DNA of 64,000 nt from contig CM038922.1 in assembly GCA_021904315.1 (NCBI GenBank), positions 16,591,347 to 16,655,346 on the forward strand. Direction: 5' to 3'. Numbering within the stretch: the stretch's first letter is position 1; every line of letters starts with the position of its first letter. The notes below the pieces were generated by a model. That model saw only the letters and a list, made by a program, of their open reading frames with translations. It was not told the DNA's origin and did no database searches. Positions 1 to 64,000 of the stretch are shown here, piece by piece. The stretch comes from Sphagnum magellanicum (lineage: Eukaryota; Streptophyta; Sphagnopsida; Sphagnales; Sphagnaceae). The position numbers were made by a program, and so were the translations under genes.

Positions 1-641
1 TACAGCAGTGGCCCTTGATGATCACACACCACACGTCATCAATTCCCAATTGCATAAATCCGTGTCCATTCCCTGGCTGCTCCCCAAACCCACCATACAA
101 CAGAAGCCCTTGGTAAGTAACGTGATCGCTTAACCCTTACTTCCCGGAAAGGAAAGGGCTCCTCCTTGTGGTGAGGAGCCTTCTCTGCACAAGGGAGCAA
201 AACAGCTACTGCAAGTCAGATCTTCGGGAGAGGAAACCGCACAGCACAGATAGAACGTCGGACAACAGCGGGAAGAAACCGCGCAGAGGAACTCTTCATC
301 GCAACCCTAACCTCCGCCTATCTTAAGCCCTTCAAGGATTAGGGTTTCGCAGCAGACACAGCGGTTTCGACCGGAGACCGGATTCGTTCCCGTATTTGGA
401 TGGATTAGTTGAGGATGAGTATGTTGTCTGCATTCAAGAGGCGGGTTTGTGTAGTTCAATGAGGGGGATGAAGTAATGGATGATAATTCGAAGGATAGAG
501 GATATAGATGAAGACTGTTGGGAGACTAGGTATAGAGAGGGAGAGGAAACCCAGAGTCTTTTCTCTTTGGGTGTTTTTTGCTTGGAAGCGAGCGAGTCGA
601 AGCTCCTCCGCCGCCATCGCCAGCGATCGTTGTCCGCAATC
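1..641 (+). promoter_or_regulatory. Promoter and 5' leader region of the eS4 gene
   Basis: No coding sequence is recognised here. Two telo-box-like motifs are visible: AACCCTAA near 303-310 and TTAGGGTTTC near 339-348. Such motifs are well known in promoters of plant ribosomal protein and translation genes, so they fit the gene downstream. A pyrimidine-rich stretch near 557-570 could lie close to the transcription start, but no clear TATA box is visible. Small open frames here do not resemble known proteins. Confidence 0.55.
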
Positions 642-3038
<2,397 letters not shown>

Positions 3039-5400
3039 GTGAAATATTGGATTGAAGATTGCAATTTGTGGCTATTGCTCTTTTCAGGCAGCTGTATTAC
3101 ACATTTCATGAAGGTTCATACAAGTTCACAACTGGTGGTTTCAACGAAGGGACAGTTTTGTTTTGGCATGAAATAACCTTCACAAATGTTGTGTTACTGG
3201 TTACTGTACTTGGGTTGAATCTGTCTTTGTCCTTGTTGCAGGATGATTGTGTTTTGTGAAGAGACTGAGGGGTAGGTGCAGAGATGGCTGTGTTTTGTTT
3301 TGTTTCTTGTTTTGTTGTGGTGTGGACACTGTTTTCTTTTCCAATTTATCTAGTTAAGCTGGATGGCTACCGGGTTGGTAGTTGTGCAGATGGTGATTTT
3401 TTTGAGAAAAGTCCAGTTGACGACCTTATGAATAAGTAGCTCTGAAATTGGCTATATAGTAGAGTTATATGGAAAGTAAGAAAAACACAGCTCTAGAACC
3501 TAGTTTGGTCATACACAGGGTGAGATTGAAGAAAAATCTCCAAAAAAGTACATAAGCATTCAAGGGGGGATAAAACTCAGAAAACCATCAATTTTGGTGG
3601 TAAATTGAGATTCATTCTGTCTAAGGATTCCTGAACTTTGCCACTGCTGCCACATATATTTTCACTGCTCCTAACTGTACAACTACTGTAATTAGTCTCA
3701 AACCTTATGCATTAAATGCTGAGTTTCAACATTTCATACTGAGTTACAGCGTTTCCTACTGAAATTTAATAAAATGTCTTTACTTTGTGGATACCTCTGA
3801 AAGAGGGGATAGGGGTGAAAGGAGGCCCAAAAACAGGGTGAAGGTAGGGTTACTTTACAGATAACTCTAGTAGGCAGCTACTGTTCATATTCTTGTGGTG
3901 AAGAGCCATAAGTGAGGTTGAGCTACTGTGGCTACCTTTTCTCTTCCTATTCAAGTTTAAGTGTACAGACCCAATGAAATCTCAATAAAATGGCAACACA
4001 TGCAAAGAGTGCCAGAGATTTTATGGCTACCGGAGAGAATCCAACATACAAAAGATGGTGACAATTGCATAAAAGAGTTCAATGATGCTATTGGCTTAAC
4101 ATACAGGTTGGATATACTCACATGGCTTCTAGACACACATAGAAGTCATGTGATCAATGGTTCATGAGATTCATGGCAAATTAGACTTGAGTACTAGAGC
4201 TTCTCTCAGATTTTTGCAAACAGTTCAACTCGATAGCTTTCTTCATGATGGTGTTCATGTCTTTTGATGCTTGTTTATGAGTGAGGTGCAGTGTTGTTTG
4301 CTTCTTGGCATAAAATTGCATACACATTGGCAATATATTTAGCAAGATCTCATGGCACATATGGGACTGCCATCTTACACTAACCACATAGGCCCTAGTA
4401 TAGAACAAAGTTCAAACGAGTTGTGCAATTTAGAGCACAACATTTCATAAAGTATGGACTAGATTTAATTCACTCATATATGTATAGCTCCATGTGTCAA
4501 GCTCATGGATCATACAAGATTAAAAATTTGCACCTCAGAATAGATGAATCCAAGGCAATAAATTCAAGAATAGGAGAGGTGTTCTGCTGGTGGACATCGA
4601 GCATGTGCCTTGTCATTTTAAGGTCATTGTCCATATCAACCTAGTCAAGAATCAACCGCAAAAGATCAAATTGAGACGAAGGACTTGTAGATTAATGCTT
4701 TTAGATGGTGTTCTATGCATGTCATATTGGCCCTGCAAACATCACACTCCTTTGAGAAATTTGGCATAAAGGACTCATATGAGAACTTGTGAGGTTTCAG
4801 ATTTTAGAAAACTTAGTTCCACTTCCATGTTGTTTGAACCTATTGGCCAAAGGAGGAATGCCCATGGCTAAATTTCCAGACTTGGCAAGCACCTTCCCAA
4901 TTCATTAGGACCTTGCACAACACAATATATCCAAATTGGTGAAATTATTGGCATGGCATTGAAGCTCATGGTCAATGCATATTGGGTTTTCAATAGGCAT
5001 ACTACCATTTCTATGTGAACCTCCAATAGGTTGAAATCATATACCATGCACCATGAACCCCCACCGCGACTTTGATATTACAATTGCAGTCAACTATGGT
5101 ACAACTATAGCAAAGGATGACACATTGTTTTGGGTGAAAATTGCAAACGTCAACAAACTCTAAACATGTTCTTTCATGATCATTACCATAATCATCATTG
5201 GCAATGAACCCATAAGCATGACACAAATCATCACAACAAACAAAGTCAATGGCTTGGTTGCTGGAATTTGAAACACGATAATGATATTGAGTGGGATTTT
5301 GGGGGGTGGGATTGTTCTGACTAGTGTAATAAAAAGTCAAAATTTTGAAGGAGTTATCAAATTGCATTGAAATTTCTTCCAATGGTTGTTGAATTGCTTC
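3039..5400. other. eS4 3' flank and gene-free sequence
   Basis: The first 250-300 bases after the stop are probably 3' UTR; I could not fix a poly(A) site. From about 3300 the sequence is moderately AT-rich, with only short open frames, the longest 123 codons on the minus strand at 5382-5011. None resembles a protein family I recognise. It may be old transposon debris. Confidence 0.5.
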
Positions 5401-8400
5401 TTTTCATCCTTTTTTTATTCTTCCTCTTTGTTTCTAAGTACTTACCTTCTCCACATCTCCCTCCTTTTTCTTAGCCAAAAGGAAAGGGAACGTTGAAAAT
5501 TTTGGTGGTTTTGAAGTTTTTAAGCCAAACCTTGACCTATTTAGTTTTAAATTTTAATTTGAAAGTATGAAACCTGAAATCAAGTTATGACATCTACATG
5601 CATTCCATTATAATTTGAACTATGAAATAAATATTGAAATCAATTTGAATGATGAATTGGAGATTACATCCAATTGTCATTTAAATAAGAAGTTTGAATT
5701 CGAGTTGTATTTATTACATCTATATTTTCAAAGTTTGTTGTCATTTGCATGTGTAGGTTGAAGTTTGACTAGGGTGTTGGAATGAGTGTGTATGTTGCTT
5801 TAGGGGACTTGATCCAAGATTCAAGGGCATGTAGTGCATCATGGAGTGTGTGGGTAGGGATAGAACAATAGTACATGTGGAAGAATATGACTAATTAGTG
5901 TTGGTGCTTCTTTTGGTGAAAGTTTCCAAGTATTTGAACTTTGGGTGTGAAGAAAACACCCCTCATTCAACACCCAACAATGATGATTCTTTATGGGGAG
6001 TTGTAGTTTTTACATAGGAAGCTAGTCGCTCTTTGGTGAAAACATAATTGTCATTTGGGTCCATTCATGGTTGGGGTACCAAACAAAAGAAAAAAAAACT
6101 TTAGGATTTTCTTAGGACTACTTTGTACAAATAACATTCACATGAAACAATTTAAGTAAGAAAATTTGAATAGTTCATGATGCGATAATTCATACAATAG
6201 TGGTGATTTTTCACATGTGTACATATTGTGCATGGATATTTTGGTTTATAAGAAAAAAACAAAAAAAATGTCAAAATTAGTTTTAACAATTGACTAAACA
6301 TATTTTTTTGCATGATTTTGCACATGTGACATGCATTTATAATTAGAAAATTTGAACCTAATGAATAAAAAACTAACCAAATGATTTAACAAAGGAATCA
6401 TTTCCCTAGTAACCCTTTGTCTCAAAGTTTCAAGACTTTGAAAATTTCATAAGATTTATTTTTTTATCAAATTGACTTAATGAAAATATAGTTGTATAAA
6501 GAGAAGCATTGTTTTTTTGTATAAAAAAATTGAAATCAATTGCATCATTTTATGCATTCCTTTTGCATTCATTTATAAAAAATGTAATATGAACAATTGA
6601 TTGTAAATTGGTCAAGGACTCAAAAGGAATTTTATATAACATCCAATAATTATTGGTTTTTTTAAAATCTTATTTTCTCAACACTCTAATAGTAGGAACA
6701 CAATAGTACACCATAGTTGTAATATATTAAACACTATGAAAATCTAAAATTGTCCTTTGCAATATTTTTTAATTAGACACTCCTTTTTGAAACTCTAATT
6801 ATCAATGAACCCATTGTATCATTGCATAGTTGTGTGTGATAATGATGTGAAATTACCATTGCAATTGTGGAAATACCATGCAAAACATTTTCTTAATGTT
6901 GCACTCCTTGCTTATCGGTTTTCAAGGATTTTAGGCTTTCGAATTGAAACTGAATTTTTTTTTGCAATGTCAACATGTTGATTAATTTACAATGAGGTCA
7001 ATTGGGTGTGCAAAACTTGGATAAGTTTGTGACAATTTTGAAAAACTAACCAATTCATAGAAGTATAAACTATGATTCTATTGTTGGGAGAATGGAGGAG
7101 TTCTTCAAAGTTGAAGCTGAGTTTGAGGAGGTTGGCTTTTTTGAATATGATTGTTAAAAGTGATTGCACAAACATTCCCACTTTTTTTGACACTTTGCAA
7201 TGCATTTGAACATTCAAGTTGTTTTTTTTTTTTGAAAATTTGTAGTGCATTTGAACATTTAGTCACATTTTTTTTTGGGACATTTTGTAGCAATTGCACA
7301 TGACATGGCAATGGAGTAGATGTTTGTTTTGCAATGGAACAAATATTTTCTTTTCAACAATGTATGAATGTGATCATGAGTAGTAAACCAAATATGCTTA
7401 TAATTTCTTCTCATTTGACTTAGTAGTTTGAAATGGTTCTTAACTCTTTAAGCACATTCTTTTTTATTTCTTTCAACATTTCCAAGGTTGTAGTTTCACA
7501 CTTAAACAATTATATTGGTTATCCATAACAATGGGTGTGACATGATGACATTTTAAAATGTAGTATTAAATGAAGTCCGGATTGATACTAGAGATCATTA
7601 TATATATTGGTTGGTATAACATTGGTCAAATATATATTGATACCATTACACAATGAAATTGAAGACCTACAATTATTAAGACCAAAATGATATGTGAATT
7701 TAAAAAAATCATGGTACCAGTACTTGTTTGGTATCTCATTTTTGAAGAGACGCATACATTATAACTAGGTTGATATGTCAAAAGGTCAATACTAGACCAA
7801 CATTGGTTTGAAACTTTTCAAGAAGAGTGGACTAAATTACCCTAAAAATTATGTGTGCACATTTGAAGTTTATATATTCATCATTTGCTAAACAAGACTT
7901 CACTACATAATGTTCACATTTTTGAAAAAATTATTCCACAAACAAGCATTAACCATATGCATACACTTTGTAGCTTTGCATGAAAATCAACAACACTAAC
8001 AAGTCTCACATGTTAATGTCATTTCCAACTTTTATATCATTCTCTAGTGATCCCCATCCAAGCAATAATTTACCAAGGCCCTTAAAGCTCCAATCAAAAT
8101 TGGAACTTTGAGGAATTAAGGTTCCCACAAGCACACACACATTACATTTAGTTTTGTAATAGGAACACATTATTAGTGATGCCATTGCTAAGGCTAACAC
8201 CAATTCCCACCAACAAGGTCATGAAATTGTAAACTTCCAAAAAAATGTGAATTTGCTTTTAGTTTAACTTTTGGATCACAACATAAACTATGTTTTGAGT
8301 GCTATTGGTGCTAATAAGGTGTTTTGAACAAAAAAATGCCAACAACTAACACACTAAGCATGGTTTGTTCCAATTGATTTGCAAATGATGGAAATTGAGG

Positions 8401-8785
8401 ATGTTATAACATCATGGCTAAAGACAACAACATAATTTTCTATTATCATAATTTTCAGCAATTCCAAAAAATAATTAATTTGTGCTTAACCAACCTAGGT
8501 ATTACACTAGTTTTTCATTTCCAACATTCCTTGTTGAAGCCCCTTGCTTAAAAAATTGCATGTTTAGCACCCATGTTCCTTGCACATACACAAACTAATT
8601 GTTCAATCAAAGAGAGATCTCTTTTGACACCACTTGGTCAATGAACACAATGACATGGTTCATGTACTATCATTTGTGAGTTCCCTAGGACACCAAGGAC
8701 ACCAAGTTACACCTTGTTTGCTTGAGCTAATAAGCAAGGTGCAGCCTCCTTGCTTATTACTTACTCTATGCTTGGCATATTTAGC
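5400..8785. other. AT-rich gene-free region
   Basis: Strongly AT-rich sequence with many poly-A and poly-T runs and no coding region I can support. It contains one member of a dispersed repeat family (listed separately near 6040-6545) and short motif repeats near 7190-7290, where the phrase TGCATTTGAACATT recurs. Confidence 0.5.
6040..6545 (+). repeat. AT-rich dispersed repeat, copy 1
   Basis: This segment aligns by eye, in the same orientation, with 37785-38300. Shared phrases in the same order include the GGTTGGGGT-ACCAAA area, TTTGAATAGTC/TTCATGA, GTGATGATTTTTCA-like, ATTTTGGTTTAT and the CAAAGTTTCAAGACTTTGAAA-like block. Inverted fragments of the same family appear near 38520-38570 and 39590-39660. 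It is probably a relic of a transposable element; no coding is visible in it. Confidence 0.55.
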
Positions 8786-9071
8786 ATGTAACCTATTCCA
8801 ATATAGAATTTTTGCTTGACATCAAACTATCATCCTATGCTTGTGAAAAAATCCTTCTCTACATTAGAAAGCTTTTGAATGAGGAATAGAGAAAACCCTC
8901 TATACATACCTGAAAGCAAGACACCAATATGTAACCTATTCCAATATATTATTTTTTCTTGACATCAAACTATCATCCTGTGTTTGTAAAAAGACCTTCC
9001 TCTACACTAAATTTTTTTTGAATGAAGAATAGAGAAAGCCCTTTGTACATACCTAAAAGTAAGACATGAAT
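8786..9071 (+). repeat. Two-copy tandem repeat, 143-bp unit
   Basis: Two adjacent units, 8786-8928 and 8929-9071, share the start ATGTAACCTATTCCAATAT, then CTTGACATCAAACTATCATCCT and a segment ending in an ATACCT-AAG-AAGACA-AAT pattern. The second unit ends directly against the copia 5' LTR at 9073. No coding is seen. Confidence 0.7.
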
Positions 9072-9072
9072 A

Positions 9073-9409
9073 TGTAAAAGCTAGTTGTCAAACACACCTT
9101 ACTTATAGACTTTAAAGTAATTAGGTAGTTCGTTGCATGCAAGCAAGTATGTAAGCTTAAGTGAACTAATGCCATAACTAATGCCGAATGTAAACTAAAA
9201 TTGTTTTCACTCTAGTATTGGAGAACTTGATTAATCACTGACCTTCACCATTTTGTTAAGTAGACTTGCTAAAAACTTCTATAACAACTTCTATAGCATC
9301 GTAGGATCTTGATCACCATTTCCTCATGAATTTTTTCATGTATAAATATTACCATGTATTTTGGGTTATATCTTGTAATCCTTGATTATAGTAAAACATA
9401 AGTTCTTCA
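9073..9409 (+). repeat. Ty1/copia 5' LTR (337 bp)
   Basis: This 337-bp segment starts with TGTAAAAG and ends with TTCTTCA, and it matches 31945-32281 over its full length, roughly 80% by eye. It is followed by TGGTACTAAAG, a degraded version of the usual copia primer-binding site TGGTATCAGAGC. A copia gag-like reading frame lies downstream. The 5 bases before it are GAATA and those after the matching LTR are TAATA, compatible with an aged target-site duplication. It is the left end of a badly decayed element. Confidence 0.8.
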
Positions 9410-9545
9410 TGGTACTAAAGTGATGGTCAAGTTAACATGATTCAAATATAGACTAAGAGTTGCATTTCATTGTTTTATGTAATAAGCAATTCATTGAGAA
9501 ATATACTAGTTGTGATTGAAACTTGATCAAAGGTAAAACTAGTTC

Positions 9546-9785
9546 TTGTTCATTAGTATTACAATCACCAATTACAAGAAAATGGTTGCGTTAGAAGGTG
9601 GATTTAGTGTGTTTGAAGTAAATAAATTGCTTGGTCCAATTAACTATGGAATCTTGAAGGTTAAGGTTAAAACAATATTCAAAAGGGAGAAACTTTGGGA
9701 GATTGTTTATTCTGAATATGACGCATCTTATAATGCAGATAATGCATATAGTGAAATTGTAGTTGAGTTGTCAAATAGATCGTGA
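9546..9785 (+). pseudogene. Ty1/copia gag N-terminus, truncated
   Basis: This 79-residue frame has the pattern seen at the start of plant copia gag (DUF4219/UBN2-type): a short leader, then LLGPINYGILKVKVKTIF and KREKLWEIV, equivalent to the usual F-G-NY--WK-KM----KE-LWE. It sits 136 bp after the 5' LTR, where gag should begin. The rest of gag and the protease are missing: homology stops by about 9850 and a MITE-like element starts at 9907. It cannot make a working capsid protein. Confidence 0.7.
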
Positions 9786-9906
9786 GCTTATATTCTTCAA
9801 AACATGAAGAATAAAACTTTGAACATATTAATTATGGCAGTCAATTATGAGATCATTCCCTTCATAACTAAGGAAGATAATTCAAAGGTTTGCTAAAAAA
9901 TACTAT

Positions 9907-10480
9907 GGGTGGTTGCAAGCTAGGGTGGCTCAATTCCAGTAGATGTTCCACTCCCTAAAAGTCCTTATTGTAATGTTAAAATGGTAGTCTATTTTGACAT
10001 CATTAATTTAGTGGGGAATTACATGGTGGTTAATGAACAAAAAAGCCCATATGAAGAATAGTCATTGTAAACAATTCTTTAATGTACATGTTAAGAAAAT
10101 AAAAATTGAAATGCACCCAAAAATGATTATGATATGGATTTATGAAAATATGGTTCATTTTAAGCCATTCAAAAATCCATAAATTTTTTTTGGCTAAATT
10201 TTTTCTAACAATTTTTTGACATATGTTCTTTTTGTTTTAACCTATCATATTTAGAATCCTTACAAAATATCCCAAATGAAATTCATACACGAAAATGCAT
10301 GTATATAGAGGCACAAACAACAAACTGGTCCATATTTTTCAAGTTCAAAAGTCCATTACTATATATTTGGTGTATATATGTTGCAATTTTTTTTATGAAT
10401 GTTTTTTCTTTAAGTTGAAAATCTAAATCTAGCCACAAATTTGGAAAATTATTGTTTTTATGGCATGTTGATAGCATGAA
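9907..10480 (+). mobile_element. MITE-like element, copy 1, right end truncated
   Basis: It starts with GGGTGGTTGCAAGC and aligns along nearly its whole length with 12605-13190 in the same orientation. Shared phrases include AAAATGGTAGTCTA-like, GGGGAATTA, TAAAATTGAAAT, CATATTTTTCAA-TTCAAAAGT and TTTTATGGCATGTT. The similarity stops at about 10480, before the right terminal inverted repeat seen in copy 2. There is no coding sequence, so it would have depended on a transposase made elsewhere. It lies in the gap where the copia gag and protease were lost. Confidence 0.65.
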
Positions 10481-10518
10481 AAATCATCACAAAAGGAAAG
10501 AGAGATCCCCTCAATGGT

Positions 10519-11440
10519 TTGTATAAACTTGATTTGAACATGCTAGAAACTCACATGTGTGTAGTGGATGAATTCGTTGAAGTAGAAGTCTGGCACCGGA
10601 GGCTAGGTCATGTAAACATTGAACTTAGAATGTCTATAACATGGAGGGCATCAAGACTTTGTAAACTACCAATAGTGCACAAGATCTATTCAGGATTGTA
10701 TGTTGGCATAACAATAAAAGGAAGTTATCCCAAAGCAGAGCCATATTATGGCTAGAGAGAAGAATGAATTCATACATTTGGATATTTTTGGACCAATGCC
10801 TTGTTAGTCACTGTTGAGATTAAGATATTTTATTACCTTTATTAATGACCATTCATGGAAGACATGGACATGTTTCATGTGTGCAAAGTTGGAGGCCTTT
10901 GAAAAGTTCAAACATTTCAAACAATTTGTAAAAAACAAGGAAAGAAAAATAATCAAGATTTTAAAATAAAATCAAGGAAGAGAGTACATGTTTGGAAAAT
11001 TCATCAAAATTTGCCAAGAAACAAGCATTGTAAGGCAACTTATTCAAGCATCAACACCACACCATAATGGTGTAGCAAAAAGAAAAAACAAGACGTTATT
11101 AAAGAAGGCACAAAGCATGGCATTGGTGTGTAATTCCCTAACTTACCTATAGATGGAAACCATCAACACTACCACAAATTTGTTAAATAGATGCGCTACT
11201 AATGCAAACAATGAAATTAGCCCTGAAGAAAAATACTTAAGGGTACTTTTGAAAGTTGATAACTTGAGAATTTTTGGTTCATTAACATATGTGCATGTGC
11301 TAGAGAACGAACAAATTAAGTTAGATTCTTGAAGCACCAAATGCATGTTGGTGGGTTTTGACAGTTCCACAAAAGGTTATAGATTCAACCTTTGGACTAA
11401 AAAAATAGTGATTTCAAAAGATGTGGTGATAGATGAATCC
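10519..11440 (+). pseudogene. Ty1/copia GAG-pre-integrase and integrase relic
   Basis: The first frame carries VEVWHRRLGHVN, the GAG-pre-integrase motif with its zinc-binding histidine pattern. After a frame change near 10755 the integrase core follows: FIHLDIFGPM (first Asp), FITFINDHSWKTW, NQGREYMFGKFI (second Asp position replaced by Asn, with a stop beside it), STPHHNGVAKRKNKTLL (the catalytic Glu position is Lys), then GSLTYVHVL and GYRFNLWTKKIVISKDV. Stops occur near 10805, 10966, 11146 and 11330. At least two of the three D-D-E catalytic residues are lost, so this integrase is dead. The order pre-integrase, integrase, RT is that of copia. Confidence 0.85.
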
Positions 11441-11855
11441 ATATGAAGATTGCAACAAATCATGTGACTGCAATGTGTTGAACACAGTGACATGACAATG
11501 CTGTCGTCCATAGAAGTAGAAATTGATCCAATTGGAAAACAAGATGAATGTCTAGGAGATAACCAAAAGTTCTTGAGTTGTTGCAAGATCAAGCATCAAT
11601 TATAGAGAGCCAATTCTGTTGCCCAATCCAAGAAGTTATGAAGGACAACAACTTTAAGTTCAAAGGTCAATTCAGGTGCATAAACCTTCAACAAGACTCA
11701 CAAGAGATTTTGTGTTGCTTGCTTTGTTCAAATAACTAAACACTTATGTTGAATTGTGAGCCACCTTGGATGGGAACACATAATGAGTTAAAAGCTAGAG
11801 TTAATCAACAAAAATCAAACGTGAGAGATTGTGGAGTGACTAGAAGGAAAGTTAC
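11440..11855 (+). other. Degraded copia spacer between integrase and RT
   Basis: In an intact copia element this is the variable linker between the integrase C-terminus and reverse transcriptase. Here it is full of stops and shows no recognisable domain until the RT motifs begin near 11860. Confidence 0.5.
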
Positions 11856-12604
11856 CGATCACATCAAAATGGGTCTTTAAAACAAAGCTAGCAGTAGATG
11901 GAACCATTGAAAAACTCAAGGAAAGATTAATTGTGCAAACATGAGGCATTGATTACGAATAAAAATTTGTTCCCACTGTGAAGTGAACAACCATACATGC
12001 AATTGTGAGTCTTGTTGTTTGAAGAAATTGGCCAATCAAGCATTTGTATGTTGAAACAACCTTTTTGAATGATGACCTTGACGAGATGGCACTGTTCATG
12101 GAGTTGCCTAAAGGGTTGTGTTAAGAAGGAGGTTCATTTAAAGTCTATAGACTTCAAAAGGCAATTTATGGGTTAAAGCAATTTGAATGTATTTGGTACA
12201 TCAAGATTGATAGGTTTTTGCAAGAACAAGGTATGACTAGAAGTGCATCTGATCACAATTTGTACTTTTGTAGAAATGAAAGTCTTTGTGTGGTAATAAT
12301 GTCGTATGTGGATAATCTCTTACTAACAAGGGATGATATAACCAAGTTGTAGTTCCTAGAAAATAATTTAGGGGGGTGTTTTGAGATGTCTAGGGTAGGC
12401 CTTTTCTTTCTTTACATTGGAGTGTAGTTTATTTACCTACCTCAAGGTGTTTTATTGTTATAAAGAAACTATGCATACAAGTTGTTAGAAAAGTATAAAT
12501 GCAAGATTGTGTACCTATTGGCACCTATGGAAGCAAGTTTTAAGTTACAAATAGATATGGGCACAAAAGAAACATATTATTCTTATTATCAAAACTTGGT
12601 AGAT
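11856..12604 (+). pseudogene. Ty1/copia reverse transcriptase, left part
   Basis: RT signatures appear in order with several stops: KWVFKTKL, GIDYE-KFVPTVK, WPIKHLYVETTFLNDDL (motif A; the usual D of DVK-AFL-G is changed), MELPKGL, YRLQKAIYGLKQ, then the catalytic box as MSYVDNLLL, in which the second Asp of YVDD is Asn. The frame runs to KETYYSYYQNLVD and is cut at that point by a MITE-like element at 12605. The missing continuation resumes after the MITE at 13252. It is inactive. Confidence 0.85.
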
Positions 12605-13251
12605 GGGTGGTTGCAAAATAAGGTGGATCAATTCTAGTGAATAAATAGTCCATAAAAAGTCCATTCGGTAGTGTTAAAATTGTAGTCTACTATGATATCA
12701 TTGTGTAAGTGGGGGATTAAATGTGGTTAATGAGATAATAAAGATTATGTGAATAGAAGCCCAACTACATAACTCTTTAACATGCATGTTAAAGAGAAAA
12801 AAAATTGAAATCCGTCAAAAAATGAATATGATATAGACTTTTGAAAATAAGGTCCATTTAAAAACATTTAAAAGTCCATATCTTCTTTTGGGTTAAATTT
12901 TTCTAATAATTATTTTACATCTATGTCATTTAAAAATATATATATATCATATATTGAATCCCTATAAAATAACCTAAAAAAAATTCATAAACAAAAATGT
13001 ATTTGTATTAAGCCATAAACAAAAGACCAATCCATATTTTTCAACTTCAAAAGTTCAATACTCTATGTTTGGAAAATACATGTTATATTTTTTTAATGTA
13101 GATGTCTTCTTATTCAAGTTGAGAATCTTAATTCAACAGAAAATTGGCATAATGAGGATTTTATGGCATGTTAATGACATGTTAATGCATGACACTCTGC
13201 AAAACTTGTAGTGTGACACAAAAAGTGGTCCACCTTAGCTTGCACCCACCC
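12605..13251 (+). mobile_element. MITE-like element, copy 2, with terminal inverted repeats
   Basis: It begins GGGTGGTTGCAAAATAAGGT and ends with TTAGCTTGCACCCACCC, whose reverse complement GGGTGGGTGCAAGCTAA matches the start, so terminal inverted repeats are visible. Length is 647 bp with no coding. It interrupts the copia RT frame: the residues before it end in QNLVD and the frame after it resumes with NFIYLINTRP, as expected for an uninterrupted RT. A target duplication is unclear; GAT on the left and AAT on the right may be a degraded 3-bp one. The superfamily is not certain. Confidence 0.75.
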
Positions 13252-13716
13252 AAATAACTTCATATATTTGATTAACACAAGACCAAATTATTGTTTTTAG
13301 TCAGTTGTATAAGTAGGTTCATGTCTGCACCACAACAACCACATTTGGATGCAACTTGTAGGATTTTATGATATATCAAAACCATGATGAGCCACATAAT
13401 ACTTTTTTCAAAATTGATAGGTTTTGTGGACGTAAATTGGGTGTGAGATTTCGATAAGAGAAAATCAACCATTGGGACGATCTTTACTTATAGGAATGTC
13501 TTAGTGTATTGGAGTGGCAAATTACAACAAATAATAACTTTGTCTAAATCCCTTGTAGACAAAGTTATAGAGTCAATATGGCTTAAAGGCTTATTAGTAG
13601 AGTCGAGAGATGAACAAAAAGGACCCATGAAAATTATTCTATGATAACCAAAGTGCAATAAAACTAGTGAAGAATCTTATTTTACATGCTAGAATGAAAC
13701 ATATTGAATTCACATG
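13252..13716 (+). pseudogene. Ty1/copia RT end and RNase H relic
   Basis: Continuation of the copia polyprotein after the MITE. Visible in order: NFIYLINTRPN, then with a frame change SRFMSAPQQPHLDAT, GFVDVNW, DKRKSTIGTIFTYRN, VYWSGKLQQ, SIWLKGLLVES, DNQSAIKLVKN and ARMKHIEFT. These are the usual RNase H landmarks of copia elements. The protein breaks off around 13715, and the expected next motif is found 18 kb away at 31755. Confidence 0.85.
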
Positions 13717-13758
13717 TGCAATAATCATACTTGGCAAAAGGAAGTGGGACCTTGTATG

Positions 13759-15855
13759 TCATATTTGGATGTTGTTGGCTCCATACCAAACATGCATGGC
13801 TAATTTTTTGTAATCATCTATCCCATGGGTGGCATGGGTGCGAAGGATCAATGTGGCCTTTTCAACATTCACCTTCACAATATGTTTCAAAACCTTGTTT
13901 TTTATAAACTTGCGTTTCTTCATTTTAACTGTGTGCATGTAATGTCTTATAACCGTTGTTGTGAGCCTCCACATTAACTAATCAACTTGTTAACCTTGAA
14001 ACCCTCTTGTTTCCAAAAAAAACCAACATTCCAATGCCCCATGGTAAGATTCAATGGATGCTTGTGTGTCTTGGTTTGAATATGGCACTTGTCAAAGTCC
14101 TAACATCCACAAATTTACAATAAAATACATAATACCCACATCAGATTGTTTGGATCATTAGTGTTTCTACTATAATTCAAGGAGTGGATATTTTAGGATA
14201 TGCACAACATGGTGGAACAACAATAATGGATTGGGAACTCAGTCATGTACTAAATTCGAAATAATAGGTTCAAAAGTATCGAGTCCATGAATCTTTAAGC
14301 AAATGTTGGGTGAAGCTTTCAATGACCTTGTTTCTCCCATGAGTCATGAAGGTTTCAATGTTTTCACTTAGTTCAATGGGCATGTACATGATGGTGTGAA
14401 GGTCATTCAATATTGCATGTCGCACCCCATTGTCCTTGATTTTTTCCATCGAATGTAAGCGCCAAGCTATTAAAATGTAACATGTGTAAAGATGAATGGG
14501 CATTTGTTACTCACCCCACCATCCTAACCATGCATAAAATATTAATTTATAAATATTTCAATTAACAACATTATTTAAAATGGAAAATGTGAGATGAAAA
14601 TTTGAAATGGTTACATGTACATAAAAGCTTATAAAAGGTAGAATGAAAATAAAACTCACCATAATGTTTGTAATTCTTGTGGAACATCATCAATAATGAA
14701 ACATGAAAGTTTCCACTTAAGGTTTTTCCTTAGAAGCTTTGTTTTCAAATGAGTTAACCACTCCACTAAATCATTGCGTGTTTGGTGGCTTGTAATGATC
14801 CATGCAATTGACATTTTTGTGCAATGTGCATCAAACACCATCAATGTGAATAAGTGAAATTTCACATCATTGGTGTTGAAGGTGGCATCCATTGAGATTA
14901 CCCCATTATCACTTAATGAAACCATGGATTACAATTGAGATGGGGTTTGTATCCTTATTGTGAATGAGACATGAATCCCATTAATGTCACTTGCATCTTG
15001 AAAATAAAACACATCATTTGAATCATTAAATGCACATGTATGAAGGGAAATGGCTGAATTTTTGTGTAAATGAACTCCTTTTGTGTTTGTAATCCAAATG
15101 AACAATGTCTTGTTATTGAGTGAAATCGTCACTTGTCATCACTTTTCTTGCATTGATTCTAGCCCACTATATCACTTTATGCTTGTCGTATATTTATGTG
15201 ATGGTGTACCTAAACCCAATTGAGTCCAAATGTGGTCCTTGAGGGCTTGTGACATTCATGGGGGGAAAAAAAAAGGTTGTGTAATGGAATCATAGGCATG
15301 CTTGCCGTGCACATGTTCACCATTGGCCCATGTATGCGATCGATGGTAGAAGACTATTTTTGCCACCTTGGGTCGTGTGTACAATTGTCTAATTGATAAT
15401 TGAACTAAACAACCTTGTTTAATGGGTCAAAAGTGGTTTGCATCTCCACAATTGTCCTCTTGGCCATACCCACATGCATATCTACAAAATATGTAATCAA
15501 TTTAAGGCCTAAGGTTGGGTAGGATATGAAGATTTAAAAAACAATTATATATCAAGAATGAATAATAGAACATCATACCAAATATGGCCAAGGCAATTTT
15601 AGATTTTTAACATTTTGACATTTGCTTAGGGGGTACCTACTTATAAATGTTCCATTTCATCAAGGAATCTTCATGGCTTTGTTCACCATTTAGAAATTTT
15701 GAAAACCATGGATGTGGGATATATGCGTATTCAACTTCAATTATATGTGTTCCTCCATGTCGAACATTCTTTGTCCACATTAAGTCCATGTTGTTGAAGG
15801 GTGACTTCCTTGGGTTTTGGATCTCAATAGATTGAGAATTTGAAGCACAACCCAT
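13759..15855 (-). pseudogene. MULE (Mutator-like) transposase relic
   Basis: Reading leftwards on the minus strand, segments of a MULE-type transposase appear in order. An N-terminal piece lies at 15855-15637. A stop- and frameshift-rich stretch follows at about 15490-15135. Then come 15132-14929 (DVFYFQDA, FTIRIQTPSQL), the catalytic core at 14925-14656 and C-terminal pieces at 14503-14270 and 13974-13759. The core shows ISMDATF with the first catalytic Asp, then KFHLFTLMVFDAH, WIITSHQTRNDLVEWL and FIIDDVPQELQTLW. A plausible GT donor directly follows the core near 14658, so the original gene probably had introns. Stops and frame changes are frequent, so it is inactive. Terminal inverted repeats were not found. 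It forms the left part of the insertion in the copia element. Confidence 0.8.
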
Positions 15856-16508
15856 GTTTGAAACTAAATGTGAACTGATTATACAGTAAAAGATGATAAA
15901 TTGATATCAATGTCCAAAAAATTATACTTGTAAAACTTTTAATTACATGTTAATTGTCATATTTCATACTAATGCAAATGGACACATGTTCCAAGTACTT
16001 GATCTGTATTCCTCATCTAAACCTTGTACAATCATACACACAATACCCTAAATGGTAAGTATGGAAAATATATGATATGGTCTATGGCCATAGTTGTAAA
16101 TATGAAATTGCAATATCTATGATTGTAAGGGTCAAAACCCAATGGATTGAGGAGTTCTTTATATCATTGAAAAGATATTGAAATGTAAATGTCTGAAATG
16201 GGCTCGCATCACCCATTTGGACATTTGAAACACAAGTTATGGCCAAAAGAAGGGTTGGGAGTCAAATTGGTAGTTGGACTCTTGACCACTAAAAGTCAGG
16301 AATCGACCCGATTTCCTTGCTTGTAGGTGGCGTGCAACATACCGTTGGAAAGCTCTTGACAAGGGCTATAACTTTGTTTCAGACCTCATTTTAATCAAAG
16401 GTCTGCACACAAAGTTATGGGGCCCCAAAATCATGGGAGTCCCAACTTTGGCAATTTCGGGACTCCCACTTGGGAGTCTTGGGACAATATGCCATTTGGA
16501 TGTGGGCC
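15856..16508. other. Left flank of the LINE
   Basis: There is no gene. From about 16120 the composition becomes less AT-rich. A 10-bp perfect stem, TGGGAGTCCC at 16434-16443 and GGGACTCCCA at 16459-16468, is visible. If the LINE is removed, this flank joins 24157 onwards, which has a TATA-like ACTATAAAAGGG. The two flanks may therefore be halves of one older LTR or promoter-like sequence, but I could not define its ends. Confidence 0.4.
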
Positions 16509-16524
16509 TCGTGGAGAGGCACAG
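16509..16524. repeat. Candidate LINE target-site duplication, left copy
   Basis: The 16-base sequence TCGTGGAGAGGCACAG occurs here and again, without mismatch, at 24141-24156. The two copies bracket the LINE just beyond its ORF2 end and its 5' leader. That is where a target-site duplication made by target-primed reverse transcription should be. Confidence 0.7.
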
Positions 16525-16560
16525 GGTGAACCCCATGCGGGGAGGGAGGCAACATCCCCT

Positions 16561-19500
16561 TCAATCATTATCAGAAAAAGAGAAGTACAGAGGTGGGAAG
16601 AAGTGCCACCGAATGGTGGCGTTATCACTCCCGAAGATATTCAGATGCAACCATTCAGTCCTAAAGGCAAGCTCAATTCTATCTTGAATTTCTAGGTCTT
16701 TGTCGGGCTTGGGGGCTCCGATGGCCTTCCAGATGGCCATGCCGACTTCGACAATGGCCACCCAGGCTTGTTGAAGAACTTTGTTGAGGGAATAGCAGTC
16801 GTCAAAGTGCTTGTGGCACCTCTCGGACCAGAGGTAGTAAAGAGTGAAGGTGCGGAGGATGTCGAGAGGCTGCCTGAGGTAGGTGAAACCGCCAGTGTGG
16901 TAAGCGTGGAGGCCGGGAGGGTCGTCCTCGCGTTCGATGGAGGCCTCTCCAAGCAAGACAAATGGCCAGTTGATGGTGATGTCCTCAGGGGCTTTCCATT
17001 CCTCCCAGACTCTCCTGAAAGCCACCCAGGCGCGTTGCGCAAGAGGGCAGTCCAGGAGGCAATGCTGGGGGGACTCAAGGGTCCCGGTGTCGCATGTGTT
17101 GCAAGTGGGAGGCATTCCCATCACCTACAGCCAGGTCCCAGTTGGGAGACCCTGATTAAGGGTTAGCCAGATCAAGGTGCCAACCTTCCTAGGACGGGCG
17201 TTGTGCCATATCCTGGCGACCACCTGAGAGGTGGTGGAGTTTTTGAGGTCAAGGTCGTTGATGAACTTGATGATTCTAGGTGAGTGAGAAGGCCCCTTGG
17301 CGTTTCTGTAGCCCCTTTTGGCAGTGTAGCCAAAGAAGGGCGCATCGCCGAGCGGGTGTATTTCTTTCCAGTGCCATTCCCTTGGATCCTAGGGGAGGTT
17401 CTCGATAAAGCCTGATTCAAAGATCTAGAATGTTGTGTTCTTCTGGTTGACAGAGGGAGGGTCTCTGGCAACTTTGAGGGAGGCGCCGTGCTTTTCTTGC
17501 GAGAAAACTCTAACCGAGGAAAGGTTGTGGTGGAGAAGGGAGTGGATATGGTAGCTCGTGGCCAGAAGCTGGCCGCTGACAGAAGTTCTCCTGAATTCCA
17601 GCGCCAGGACCTTGTCGGAAAGGGAGTCCATAACGTAGTAGACGCATTCCAGCAGCTCGCCCGATTGAAGGGCAGAGTTGCTGACCCAGTCACTTGGTTG
17701 AGCCCAGGAGCTGAAGGAGTTGGGTCACTTGGGAATGCTCTCTAAAATAATGTCTTTGGAGGCTCTGTTGGAGGCATGAAAATGCATTCCCAAGTCAGAT
17801 AGGTTCTTCCATTCTTGCGCCTCTCGGTTCCAAAGGTCTCTGATTCTGGTGTGCCCGGAGCGTGCGAAAGCGCAACCCTCGTTCTGGCCGTTCATTCCGA
17901 GAGGCAGACCTCTTGAGTTGGTGAGGGATGGGTTTCCGAAGAGAAGCTGCCTGAGCAGTTCCGCCCTGTTTGCCGGGTCTTCCTTGGTCAGACCTGGTCG
18001 CACATTGATCCATGCCCCGAAGATGCTCTTCCACATGGAGTAGGGCGTCCTCTTGAGCTTGGGTGCGACGAAGATCCAGTTTATATCTGGAGTGTTGGGT
18101 CCTTTGCCATGGACTGGAGCTTGCTCTGATTAGCGTGATGTCTGATCAGCTCTTTCCAAGGTTCCCCGCCTGGGGCTAGGCCCCACACCAGCAGCTTTGC
18201 GAGGAATGCCTCCGACTGGGTTTTGGGGTCGATTATGCCCAGCCCCCCTTTGGCGATGGGTAAGGTGAGGGTGTCCCATTTCACCTTAGCCCGGGAAGGC
18301 GCAACTTTGCCCCCCCAAATAAAGTTCCTTACCACCCCACGTACCTGGCTGCACATCCTAGGATTTGGGTTCCAAGATGCGGCCAGGTACCACATTGATG
18401 CCAGAAGAACTTGGTTGGCTACAAGTATCCTTCCCGCGAGTGAAAGGTTACTATGGCTCCAGTTGATCAATTTCCCTTTCAAAGCCATCATCATTTTATC
18501 AAAGTTTGCTTCTGTTGGGAAGCGAAAGCCAACCTGGACCCCTAGGTATCTGACGCCCTCGCCCTCGGGAATCCACTTGAGGCCAACCTCCTAGCCCCAA
18601 GTCTAGGTGTGTTCTTTCCTGCTCGCCTAGATGGCAGCGGATTTGTTCCAGTTTACCTTGGCGCCGAATGCTATACAAAACGTTTCCAAAACTCCCTGGG
18701 CCCTGTCCAGGTTAGCCTGGTCACCCTTGAGATATAGGGCTGTATCATCGGCGAAGGTCTAGTCCCTGAGTCTACCCCCTCTAGGCAGGTTCAGTCCTTT
18801 TACATCGTACCTGGGGTCTTCTAGCATGTGCCCCAGGACGTTAGTTGCTAAGATGAAAAGATAAAGCGCCAGGGGGCACCCCTGGCGGACAGGTTGGGCC
18901 AACTGGAATACTGGCCCCGCCTCTCCGTTGATCCTGATTGCGGAGGTGGCATGAAGGTACAGGGTGCGGACCCACCGCACCCAGGTGCTGTTGAAGCCAA
19001 ACTTGGACAGGGCTGTGAACAAGAAGTTCCACTCTATCCTATTGAAAGCCTTTTCGAAATCCAACAGGAGGAGGACTAGCTCCTGGTCGCTCTCCATGGC
19101 CCAGTCCAGGGAGTCCTGGGCTATGAAGACATTGTCGAGAATACTCCTGCCCTCTACGAAACCAGTTTGATTCGGCCTGATAACACCTGGGAGGAAGGCT
19201 TGCAGCCTCCCGGCGAGGGTTTTGGCCAGAATTTTATAAACACTCCCCAGGAGAGTGATCGACCTCCAATTCCTGAGTTTGGAGCGGTCTTCCGTTTTGG
19301 GAATCAGGGTGATAAGCCCCTTGTTGATGTAATTCGAAGCCTCTCCAGAGGCCAGCATGGCCGTGTAAGCTTTGAACAGCGTGGGCGCCACTTCAAAGGC
19401 GCAGACCTGGAAGAACTCAATAGGAATCCCGTTGTGTCCGGACGCTTTGCCTTTGGGCATCGCCTGGATCGCTTTGTGAATCTCTTCCAAGGTAAGATTA

Positions 19501-20919
19501 TGGGTGAGTGCTTCGTTCACATCAGCTGTGGCCCTCACCGGTACGCTCTTCTAACACCGATCCTGGGCTTCCTGAGTGCTCGGGAGATGTGTTTCCGACG
19601 AATAAAGATTGGAGTAGAACTCAGTGACATGATGGGAGAGATCAAATTGGCCTCTGACCGTGCTGCTCTCTGTTTCTAACTCTCTCAGCAGAGTTTTTTT
19701 TTGTCCTAGTTTGTGGAAGTCAAAAAAATTCTTTGAGCAAGTATCGCCGTACTTGAACCAGTTCGCGGAGGATAGATGCTGGTTGCGCGACACTTGGTTC
19801 TGGTATACCTCTACCAACTTCGCCTGGGAGTCGGACAGGATGTCCCTTACTCCTTCATTGGTCGGATCGCCCTGCAGCTGAACCTCCGCCAGTTTGATCT
19901 TTTCAGTGTGAGATTTGATTATGGCACCTTTCAGGCGTCTTTTTGCCTTTGCCAAGCGGTTGTTGCAGATCATTACCCTTTTTATGGCTGTTTCAATCCA
20001 GTATGCCCAGCCCTGGTCGCTGGGTGGGGTCAGTGAGTCTCCGGCCCAGGCTTGGAGTAGTGCTGCCTTGCTCTCCTCTTCCTCCAACAAAGAGGTGTTG
20101 AAGTAGCGCGCTGGCTTGTCGGTGCCGGTTGCCTGCCCCCAAATGGAGATGATGAGGGGTGAGTGATCCGAGAACTTCTTGATTGTGATTGCGGATTCGA
20201 TTCTCCCCCCCCCTGGAGTCAAGGTCTTGGGATACCATAAATTTGTCTATTTTGGAGATTGCGGAGTTGGCTCCGAGTCTCCCGTTGTCGAAGGTGAAGG
20301 CCTTCTTGGACATCTTCCTGAAACTGTCTGAACACCAGGCATCGGTCAGACCGTATTGAAGGGTCATGTGATGCTAGGAGGCCGCCTCCCTCCTGTGCAT
20401 CTGCCTTTCGCCGGCAGTGCCCCTGCGGGAGGTTTCCTCCTAATGGTTGAAGTCTCCCCCGATTATGGTGTTGTCGGAGTCCAGCTCAGCTTTGCTTATG
20501 GTTTTCCATAGGAGGGTTAGGTTTCTCGAGGTCTAGGTAGCATACACGTTTACAATAGTGAGCGTGCCACTGCCGGCCGCTTGCAATTTGATAAACTGGG
20601 CTCTTCCCTCCATCAGAATTCCGCTGTCCACCACCAGAGGGGTGGTCTTTCTGTCTACAAGGATGGCGGTACCAGCGCTCATTCTTTGAGAGGGGCCCAT
20701 CGGTATTCTTGGGTTCTAGAAGGTGCCCCCCTTCCAGTACTCTAAGCCTTTCCCTATGCTCCTCGTGCCCTCTATACCCAGGTGGTGTTCTTGGATGAGG
20801 AGAATTTGCGGGGGGGAGGGAAGAGAAGCTAACTAGATTTTGATCGCTTTTGGTTTTGGCGATTTACTCCCCAAACCTCTGACGTTGAGGGATGTCAGGG
20901 TGAGAGTTTTTCCAAACAT
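16561..20919 (-). pseudogene. LINE ORF2: endonuclease, reverse transcriptase and zf-RVT
   Basis: ORF2 probably starts at the ATG at 20919 (MFGKTLTLTSLNVRGLG), overlapping the ORF1 end by about 56 bp. The APE-type endonuclease shows SLNVRG, IQEHHLG, IVNVYA, IGGDFNH and SDHSPLIIS. The reverse transcriptase shows ITLIPKTED, LNWRSITLL-like, GFVEGRSILDNV, LLLDFEKAFNRIEW (motif A), VRQGCPLALYLF (motif B) and TFADDTALYL (catalytic FADD at 18755-18744). The C-terminal zf-RVT region near 17200-17000 has PPTCNTCDTGTLESPQHCL. In-frame stops are TAG at 20833, 20716, 20533, 20440, 20374, 19551, 18759, 18627, 18603, 18591, 17425, 17389 and 17125, plus one TGA at 17725. Frameshifts lie in a C9 run near 20210 and at about 18090-18110. 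It is not translatable. Confidence 0.9.
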
Positions 20920-23900
20920 GAACGCACGGATCCTGGGCGGCTGGAGAGCCGATCGATCCCGTGTTTGCCAGCATTGTTTGGCTTGCTTTTTCCTGATCCA
21001 CTCCCTGGACTGTTTGTCTAACTTCAAAGTTGAGGGGGGTGACCACCCGTTGGGGCTCCAGTTTGAAGAGGTCCAGCTTACTGAACCTTTTCTTCCTAAT
21101 AGCTTGAGGAGATGCCAGTTGGCTGGCAGTCTCGCTTTTGCATGCTTGACGATCTGTGCTCACGGGGCCGGACTTCAGCAGGAGGTTGTGAGCCGGGCCC
21201 GAGAACTCAATGTCGTTGTTCATACCTGTCAGGGAATCGGACAACCTCCAGTGGAGGTGTTTCTTATTCTGCACACTGATGGTGCTGGAGCTAGTACTAA
21301 TGTGTGCGAGAATTGTACATTCCCATCCTCCTCTAATCTGGTCCTCCTGCCAACTCCATTCTAAGGAGAGGCAGTCCTTGAGATTGAGATTGTACCTGAG
21401 GATCTTATCCTTGAGCTCGGATTCGATGCTCTGGGTGATGTCTGCAAGTGCTGTTGCATGGGTCCATTCTTCCTTGGATGAGCTCGTGATCCTTATGCTT
21501 AGCGGGAGGCCTGGCAGTGCGTTGTTTCTAGCGTAGATCAGAATCTCCTTCTGGGCGTTTTTTTTCCCTTGACAGGACCGGCCAGATTCTTGCTCTGGCG
21601 TGTTCCTGCCCTGGTGGGGATGAGATTCCTAGTGAGGTGAAGTAGGAGCAGTGCACGTCTAAGTGCGTACGCTTCCTTCTTCCCCCTGGAATGACATCAT
21701 GGTTCGGGGTGAGGGTTGTAGACTGAGATAGGACTTGTCTCAGAGAGGCGATCTTAGGGGTGTGTTTTTTCCTTCCCTGAAAAGTCCATCCCTCCCTCAT
21801 CTCCTCAGGATTATCCATCGCGTCTTCAGCTTTTGGGTTGTCCCCCTCTAGGGCCGCGAAAGGGTTAGTGCTTGTAGCTGGTTGTGTAGCCTGGCTGCTG
21901 TCAGCGTTCCGGAAACCAAAATTGAGCATTGCCTTGGTCTTGTGGAAGTTTTCCAGGTGCTTGCTGAGCATTTGGCTGGGACTGTCGGGCTTGAGCTCTG
22001 GAACGCTTGCCTGCTCTGTCATAACGTGATCCGCTTCCGAGCTTCCTGGTGCTCCAGCCTAGCTGGAGCTTCTTGGTTGAGAGACAGCTCTAAGGAGCTT
22101 GTCTGAGCAATTGCCGATGGTTGGATCGGTGGGATGCTCTATTTGCCTAAGAGCTTCTGAGTTCACCGGGTTCCTCCTGGTGCGCGTTTGAGTGCTCCTG
22201 GCTTTTTGAGGTCGTGAAGGCCTGCCCCCCTGGTTTTGCTTTGGTTGGGGAGCTCCTCCTTCCGATTGCTTTCCGTCTGGCATGTTTGTGGAGAGGGGTC
22301 TGATGGGTGGAGTCACCCCTTCCCACGGTTTGCTTATGTTGGTGGTGCAGGATTGGGCATGGTGACCGAATCGCCTGCATTTTCTGCATTGATTCGGAAG
22401 ACCGGAGTACAGAATTCTCTGTGCCATCATGTTGTTGGTCTCGGCTCCTTCCGCCATTGACGGAATTCGGATGTACCCCGGGAGCTTGGAGATATCCTTC
22501 AGCTCGATCGTAATCATGGGCCCTGCGGGCCTTTTGATGTAAGAATCTGTTGCTTCGATTTCAAACACCTCCCCAATCTTGCTGGCCATGATGGTCAATG
22601 CTCTGGTGTTCCGAAATTGCTCATGCAAGTTGGGGAATTGCACCTTGATTGCATGAGTGAGTTGAGCCTCTACTCCCTGAGAGCTTGCATCGAAGTTCGG
22701 AATATATCGTGAGAAGGAGAGGCACAAGCCACTCCAATCCACAACCGTTAGACGTCTGGTGGCTTTGACTCCCTCCTCGTCTTCGAACAAGATCTTGAAA
22801 TATCCTCTTGTGAGGAAAGCGATCGAGACAAGAGGAGCCGGGAGATTTAATTTGAGGCAATCGAGCAGCGTTTTGAAGGTTGTTTTGCCCCCTAGAGTTC
22901 TACCAATTACGGTTCTTCTTGCCTTCTTGGCCGCATTTTCTTGCATCATGAGCACCAATTCCTTTGGAAAATCCACCTCAATTTCCAAGTTATAATCGAT
23001 TGGCGATGGGCCTTGGGATGCTTCCCCGTCTGGGGAAGCAACACCTGTCCCGCTGCCTGGTTGCACGATCAGAGTTTGGAGGGAGGGGGTCGTCACTGAG
23101 CTGATCGAGTTCTTGCATTGCGTGCCTCTCATCCTCGGCGCTTTTGCCCTGGCGGTGGAAAGGTCTTCCCTCTCCGACTGCCTGGCAGCAGCAGCTTCCA
23201 AGGTCTCCGAGCTCCTTCCTAAACCAACAGATGCAGAAGAAAGATCTGACTTGCGGGGGGGGGGGAAGAGACTCCTTTCAGAGGTACCTGATGGGTGCAA
23301 AGGCCATCAGCGCCTTCGATTGTGCTCTCCAGAATCCTCGGCGCGACTTCCAGAGGAGAAGATGTCGAGTGTGACCGTTGGAGAAGCTCTCCTCGAGGTC
23401 CGCCATCACTCTTGAGCAAGGAAGCTTGCTTTTCCTTGCTTGTTTGCTGTAGTTTCGGCCAATCCTGGGGCGCGATCGAGTTGGTCTAAAGGGTGCGCAG
23501 TCTGCCGAAGCTTTCGATCTTGCTCTCTGAAAGAATCCTCGCGATATCCAGAGAAGCGGCTGGCGGATAAGACCGTTAGAGAAGCTCTCCTCGTGGTCCG
23601 CCATCGCTCCTGAGCAGGAGAGCTTGCTCTTCCTCGCTTGTTTGCTGGGGTCTCGAGCGATCTTGAAGAGAAATCGAAGTCGCATGATCTGAACTCGCAA
23701 TCCTTCCCTCTTCACAAATCATTTCCCCGGAGTGGGGAGAGATCGGTGTGGCAGGAGCTTCGCTGAGCTCTGGCGATGCTGAAACAATAGAGCCGTTGGT
23801 TGTAAGTAAGTTTTTCCTACCTGTCGGAGAGGAAGTTCGGGCGTTCCCGCCGTTTCTTGGTTTCAGTTTGAATTTGCCAAGTCCCGGCCGCGCACCACGT

Positions 23901-23989
23901 CCAGCTTTCCTTATCCTGTGAGCTACTAAAACAAACTCATTGAGCTTGGCGGTCTGTGAATCAGCAGCATCTGAGCAGACTTCCATCAT
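20864..23989 (-). pseudogene. LINE ORF1, gag-like RNA-binding protein
   Basis: ORF1 encodes the nucleic-acid-binding partner of ORF2. The first ATG, MMEVCSDAADS, is at 23989. The N-terminal part includes two in-frame copies of a 66-codon segment (about 23690-23300) sharing LKSDGGPRGELL. A DUF4283-like region (ELVLMMQENAAKKARR onwards) follows, then a CCHC zinc knuckle CRKCRRFGHHAQSC near 22390-22350 and a Ser/Gln-rich tail. The frame is broken by a TAA in the first duplicated unit near 23570, a TAG near 23487, a frameshift in a run of 11 G at 23255-23265, a TAG at 22059 and a frameshift in a T8 run at 21558-21565. After the last shift the frame continues to 20864. At about 1040 codons it is long for an ORF1. 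Confidence 0.8.
23300..23690 (-). repeat. 198-bp tandem duplication inside LINE ORF1
   Basis: Two adjacent units with a 198-bp period are visible. For example GACCGTTGGAGAAGCTCTCC at 23373 recurs as GACCGTTAGAGAAGCTCTCC at 23571, and the sequence on either side also matches. Because 198 is a multiple of three, both copies stay in the ORF1 frame. Confidence 0.8.
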
Positions 23990-24140
23990 TGTAGAGAGAA
24001 AGCGTTTAAGAATCGACTAAAAAAAGGTGCATTCAGATAGGGAAATCATGAGCCTCTTTGATACACGCTCAGACAGCAAAGAGCTCCCATCGTCGAGAGA
24101 TGGATTGAACTTGACACGAAAAGCTCAGAGAAAGGCGGAG

Positions 24141-24156
24141 TCGTGGAGAGGCACAG
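24141..24156. repeat. Candidate LINE target-site duplication, right copy
   Basis: An exact match of 16 bases to 16509-16524, directly upstream of the LINE 5' leader as transcribed. See the left copy. Confidence 0.7.
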
Positions 24157-24454
24157 AGTATACTATAAAAGGGAAGGTGGTGGCTTCCCCCAAGTTTGGG
24201 CTGTGGTGAGTCTAAGTTTGCTCGTGGCTCGTCCTAGCGCCAAAAATGTTTCAACCATGCACTAACTAACTTGTTGTTTGGTTTGTGCAGATCTGAGTGA
24301 GTGATTAAGTGCTTGTCATTCTTCCTAGTCCCATCCCGGAACTCCAGCATGCCCTTCTACCCCTCAAAGTGCTACGAGTAAGGGAGTGTGCCCCAACTTT
24401 TTGGTCTTCCATCGTTTTCACTTCAAACTCACATTTGGAGTCTATCCAGGAGTT
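24157..24454 (+). other. Right flank of the LINE with TATA-like motif
   Basis: No gene is seen. ACTATAAAAGGG near 24162-24173 looks like a TATA box and is followed by moderately GC-rich leader-like sequence. It could be part of an LTR or of an old promoter interrupted by the LINE; this is inference only. Confidence 0.35.
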
Positions 24455-24890
24455 AGGGGGTGAGTTATAATACCTGTATGTCAATCTAAACATGCACATT
24501 ATATGTGAGGGCAAAATGTAATACTTACATTATGATTTTAAACCACACTATACATGGGAAATGAAATGTAATACTTGCATGAAAATTTAAACATGCACAT
24601 TGTATGTGGGGGCAAAATGCAAAACTTGCATTATGACCTTAAATCACATTATATATGGGAGATGAAAATGTAATACATGCATGACAATCTAAACATGCAG
24701 ACTATATGTGGGGGCAAACTATAATACCCACATTATGACTTTAAATCCACATTATTTATGGGAAAAACAAAATCAATATTTGCATGACAATTTAAACATG
24801 CATATTGTATATGAATGGCAAAATGCAATACTGACATTATGACCTTAAATGCACACTATCTATGAATGGTTAAAATGCAAATCCATATGT
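24455..24890 (+). repeat. Tandem repeat, about 102-bp unit, four copies
   Basis: A block containing TTAAACATGCACATT, a TATGTGGGGGCAAAAT-like phrase, a CATTATGACCTTAAAT-like phrase and ATGGGA--TGAAATGTAATAC recurs four times. The CATGCA landmark lies at 24491, 24592, 24694 and 24797, giving periods of 101-103 bp. A partial fifth unit follows. No coding is seen. Confidence 0.85.
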
Positions 24891-25914
24891 CATACATGGA
24901 ACATTCTTAGTGGAATTCGATGACCATATTAAATCCATCCAAGGAGATTGATTTACCTAACTTAGCAAAAAAACCAAAAAATAATAACAAAATGATTATA
25001 AAAAAATCATACCATTGATGTTAAAAGATGATGCCACATTCAAAAAAATTGTGGCATGATTTGAAACACAACCTAAATAGATCAACACACATTTCATCAA
25101 ACCCTTAATTAACCCAAAATAATCCTAATGGTGGATGGTCTCAACGAAATATTTCTACAAACAAATACAAATGGATAACAAAAAAGTCTAATAATAACTA
25201 TGTTTTGAATTTTCAAGTTAATTAATTCAAAATTATAATGAATGGAAACATTAGCCTTAAAGTTTAAAACTAATTACCCCAAAATATTTATATGTAAACC
25301 TAAAAAAATTTAGTAGTAAATGTCATAAAAATTAATAACTATATAAACATATACAAATGCCATACAAACTAATATTCTAATTGTGAATGATAAATTAATA
25401 TTGAAACATAATGAAAAGAAAAAATTAAACAAATGAAACAAGAGTTTATTCTCTTACTTTGGTGTCCTCAACTTGAGGGCCCAACTTAAGACCTTCTCCA
25501 TTCACCTTGAAAAGAGATAAAATGAGTCTTATTACAAATATTTGTATGTGAAAATCTCCCCCCAAAATCCAACCTAGGATTGATTTAATTATTATTAAAT
25601 AATGTGCAAATGTTCATAAATGTTTGATGTTTCTTTAACTTTAAGTTTATCAAGCTTATTGCTTAATTAAAAAAAATACATCTTGCATTAAATGGTCCAA
25701 AGTGGAAGCAAAAGACTACCGCCATAAAATTTCTACAATTGCAATACCTTCATTTGGGGTTAGTGGCTTGTTGTCATCACGAGTTTGAATAGGACTAAAA
25801 TAGATGTCAGTGGGTTATTTGCAATACCCACATTTTATGTTATAATTATGTTAAATACATTCAATTGAAGTCCACAATTTGCAAGTTTATAGGTAGGTAT
25901 GATGATGGGTGGGT
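24891..25914. other. AT-rich gene-free sequence
   Basis: Low-complexity, AT-rich sequence between two tandem arrays. I see no coding sequence, RNA gene or defined mobile element in it. Confidence 0.5.
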
Positions 25915-26920
25915 AGGTAGGTTTTGCCAAGAAGAAAGAGTTTAGCCAAGAAATAAAGATAATTAACCAATAAATATAAAGGTTTTATTGAGATGTAAAA
26001 AATTAGTTAGGTAATAGGAAATGTTAATAAGAAAAATATAGAGTTTTTGCCAATAGTTAAAGATTTAGCCAATAAATAAAAAGGTTTTGTGGAAAGGTAA
26101 ATACTTAAACAATAATAAATAAAGGTTTTGCCAAGTGATAGAGTTTTAGCAAAGAAAAGATAATTTTTTTGCCAAATAGTAAATGTTTAATCAAGAAAAG
26201 ATAGAGGCTTTGCTAAGTGCTAGAGGTTTAGCCCAAAAAATAGAAGTTTTGTTAAAATGTAAAGGTTTAGCTTAGAAAAGATATAGGTTTGCCAAAAAGT
26301 AAAGGTTCAGCCAAGGAGTAGAAAGGTTTTGCTAAGAGGTAAGGTTTAATCGGGGAGTAGAAAGGTTTTGTTGAGATGTAGAAGTTTAACTACGAAATAA
26401 AAAGTTTTGGTAAGAAGTAGAGGTTTAGCTAGGGAGTGGAAGAGTTTTGCCAACAAGTAGAGGTTTAATTAGGGAGTAAATTTTTTTAATCAATAAATAA
26501 AGGTTTAATCAAAGAGTAGAAAGGATTTGTTGAAAGGTAGAAGTTTAGCCAAGGTGTAGAAAAGTTTTGCTGAAAAATAAAGGTTTAATTAGGGAGCAAA
26601 AAACTTTTGCCAAGAAATAAAGGTTTAGGCAAGGAGTAAAAAGGTTTTGTTGAAAGGTGGTGGAGGTCTAGCTAAGGAGTAGAAAGGTTTTGCAGATAAG
26701 TAAAGGTTTAGCCAAGGCATTGAAAAGTTTTGCCAAAAAGTAGAGGTTTAGCTAGGGAGTAGAAAAGTTTAGCCAAAAAGTAGAAGTTTTGTTAGGGAGT
26801 AGAAAAGTTTTGCCAATAAATAGAGATTTAACCAAGGAATAGAAAGGTTTTGCCGATAAATAAAGGTTTAGCTAGAGAGTAAAAAGGTTTAGCTAAGAGG
26901 TAGAGATTTAATTAATAAAG
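25915..26920 (+). repeat. One-kilobase degenerate minisatellite, about 40-bp unit
   Basis: About 25 diverged copies of a unit close to GGTTTTGCCAAGAAGTAGAG followed by GTTTAGCCAAGGAGTAGAAA. The two halves are themselves similar (GGTTT-GCCAAG-AGTA-A), so the array has a 20-bp half-period inside a 40-bp period. The + strand is almost free of C apart from the GCC/GCT in each half. No long reading frame uses it. Confidence 0.9.
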
Positions 26921-29900
26921 GGTATAAAATAAATAGGTAAAAGGGCTGGTTGTAGTTGGTGGCTAGGGACAAGATGTAGGTGAATAGGGTAGCTTGGTCA
27001 GTAGGATAGCTAGGTTGTAGGATAGTTAGGTGGGAGGGTAGTATGGAGGTTTGGGCTAAGAAAAAAAGGGCCAAGAAAAAAAAAAACCAAAAGTCAGCAA
27101 CCAAAATAAGTTGATTATGGTACTATGTTGGTTAACTAAGGGTTAGGAAGGGGGTGAAAAAAGGTGGCCCAACCTATGGACTGAATGGCCAACTTGTGCA
27201 GTCATGGGGGCCAGTTAATTTTTTTTGTTTTCGAAATGTTATTTGGATTTTTTATGCACTCATGGGAAGAATGTTTTTTAACCCATTGCAACCTCCACCA
27301 ACTACCACAATTAAGCCCCCTTTCTTCGCTTTGATTGCTTCAACAATGACATTTGCTTCATGTATTTCTTTGAGGTAGTATATACCTTACCTTGCACATC
27401 AGCTTCAAGTGTTTTGAAATCTTTCAAATCAATGTATTGCATGAGAAATCATGGAATACAACCACATTCATGGACATGCCAATATTAAAACCTTGGGTAC
27501 ATGTAGCAAAACAAAAGACCTACAATTGTATCCTTGCTTTAAATCCAAACAAAATTGATTAGGGTAAAAGAAAAGCAAGGTTCATTGTGGTGCCTATTGC
27601 AACAATCAAAGTGCCATATTGGTAAATCACCCCTACAATTGTCATCGCAATTTTGTTTTCAATATCTGCTTTTACAATTTTAGTGCTTAAGTGTAGATCA
27701 ATCCTTGCATTTGTTGCAGTGTAAAAAGCCTTTCAATATTTGCAAGTAGGTTTTAGAAAACAAAGTCCTACTTTTGAACAATTTGAGCTGAAAGCATTGT
27801 TCTTCAAACCAATCATTCCCTTTGATGCATAAACATTATTGGATTTGATAGTATAAATTTATAGATATGAACTCTAGACTTTCAAAGCATAAGAATATAT
27901 GGCACAAAGTGTAACCATTTGCAAGGTACCATTTAGGTGGTTGTTTCTTTCCGCTACTACCCACACAAACATGAAATCTTGGGAGCCTCGCAGGCCATGC
28001 CAAGGATAATTCCTATAGAGATGAGGGGAATGTTTTTCTTTTGATCAAGAGGAGCTAAGCCAATAACCCAGATCACACAGCAAACAAGTAGTTGGAAAAT
28101 CTTTGTTATTTTCCTGTGAAATACCTTTAGGAAAAATATATGTTTTCTTCAAAGCTGGTCGTTCATATGGTGCCACCTATAAGGCACAAGTATACAACTT
28201 GTGTCACCTCCACATGTATGCAATTTCTGCTACATGTTTATACAAATGTATACACATTAGATGCTTCAATGGAAGAAGCCATGCATGATGGCTTATGGAT
28301 TAGCTGTTCAATTAGAGCACACATATCAAACTCCATCAACCAACAATTGGCTTCAAATACTTGTAAAACCAGTATAAGGCTATTAGAGGTGGATTGAGAT
28401 TTGAGCAACATACTTCTTCCTTGGAAAATACAACAAATTCTCTTAGTTGAAGACCTAACTTCACAAACTCATGAGCTGCATAGCCCTACACATGAACATA
28501 AAAACTCAAATCATGATTAGGAACAAGCCAATGTTCAAAAGTACCAAAACCACTTTCCAAGATTTTCAAGAAACAAGGTCATTCATTGCATTTTCCCAGA
28601 CTAAATAGGTGATGTTTGGACTTTGAATCTCATATCCATTGACAAAATCTATCATAGCTAACATTTCAAATATTAATGTTGGTTGTAGATGTGTTTCAAG
28701 CTTCATCTCAAATCCCTTAACACACATCAATTCCATAACAAATCAATTACCCAACATTCAAAATGCAAAACCCAATAATCTTCTAAGCAAATTTTGAACC
28801 TAAGTCATGATGCGTGCTAGATCCAATTAAAGAACAAGCTTCATTTACACTTGCAACGCCTCCACTAATAATGATGTACTTGTACCTCTTTTTCGTCATA
28901 ACTTGTCCTTGTCTAGAGAGAAAGAAAGAGAGATATTTTTTTTAGAGTATTGTTTTGTTATTGGAAACTCAATTAAATTACAAAATCTGATTTTGGAAAG
29001 AGAAATTGGTTTGGTAATGAATAACAGTGTGAAATTTGGTAATGAAGCTATTTATTTTGGTGCCAAATTTCACATTGCTATGAAATTTTTTGGGGAAAAA
29101 ATAAATTGTGACAAATTCAATGTTTAAAAAAAAACTTCAAAAATAAGTAAAACCATTTAAAAAAAAAACCATTAGATATCTATAAGAATGTTAAAATATT
29201 TTCCTTTCATATTGTTTTTAGCCAAATTTAGTTAAATGGACATATGCATGATCACCACCTTAGCTGCGTCACAAAATTGAAAAACAAAAACATCCCATAT
29301 CTTTTATTAAAAAAAAACATACGTTAAAAAAAGAATATTCTCATCAATGTTTTGTTTCTCAACAAAATCTCAACTTGAAAATATAATTTCAATTTATATA
29401 AAGGATTTTCCATTGAAAAAATTGCCCAAATTCACCAAATTTAGATTTTTTCTTTTTAAATCACCATATTTTTATGAGAAGTTCCAATATGTAACCAAAA
29501 ATATACAAAGATTTTGTTTTGTTTTGTTTTCTTATCTAGCATGTAGTCAAGTCTGATTAAATCATCTTATGGATGATCACCATTTCAGCTACATCACAAA
29601 ATTGAAAAAAAACCCCTAATTTTACATTTAAATTATTAGTTTAAAGAAAAAATTGGATTTTACCGTTTGAGATAAAAAAACAAAAAATAGGCAAGTAGTC
29701 TAAGCAATGGATATTTTCATGCTAAAGATAGAAATGAAGTTCAGTTAGACATTCTTGTTGGACACCCTTGGCTTCTATCAACCATCTCGCTTTGGCCTTT
29801 TGCATTTCCTCCTCTTGTTCTTTGGTTTCTTCTATTTTTTTGCGTTATTCCAGAGAGTCCGTTCTCATTAAAAATTATTGTTTGAGGGAAGTCTAGTTTA

Positions 29901-30179
29901 GTTCGAAATCCAGGTCCATTAAACGTGGTGGGAAGCATTAGGAAATGATGGCTTTCTTTGTGCATGGTGAACCCCAAATAGTGAACTTTTTGTGTCTCTC
30001 CTCATTGTGTTTTGTGTGTTTTGTGCTTCTGTTGGTTGAAGTGCCTATTGTATTTGTTGTCATGGGGAAGATTTTTTGACCAGAAGTTGGTTTGTCGGGA
30101 GTTGGTTTTAGGTATTCAAGGGTTGCTTTAGGGTGTAAAGTGAGGTTGCAAACATTAGTTGTCGAGGGCACACGATGGA
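26921..30179. other. Gene-free region with purine-rich and AT-rich parts
   Basis: 26921-27110 is very rich in purine and T on the + strand and looks like a diverged extension of the minisatellite. The rest has only short open frames (up to about 85 codons) that I do not recognise. A 12-bp perfect stem, TGTGAAATTTGG at 29028-29039 with CCAAATTTCACA at 29063-29074, is visible. Two related blocks near 29215-29290 and 29540-29610 share GATGATCACCA and CACAAAATTGAAAAA. Confidence 0.45.
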
Positions 30180-30640
30180 GCAATAATTTCAATTTTTTGA
30201 AAATATATTGGCACTCTTTGAAGGTAGAATAAATACATTGGAAAACGAAAAAGTAAACCTCCTTGGGAAGGTAAATTAGTAAGCGGTTGTCCATAGTTTT
30301 GAGAGGCATTAGTTTACATGAATGATGGAATAGGATGCTTTGATTTGGGCATCATTCTTTGTCAAAATTACATGCGGTGAAGTTTTGATGGAGGAGAACC
30401 TACTTTCCAAGCCAAACAAAAATAGAGAGCATCCAAGGACGACATGGTATTATGATAGAAAAGATGAAAACATGTTATTAGCATGGTAGCACAAATGGGG
30501 TTAGAGGTGGAGGTTTTTGTCACTTTAGTAGATGCATGGATTGAGGAACAAAATCTGAGTGCACATTTTAATCTTGGAGAGCGTGGGCATAGAGCGTCAA
30601 ATTGTCGCAACCTGTTCCATAAGTCTCCATAGTTGAAAAG
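30180..30640 (+). pseudogene. Possible gag/LINE ORF1 relic with a decayed zinc knuckle
   Basis: In shifting plus-strand frames I read LIWASFFVKITCGEVLMEE, then TTWYYDRKDENMLLAW, then MGLEVEVFVTLVDAWIEEQ, and finally HFNLGERGHRASNC, which resembles a CCHC knuckle (C--CG--GH----C) with both leading cysteines lost. The order, a DUF4283-like region followed by a knuckle, resembles ORF1 or gag-like proteins of retroelements. Several stops are present. The minus-strand open frame at 30610-30368 is a shadow of this region. Family assignment is uncertain. Confidence 0.35.
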
Positions 30641-31745
30641 TTAGTTTGCTCATCAGGCAAACTATAATTGAGTTATTTGGCAGTCCTGGTGACACTACCT
30701 TTAAGAAGACACAAATTCTAGTTGTTACATTTGGTGGGTAGCACTTAGAGAAAGGTGCTTGTGCCTAATTTTTGTCTTAACTGTTGTGATAAATTTTTGG
30801 GGTGTGTCATAGCATGTATGCTTCCTAACATATGATTTGATTTACAATGTCCAAGTTGGTAATAATATCATTCAATAGTCTCCATGTGATTTTTGAGCAT
30901 GTGCAATTCTTTTAATGTTGAGAGAAATGTGTTGAGTATCACAAGAATAATGACATCAAGAATCAAAATAGTGAAACCATGTTGAAGAACTTAGAAGGAC
31001 AATGATGAAAATGAGGTATGTATTTTTTTTGTACCCAATTTCTTTTGAAAATAAAGACTCTTTTGAATTGTTGTTTCATGCAAATGTGTTAGTAAAATAT
31101 ACCTCCAATATTTGGGTCCCTTTATTGGAGCTTGAGATTTAGCATGATGTGTTTGAATTAAATCTAATTGAGCTAATTTGAGTATTTTGTTGTGCATAAT
31201 TGAGTTAGCAACAATGAAGGTGAAAAAGTTTGTGTGCCCATAATTTTCCATGTGTGAAGATAAGTAAAAAACAAATAAATCCAAATGCTAAACATAACAT
31301 TTTTTCATAATAGCTATGTCAAGGTGATTTTATATTTGGTCACAACCTTGTAAATGAATTGGAAAAACCATTTAGTCATTTTATCATTCAGTTTCACAAA
31401 ACATTCATAATGAAAACTACAATTGAGTTTCTTTTGTTGTTGGGTGAAATGAGTGCCATTGTTGCTCCCACTTACTTCCAAGTTCTAATCCTTGCCTTCT
31501 TGCTTTTTTTTTTTTGGTTTTTTTGCTTACGGTATAAGGTAGTAGCCTAACTATGGAAATTGGAATGATGTAGTTTTCATTTGGTGTACTTATTGTGTTT
31601 AAAGAGGAATGTTCTTCTCATTGGTATTTTGATGATTGTTGTTCATTAGTTAGGTGTTAGTTATTATGAGAACATTTCTTGAGAATTTGACACAACACTT
31701 GAGGAATGTTCACAAGGTGTTATGTGTGAACTTTTCTTTTTTGGG
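30641..31745. other. Gene-free sequence before the copia 3' end
   Basis: AT-rich, with short open frames only. A 97-codon minus-strand frame at 31284-30991 has no recognisable domain. The boundary of the 18-kb insertion in the copia element should lie near 31750. Confidence 0.4.
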
Positions 31746-31749
31746 GAAC

Positions 31750-31930
31750 TTCATGAAACCTTTCATATCACCACTACATTCATGAGACAATAGAGAGGAA
31801 AGACATAAATGTTATTTATGTGCTTTCATAAGAACATGATGCCAATATTTTTATGAAACCTTTAGGAAAGATTAGATTTTAGTATTTGAGAGGACAAATA
31901 GGAATCTATGATCTTGAAATAGTATAATAG
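31750..31930 (+). pseudogene. Ty1/copia polyprotein C-terminus
   Basis: The sequence reads YHHYIHETIERKDINVIYVL, a stop, then EHDANIFMKPLGKIRF, a stop and YLRGQIGIYDLEIV. This is the standard end of copia RNase H/pol (HYHFIRE..., then ADIFTKPL...). It continues, in the correct order, from the ARMKHIEFT motif where the left half of the copia breaks at about 13715. A polypurine tract and a 337-bp LTR follow. Confidence 0.8.
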
Positions 31931-31944
31931 GGTTTGAGGGAGGG
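31929..31944 (+). promoter_or_regulatory. Copia polypurine tract
   Basis: AGGGTTTGAGGGAGGG directly precedes the LTR start TGTAAAAA. A purine tract in this position primes plus-strand DNA synthesis in LTR retrotransposons and identifies the following LTR as the 3' one. Confidence 0.75.
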
Positions 31945-32281
31945 TGTAAAAATTAGTTGTTAAACACATCCTACTTACTGACTTTAGATTAAGTAGTTAG
32001 TTCCTTGCATGCAAACATGTATGTAAGCTTTAGTGAATTAGTGTTGTAACTAGCGTCAAATGAAAATTAGCACTCTTTCCACTCCGGTGTTGGAGAACTC
32101 GATTAATCATCAACCTTCACCATTTTGTTAAGTAGACTCGCTAGAAACTTCTATAGCAACTTCTATAACACCATAGGATCTCGATGATCGTGTTCTCAAG
32201 AATTCTTTCATGTATAAATATTACCATGTATTTTGGATTATATCTTGTAATCCTTAATTACAATAAAACATAAGTTCTTCA
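31945..32281 (+). repeat. Ty1/copia 3' LTR (337 bp)
   Basis: It starts TGTAAAAATTAG, ends TAAGTTCTTCA, is the same length as the LTR at 9073-9409 and aligns with it throughout. Conserved blocks include CCTTCACCATTTTGTTAAGT and CATGTATAAATATTACCATG; the latter contains a TATAAATA promoter-like box. A polypurine tract and the copia C-terminus lie immediately upstream, so it is a 3' LTR. Confidence 0.85.
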
Positions 32282-32899
32282 TAATATCACCAACAATACC
32301 AATTGTTGTGTTGGCTACTAATGTCATGTAGAGATTAGGTGTCACATGCAACCACTGACCAATACCCTAATCATCAAACATTGATAAAATGGGTGACAAA
32401 ACATTTGAACAAGCATTGGGTGCACCACCATATAACAATTGTCCATAATGTATTTGCAACATTTTCCAAGCAGAACTTGGAAATCACCTTTCCAAACTAC
32501 TCCCCAATGTTAGAGACTTGCCAATCTTGAACACATATCCATTGATCACACAACAGATCAAAGGTTGATGTTGTACCATTTGGGCAAAAGTGGGCAAGAT
32601 TGCTGTAGTCTGAACAAGATTCAAGATCAGAGCCAAAGTACTAACAAGATTGCTATCAAATCCCATTGACATGACATGGATTCTAAAAGTTTAATTTTGA
32701 GACTTACCATGAGTAGTATTTGAACAATGGAAGTGTGACTCCAACAAGGAAGGAAGCTTGCCCAAGGTATGTAATGCAATGCCCTAGTGAATTTAGGGTT
32801 TGATGTACCAAGCATAAGAAGTGAACAACTTTTTGTAATCAATTGAATTTTGAGAAAGTTTCTAGCTTCTTGTGTATCTATGCAAGGATTTTCTAGCTT
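32282..32899. other. Gene-free interval right of the copia
   Basis: No coding sequence recognised. The 63-codon open frame at 32339-32530 has no known domain. Confidence 0.45.
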
Positions 32900-33210
32900 T
32901 GTTGGCCTTGTCTATCAAGGCAAAGATATTGTGTTTGGGTTCATTATAGAGTATAGTAGCTTAATGGATTTTGGCCCCTACCTAATAGGTCTATTTTTAT
33001 ATGATGATTTTTGAAAGATGATATTTTGACTTCTGTTGAAACTTGAGATTAGTTATAGAGTTATAATATGGTGAAGGATTTTGGCTTTTTTTAGAGGATT
33101 TTTTGAAGATTATATTTTTGCATGGTGAAATATTTGAGTTTTCATAATTCTTCTTTTGCCTTAAGATACCTTTTAATTGTAAATGGCAATGCCACAGTGT
33201 GACACACCCC
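32900..33210 (+). repeat. Gene-flanking repeat, copy upstream of bS6
   Basis: This segment matches the reverse complement of 47130-47489 over its length. Shared phrases include TTGGCCTTG, TTCATTATAGAGTA, ACTTGAGATT, AAGGATTTTGG, TTTAGAGGATTTT, CATAATTCTTCTTTT and the end CACAGTGTGACACACCCC. Its CACACCCC end points at the bS6 gene and lies 382 bp before the start codon. It is probably a short transposable element or solo LTR; no coding is seen. Confidence 0.8.
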
Positions 33211-33258
33211 TTGTCTGTGGTTTAACTATCCACAGTGCATTCATGCTTTCAGCTGCTC

Positions 33259-33279
33259 AAACCCTAACCCTAACCCTAA
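33259..33279 (+). promoter_or_regulatory. Telo-box cluster upstream of bS6
   Basis: AAACCCTAA followed by two further CCCTAA units lies about 315 bp before the bS6 start codon. Telo-boxes are typical of plant ribosomal protein promoters. The unit is TTAGGG on the other strand rather than the usual plant TTTAGGG. A (TTC)n microsatellite at 33361-33382 follows in the leader region. Confidence 0.55.
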
Positions 33280-33591
33280 TTCTAGCATTGAGCTTTGTGC
33301 GTTTTCCGAAATCTTTGATACTGTTGTTTTCGAGCGCACGCTCGCTGCGCCCCAATCCGACTCTTCTTCTTCTTCTTCTTCTTGTGGTAGAATCCGTACA
33401 GTTGTAATGTTTGAGTGATGTGTGAAGGTTGCTATTCTTTTGTGGGGTCTTTTGTGGGTTCATTTGTAAATTTTTTTTAAAAGGGTGTGCATTCTCCAAG
33501 TTCAGTAGAAGAATCTGCATGTAGTTGTGGTGTGGGAGGAGTTGGACGGGGAGTGCGGACGGACCGGGGAGAAAAAGGGTGGCTGGCAATC

Positions 33592-34423
33592 ATGCCGCTC
33601 TATGATTTCGTGGTGATGGTGAAGCCTGCCGTGGATAGACGTAACCTCGTGGAGTTTATGACTAGAGTTGGACAGTGCGTCTACACTCGAAGCGGCATGG
33701 TTACAAACATCAAGTCCTTTGGTAGAGTGAATCTCGCCTATAACATCAAGAAGCGGGATCGTCGCTTCTCCGAGGTGAATCTGTGATAGAAGAACCCGAA
33801 ACCCTAAAACCCTTTTCTCACTTTATTCATTCATTCATTTGCTCGTGTTTTCAAGGAGCTGCTCTTGGCCTCTTCATTGCAAGGGCGTCAAACCCACCAT
33901 TGATTGCATACTGGATTGTCATCTTCTCTTGTTGTTAGATCCTTTGCAAGGGTGGAGGAGGAGTCTTCTTTGTTGTCTCTGGGACCAACCAGTCATCCAA
34001 AGCTTGGAAACCCTGAGATAGCTTGAGAGTCTTGGTAGAGAGAGATATTTGGCAACCTTGCTTTGTCTACTATGGCAAGTTAGAAAGTTTTTGGCATCCA
34101 AGGAGGAAGCAGGTTTGATAGAGGGTGAAGAGATACTTAGTCCATACTTGTCAGTGGAAAATGATGTATTTTTCCCTGTTTTAGTTCATTTAAAAATTGT
34201 TGTTCTTCTTCTCTAGTCCCTTTCTTGCACACCAGTGATGATGCATGGAGCAGTGACTGAAGAAGATTGTGCCATTGTGCAGGCACATATGATGCAGATG
34301 ACATTCATGGTCAACCCACAGTTCCACCAGGAATTGAGTTACTTAAACAAAGATGAACGACTACTACGGTGGATGATGATTCGCAGCAGGGGCAATGCTT
34401 GGACCAAAATCGGCAAAGATTAG
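33592..34423 (+). CDS. Organellar-type small-subunit ribosomal protein bS6 (bS6m-like)
   Basis: Two exons, 33592-33774 and 34283-34423, join in phase 0 (donor GAG/GTGAAT, acceptor TGTGCAG/GCA) to give 107 residues. The protein starts MPLYDFVVMVKP and contains VGQCVYTRSGMV, IKSFGRVNLAYNIKK, MMQMTFMVNPQFHQELSYL and DERLLRWMMIRSRG, the landmarks of plant nuclear-encoded S6-family proteins that act in the mitochondrial ribosome small subunit next to bS18. The ATG at 33592 was chosen because the family begins with MPLYD; an in-frame ATG at 33487 would add 35 unrelated residues. Exon 1 can be read through to a TGA at 33786, and exon 2 can be opened from an intronic ATG; both are artefacts of ignoring the intron. 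No obvious cleavable transit peptide is present. At 107 residues it is shorter than flowering-plant versions as I recall them. Confidence 0.93.
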
Positions 34424-37400
34424 GTTTCTGTAAATTTCAGTTTCTATTGGTTTTGTACAATCTATAATTTTTTTAAGAACTTGACTAATGAGATTTTCCA
34501 AGGCCATTTGTTATTAAATCACTTGAGTTCTTTGTGTAAATTTCCTCATTGCCATGTAAGAATGTAGTTTGCATATGGAATTATATAAGATCCACTTTAG
34601 GTTTGGTCATGATAAATGATTTGAATTTTAGAATCAGGGAATATGTTCAATCATTTATGCTTGATTTGTATGGTTGGAGTGGTCCATCAATGTAGAAAGT
34701 GATCCAATAAATCCATTTGGGTTTTATTTGGGTGGGTAGGAAAATGAATGAATTTGCACATCTTTGTTATACAGAAGTCTTTATTCAACCATAGCTTTGT
34801 GTCAATTCTCATGATCCAAGGATGATCCAAAATTTTCATAGAGTATAATTTCCATGCTAGGTTTAGGGTTTAGGGTTTAGGGTTTTCCCTTTCTCCCTTG
34901 TTCGATTTGCCTTGAATGCTATGTTTGTCTTTTCAAAGTGCCAAAAATGAGTCCTTTAATGCACCTGATTTACTATTCAAATGATTGAAATAAAACACAT
35001 TGAAGTCATTTGTTTTGCTTCCTTGAACAACATGAAAAATGATGAACATTTTGTGACTAATATTTAGGTTCATTTTATGTGTTGCCTTTTAAGAATGTAA
35101 AAAATAGGGGAGAATATTGCTTTTTCATTTTTGATCTGTTTTGAGATATACCCTAGTGTAGATGGGATGGCATGTGTAAGCATCTCATTTTCAAACCTTT
35201 ACCAAATTTTTTACCACCCTTTTTTTCTTTAATGGCACAAGGATTGACATGCAAGAAAGGTCAAATGAAAATACTCTTATAGCAACATTGCATAAAACCA
35301 ACATATATATACAATGTTAAAAGTAAATAACATCCCTAACTCAAGAAAAGAATGGTATTGCAAAAAACACAAACCAAAACAATGTGTTTATTTGAGAAGC
35401 AACCAGGAAACAAAAATAGTTGCCATTCATAGCTTTTTCAGCTCTTCAATTCTTTGAAAAGCTTCCACTAAGCTTCCCAGCTTTTTTGAAAACTTCAACA
35501 AACTTCTTGTTTGTCCCCATAAAAAAAACACTATGAAAAAGATGGCACTTATCAAGTGAAGGAAATAGTTAGCTTTTGCAACTTTACAATTTATAACCTA
35601 AAAGTTTTCTCAAGAACTTTTCCTTCTAACTATGACAAAGCTTCCTATCCCACCATTAAGATGCATGTGTGCGTGTGCACGCACACACACACACACACAA
35701 AGCGTTTCTTAGAGAAACAAAAATTGCAAAAAGTTGCGAAACATGCAAAATGGAAAGGAAGGACAAAAGGATGAAGGGATTCAGAAACAAGAAGCTTGAA
35801 AGAGAAACAATGAAAGCTTTGCACAAATAATGATGGTGAAAACAATCATGGAAGGTAACAAATATTTTTTAAAAATAGTAACGTAAGAACTAGAAAGAAA
35901 ATTTCTCTTGTTTTCTTATATAGGTGATATAGGGTTTGATTTTAGACCCTTCCAACAATTTTCACCCCTCCATTTGGCCTATTGGCATTATGATAGGAAC
36001 TTCAATTCTAGGAAGGTTTTAAAAGTAGACCTTTTTCTTATACTAAATGGGGTTTAAAAAAAATATTTTTGCCTTTGAACTTATATAAGATTTTGATGAG
36101 AATTAAATAAAGAAATTTAAATGCTCATTTATATAATGAAAATATTGTTGTCTATTTGTGCCATTCATACCTATTGCTTCCAAACCTAACTAATTCATTC
36201 CTTTCTCAATAACTATTTTTTTTTCCCCCTACCCACTTACATGGATATGCAAATTAACACATGCCTTTTCATGTCCATATGATGTGTACTAATTATTTTT
36301 TTAATAAACTACATCTTTCAAGCATATGTACAAATTAACCCTTTCCTTACAAATCTACATGAAAGATTTGACATAAATAATGATGAACTATTGGGAACCA
36401 TTTGGGAACATAAAAGGGCAAAAAAAGGAAAAAAAAGAGGGGGCTATGGAAAGGGGGGAGGATTTTGTTTAATTTGGAAAAGAATTACAGTCATGTGGAT
36501 CAAATTTCATTATAAATTAAAAATTTAAAAATTGATATAATTGATAAAACTTAAGCAAGGTAACAACTGACTTTATAATTTGACATGCTTTTATTAATAG
36601 AATAATCAAAATAATTAATATTATCATTAGGCAATAATCATAAATATACTTGGACAATTATAAGTGTTAAGCAATTTCAATTTCACAGTTTTATAGCACA
36701 TCGATATTAACAAATGATATGATATGTATTATTTAATGATTTTTGGGTTTTATCCTTGCATTCATGTTTTCACACCCATTGATTATTTAAAATATTCATA
36801 AAATTGGAGATTAAAACATGAATTTTTTGGTCAAAGTTGAGCAATTTGATCTTTGAAATAATTTGAAAAGTCCATTATTCAAAGTTTTTATTCAAGCCTA
36901 ATTTAATAGGAGATATTGAATGTTGATAAGTGATTTAAATGGAATTGAAAACCCTTTTAATTTAACTTAATTTAAATCCACCTATTCATATAAATTACAT
37001 AAATATCCATGTTTGTATGTTGCTTTAGTTGGTATTATGTTATGGAGTCATTATCAAGGTTTTAATTTTGAAAATTGAAAATTCTAATTACAATATTACA
37101 TTTTTATTAGTAAATGTTAAATTTTGCATGGCAATGGAAATATAGGGGATGTACATTGTAGTTTGCGAATGATGCGAGACTTTTTGTAAATGATATAAAA
37201 TATATTTATCTATTGAACAAAACATCAATCATTATTTCAAACTTTCATTCATTTTTACATATATCTGCATGCACATTGCAAAGGATTGAATCAAACATGT
37301 AAATATCACAATCATTTTATTGAACTCCAAGATACATAAATCCATTAGGTGTTAAAGAATAAAGGTGTGATAATCGACTTAAAGAATTCACAGAAAAAAA

Positions 37401-37784
37401 AAAGAATATTGGAGTTTGTTTATTGGAGGAAAGCAAAATCAAAGTAAACAAATTACATATTTTCCAAATCTCTTGAAGTTAAACATTATGTTTGTGATAT
37501 TCACAAGATTCAAAGGATAGGAAAACATTTCAAAATTTAAACAATTAAAAATTCATATAAGTTTAGTTGAAAAATGCATAAGATTAAGAATATAAACTAT
37601 GTTGGGACTATTCACATTTAATAAAGTAAATCAGATCAAATTGTTCTTGGTGTAAATTGGCACCTTGCATTAAATAATTGACATACAAAAAAAATGAATG
37701 AGTGCATTTACATTTATATTATATCACTTTTTTGTTTAAAAGTGAATAGTTCATGGTAAAGGCAATTGCACTTTTAAAAATTGA
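34424..37784. other. bS6 3' flank and AT-rich gene-free region
   Basis: After the 3' UTR the sequence becomes strongly AT-rich with no coding region I can support. It contains three TTTAGGG units at 34862-34882 and a CA microsatellite at about 35679-35698. That microsatellite sits in a palindrome-like stretch, TGTGCGTGTGCACGCACACA. A purine-rich patch lies near 36415-36470. Confidence 0.5.
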
Positions 37785-38300
37785 TTATGATGATTTGGGC
37801 CTATTCAAGTTGGGGTTCCAAAAAAAAAGGAAAAGGACTCCATGACTTTTGTATGGCTATTTTTTGCAAATAATATTTATTTGAAATAAATTTGAGTGGA
37901 AATATTTGAATAGTCAAATTTAAGATAATTCGTGTGATGGTGATGATTTTTCATATGCATACATAATTGTGTATTAATATTTTGGTTTATGATCATAAAT
38001 GCAGAAAATCTTAGAAAGCCTAAAATGAGTTTCAATGGACAATCAAACATGTTTTTGGGCAAGATTATTTCCTACATATGTGACTTGCACCTAAAGCTAG
38101 ACCTTTTGAACCCATTGAACATATTTTTTTGCCAAATGGTTAAAAAATGAATCCTCTGATTTGCAACCCTTTCCTTCAAAATTTCAAGGCTTTGAAATCT
38201 TTGTATGATTTGATTTTTCATCAAATCCACCCAATGAACATGTATTTTCATAGAAGGGGACATGTTTTTGTTGTCCAAATTTTTTGAAATGAATTATATG
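37785..38300 (+). repeat. AT-rich dispersed repeat, copy 2
   Basis: Direct-orientation partner of 6040-6545; see that entry. It retains the same order of landmarks, including TTTGAATAGTC, GATGATTTTTCATATG, AATATTTTGGTTTAT, CCATTGAACATA and TTCAAGGCTTTGAAA. Confidence 0.55.
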
Positions 38301-41300
38301 ATTTAACAAAAAAATGCAGTTGAAACACTTGATATAGTTAGTTTAAAGAACCAAAAATGACATTTACATAGTATCTAAATTATTTTAAAATAGTTAAAAT
38401 ATTTTACATTAATTTAACAAGACATCATTTTATTTATTGGCACACAACAATTCATTACAACTTTAATAATGTAAAATAAACAAAAATTCAAAGTTATCAT
38501 TTGTAGTCCTTTAAAAATAGGTAATTTCTTTTTGGTACCCCAATCATGAGTGGACCCATTTATGACAAAAAATTAAAGTGTACAATTATGATGGCAAGGA
38601 TGAAATGAAAATGGATGATAAAATCAATAATAAGGGATTTGGTCATGATAAATGTTTGATAATTTGACATTAAAAAAAATCATTGTACATGTCCTTATTT
38701 CTTTTCATGTATGCATTATTTTGTGATATTCTATTTATATTTCCCTAAAATTTATGAAAATATCTTTGATTGTTAGATTAAAATTTTATGCAATATTAGG
38801 TCATCCTTGTTGCAAGACTATATGTCATGCAAATTATAACTATTGTTGGTTAGTAGAAGATATTACATCACATTTGTAATTAATTTTCAATATGATTTAT
38901 GAGTAATTAGCTTGTGTTAAAGGTTTAAAATCTTGATAGAATTAACATTGAAACTAGGCCTCCATGCAATTAACCAAATGCGGACATATTAATGATGATG
39001 GTACAAAAAAGAACAATTTAACGAAATTGTGTTTGCAAAGGACTATTTTGGATTTTTAGTGCATTTACTATTTCATGATTATAGCAGATTGGTGTATGTT
39101 TATAACTATAATGATGTCATGTTATGCTAATTAAAAAATCCAAGAATAGATTGGATACAATATATATAGATGTTCTTTTGAATCCTCTTAAATAATTTGA
39201 GTCCTTGTGTTAATTGTAATTTTCATCTTAAAGGAATTAAAAATAATATATTAAATAGTGCAATTGACTTGAATTTTCTTTCATGGGTAAGTAATGCATA
39301 CATCTATGTTTGGCAATGTTCATATGATGCATTTGATTAAATAATATATGATACAAAAATTCTAAAGGTTATATAATCCATGCTAAAAAGGCCGCAAGGA
39401 AAATGATGTTTTTTTAATTTTTTAATTTTTTCCCATTTGGTTGATTTTTTGTATTCACTAATTAAAAAATTGCATCCCCAAGTGTTGACAACATATCCAG
39501 GAAATTTTCATGCGAGAAAATATGTCATGCTATCTATAAAAGCTTATATATTCATTTTTTACATTTTTGATTTTTTACTAAAATATTTATGCATTATTAC
39601 ATACACATGTGAAAAATCACCACCACCATGCAAATTATCAAATATTTTTCACTTAAATTTATTCCATGTAGATTTTATATTTGGAAAATAGCAAAAACAA
39701 AGTCCTTGAGTCATGTGTCCAAAAAGGAATATCGTAACTATGAATATGCCCACGTAAGAATTAAAACCAAAATTTGAATTGGTCTATGATTTATTTATAA
39801 ATAAGTTTAAATTAGCTAAGCATGTAATTATGAATTTAGTAAATGAAAAAAAAGAAGCCTCATTGAGAATACATGTGAACCACTTCCAATTAGTTGTACA
39901 AGAATAATATTGCACAATCTTTTATCTTTGGGTTATATGAGGTATGTCAACTAAAATAATATTGCATGAGTTTAAAAATCTTGGGCTAGTTGAAGTTGAT
40001 TGACAAATCTATTATTAAATAAATATTGTATTTTGGGTTATGAATAATGTAGGTGAAGAAATTTTTATTTTTTATCTAAAAACACTCAAATTAGTAGTCT
40101 TACAAATTTGAATAACCAAATTTTAAAGTATAACTAGTGATGGTGTTGCATGTGATTTATTGATATTCTATGGTTAACCTTTTATAAATAAAATTTTCTT
40201 AAAAAGTAAACTCGTCAATTTTAACATTTAGCTTCCACCAATAGTTTTTTCATCATCTTAATTTGCTAAGGGAAAAAAATGCAAACCTTTTTGAATCCCT
40301 TAATCACCTAGTAATTTTTGTCATATAAAATGTCATTTTTGTTCAAATAACTTTGATTTTCATTTCTTTATAATAATCTTTCAATTATTTTTTTAATGAA
40401 TCTACTTACCATATCAAATTTATAATAGTTATTCAAGAAATTTATTTCCTATTGGGATGATGCACATCTTGTGCATGTTAAGTTGATTTTGTATCTATTT
40501 CTTGTCTTGTTCAATATTTTTTTTGTTTTAGAACATTGACTACTTTTTCAACCTGTTTTTTTATTGTCACCTCTACCTCTTTGAATGTTGGAGTTCAATC
40601 CATCTCCATACACACATCTTCCAACATTGACTTTTTTCCAAGTCCAAGTTCAAACCTATTATATATTTTTTAATACCACATCTTTCATGTCCAATTACTT
40701 ATGTTATTCTTGATGTAAACTTCATGCATTTTCATATGCATGTTTTTCAACATTAACTTTTTTTCAAACCTTGAATTGAAGACCTTCCATGTTTCATGTT
40801 TCTAAATTATACAAGGAGGTGCACTAAAATTGTTGAAGAAACACAATCTAAACATGAAAATGGGATTGCAATTTGTGATGAGTGAATAAAAGAGGCTCAA
40901 TCCTAAATGTTAAATCCAAAATGGAATAAGATTTTTTTAGTTACATGCCACATGGCCTAGGTCTAAACTTACTTTAAGTGCCATGTGACTTAAGTTTAAG
41001 CTTGACCTAGGTTTAGGCCTAGTTTAAGTGCCATGTGGCTAGCCTAGATTAAATGCCAAATGGTCTAACCTATCCTTATTTCTACATGGCTTAGCTTACA
41101 TGCTACTGACCTAACATATGGATGTGGATGTATCATCTGTCATTGAACAACTAGTTGAACCCTTTGTTCAGCTTAGTTACATCATAATCAAATTTACAAT
41201 TAAAAATTTGATGACATCATACAACATTAGTGAATGAAGTTCATCCACCCTAGGTTATAGTTCAAAAAAATGTTTTATTACAATAATAGTTATTTGTAAT

Positions 41301-41499
41301 TAAATTGGCTATTGTCATGATGTTGACATGTGGTTGATGTTTGTCATTGAAATGTCATTTTTGACTTATACTTGTCAACTTTTGTGGTTTTCAGCTACAA
41401 ATAATATATTTTTGTTACAAAAATCATTTTTCGACTAAGTACAAATTGTGATTTATGATGAATTGAAGATGTAGTTGCAAATGTGAGGTTTTGTTCCAA
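38301..41499. other. AT-rich repeat debris
   Basis: No gene is seen. Inverted fragments of the dispersed family appear near 38520-38570 (GGTACCCCAATCATGAGTGG) and 39590-39660 (ACACATGTGAAAAATCACCA). Between about 40935 and 41110 a short phrase close to GCCATGTGGCCTAGGTTTA is repeated four times with variable spacing. Confidence 0.45.
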
Positions 41500-41680
41500 G
41501 TGGGGGAGAAGAATGGGAGATTTGATTGATGTGTGAAAATAAACATGGTTGTATTCATTACTTGTTTTGTGCTTGCAGATAGATGTACGATCCTAAATGT
41601 GGATTGTGTAGCCCCTTACAAGAGAATTGGCGGCAATGTCAAGTTTTTGTATAGAAGCTGGAGTTTTTTTTTGAGTTGTT
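41500..41680 (+). repeat. LTR-like repeat, copy A
   Basis: A purine-rich lead-in (GTGGGGGAGAAGAATGGGAG) is followed by TTGATTGATGTGTGAAAATAA and later CCTAAATGTGGATTGTGTAG and GGCAATGTCAAGTTTTTGT. The same order recurs at 42135-42330. The arrangement, a polypurine-like tract followed by a conserved start, suggests LTR ends of an old retroelement. Confidence 0.5.
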
Positions 41681-42134
41681 TTCAAAATGCACCTATTTTG
41701 CCATGAATTTGAGCTAGATTTGTGTGGTCTTTGATTCATACAGCTAACTTCATGGAATATAACTTGGAACCTGGGTGTTTACTTAATGACCTAGGTTTAC
41801 ATTGTGAGATTTAGATGTTTGCACTTTCAATAATGTTGAGTATTGTTCCAACATTTGAAAGGGGTAGCACTTGAGCTTGTATGGTGGACTTGGTACAAAA
41901 AAATTTGATGGGTGCTTTGGGAGGTGTATTTGATTGCACTTTGTGCTTTAAAGGTGCTTATTGCATGTTTTGTGCTTTGTGAATGTTTATTTATTCTAGA
42001 TGCCTGTACATGTGAACATGCTAGTAGTGTTTTTTTCACCAATTGAAAAATTTCAGGTCTATTTGGACATAATAACTGTGGTGGGCATGTGAATTGAACC
42101 ATTCAAATACATTATGCAGCCACATAAAAATATT

Positions 42135-42330
42135 GAAGGGGATGGGGGGAGGTGAACGTGAAACATGATTGATGTAAGAAGACAAACTACAAAGTTCTAT
42201 TCATTGTTTCAATGTGTCTCCAAAGAGACTTAGAGATCTCGAATGTGGAGTGTGCAATCCCTTGCAAGTGAAATGGTGGCAATGTCAAGTTTTTGTGTAG
42301 AAGGTGGACCCTCCTTTCACATTCAGATTC
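42135..42330 (+). repeat. LTR-like repeat, copy B
   Basis: Direct repeat of copy A about 640 bp downstream, starting with GAAGGGGATGGGGGGAGGTG and sharing GATTGATGTAAGAAGAC-like, CGAATGTGGAGTGTGCAATC and GGCAATGTCAAGTTTTTGTG. Between the copies no coding sequence is seen, so this could be a small non-autonomous element or two partial LTRs. Confidence 0.5.
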
Positions 42331-43387
42331 TTGGGTTGTTTTCTACTTATTAACACCATTGTCAGATTGGCCAATCATAATGATTGATCCAGGTGGTTTC
42401 CTATTATTACTCCCCTACCTATTCAGAGACCCAATTTCATCTTTATGGGTGGGGTTGCAAAAATGTAAATAACTAAACTTGGATGTGAAATGTTTTGTCA
42501 AGTGGTCACACAATGAACATTACTGGGGATGCTCTTATTGAGATCACTGGCACTGATTTGTGTGGGCCATTATAAAAAGTACTTCATGTGCTTTGTAGCT
42601 CTATATATCAGAGGAATAATTTCATGGTAGTTTACTTTCATTTTTTTTTTCCCCTCCAAATGACATTTAAAAAATATATAGGGTGCGTGTTAATGATAGA
42701 TATCTATATATATATAAGCATAAAATTCACTTCAATATGATAAATGTGTCAAAAATTGGATTATGAGAATATATTTTAAATCTTCTTAATTTTGATTTAA
42801 AAATATTCTTAAAATATTTAAAATATTTTGTAGCATTAAAAAAATAGCCCCCTTTATCACATATGCTTCATAAAAATATACAAAGAGAACTATAACCTCT
42901 CAGGTCAGGAACAATTTTAGAGATAAGAATTTATGAAAGTTTGATTTCAATTGTACACAATCATACAAAGGATGGAGGAGTCCCCATTATTCTACAAATG
43001 CAGGAGGCGCGCCTGCTACCACTAGTGCGCGGCCAGCTGCCTTGTCGACTACAGTACAATTGTATGTATAAAGTACAGCATACAACTAGAACTTGTATTA
43101 TACAATTTGCAGCCGAGCTGATCCTCATACGGTCGTGTGGCACTACTTACTACCCCTTGCAAAGAAGTGCAGCACGCAAGCTTCTCTAAGGTACATACAA
43201 GCTCGAGAGATATTGTCAACAAGAGTGTCGTGAGCAACTCTAATGTCACGCAATTTAAAACCTGCAGTAGCTCCTCAAGAATTCATTCCTCAACAAATTT
43301 TGTCAAGATCAGCAGCTGCTGATCATCAGAAGCTGCTACATACATGACAAAATCATATTATAACTAATTAATTAATGAGGAGGATCT
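42331..43387. other. Gene-free flank downstream of the protease
   Basis: AT-rich to about 42950, then abruptly richer in GC and in CpG-containing hexamers (for example GGCGCGCC at 43007). No reading frame here matches a known protein. Confidence 0.45.
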
Positions 43388-43700
43388 GCTAGATTCTAAA
43401 ATTCATCACGACTAGCAACGAATCTCATGATAATATTTGCAATGGATCTGCAATTTGTAAAAGGTTAATCGAGATTCTTATGATGATCTAGCTAGCTAGT
43501 TGCAGAGTACTGCTCCATTTCTGCTGCAGGATCTCATCATCATGGCTAGACTCTAAATTTATGACTTTGTAGCAAGAAATCTCATGCTGCAATTTCTAAA
43601 CGTTCGAGATTTTTATGATCTAGCTAGCTAGGTGGTTGAGTATTAGTACTGGGGCAGCTGCAGGATCTGTTAGATTTGCATAGCTGCAGCTGGTCTTATT
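43388..43700 (+). repeat. Two-copy tandem duplication, about 157-bp unit
   Basis: GCTAGATTCTAAA at 43388 and GCTAGACTCTAAA at 43545 start two related units. Each then contains AATCTCATG, TGCAAT, CGAGATT-TTATGAT, ATCTAGCTAGCTAG, AGTAC and GCTGCAGGATCT in the same order. It lies about 0.75-1 kb downstream of the protease stop. Confidence 0.7.
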
Positions 43701-44431
43701 GATGATCGATGGGGTCGTGTAAGCCGCACTCGGCTTGCTGGGTGGGTGGTAGCTGATTTCGTTACCACCCACGTATTATTCTAGAACTAGTCCTAGAGCA
43801 ATTTGGATCTGGGGCTGCTGCTGCTACAGGAAGAACTAGTTGCAGGGACGTGGTGATTAATGGAGCTAGATCATTTAATTGCAGTGCAGATCTAGCAACA
43901 GAAGTTATTTGAGATCTAGAGCAGCTAGAAGAAGAATTTTATGGTATATGGAGCTGGCGTGCAGGTCTGCAACACATTTTTTACAGATCCCTGCAAGCTG
44001 CTGTATGCATGTGCAGCTGAATGCGTTCGGCGATCGATCGAGATTCACAGCAGCTGCACTAGTTAGTGCAGCTGATCGGATCAGTCCTACCGCTTGCAAG
44101 AGCTGGCAGATCTGCTTTGTCTTATAGTAGGACATTGGGATAAATATTTGGAGCATGATCACGCTGCAATGGTCGAAATTTCAATGATCAGCTGCAGCTC
44201 GCGGCCAAATCGTACTTCGACAGAGAATATTGCCAATTGCGCGCAGGCAAGAGTACATGAGAATCGTCACCAGCATCTTTGTTTTGTTTAGTTTTTCAGC
44301 ATCCTTTTTTCTGCAACAGGGTAGAAGGTGGAGGAGGAGTAGAGGGAGGAGGAGATTAAGTAGGCGTTGCCCGGGCCTAGGGTTTGCGAATTGTACTTTG
44401 TAGAATGCTCTCAAACCCATGATACTGTCTT
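43701..44431 (-). other. Protease 3' region rich in palindromic hexamers
   Basis: No coding sequence is supported. CAGCTG, GATC and CTAGCTAG words are unusually frequent. Two neighbouring hairpins are visible: AAGCCG-CACT-CGGCTT near 43721-43736, and GTGGGTGGTA at 43742-43751 with TACCACCCAC at 43763-43772. The 3' UTR of the protease probably lies in the first few hundred bases left of 44432. Confidence 0.45.
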
Positions 44432-46433
44432 TTAGATGGTGTCACAAGCGACGGACCTGAAGCCGATCCGTTTTGCAGCAACGTCGAAAACCAACAGATG
44501 ATCTTGCTGCTGCACGTTTCCAAGGATACTGAACCCATCGATTCCTGCCATGGCCAAGCAAGTTGTGTCGGCAGTTGGGTCCAAGAGCAGGAAGTTATTC
44601 TCGGGCGCAAGGATGAAGTTGGCGCCGCCGGCGAAGTGGAACGTGACGGTAGGATATACCGGATTCGCGACTCCCTTTGTAGAGAAACACAAATCGAGGC
44701 CTATGGCAGATCCATCCACTTTCGGGTAGTTAATTGTATTCTGGATGGCCTGTCATACACAAACGTGACTCTCGAGATTAAGAAGGAAAAATGACCGACT
44801 TGCCCTTGTAATAATCTGGTAGATTTCTAGTCGTGTGTGATCGAAGCTTCTAGCAGTGTGTGATCTAGTGCAGGATTGATTTGATTCCCCACATGAAGAT
44901 ATGTACCTGCAAGATTGGAGTATACGCAGCTTGCACCAAGTATGTGATGGTGGTGCCGGAGTCGATGATCAAGCCTCCGTTTCCGTTCGCAAGGATGTTA
45001 AAACTGCCAGCCGGGTAGTTCACTGGCACGCCGTTCACAGAAACGCCTGTCACTCCTGCGTAGTAGAAGGTGGGATTGACGGGATTGGAGACAATAGGGG
45101 TGTACGCGACACCGGCAGCGTTTGCATTTCCCAACAGCAGTGGACTCGTCCTGGTACTGTCTATGCCCACCAAACAGTAGGAGAAGATAGCCTCTATAGC
45201 TGAGTTGCGCATTTGCGAGACCAGAGAGACGGGTCCCTGTCCTAGACCCACGATACCATCTGCAGCCCCGAAATTGCCTTCGTTGGCAAGTCCGCATCCG
45301 AATGCGAAATTGGCCACGTTTCCGGCACTGCCGGCGAAAGACAGTGTGTCTGACGCAAACAACCCTTCCGTCACGGATCCATCTCCATACCCATACCCGT
45401 ACTCGCAATCTCCTGCATTTGTGCAAGCGGTACTGGGCAATGCCTGTGACAGCCATGCAGAAGAAGAAACCAATCAGTCATTCTCTCATGATCATGTAAC
45501 AACAGATCATCTGCAACGCAAGAAAGGAACGTGAGTTGCTGCGTGGTGTGTGATCAAGTAGAGCTTGCTAGCTGCATCACCTGGCACAAGGCGCTGGTGC
45601 AGGTGGCGAGTTTATAGGTGGAGGAGGTGGCGGGGTTGAAGAGAGGATCGTTTTGGGGGTAACAGGAATCGCAGGGCAAACACTGAGTCCACATAAGATC
45701 ACTACCAGTGTCGACGATCACAGTGGATTTTTGTGCGGGAGTGCCCAGTGAAATTGGCATCAGATACTCTCCGTTACCACTGGAGACTGGACTCTGAAAG
45801 GACTTGCCCCCTCCGACTGCGATGTGATGAGCAATACTCTGAATGCGGTTGTTACCCCTCTTCAGAGCGTCAACAAACCTCTCCTTCAATGTCTTCTCGC
45901 TGGATGTGCTCCTCAGAGGCGACGCTGGGTGGTCTCTGTGTATCATCTCTGTTCTAATCACCTGTGCTCAACAACAAACACACAAACATCCAAACATGCC
46001 ATGCAAGTCCTCAATGAAAGTCCTCAAAGCTCTCGGGCGCCGGATGCAACAATCACTAGCACCTTTTGTACTAGCTACTCTTGCTGCAACTCTGGCTATA
46101 GCCGGCGAGTCTGCATGGTACTCCACATCTCTGGACTAATTTGCAAATTAGCATACTGGAATTGGCGTGCATGGAACTAGCTCGCTATATATATTCTGCA
46201 TCTTATAATAGGAAGCGAAAGGTAAGTACTCTTGCCTGATCATGGTTGTGATGCTGCAAAAGAGCCCGCCTTGGAACAGGAGATTGCAACTCCTCTAGTC
46301 CCCACAGCTGAAACCCCACGACACATGAAGGAAGAAGAATTACTGCCAGAAACAGTAACGATGCCGCCACCTGCACCAAATGGCCAGTGCATGCAGGAGA
46401 TCCAGCGGTCTTCATGAGTCCAATGATCCCCAT
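44432..46433 (-). CDS. Nepenthesin-like pepsin-family (A1B) aspartic protease
   Basis: Four exons on the minus strand: 46433-46236, 45961-45581, 45443-44907 and 44749-44432, all phase 0, giving 477 residues. Residues 1-42 form a signal peptide with the hydrophobic core VAASLLFLAVILLPSCVVGF, so the enzyme is probably secreted or vacuolar. A propeptide follows, with VIRTEMIHRDHPASPL and KERFVDALKRGNNRI. The catalytic aspartates are in VDTGSDLMWTQC (about residue 150) and IIDSGTTITYL (about residue 354). The cysteine-rich nepenthesin insert is present (CLPCDSCYPQNDPLF, then CTSALCQ and ACTNAGDCEYGYGYGDGS). FSILGNVQQQ and the final FRSVACD fit the family. The first intron has either a GC donor (CAG/GCAAGA) or a GT donor six bases later (46230), which would insert two residues. 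The second in-frame ATG at 46415 is an alternative start. No stops or frameshifts, so it is probably functional. Confidence 0.93.
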
Positions 46434-46735
46434 GGATAATATTCTTGAGATTAAGTACTCCTCGAGTGTCTGTCTGTCTGGGTACTGCAGCTGCTGGATG
46501 CGTCAAGGCCTAGTGCAGGAATATCAAGAAGTTCCTGTATAATGAGTTCGTCCAGCTGCTGCTGCAGAGATCAGCAGCTGCAATTACTCTTAAACTTCTA
46601 GAGCTTCTTCTTACATGCTTTGCAAGCGATGAAACTCCACAAACAGTTGATGAGCTAACTGTGCTGCAATTACTGATGTATGTCGATTGATCTAGCAAAC
46701 TCCAGAATTGCCTTGCTCAACAATGGAATTGGTGG

Positions 46736-46745
46736 CTTATATATA
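46736..46745 (-). promoter_or_regulatory. TATA box of the protease gene
   Basis: On the minus strand this reads TATATATAAG, about 300 bp upstream of the start codon at 46433, leaving room for a leader of roughly 270 nt. No other TATA-like site lies between it and the ATG on that strand. Confidence 0.55.
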
Positions 46746-46838
46746 CAAGATCTGAAAAGAGATCTAGTCAATGAGTGATGATGCTAGACCTTTCTCTGCG
46801 GCAACAAAAAATCTAGTTCAGCAGCTATGAACACGATA

Positions 46839-46878
46839 CACCTCACCTCACCTCACCCCACCCCATCCCACCCCCCGC
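46839..46878 (-). promoter_or_regulatory. G-quadruplex-forming tract upstream of the protease
   Basis: On the strand of the gene this is a G-rich run. Four G blocks of 6, 3, 4 and 4 are separated by one or two bases (46876-46856), followed by GTGAG repeats. This fits the G3+N1-7 four-stranded motif and lies about 110 bp upstream of the TATA box. Confidence 0.55.
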
Positions 46879-47129
46879 CACAACTTTTCCAAGATTCTCT
46901 AGTGGCAGATCTCATCACGACTAGTAGCAGCAAGCTCGCAGCAGCAATTACAGCGGCTGCTAGCTGCATTGACCAGTCAGTCAATGCACAGTCAAAAGGT
47001 GATCCGCTGCTGCTCCTGCAATAGGGTCTAAATTATAATCATAATTATTTCAGCAGCCGTGCGAATAAAGATCAGTCTCCCTAAAACCCAAAAAACCCAA
47101 CAAAATGCAATGATGAGAAAAAAAAACAA

Positions 47130-47489
47130 GGGGTGTGTCACACTGTGAGTGACCTTGCCATTTACATTAAAAAGTATCTTAAAGGCAAAAAGAAGAATTA
47201 TGGAAACTCAAATGTTTCACTGGTCACCCAAAAAAATATAATCTCAACAGAAAATCCTCTAAAAGAAACCAAAATCCTTCAAGATATTATTAGAACTCTG
47301 TAATAACTGATCAATCTCAAGTTTCAACACAAGCCAAAATATATCATCTTTTCAAAAATCCTCATATAAAAGGTAGGTTTACAGACCTATTATTACCTAG
47401 GGGCCAAAGTCCCTGAAGCTACTATTACTCTATAATGAATCTAAACTCAATATCCTTAAGGGCCTTGGTAGTAGGCAAGGCCAACTAAA
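47130..47489 (-). repeat. Gene-flanking repeat, copy upstream of the protease
   Basis: Reverse-complement partner of 32900-33210. Its CACACCCC end (47130) faces the protease gene, about 385 bp from the TATA box and about 700 bp from the ATG. Relative to the gene it has the same orientation as the copy before bS6. Confidence 0.8.
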
Positions 47490-50180
47490 AGGTTGCAAAA
47501 CCGTTAAACATGCAAACACGCTATTAATTAAATTTGTGCTTTCTATGTTGTTAAAAAAAAGGCTTTCAATTCTATTTATATTGCAAACAAAGCAAAACAT
47601 GCATTGAGCAAGCACTTCAAGTGTGATCAATCTCTAGTGTATTAGATATTCCTGATCATAATCAAGTTATCTAGATTTAGATGCTGATCTGATCTACAGC
47701 ATCTAATCTATATAGACAACTTTTGTCTAGACTAAAATAATAATACTGATTAAATATATATACAAATTAGTTATCTAGATTACATACTGATCTAATCTAG
47801 TTTTCTAGATGAAATCATACTGATTAATATATATGCAGATAATAGTTATCTACAGTAGAATCCACCCTTATAAATTGTAATAGATAGTTGTCTAGATTAG
47901 AGTATATTTAAATTAGTTTATCTTAATTAAGCCACAATCAGAATTAATGCTAAGTTGATGTTAGGGTTTTTTTTGGTTGCATTCACATGCAGAATGTTAA
48001 GTAAAATGAAATCTTAGGTGGAATTTAATCTCTAGCACATAATGTTAAGTGGGTCTTAAGTTAATGTTAAGCAAATGTTAGCTCAACATCAATTTGTTTT
48101 TTAATAAAAATTTTTTGAAAGTAAAAACACAATGTTAAGTAGAAGCACTTTGTAAAAAAGGGGCCTTAAGTCAATATTAAGTTAACAAAATATTTTTTCA
48201 TGGTTTTTGTAGCTGTGAATGGACAGAAAATAGCTAACTAACTTTTATATTAGTAACATATTAGGTCATTTTCTTTCACATGATGTTATTTAAATGTTAG
48301 CTTACTTAACACTACAAGGCATAACACTAGGTCTAATTGCAGCTTAAATCTTTAAATATGTTTAGAATTAGATCCTGATCATAATCTATTTGTGTTGTGT
48401 ACATTTTGTGAACAGTTCATTTGAACTAGTTCCAGTTTAAAACTCATTGAAAGCTCATCTATACCTGGGATGGAGATTTCATTTCCCCACATGTGTTTAC
48501 TCTGTAATTCATTGGTTATTTCACACATTGGAAATTGCATAGTTTTTGTTTTCAACATATTTTGAGTGGAAAATTATATATTGAAAGAAATTGCATGTGT
48601 GCACTTTTTAGACTTGATATTGATGACCAGATTTTTTAATTTTATTTTTATAAAGTGATTTGTAGATGACCATATATTTTGAATTTCAAGGGAATTTTTT
48701 TGACTATTCCCTTTCTGGGGTTGGGGGTTGGCGGGGAGGGATTTCATGTGCAATTCTAGATACTAGATGGGACAAATGCATGTACTTGTAGTGTACTCTC
48801 AATGGAAATGGAGAATATTACATAGAAAAATTCAGGTGTGAACACAAGATGTGCATGAAAGACAAAAAAAAGCTGAAGAAGAACTAAACTCCAAGTTCCT
48901 GGGTTGGGTTTTTTTCAAACAAAAAAGAAAAGGAGTTGAGGTTGTTGGTAGGTTTGGTTGGTTGGCTGAGCAAATTAGCTGCACGACCCACCCCTCCCAA
49001 AGAAAAGGGGAAGAAGAAAGAGTGTACACTAGTTAGTGTGCATGGATGGATATAAGGCATGACCACATTGCTTGCTGATTGTAGAGGAGAGGGGAGCTTT
49101 CCAATTAGGAGGGGGCCAAGGTTGCAATGGGGAGAAAACTTTGACATTTTTCAAAGCAAAGAAGAATATATGCAGGTGGGGACTCATTTGGATGGTTGTA
49201 CTACTCATTCATAATGGACAAGAGTATGAACAGATTCCACTTGACTCAGTAGACCTTTGAGTGTGCAACTTTTGCTGTAGTAAATCATAAAACTAGCTAG
49301 GCTCTCTAGCTAGCTACTAGTAGTTCCCACACTTCATCTAGCCTCCAACTATAAATCCAACTTTTTATTTTGAAATTCACTTTTTGAAGATTCCAAAAAA
49401 ACATGACTAGAAAGGGGTTTTACATGATTGAATCTATCCTTGCCTTAGACTCCACAAAGGCCAAAACATGAACTAGGGAATTGTTGGGTCATCTAACTAT
49501 TGGTGAGAGGAGAAAGAAAAAGAGAGTTTATAGAGGGAAGAAGAAGCACGTGTCATTCTTAACTAGAACTAGATTTGGGTAAAGTGCCCATAATTTCTTG
49601 TACAACAAACTTAGGTGCCACCAAACAACACCATATCAAAAAGCCTCCATAGTCATGAGTCTTAGGTGAGGCCAAAAAGATTAGGGCCCCAAACAGTCTA
49701 TTGTTTCAACAACACTCAGAATATTAGGTTACTGTTCCCGAAAAGAACACAAAATAAAAAGTGTTGGAAAACAAGTTCCTTTCAGTGCGCATAACAACAT
49801 CCCACAAACATTATATGTTTGTTTGATGAACAGTACATGAAGTTTTCTCCTACACACCGGTACCCACAAGTGTCTAGTGGAACTGTTAATGTCATGAGGG
49901 ACAGCACCCAAAATTAAATTTATTTTTTAAATAAAAAAAATCTTATTTTTCTGCTAATTTATCTGATAACTTGAGTTGGGTTCTTCTTTTTTTTTCCCAA
50001 ATATTTTTGTGATTTTTTCAACAAAAAATGGGGAAATTGCATCCCCATGTGTTACGCATGCAAATGGGAAATGGAGTCATGTGTCATCAACTCCAAAACA
50101 AAATATTGTCTCTTCTTTTTCTCTCCCTCAAAGTCCCTCTAAATTTGCTAGCACACTAATGTTTTGTGTATGTCTGTGTA
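47490..50180. other. Gene-free sequence with short motif clusters
   Basis: No coding sequence is supported. Between 47650 and 47900 the phrase TATCTAGATT recurs with about 80-150-bp spacing, and between 47990 and 48190 the phrase AATGTTAAGT recurs six times or more. Both look like decayed tandem repeats. Open frames at 48840-49260 have no recognisable domain. Confidence 0.45.
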
Positions 50181-50248
50181 CTAGTGTTGTGTGGGTTCCC
50201 TTTCAAGAGAACCTCTAGTGTTGTACGGGTTCCCTTTCAAGAGAACCT
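50181..50248 (+). repeat. Perfect-spaced 34-bp tandem duplication
   Basis: Two adjacent 34-bp units, 50181-50214 and 50215-50248, start CTAGTGTTGT and end TTCAAGAGAACCT, differing at only two positions (GTG versus ACG after GTTGT). It is a recent local duplication. Confidence 0.85.
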
Positions 50249-53200
50249 CCAGTCTTGGTTTTGATTTTAAAATAAATAAAATTGGAGGTTCTTTGGATGC
50301 GGGTTTGAGCCTGATTCTTTTCAGTCTTAAGTCTTGCAGTTTTGATTTTGACACATTTTTTCAAATTCAAGAACCTTCAAACACAATTCAAAACCAAGTC
50401 AAGATCCATGTACACTTTACACACTCCCGTATGCTAAATATTGTGTAGGTACAAAGTTTTATCACCAATTAAAATCAAGATTTATATTGTTATGGAGTTC
50501 AACAACCTAAAAGAATTAATACCTACTTTGAAGTTGAACCTACTTATCGAATTTTCAAAAAAAAAAAATCAACTTCCATACTTAAGAACCTGTCTCTCTT
50601 TTCAAACAAGTTTTTTTTCACAATTTCAATTTTGGATCCAAATGTAACAATAAATAAATAAATAAATAGTTCCACGATCCGGTTCTTATGCTGATTCTAA
50701 CAAAATGGTGTGAGTTTGGGTATGGGTCACAACAACCTGAACTTGAACCCCAATTTGAACATGGGAAATTAGATGCCCTCATAATCATTGGTGTGTATGC
50801 AGCTCTAGTCCCCTTGTCCATGCCTATGAAAATTGCAAAAATATTAAAATTTACAAAAATTAAAGCACAGACAAGAAAGTGTATACCTATGTGAAAGGGT
50901 TAGAACTTAATATAAATTATGAATTCTAAACATGATTGGGGAAATTAGATTATTAAAAGCCCGTCGTCAAATTGGTTGTTATAAAACAAGTAGCTGGCTG
51001 CCCTTTTTCATCATGTATAGAGTACTGTGAGGCCCCCCACACTAGGAATATCCAGAATCAGTTTTTTAGCTCACAATTCATTATTGTGTCATACCTGTTT
51101 CCTAACAGACTCTAGACTAGCCCCACCAAATCATTGTGAAGCTATGTTACGTGTTGTTGTTGGCCATGGCCTTGCATGCCAAGGTTTGTGTTCAAGTGCA
51201 AATTTCTTTCTATGTTTCTACAAACACAAATTGAAAACCAACATGATCCCGAGAGGGGAAAAGCAAGAATAAAATAAAATGTTCAATCAATTTGATTGCC
51301 CAAATGAGGATTGTGTGAGAATTGTGTGAAAGTTCAAGGAAATTGTAGCCCAATGAAACTTGAGTGCAATTGAGCGCTTGTGCAAAAGCAATAGATAATT
51401 GATATGATGAAATACCAACATCAATCTATTCAATTGAAAATATAACATAAACCATGGAAAGGTGAAAAGGGGGACAAACTCAATCTTAGAAGAGAGGGGG
51501 TGGAAAAAGGGAGAACCCTAAGTCCAAGTGACTTTAGAGATAATAGTATTGGGGGTCCAAAGTTTTGAGGCTTTGATCATCTTTTCGGGGTGGGAAAGGG
51601 GGGCCCCATGAGTGGGCCCTATGACCCAATTAATGAGCAAAGCAAGAGCAAAAGGCTTTTAAATTTGTTTTATTTCAAATTTTGCTTTTGTTGCTAATGT
51701 GGGGCACTTTAATTTATACTTTTAGGTTTGCTTGTTTGGCTAAAAGCATTACAAAAAGATAGGCTTCCTGAAATCCTTTGGCCTTAGAAAGAAAGTGGCT
51801 ACCTCAACTAAGTTTTTAGGTGAGAGCTTGTCCCTCAAAAATGCCCAATTTTTGTCCCAAAAGTCCCCCTTCATTAATTGCAAGGGACATATTGGAGGTG
51901 ATAAGTGATAGTTTGGTGGAAATTCACCTCCTAAAAACACAAACACTAATAAGAACTAGGTGAGCAAGTCAGGAAAAGCTCAGCATTGCAAAATTTAGTT
52001 ATGGGTCATTTTGGTGTTAAGTTCGATTAGTGAAAGGAATTTAAACTAAACCATTTTGTAGGCACATAAAAAGGGGGAATCAGTTTGGAAATTATAGGCT
52101 TTGAAAATTAGAGGCCTAATTTGTTAACCCTAAACCAAAGCGATTTTGTACCAAACATGAGATAGAACTTAGTCTCTTTTGCAACTAGAAAGTGCATCAA
52201 CCATATTGAAAGCTTGTTGCAAGAGAACTAAATCAATCTATAGTTGCAATATACGCTTTAGTGTGAAAGGGTTTGAGTTTTGTTGGTGATCTTATAATTG
52301 GCTTGGGGGGGGGGGGGGGGGGGGGGGGGGATGGGGGACGAAGGAAGGACATGTGGCCCGCAAAACCCTTACTACAAGAAACACATTGCATGTTCCAGTC
52401 TAGGTCTGATCTAAAAGCTCTGAAAGCACTACACTTTTGGTTGCCTTTGAAAGTGCAAAATGGTTCGATGAAGAAGACCATTAGGTTTTTAATTTGGAGC
52501 TTTGGAATTAAATTTGGTTTAGGGTATATGATAAATTTCAAAAACCAAAATTTAAAACCCTTTTGAAATTTATCATATTTTTGTTCATCATGATGAAAAG
52601 CTTTATCTATTTGGGATGGGGGTGAATCAGAGCTGTTGAATTGCAGTTGAATAAAGATCAGTGTTGTGAGGGTATCCGGTTTGCAGGGATAAATCCTGAG
52701 TTCAGGTTCTTGTGACCCAAACCCAAGTGGACACCCTTTGTTGGAATTGGTGCAAGAATTGAGCCATGGAACTTGTGTTTTGCTACATCCAAAACCAGAA
52801 TCATGAAAAGACATTCTTAAACGTAAGGTCAGGATCTTTGAGTAGGATGGGGTTTTTTTTCTCGAAAAGTTGATAAGTAGGTTAAATTTTATAGTTGAAT
52901 ATTATAGACCCATGTTTTAATTTGTTGTAAAACTTTGTATTCATTAAATCTCTAGCATTGGAGAATGTGTAAGATAGATAGGCCAGTGAGTGAACACTTA
53001 AGAAGTAAAATGAATTTGAATCCTCGCACATTGTTCTTCCAATTCTGAAGCTTGAAGAACATTTTGTAGCGTAGCGCTCCCAACATTGCAAAAATCTCTC
53101 AGTTTAGTAAAGAAATGGACAAGCTATGGGATGTATGGGATGTTTTGTGTAAGGGGGGTCAATGTTTGGTGATGGGTGATTTAAAATAAATTAGAATTTT

Positions 53201-55437
53201 AAGCTTAAGATCTTTGATTGTTGCATCTTTACCTTTGGGATCCAAAGAAGTTTAATAAAGCTCTAATTGACACACCCATCATGTTTAAATTGCTCAAAAT
53301 GGACTAAAAGTGAGAAAAATATGAGGCTGAAACTAAAGAGGAGTCTAAAGCTATTTTTTCAAACAAATTGAAGCAAACTATCGTTCACCCTCTTCCTATG
53401 TTTTCTTTGTTGCTCCTTTACTGTTCAAAGAACATTTGTAGCCCTTCAGTTTGTGCATCCAATGCCACAAAAATTGCTCAATTAGTCTAATGAATTAGGA
53501 AAATATCGAAAAATGTTTGATAATAAGTACATGTTCAATGATAAGCAATTCTACCCCATATAAAACTTGGACCCTGAGGTTCTTGAATTTGAAAAAAATT
53601 GTGCTAAAACTGGAACCAAAGGGTTTTTAATTTGGCAACATCATCCTCAAACCCTCACTCAAAGAACCTCCAAATAAATTTTATAGAGTCAAAATCTGGA
53701 TCAAAGGTTCTTTCCAAAATGAAGAATTACACAACACTAGTGAAAGATTTACTCCAACATATTTTTAGTGTAATCGGAGGCAACTTACCAAAAGTATTTT
53801 TTTCTTTGGCTAGTTGCAAAGCATTTGTTTGGCAATTGTTCAGATTTTGGAAACACCCCACATTTTTTCTATTTGTTCCCATGGTCCCCATTGGGTATCA
53901 TGCGAAAAGAACCAAAAACAAAACATCAGACCAAGTCTCTAAAGCCCTTGGTCTCACACGGGCCCTTATTTCAATAAAGCCCGTGGCCTCGAGCTTTACC
54001 CAACTAAACCCTAGCCAAACCTGGTAACTACCCAACATTAGTTTGGACTAAAGTTAAGCCTAATCACAAATTTTAAAACAAAATGAGAAAACTAAACTTC
54101 AGGTTTAAATCAATGTACATTTCAGTTCCCAATGTCAATGTTCAGAACCGGACTAGGAACCGGAATTTTATTTATATTTGTTCTAATATTATATATATGA
54201 ATACATTATTGAAAAACACTTGGAGAAATTTCCTAAGTGTATTTGGAGGGCATATTATATTCATGAATAATCCTCTTAAAATAATATAAGAGGGATCTTA
54301 TACCTATAAGTAGGTGTAAGATCTTGTCTTAGGTCTAAGTCCTCCTACCCCTTAAGGGCAAAAGAAACCCTCCTCTCCTCGAGATGTACATATGTTCAAG
54401 TTCATAATAACCTTCATCTCATGCTTTACAAAACGGTAAATGTCGCCAAAAAAATGCTCACAAAGCAATTTCTTTTCTGAAATTCATAAAATATGTTTTT
54501 TCCGCAAAAATTTGCCACTTTGAAAAATCAAAAAATAAAATAAAAATAAAATTCCTATAAGAAGAAACTCTGAGTGCCAAGGTAGGGTTAATTAGGGTTT
54601 ATGGTCTATCAGGTAAATTAGGATTTAGGTGTTTTATTATATTTGCTTTAGGTTTAGGGTTTGGGACTTAGATATTAGGGTTAGCCATGATATGCATTAT
54701 ATGTCGGTTTTGTTTTAAGGGGTTCAAAAGTGCATAATTTAAGTGTCTATTTGGGGCTGGGTAAAAAACTAACTGACCCTAAACCCTAAACCTAGGTACT
54801 AGGGTTTTTACATGCATATTTAAGTTTCTATAATCTAGGGTTGCAAATATTTAGCAGGTATTTTAGGGGTGAAAATAAGGTTTAGGATGAAAGAGTTTAA
54901 TACAATTTAATCACTTTTTGTAGGTATGCTGCATGAGATAGATGATTGGGGATTCCAAATATGAGTGAAGAAAATAGGTAGCCCAAAATTTTGTCTTCAG
55001 CACAACAATTGAGCTAACTAACTACAATGGTAACTACGGAACCCAAACCCAATGAAAAAGTGTGTCCTATCCAGTGTTGTCCAGTTACCAGTCTTTTTTC
55101 ATATCAGGTTGTTATGTTTTTTGTTAGGGTTTTATTTTTTCAAAACATCAGCACACAGGGTATCAATATTTTAAAAATTCAAAATTTTCAAACTTCTTGC
55201 ATGTTATCAATTAATGTCGAAGTACCCAATATCCTCATCTATCAATTAGGTTGGGGTTTGTTATTTAAAGGGCAATACACACATGCTATGCATATGGTTG
55301 GTTTTGCAAATACCCGCCTTGAGAACCACCTAATATACCACCTAGGTAGATTTGTTACAGGATTTTGTTATGGGTTTTATGGGTTTTTTTGGGCTTATTA
55401 ACCTAAAGTGTGCCCATTTATGAACCAACCTTGATGG
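50249..55437. other. Gene-free region with GAACC-rich dispersed repeats
   Basis: No host gene is supported. Segments near 50705-50800 (+) and 52670-52760 (-) are related: both contain GGGTCACAA-AACCTGAACT in a similar context, in opposite orientation. The phrases GGTTCTT and GAACCTT are also scattered from 50.2 to 54.2 kb. A run of 26 G lies at 52305-52330. Between 54580 and 54840 TAGGGTTT-like words recur, like a degraded telomere-type sequence. The longest open frame (193 codons, minus, 52814-52233) runs through the poly-G tract and overlaps the repeat, so I do not call it. Confidence 0.45.
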
Positions 55438-56181
55438 TGTGACCGGACAATAGGTCACCAAGCTAGTGTGAACATGGCCTGTTGGTTGAGTTGATTTTGT
55501 AGCCGTCAATGTTTCTAGCTACGAGGATCTCTCCATTACTACTACAAAGAATGCATGGCGGCTGCTTCTAGAGGTACTGTGAAATCGGATCACGCGCAAG
55601 TGAGGCGGCACGGATTATGGCGGAGTGGAGCTTCATTGATGAAGCAGGAGTGGATGGAACGACAACGGATGGAGAGGAGGCAAGATAGAAGGCCAAAGAG
55701 GACCGGTGGAGAGGAGGGAAGATCGAAGGAAATTTTTGGAGACTTAGTGGGCTGTGGACGAGAGTGTAGTTCAGATCGTGGTAGATGAGTATAGAGATGC
55801 ATGACTAGATAGTAGAGAAAGTTTTTAGCTCTGGCTGGTTGTTAAAAAAATTCCGCTACGCCAACAACTTAGCTGGACAGCTATGAGTGATTTGTAGAAA
55901 TAGCTAAGAAGGGAGGGAGCCAAGTTCTTTTGTCTTTGATGAATGCACTGCAGCAAGTATGCTTGTACTCTCTGGACTTTTATGAATGAAGATGTAAGCT
56001 TCAGATTTGATGATCAGAATCTGTTGGTTTTGTAAGCATAAGTGGCATCTGTGTGAAGATCAGCAGGTGTAGGAGAGAGAAGATCAGAAGGTGTTGGTTG
56101 ATTTTAGAATCGCACAGAACTCAGTTCTGTGTAGGGCCATCAAATCGTCCAATTTGTTGTTTGGTCTTACACCCTCTCTTT
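55438..56181 (+). repeat. Ty3/gypsy 5' LTR (744 bp)
   Basis: It starts TGTGACCGGACAATAGGTCA and matches 62414-63158 over its full length with roughly 5-7% differences by eye, mostly transitions. It is followed at once by the primer-binding site. The end is placed just before TGGTATCAGAGC, although similarity between the two LTRs runs 2-3 bases further by chance or overlap. A short open frame (55555-55788, basic, MERRQDRRPK-like) is shared with the other LTR, but a truncation there argues against a function. Confidence 0.9.
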
Positions 56182-56193
56182 TGGTATCAGAGC
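56182..56193 (+). promoter_or_regulatory. Gypsy primer-binding site
   Basis: TGGTATCAGAGC is complementary to the 3' end of initiator methionine tRNA and directly follows the 5' LTR. It is an exact copy of the canonical site used to start minus-strand synthesis. Confidence 0.9.
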
Positions 56194-56258
56194 AGGTTCT
56201 GATCTGACAGTTTTGGCAGAACCTATGGATGTCAAGCTAGAATGATAATTGAAGTATC

Positions 56259-56555
56259 ATGTCTACGCCTAGTGCAGATGAGGGTGGAGTAGAAGAATTA
56301 ACACAGGAGATTCATGAACAACAAATCGTTAATAAGTTCGATTATCTGACTACTCAAAGTGGACCACAAAGAGGAGCGGTAGTCCTGCGTTTACTGGGTT
56401 TTGGAGTGGTAACGCTTGTGGGAATAGATCCAGAGGAAGCTCGAGTCGGAGACATAGCAGTAGAAGTAGCTCATAGTGGTCTTTATACGCGCGTTAAGGT
56501 TTGGTTGAAGGTGAGAGATGGAGCAAGGGGATGGGTGTCAATCTCAGAGCTATAG
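56259..56555 (+). CDS. Small ORF between PBS and gag, unknown
   Basis: A 98-codon open frame starts MSTPSADEGGVEELTQEI and ends GARGWVSISEL. It lies 66 bp after the primer-binding site and is not in the gag-pol frame. A second open stretch at 56518-56874, in the gag-pol frame, overlaps its end. I do not recognise either product. Ogre/Tat-type gypsy elements carry an extra ORF before gag, so an accessory ORF is possible. It may equally be leader sequence that is open by chance, or the remains of a longer gag-upstream exon. Confidence 0.4.
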   Translation: MSTPSADEGGVEELTQEIHEQQIVNKFDYLTTQSGPQRGAVVLRLLGFGVVTLVGIDPEEARVGDIAVEVAHSGLYTRVKVWLKVRDGARGWVSISEL

Positions 56556-57048
56556 ACGCAGTACTACTACACTTTGTACCTTGCGTAGAGTAACACCTTT
56601 GTTTACCGAAAGGCAGCGGAATGTGCCTAGGTTAGGAGACATTTGGGTTCCTAAGTCTGCTGTGTCACCTAACCATTTCACCAGATTCTACATTCCCAGT
56701 GTGGAAAATTTGTTCCAAATTGGAGATCATCTTGTCAGGGTGGAACACGGTGGATCGAGATCTCTGTCATCAGTTGGAGAATATGGCGCGATTCAAAAGG
56801 AAAGTGGAAATTCTAACAAGAATCCACAGATGAGCAAATCTTTTCCATTTTTCCATCTAATTTTGCACCTTTGAGACCAGTAACAGAAGGAAATTAGTCT
56901 CAATTCGCAGATTGAACCGTATAACATTTGCTCTTCTCAAAATCCAAAATGAACATAATAGACTATAAAGTTGTTTGGTATTGTGGCCTAAGGTCAAGTG
57001 TATAGTAGGAAGTGTTGCAATTTTGGTATAAAATTGAACGTTTGCAAG

Positions 57049-57990
57049 ATGACCAGTCCCCAAGGGATGGATGAATTATTTTGGGGAAGAGACCATGAGG
57101 ACATCAATGACTGGGCGGAGAGGCTCACCATGGCAGCTGAGGTGCGCGATCTGAATGTGGACAAGCTCTTCAAGATTGCGAAGTTGAATCTGAGGGGTAG
57201 AGCAAAGGAGTGGTTCAAGAGGATGCAACCAGCACCAGCCGATTGGCCTGAGTTGAGAATTCTAATCATACAGATGTATGGAAGTGTGGATGCCGATGAC
57301 ATCAGGATGAAGCTTGATGCCATCAAGCAAGAACCCAAGGAGAGGGTTCAAAAATATTTTAAACGTCTTGATAAACTGTTTCAAAGGGGAAGGATACAAG
57401 ACGCCGAACAAAGGAAAAGGTTTTTGGCCAGATTAAGGCCTAAAATTCCAAAATTATGTGTGGTGAGGATGTTCACTGACATTGAAGAGCTAGTGAGTGC
57501 TGCCACTAAGCTCGAAAGAATACTGGGTGAGCTTGGAGAGACTCCATTCAAACCCCTGAAGGAGGAGCAAGAAGAGGGAGTTGCAGAGACGATGATGGAA
57601 AAGCAGGTTATTGCTTTAAACAACACACTCATTAATTTCTTGAAGGGGAATGTGCCGAATCATGTCACATCATCCTCTTCCACCATGTTCGGAGGGTGCC
57701 AAATCTGTAAGGGAGGAGACCATATAGCCACTACATGTCCGAGATTGAATGAACCACGGCCGAAATGCGCCAAATGTGGCATGTCTCATAGGATAGAAAA
57801 TTGTGGGATAAAATGCTCCTTTTGTTCAAGTTTAAGACATTCAGAGGACAGGTGTTGGAAGAAACCCAAGGATGCGAAGTCACATTCTGGAGCAGTGAAC
57901 TTCCTAGAAGTATTGCTGAATGACGAAGAAGCAACTCTACAACAACTCAACAAGTTGTGTGGGAATGAGAACATATTCTCATACACTTGA
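57049..57990 (+). pseudogene. Gypsy gag (capsid plus three zinc knuckles)
   Basis: The frame, 314 residues from the ATG at 57049, starts MTSPQGMDELFWGRDHEDI and contains a retrotransposon-gag capsid domain: DINDWAERLTMAAEV, LRGRAKEWFKRM, KQEPKERVQKYFKRLDKLF and FLARLRPKIPKL. The C-terminal part has three CCHC-type knuckles in a row: CQICKGGDHIATTC, CAKCGMSHRIENC and CSFCSSLRHSEDRC; one or two is more usual. It ends at a TGA at 57988-57990 (context CTTGAG), readable as a CGA codon after one C-to-T change, because pol continues in the same frame. The capsid region itself is undamaged. An upstream extension of the frame to 56998 exists but its residues do not look like gag. Confidence 0.85.
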
Positions 57991-60900
57991 GTACCCAGGA
58001 GAAGAATGCCTGTCGAAGTGGCAACGGCAAGCACTAGACCATCTCTTGAAGCTGCCAAAGAGGGCACAAGAATGAATCGGGAGAATTCTGTCAGGTCGAA
58101 AATTCTGTCCCATTTCATTGAAGGAAAAATTTCAATGACACCGATGGAAATAATGTTGATGGTATTGGGAGAATTGGAACACCTAGAAAATCTAGTAAAA
58201 GTGGCTAAAAAGAAAAAGGATGCAGAAGCTGCGAACAATCAGGTGTCCATGGTTTCAACAACTCCAACGCTTCGACAAATCTGCATCAACAAAACACATA
58301 GGAGTAAGACACTCCACTTGTCGGTGGAAGTGAATGGCTATCTGGTGGAGGGACTTGTAGACATTGGAGCGTCTATGTCTGTCATGGCGGCTGCATTAGT
58401 TTGAGAATTAGGACTAATGCACTTGGTTTCTGGATCTAAAACTTACAAGACCGCATCAGGAGTTGTTACGCAAGCTCTTGGCCGAATTGATGAAGTGTCG
58501 GTTAAGGTTGGAGGTGTGCAGTGCACCATGACCTTCATGGTGGTGGCCACGGATAGCTATGACGTACTGCTTAGACTTGATCTTCTGATCAAAATTGGAG
58601 CAATTATTAATGTGGAACGAGGATTAATCCAAGTGAAGCACGGACCAGGAACCAAGGTGGAAGTGTTACCGTTGACCGTGGTAAACATGTTGCAGAAAAT
58701 GAACTCGGAAACTCTAATGCAAGAAGCTATTGCTGCTCTGGGAGACACGCATCTCGATGGAAATTTGGACACGATTGCCAAAAAGCCATCTCTATGTGAG
58801 CACATTGCAACTGGATGAATGGATGCACTGGCATCACATTCAAACTCTAATACAAATGAAGGTTGTGAAGGCGGGCTTCAACTGGTGGAGCCAGTTGATG
58901 ACGAATCTGAGTTTGGAAACACCGAACTTGAGGATTTGGTATTGTTGGAAGGACCACAGCAAATGCTGCAACTGATGTTGCAAAAACAAGCTGATGATTT
59001 CATGAAAAAGGAAATCACAGATGCTGACGACTATGCCGATTGGATCAGGTGGGTTTCTGATGCAAGGCAAGGAAAGCAGGCTCTCCCTGGAGCCGCAAAT
59101 TGCGCAGAAGTACCTGTACTACTACAAGTCCAGCAAATGGACATTGCTGACTCTCATAACAACTTCAAGGAGCAGTTGGAGTCATCTAACAACCGTAAGG
59201 CAAGTTCGAGGTGGGGAGAGATTTGCCAAAAGATTCGAGTTGATCAGAATCTGGATGAAAAGAAGGGACAGCAACTTTGGGGAGTGTTAGAGCGATATCA
59301 GGATGTGTTTGCTTGGAACAAAGGAGAGCTAGGCTGTTGTACTATCGGAGAACACTCCATAGACACACAAGGATTTCCACCTTGCAAGGTAGCTCATGGT
59401 CGATTATCATACTGGGAGGAGGCAGAGGTGAAGAGACAGATTGATGTGTTGGTGGAGTTGGGTAAAATGAAGCCGAGCAATTCGAAGTACGCCTATTGTG
59501 TGACCCTGCCATTGAAAAAGGACGGGAGTAGGCGATTCTGTGGAGATTACCGACCACTCAATTTGCAAACTCAGCGCGATTCGTTCCCCATGCCTCTTGT
59601 TGATGATGTGATTTCCCAACTGGGGAAATCAGCTTGGTTTACTGCACTAGATTTGCAATCAGGATTCTGGCAAATTCGTATGGCTCCTAAAGATATGAAG
59701 AAGATGGCATTGGTTACCAAGACTGGATTGTATGATTGGACAGTTATGCCTTTCGGTCTCAAGAATGCGACCAGTACTTTCACGACAACAATGTCGCTAG
59801 TTTTCAAGGAATTGGGAGACAAGTTCCTGAAGGTGTTTGTGGATGATCTCAATGTCCATAGTGAAAATTGGGAAGACCATCTGCGACACTTGGAAGTTGT
59901 ACTCTCCAAGTTCAGGGAAGTGAACTTGAAGTTGAACCCAGGCAAATGTTGTTTCGCTGCTGAAAGCATCGTGTTCCTAGGCTATATGGTCAGTGAGGAA
60001 GGTACTAAGCCAAATCCTAAAAAAATTGACGCAATGTTGCGTTTTCCAGAACCAACGACGGTCACCAGTGTCAGGTCTTTCCTAGGACTGACAGGGTACT
60101 ACCGAAAGTATGTACGAGGGTATTCGAGGTTGGCTGGTCCGTTGTTTGAATTGACGAAGAAAGACGTTACATTTGTATGGAATCAGGACTGTTAGTAGGC
60201 GTTTGATTCTTTGAAGAGAGCACTTGTTGATGCTCCCATATTGGTACGTCCAAACTTCAAAAGGCCATTCTGCCTCAATGTGGATTGGTCAACAAAAGGT
60301 GTTGGTGCCGTCCTGTCACAAAAGGAGGGTAGATTCGAGAAAGTGGTGGCTTATGCCAACAAAGGTTTGACAGTGGCGCAAAGGAAATTTCACCCCATGG
60401 AAGGGGAGTGTTATGCATTGATCTGGGGCATCATGCATTTTAGACAATATCTGCACAGAAACCATTTTACCCTGAGAACCGACCACAAACCGCTTGAATG
60501 GTTGGCGATGGTATCAGATGTACATGGCAGGAGAGGCAGATGGATCGATATGCTGCAAGATTTCAGCTTCAAGATACTGCATCGACCCGGCTTGAGACAT
60601 GCGAATGTAGATGCTTTGAGCAGAAATCCAGTAGGGTAGGCTACAGATGATGATGACTTCAGTGAAGAAATCCAAGACGTTGGAAGTCCACTAACGGATG
60701 CATCTAAAAGAGAAGGGGAGACTCTCTTTGTTCGGACTAGCGAAGAAACAGAATGGCTCGGCATCAAAAGAAAGGACAGGGAGTGTGTACGACGTCATGC
60801 GTATTGTGACCATGTTAGCAACCAGCAGCTGTATATGGTTGATGTTGTATCAGAAGAGGACAAGGCCAAAGAGGTTGTGCCATATGAGGCAGAAACTGCA

Positions 60901-62367
60901 AGGGGGAGTGAGCTTGTGCAGGATGAAGATCTGAGAGTGGTGCTGAAGAGGAGGAGACCCCAGTGCTATGACAGGCAACAACAATTAGAGCTAGTGTTGA
61001 CCGCTCAACGACTGTTTGAGTCTGGTGAATGTGACTTGGTTGCTACAGGTTCGGATGAGGAGGACGAATGGGGCGCAAGCACAACGCACCAAGATATATG
61101 GGAGGATGTGACTTGTATGGATTTACTGCAAGGAGGCATGCTACTAGACACTGTTGATCCTATGGAGTCTAAGAGAGCAAAGAAGAGGATATCGAACTAC
61201 CACTGGCAGGATCAATCACTCTATTTCAAGGGCTTACTTGTACCAAGGCCAAAGGACCGTATGGGACTAGTAGTCCGAATGCACCAAGACCTAGGGCATT
61301 CTGGAGAAGAAAGGACTCTGGCTGAGATATGCAGGAGGTACTTTTGGCATAATCGGACTGAGGATGTGAAGACTGTGGTGAAGACATGCCAACAGTGTCA
61401 AATGGTGAGAAGAGTGGGAAGTATACGCTCTAAAGATGAGGAGTTAAAGAGCATACCCGTTTGTGATCTGTTTCATAGAATGGCTATGGACACTGCAGGA
61501 CCATTGCCTGAAACCAAGTCAGGAAACAAGTACATATTGGTGGCAATCGACCACTACTCCAAATGGTGTGAGGCAAAGGCAGTTATTGATCATGGTGCTA
61601 AGACTACGGCCAGGTTTCTGGAAGATGACATAATCTGCAAGTATGGAGTCCCCAAGTTCGTGTTCACTGACAATGGTGGGGAATGGGCTGCAGAATTCGA
61701 TGTTATGTGCAAGGACTACGACATCTAACACTAGCACACTGCACCCCAGTGGCCTCAGTGTAATGGGATGGCGGAACGTTTGATCAAGACCATTAAACAC
61801 AACATTACTGTTCTTGCTACCACACCAGAAAGCATAGACTATTGGGACGAGCATTTGGCTAAGATATTGTTTAGGTACAGATGTGGGATATAGGTTAGCA
61901 CCAAGTTTCCACCCTTCATGATTTTGACAGGTCAAACACCACGTCTTAAGGCAGACAATTACCTACATGCTCTAACTGCTACGACTGATGATGATGTTGA
62001 TATTGAAGTTGCTACAGCACAGTTTCTACAGAAGGTGAAGCTTATAGCAAACATCCACGAGAATGTTTTGCTCAATGTGGAACAGGCCCAGAAGAAACAA
62101 AAGAGGACCTATGATGGCAAAAAAGGTAAGCATACTTTTGAAGGTCTTGTTGCAGGTGAAACGATGGTCAAAATGAAGAAACCAGGAAGGAAGAGAGCCT
62201 TGGTTGCAAGCTGGGAAGGTCCATACCAATTTATTGGGCACGCAGATGGGAAGGGGAACTTTGATTTTGAAGAAGGCAGTCGAGTGTGCATCATCCAGGA
62301 TGCAAATGGACGCCAATGGGAAAGGCCTCGTATAGATCTTCAGATCTATTACGTTCTACAAGAGTAG
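57991..62367 (+). pseudogene. Gypsy pol: protease, RT, RNase H and integrase
   Basis: It continues in the gag frame with no indel. The protease shows GLVDIGASMSVMAA, where the usual catalytic DTGA reads DIGA. RT shows KKDGSRRFCGDYRPLN, WFTALDLQSGFWQIRM, MPFGLKNATSTF and FVDD (59836-59847). RNase H shows FCLNVDWSTKGVGAVLSQ, RTDHKPLEWL and HANVDALSRNP. The integrase shows the HHCC finger (HQDLGHSGEERT, CQQC), MAMDTAGPLPETKSGNKYIL, FTDNGGEW and, after stops, GMAERLIKTIK. A GPY/F-type tail (VASWEGPYQFIG) ends at 62367. The domain order with integrase last identifies Ty3/gypsy. Stops: TGA 58402 and 58816; TAG 60193, 60196, 60637, 61732 and 61891; TAA 61726. The clade within gypsy is uncertain. Confidence 0.93.
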
Positions 62368-62392
62368 ATGAAGTTGAAGGACTCAGCTTTTT

Positions 62393-62406
62393 AAAGAACG
62401 GAGGGG
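62393..62406 (+). promoter_or_regulatory. Gypsy polypurine tract
   Basis: AAAGAACGGAGGGG lies a few bases before the 3' LTR start at 62414, the normal position for the plus-strand primer. Confidence 0.65.
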
Positions 62407-62413
62407 TTACATA

Positions 62414-63158
62414 TGTGACCAGACAATAGGTCACCAAGCTAATGTGAACCTGGCCTATTGGTTGAGTTGATTTTGTAGCCGTCAGTGTTTCTAGTTGCGG
62501 GGATCTCTCCATTACTACTACAAAAAATGCATGGCGGCTGTTTCTAGAGGTACTGTGAAATCAGATCACGCGCGAGTGAGGCGACGCGGATTATGGCGGA
62601 GTGGAGCTTCATTGATGAAGCGAGAGTGGATGGAACGACGGCGGATGGAGAGGAGGCAAGATAGAAGGCCAAAGAAGACCGATGGATAGGAGGGAAGATC
62701 GGAGGAAATTTTTGGAAACTTAGTGGGTTGTGGACGGGAGTGTAGTTCAGATCGTGGTAGATGAGTATAAAGATGCACGACTAAATAGTAGAGAAAGTTT
62801 TTGAGCTCTGGCTGGTTGTTAAAAATTCTCCGCTGCACCAACAACTTAGCTAGACAACTATGAATGATTTGTAGAAATAGCTAAGAAGGGAAGGAGCCAA
62901 GTTCTTTTGTCTTTAATGAATGCACTGCAGCAAGTATGTTTGTACTCTCTGGACTTTTATGAATGAAGATGTAAGCTTCAGATTCGATGATCAGAATCTA
63001 TTGGTTTTGTAAGCATAAGTGGCGTCTGTGTGAAGATTAGCAGGTGTAGGAGAGAGAAGATCATAAGGTGTTGGTTGATTTTAGAATCGCACAGAACTCA
63101 GTTCTGTGTAGGGCCATCAAATCGTCCTGTTTGTTGTTTGGTCTTACACCCTCTCTTT
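62414..63158 (+). repeat. Ty3/gypsy 3' LTR (745 bp)
   Basis: It starts TGTGACCAGACAATAGGTCA; see the 5' LTR. It ends near CCCTCTCTTT, followed by unrelated flanking sequence TGGTTACAATGGG. Confidence 0.9.
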
Positions 63159-64000
63159 TGGTTACAATGGGAATTCTATGGAAGCTACAAGAAAATGGAG
63201 ACAAAAATCACAATTTGCTTACAACCTATTAATAGCATTGAAAGAGTAGTGAAGAGCTGTGGTTGAATAGATGATTGAGGTTTTCAAGCCATCCATTCAA
63301 TTTCTATAAGATATGGCCACCTTGGCATGACCAATTTATCTGGATAGTAAAAGTATTTTAAATATAATAATATTATTGTAATAAATTTGTATTTGATATG
63401 ATGTTTTAAATTAAGTTTGGTCTAATTTCAAACTAATCTCAATTCAATTTCATTTGCATTTGATTAAAATGTTCATGTCATATATTTGATATATCTAGGT
63501 CATATTCATTCTATTCATTCATCAAGTTTTTGGTCTAGATATAAAATCTTAAGGCAAGGTGGATCTTCCATTCACATTTTTCATGTATTTTCATCCATAG
63601 CCCTCCCCACATGTGTGAGTTTGAATATCAATTAGTTATAATATAACATACTACATAATTGTTTAGACCAAATTTAATTTCAATTAAATAAGAGTTTTTA
63701 CATACAATTAGCACAAAGTGTTACCTTATTCAATTTTCATTGTGTAAAATCACTAGAAGCCCATGACTGGGGAAAAAAACTCTAGATTAATCAAAGGTAA
63801 TTTAATGTTAATTCAAGAATTTCATGATTGAAAGGAATGACAAATTAAATAAATCAAAATGATAAATGATAAATAATGTAATGTACTACTATATATTTTT
63901 GTATATGATGTAATGCATGATGCAAACATGTGTATCAAACAATATTTTTTCTTCAAATTTTTTAATAATTGCAAAATTCAACTAGTAAAGTTGGAATGTG
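63159..64000. other. AT-rich flank, nothing recognised
   Basis: There is no gene, RNA or defined repeat that I can support. The sequence is strongly AT-rich and has only short open frames. Confidence 0.5.

What the first reader, a model, noticed from the sequence alone, without database searches (positions are those of the whole stretch)
9073..32281. One 23-kb nested copia element whose protein resumes after an 18-kb insertion
The left half has a 5' LTR, PBS-like site, gag, integrase, RT and RNase H, and breaks at ARMKHIEFT (about 13715). At about 31755 the sequence resumes with YHHYIHETIERKD, the expected next copia motif, then EHDANIFMKPLG, a polypurine tract and a 337-bp LTR. Both LTRs have equal length. 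The outer flanks GAATA and TAATA could be an aged 5-bp duplication. About 18 kb of MULE, LINE, tandem arrays and other DNA then lies inside a single old element.
Basis: partly seen in the sequence, partly recalled or inferred. Interest (0 to 1): 0.75.

Follow-up and report, generated by a model that had tools for sequence, protein, structure and literature searches.

The report
Old copia retrotransposon split by insertions
An old, decayed retrotransposon has been split in two by about 18,000 bases of other DNA, including later transposons; it is a clear but ordinary example of jumping genes landing inside older jumping genes.

Summary
The LTRs are 9073-9409 and 31945-32281, 337 bp each, 281 of 337 positions identical, no gap. 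A profile built from seven copia proteins was run over six frames of the window (858 tiles). At E up to 1 it matches only 11768-12571, 13288-13611, 13613-13711 and 31766-31915. The left half stops at profile position 581 and the right piece resumes at 582. Ten shuffles stay well below these scores.

So one old copia element is interrupted by about 18.04 kb (13716-31756). The insert holds a MULE transposase-domain remnant, a LINE (16525-24140) bounded by an exact 16-bp direct repeat, tandem arrays and unassigned AT-rich DNA. The left half also carries two copies of a ~0.6-kb MITE-like repeat and appears to lack much of gag and protease.

What first split the element is unresolved: the insert ends show no terminal repeats above random, and a possible inner duplication is not above chance. 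The same-genome and empty-site tests could not be run, because the genome search did not complete (14 requests). Nested insertion is a well-known process; this is a new member of a known kind.

The parts
8786..9072 (+). two tandem copies of a ~143-bp unit abutting the 5' LTR
   Evidence: TRF period 143, 2.0 copies; 121 of 142 aligned positions identical, 2 gap openings; unit start ATGTAA coincides with (A)TGTAA of the LTR start
9068..9072 (+). GAATA, possible left copy of 5-bp target duplication
   Evidence: 4 of 5 to TAATA at 32282-32286; chance 0.016-0.019
9073..9409 (+). 5' LTR, 337 bp
   Evidence: 281 of 337 identical to 31945-32281, 0 gaps
9410..9421 (+). PBS-like site, decayed
   Evidence: read by eye, 8 of 12 to a recalled motif; motif also seen after the gypsy LTR
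9907..10491 (+). MITE-like insertion 1, right end missing
   Evidence: BLAST 73.5% to 12603-13194; start GGGTGGTTGCAA at 9907
10480..11443 (+). pre-integrase and integrase remnants
   Evidence: gag_pre-integrs E 1e-8; tblastn of copia proteins over 10766-11443
11768..12571 (+). copia reverse transcriptase
   Evidence: RVT_2 E 1.6e-14; profile 125-398
12605..13251 (+). MITE-like insertion 2 with ~22-bp inverted ends
   Evidence: profile break 398 to 428 falls here
13288..13711 (+). RNase H, up to the split
   Evidence: profile 428-546 and 549-581
13716..31756 (.). interrupting DNA, about 18.04 kb, ends good to a few bases
   Evidence: bounded by the two profile matches; no copia profile match inside at E up to 1; ends without terminal repeats above random
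14659..14928 (-). MULE transposase-domain remnant
   Evidence: Pfam MULE E 6.3e-8, above cut-off
16525..24140 (-). LINE, flanked by an exact 16-bp direct repeat (16509-16524 and 24141-24156)
   Evidence: RVT_1 E 3.4e-23 at 18759-19550; direct repeat, expected by chance 2.3e-4
24468..24864 (.). tandem array, period ~101
26145..26910 (.). tandem array, period ~40
   Evidence: rows 26145-26315 and 26244-26910
31757..31944 (+). last part of the pol reading frame and polypurine tract
   Evidence: profile 582-631 at 31766-31915; polypurine tract read
31945..32281 (+). 3' LTR, 337 bp
32282..32286 (+). TAATA, possible right copy of target duplication

Best explanation
One Ty1/copia retrotransposon integrated here long ago, giving two then-identical 337-bp LTRs and probably a 5-bp target duplication. 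It decayed by point changes, stops and frameshifts, took in two copies of a ~0.6-kb MITE-like repeat, and seems to have lost much of gag and protease. Foreign DNA then entered its RNase H codons at about 13715, and more insertions landed in that DNA, until about 18.04 kb separated the last part of pol, the polypurine tract and the 3' LTR from the rest. The LINE is a late layer. The element is now an inactive fossil. Shown: matching LTRs, domain order INT-RT-RNase H, adjoining ends, no second copia pol in the window, an exact repeat around the LINE. Inferred: the order of events, and transposition rather than another rearrangement as the cause of the first split.
For: LTR pair without gap; profile continuity 581 to 582 across the split with no other match at E up to 1 in 858 tiles; shuffled tiles at most 6.1 bits in 10 replicates and reversed tiles -0.3, against 12.9 and 18.1 bits for the two pieces; copia protein L001 matched to residue 1396 at 13708 and from 1399 at 31769; 4-of-5 outer flanks; exact 16-bp repeat around the LINE, so a younger layer. 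If the right piece began at random along the 635-position profile, starting within one position of 582 would have a chance of about 0.5% (my arithmetic).
Against: Only 2 of 7 copia proteins (L001, L007) hit the right piece singly at E up to 10, with E 0.005 and 0.002, and L007 did not hit the left RNase H. The possible duplication at the inner breakpoints (6 of 7) is reached by 16% of random places. The insert ends show no terminal repeats above random, so no inserting element is identified for the first split. No same-genome copies or empty site were available.
Confidence: 0.93

Rival explanations
1. Two different copies of one copia family lie in the same direction 18 kb apart; the left has lost its 3' end, the right its 5' part, and the complementary breakpoints are chance.
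For: The LTRs differ at 56 of 337 positions, and no other family members were available to show that they are each other's closest relatives.
Against: Exact adjoining of the pieces, 581 then 582; outer flanks 4 of 5; no leftover copia pol for either piece.
Confidence: 0.04
2. One element, but the halves were separated by a rearrangement (for example a segment placed in a break during repair) rather than by a chain of transposon insertions; the LINE came later.
For: No terminal repeats and no inner duplication above chance at the ends of the 18 kb; much of 27-31.7 kb has no recognised content (39 of 41 open pieces outside the LINE scanned).
Against: The insert does contain transposon sequence, and old terminal repeats could have decayed beyond recognition. 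This rival keeps the main finding and changes only the cause of the first split; its confidence is therefore not exclusive of the best explanation.
Confidence: 0.2
3. The split is an assembly misjoin.
For: No read data were available and the source is unknown.
Against: A misjoin would not be expected to give complementary halves of one element. A 46-residue protein 98% identical to the left RNase H piece is reported from 3 JGI contigs, the longest 51,431 bases, but those contigs could not be opened, so it does not test the breakpoints.
Confidence: 0.02

Closest known systems
Nested LTR retrotransposons of large plant genomes (the kind that programs such as REANNOTATE and LTRtype resolve)
   Same: An older LTR element interrupted by younger elements; the fragments are collinear with one element and keep both LTRs. 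REANNOTATE's abstract and section 9 describe joining such fragments (PMC2672092); LTRtype seen in the search listing only (PMC5379124).
   Different: Nothing basic. Here the first interrupting element is not identified, and the insert is a mixture including tandem arrays.
PtOzark of loblolly pine (PMC3762812, passages seen)
   Same: A retroelement with another retroelement nested inside; the nested one has LTRs of about 350 bp at 81% identity.
   Different: There the ~350-bp LTRs belong to the inner element; here the 337-bp LTRs belong to the outer one. No sequence comparison was made.
Copia proteins at loci L001-L007 (named bacterial assemblies; probably stray eukaryotic DNA, inferred)
   Same: Integrase before reverse transcriptase, then RNase H, continuous over the point where the window element is split.
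   Different: Distant: about 23-46% protein identity in the copia-region matches with E below 0.01; the window element is full of stops.

Membership tests
Ty1/copia LTR retrotransposon | Two LTRs in direct orientation with TG...CA ends | tested here: met
   337 bp each, 281 of 337 identical, 0 gaps
Ty1/copia LTR retrotransposon | Integrase upstream of reverse transcriptase, then RNase H | tested here: met
   10766-11443, 11768-12571, 13288-13711 plus 31766-31915
Ty1/copia LTR retrotransposon | RVT_2-type reverse transcriptase | tested here: met
   RVT_2 E 1.6e-14, above cut-off
Ty1/copia LTR retrotransposon | Primer binding site and polypurine tract next to the LTRs | tested here: inconclusive
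   both seen in place by eye; PBS only 8 of 12; no statistical test
Ty1/copia LTR retrotransposon | 5-bp target site duplication | tested here: inconclusive
   4 of 5, chance 0.016-0.019
Ty1/copia LTR retrotransposon | gag with zinc knuckle and protease | tested here: inconclusive
   gag-like piece 9543-9782 has no Pfam family; the stretch before the pre-integrase domain seems largely missing (inference)
Nested insertion into one element | Outer fragments collinear and complementary | tested here: met
   profile 581 then 582
Nested insertion into one element | Terminal repeats and target duplication of the inserted element at 13716/31756 | tested here: not met
   terminal repeats like random; best 7-base match 6 of 7 reached by 16% of 2000 random pairs
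Nested insertion into one element | Empty site, or another copy without the insert | not tested
   The genome search unanswered in 14 requests

The most novel reading that the evidence does not exclude
The roughly 10.4 kb of insert outside the LINE entered the copia element in one event, as one very large MULE-type element without terminal inverted repeats that carried the tandem arrays and the unassigned DNA with it; the LINE came later.
Probability: 0.08. Interest if true: 0.4.

Novelty: new member of a known kind. Interest (0 to 1): 0.2.

Why it matters
It is a datable layer in a nest of transposons: the outer LTR pair gives an upper bound for the age of everything inserted inside. At the 2.2e-9 per site per year used for Wollemi pine (PMC10473749, passages), K2P 0.193 would mean about 44 million years, but the host here was not identified and a faster rate would give a younger age. 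It also shows that a distant-family profile can recognise a split element when its last codons lie 18 kb away. Otherwise it is ordinary.

Tried and rejected
Second copia pol region: none at E up to 1 in six frames; at E up to 10 three more weak places appear (2106-2273 minus, 6059-6217 plus, 59809-59901 plus, E 6.7 or worse) and are not claimed. tblastn hits at 34398-34739 minus by four copia proteins had E 1.0 to 6.1 and are absent from the profile search at E up to 10, so no copia fragment is claimed there. Hits at 61.3-62.0 kb fall in or beside the integrase region of the gypsy element. Inner target duplication: best matches 4 of 5, 6 of 7, 6 of 9, reached by 87%, 16% and 49% of 2000 random pairs. 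Terminal inverted or direct repeats at the insert ends: scores reached by 24-69% of 1000 random pairs. Inverted repeats across 13600-32300: two self-palindromes and one 24-bp A/T-rich pair only. Viral contigs: 7 and 113 pattern matches, none a relative by tblastn; exact junction word 0 matches. Rfam at gathering scores: 0. ARAGORN: 0. Protein search with an RT stretch: 6 relatives among 162 candidates; with RNase H, 1 protein among 1 candidate. A hairpin at the LINE 3' end folds no better than shuffles (112 of 200 as good). Seven of nine yardstick proteins, those over 500 aa, went into the profile. The idea that the 143-bp tandem duplication used the LTR start as a short shared word is an inference only.

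Full report
Observation. The two LTRs are real. A local alignment pairs 9073-9410 with 31945-32282 over 338 columns without a gap, 282 identical, K2P 0.193, 43 transitions and 13 transversions. Trimmed to TG...CA they are 337 bp each, 281 of 337 identical. There are 3 CG dinucleotides in the left LTR and 6 in the right, and none of the 9 places is CG in both, which fits independent loss of methylated CG over a long time (inference). A PBS-like stretch follows the left LTR and a polypurine tract precedes the right one; both were read by eye. The outer flanks GAATA and TAATA agree in 4 of 5; the chance of 4 or more is 0.016 to 0.019.

Protein content. Of 10 single open pieces scanned in Pfam, two match copia families above the cut-off (gag_pre-integrs E 1e-8, RVT_2 E 1.6e-14) and one below it (SH3_retrovirus E 2.4e-4); the two short pieces at the split and the gag-like piece have no family. 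The coding region is broken by many stops and frame changes.

The decisive test. As yardsticks I took copia proteins from seven loci in bacterial assemblies (L001-L007), probably stray eukaryotic DNA. With tblastn, L001 matches the left half up to residue 1396 at 13708 and the right piece from residue 1399 at 31769 (E 0.005); L007 matches the right piece at 43.6% over 39 residues (E 0.002) but not the left RNase H. The other five do not hit the right piece singly at E up to 10. A profile of the last 640 residues of the seven (635 positions) was then run over six frames of the whole window in 858 overlapping tiles with X at stops. It gives 125-398 at 11768-12571, 428-546 at 13288-13611, 549-581 at 13613-13711 and 582-631 at 31766-31915, and nothing else at E up to 1. 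Ten shuffles of the tiles reach at most 6.1 bits and reversed tiles -0.3 bits, against 12.9 and 18.1 bits for the two pieces at the split. So the pieces adjoin, and no second RT or RNase H was found for the right LTR.

More interruptions in the left half. The break in the profile between 398 and 428 is where a second insertion lies: 12605-13251, a MITE-like repeat with similar inverted ends. It is 73.5% identical by BLAST to 9905-10491; without gap columns 447 of 573 positions agree. The first copy lacks the right end seen in the second, and soon after it the sequence resumes in the pre-integrase domain, so I infer a deletion that took much of gag and protease.

The insert. 13716-31756 is 18,041 bases, its ends good to a few bases. 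It contains a MULE transposase-domain remnant at 14659-14928 minus (E 6.3e-8), a LINE on the minus strand with RVT_1 at 18759-19550 (E 3.4e-23), tandem arrays at 24468-24864 and about 26145-26910, and AT-rich DNA in which nothing else convincing was found (39 of the 41 open pieces of 55 aa or more outside the LINE region scanned; list). The LINE is bounded at 16525 and 24140 by an exact 16-bp direct repeat, expected 2.3e-4 times by chance in the stretches compared. An exact repeat beside copia LTRs at 83% identity fits a younger LINE inside an older element. The two ends of the 18 kb show no terminal inverted or direct repeat above random, and the best inner duplication (6 of 7) is reached by 16% of random pairs. 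What first entered the copia element is therefore unknown.

Left flank. A ~143-bp unit is repeated twice just upstream of the 5' LTR (8786-9072; 121 of 142 aligned positions identical). The unit starts ATGTAA, and a third start would fall exactly on the LTR start (A)TGTAA. I infer a tandem duplication that used this short shared word after the copia element had landed; the divergence of the units is close to that of the LTRs. This is not proven.

Not done. The host was not identified. A 46-residue protein 98% identical to part of the left RNase H is reported from 3 JGI contigs, which could not be opened here. The two halves were not joined.

Known or new. Splitting of LTR elements by younger insertions is well known in large plant genomes, and programs exist to resolve it (REANNOTATE, PMC2672092, abstract and section 9 read; LTRtype, PMC5379124, search listing). 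A nested retroelement is described in loblolly pine (PMC3762812, passages).

Noticed in passing
8786-9077: A ~143-bp tandem pair ends exactly at the 5' LTR, and its unit starts with the same ATGTAA as the base before plus the first five of the LTR; possibly a duplication primed by this short word.
   Followed up: partly
16509-24156: A LINE with an exact 16-bp flanking repeat and, read by eye, no poly(A) at its 3' end; a DUF4283-like ORF1 and a zf-RVT end are below Pfam cut-offs. A 3' hairpin folds no better than shuffles.
   Followed up: partly
55438-63162: A Ty3/gypsy-type element with LTRs 55438-56185 and 62414-63162, 702 of 748 aligned positions identical, TGGTATCAGAGC after the left LTR; RVT_1 and integrase found.
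   Followed up: no
2652-3038: Open frame matching the 40S ribosomal protein S4 C-terminus (E 9.5e-25) and KOW.
   Followed up: no
44865-45967: Minus-strand pieces of an aspartic protease-like gene; TAXi_N E 2.3e-24 on 44865-45473. The neighbouring piece 45554-45967 was not scanned.
   Followed up: no
32898-33214 and 47126-47488: An inverted repeat pair, 78.8% identical over 364 columns.
   Followed up: no
6053-6550 and 37793-38304: A direct repeat pair, 69.1% identical over 518 columns.
   Followed up: no
30560-30630: Plus-strand stretch that reads like GERGHRASNC, a possible zinc-knuckle remnant of another retroelement inside the insert; seen by eye only.
   Followed up: no
window 13504-13641 (protein P0127): A 46-residue protein 98% identical to this decayed RNase H piece is held from 3 JGI contigs, the longest 51,431 bases: perhaps the same locus in another sample; not openable here.
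   Followed up: no
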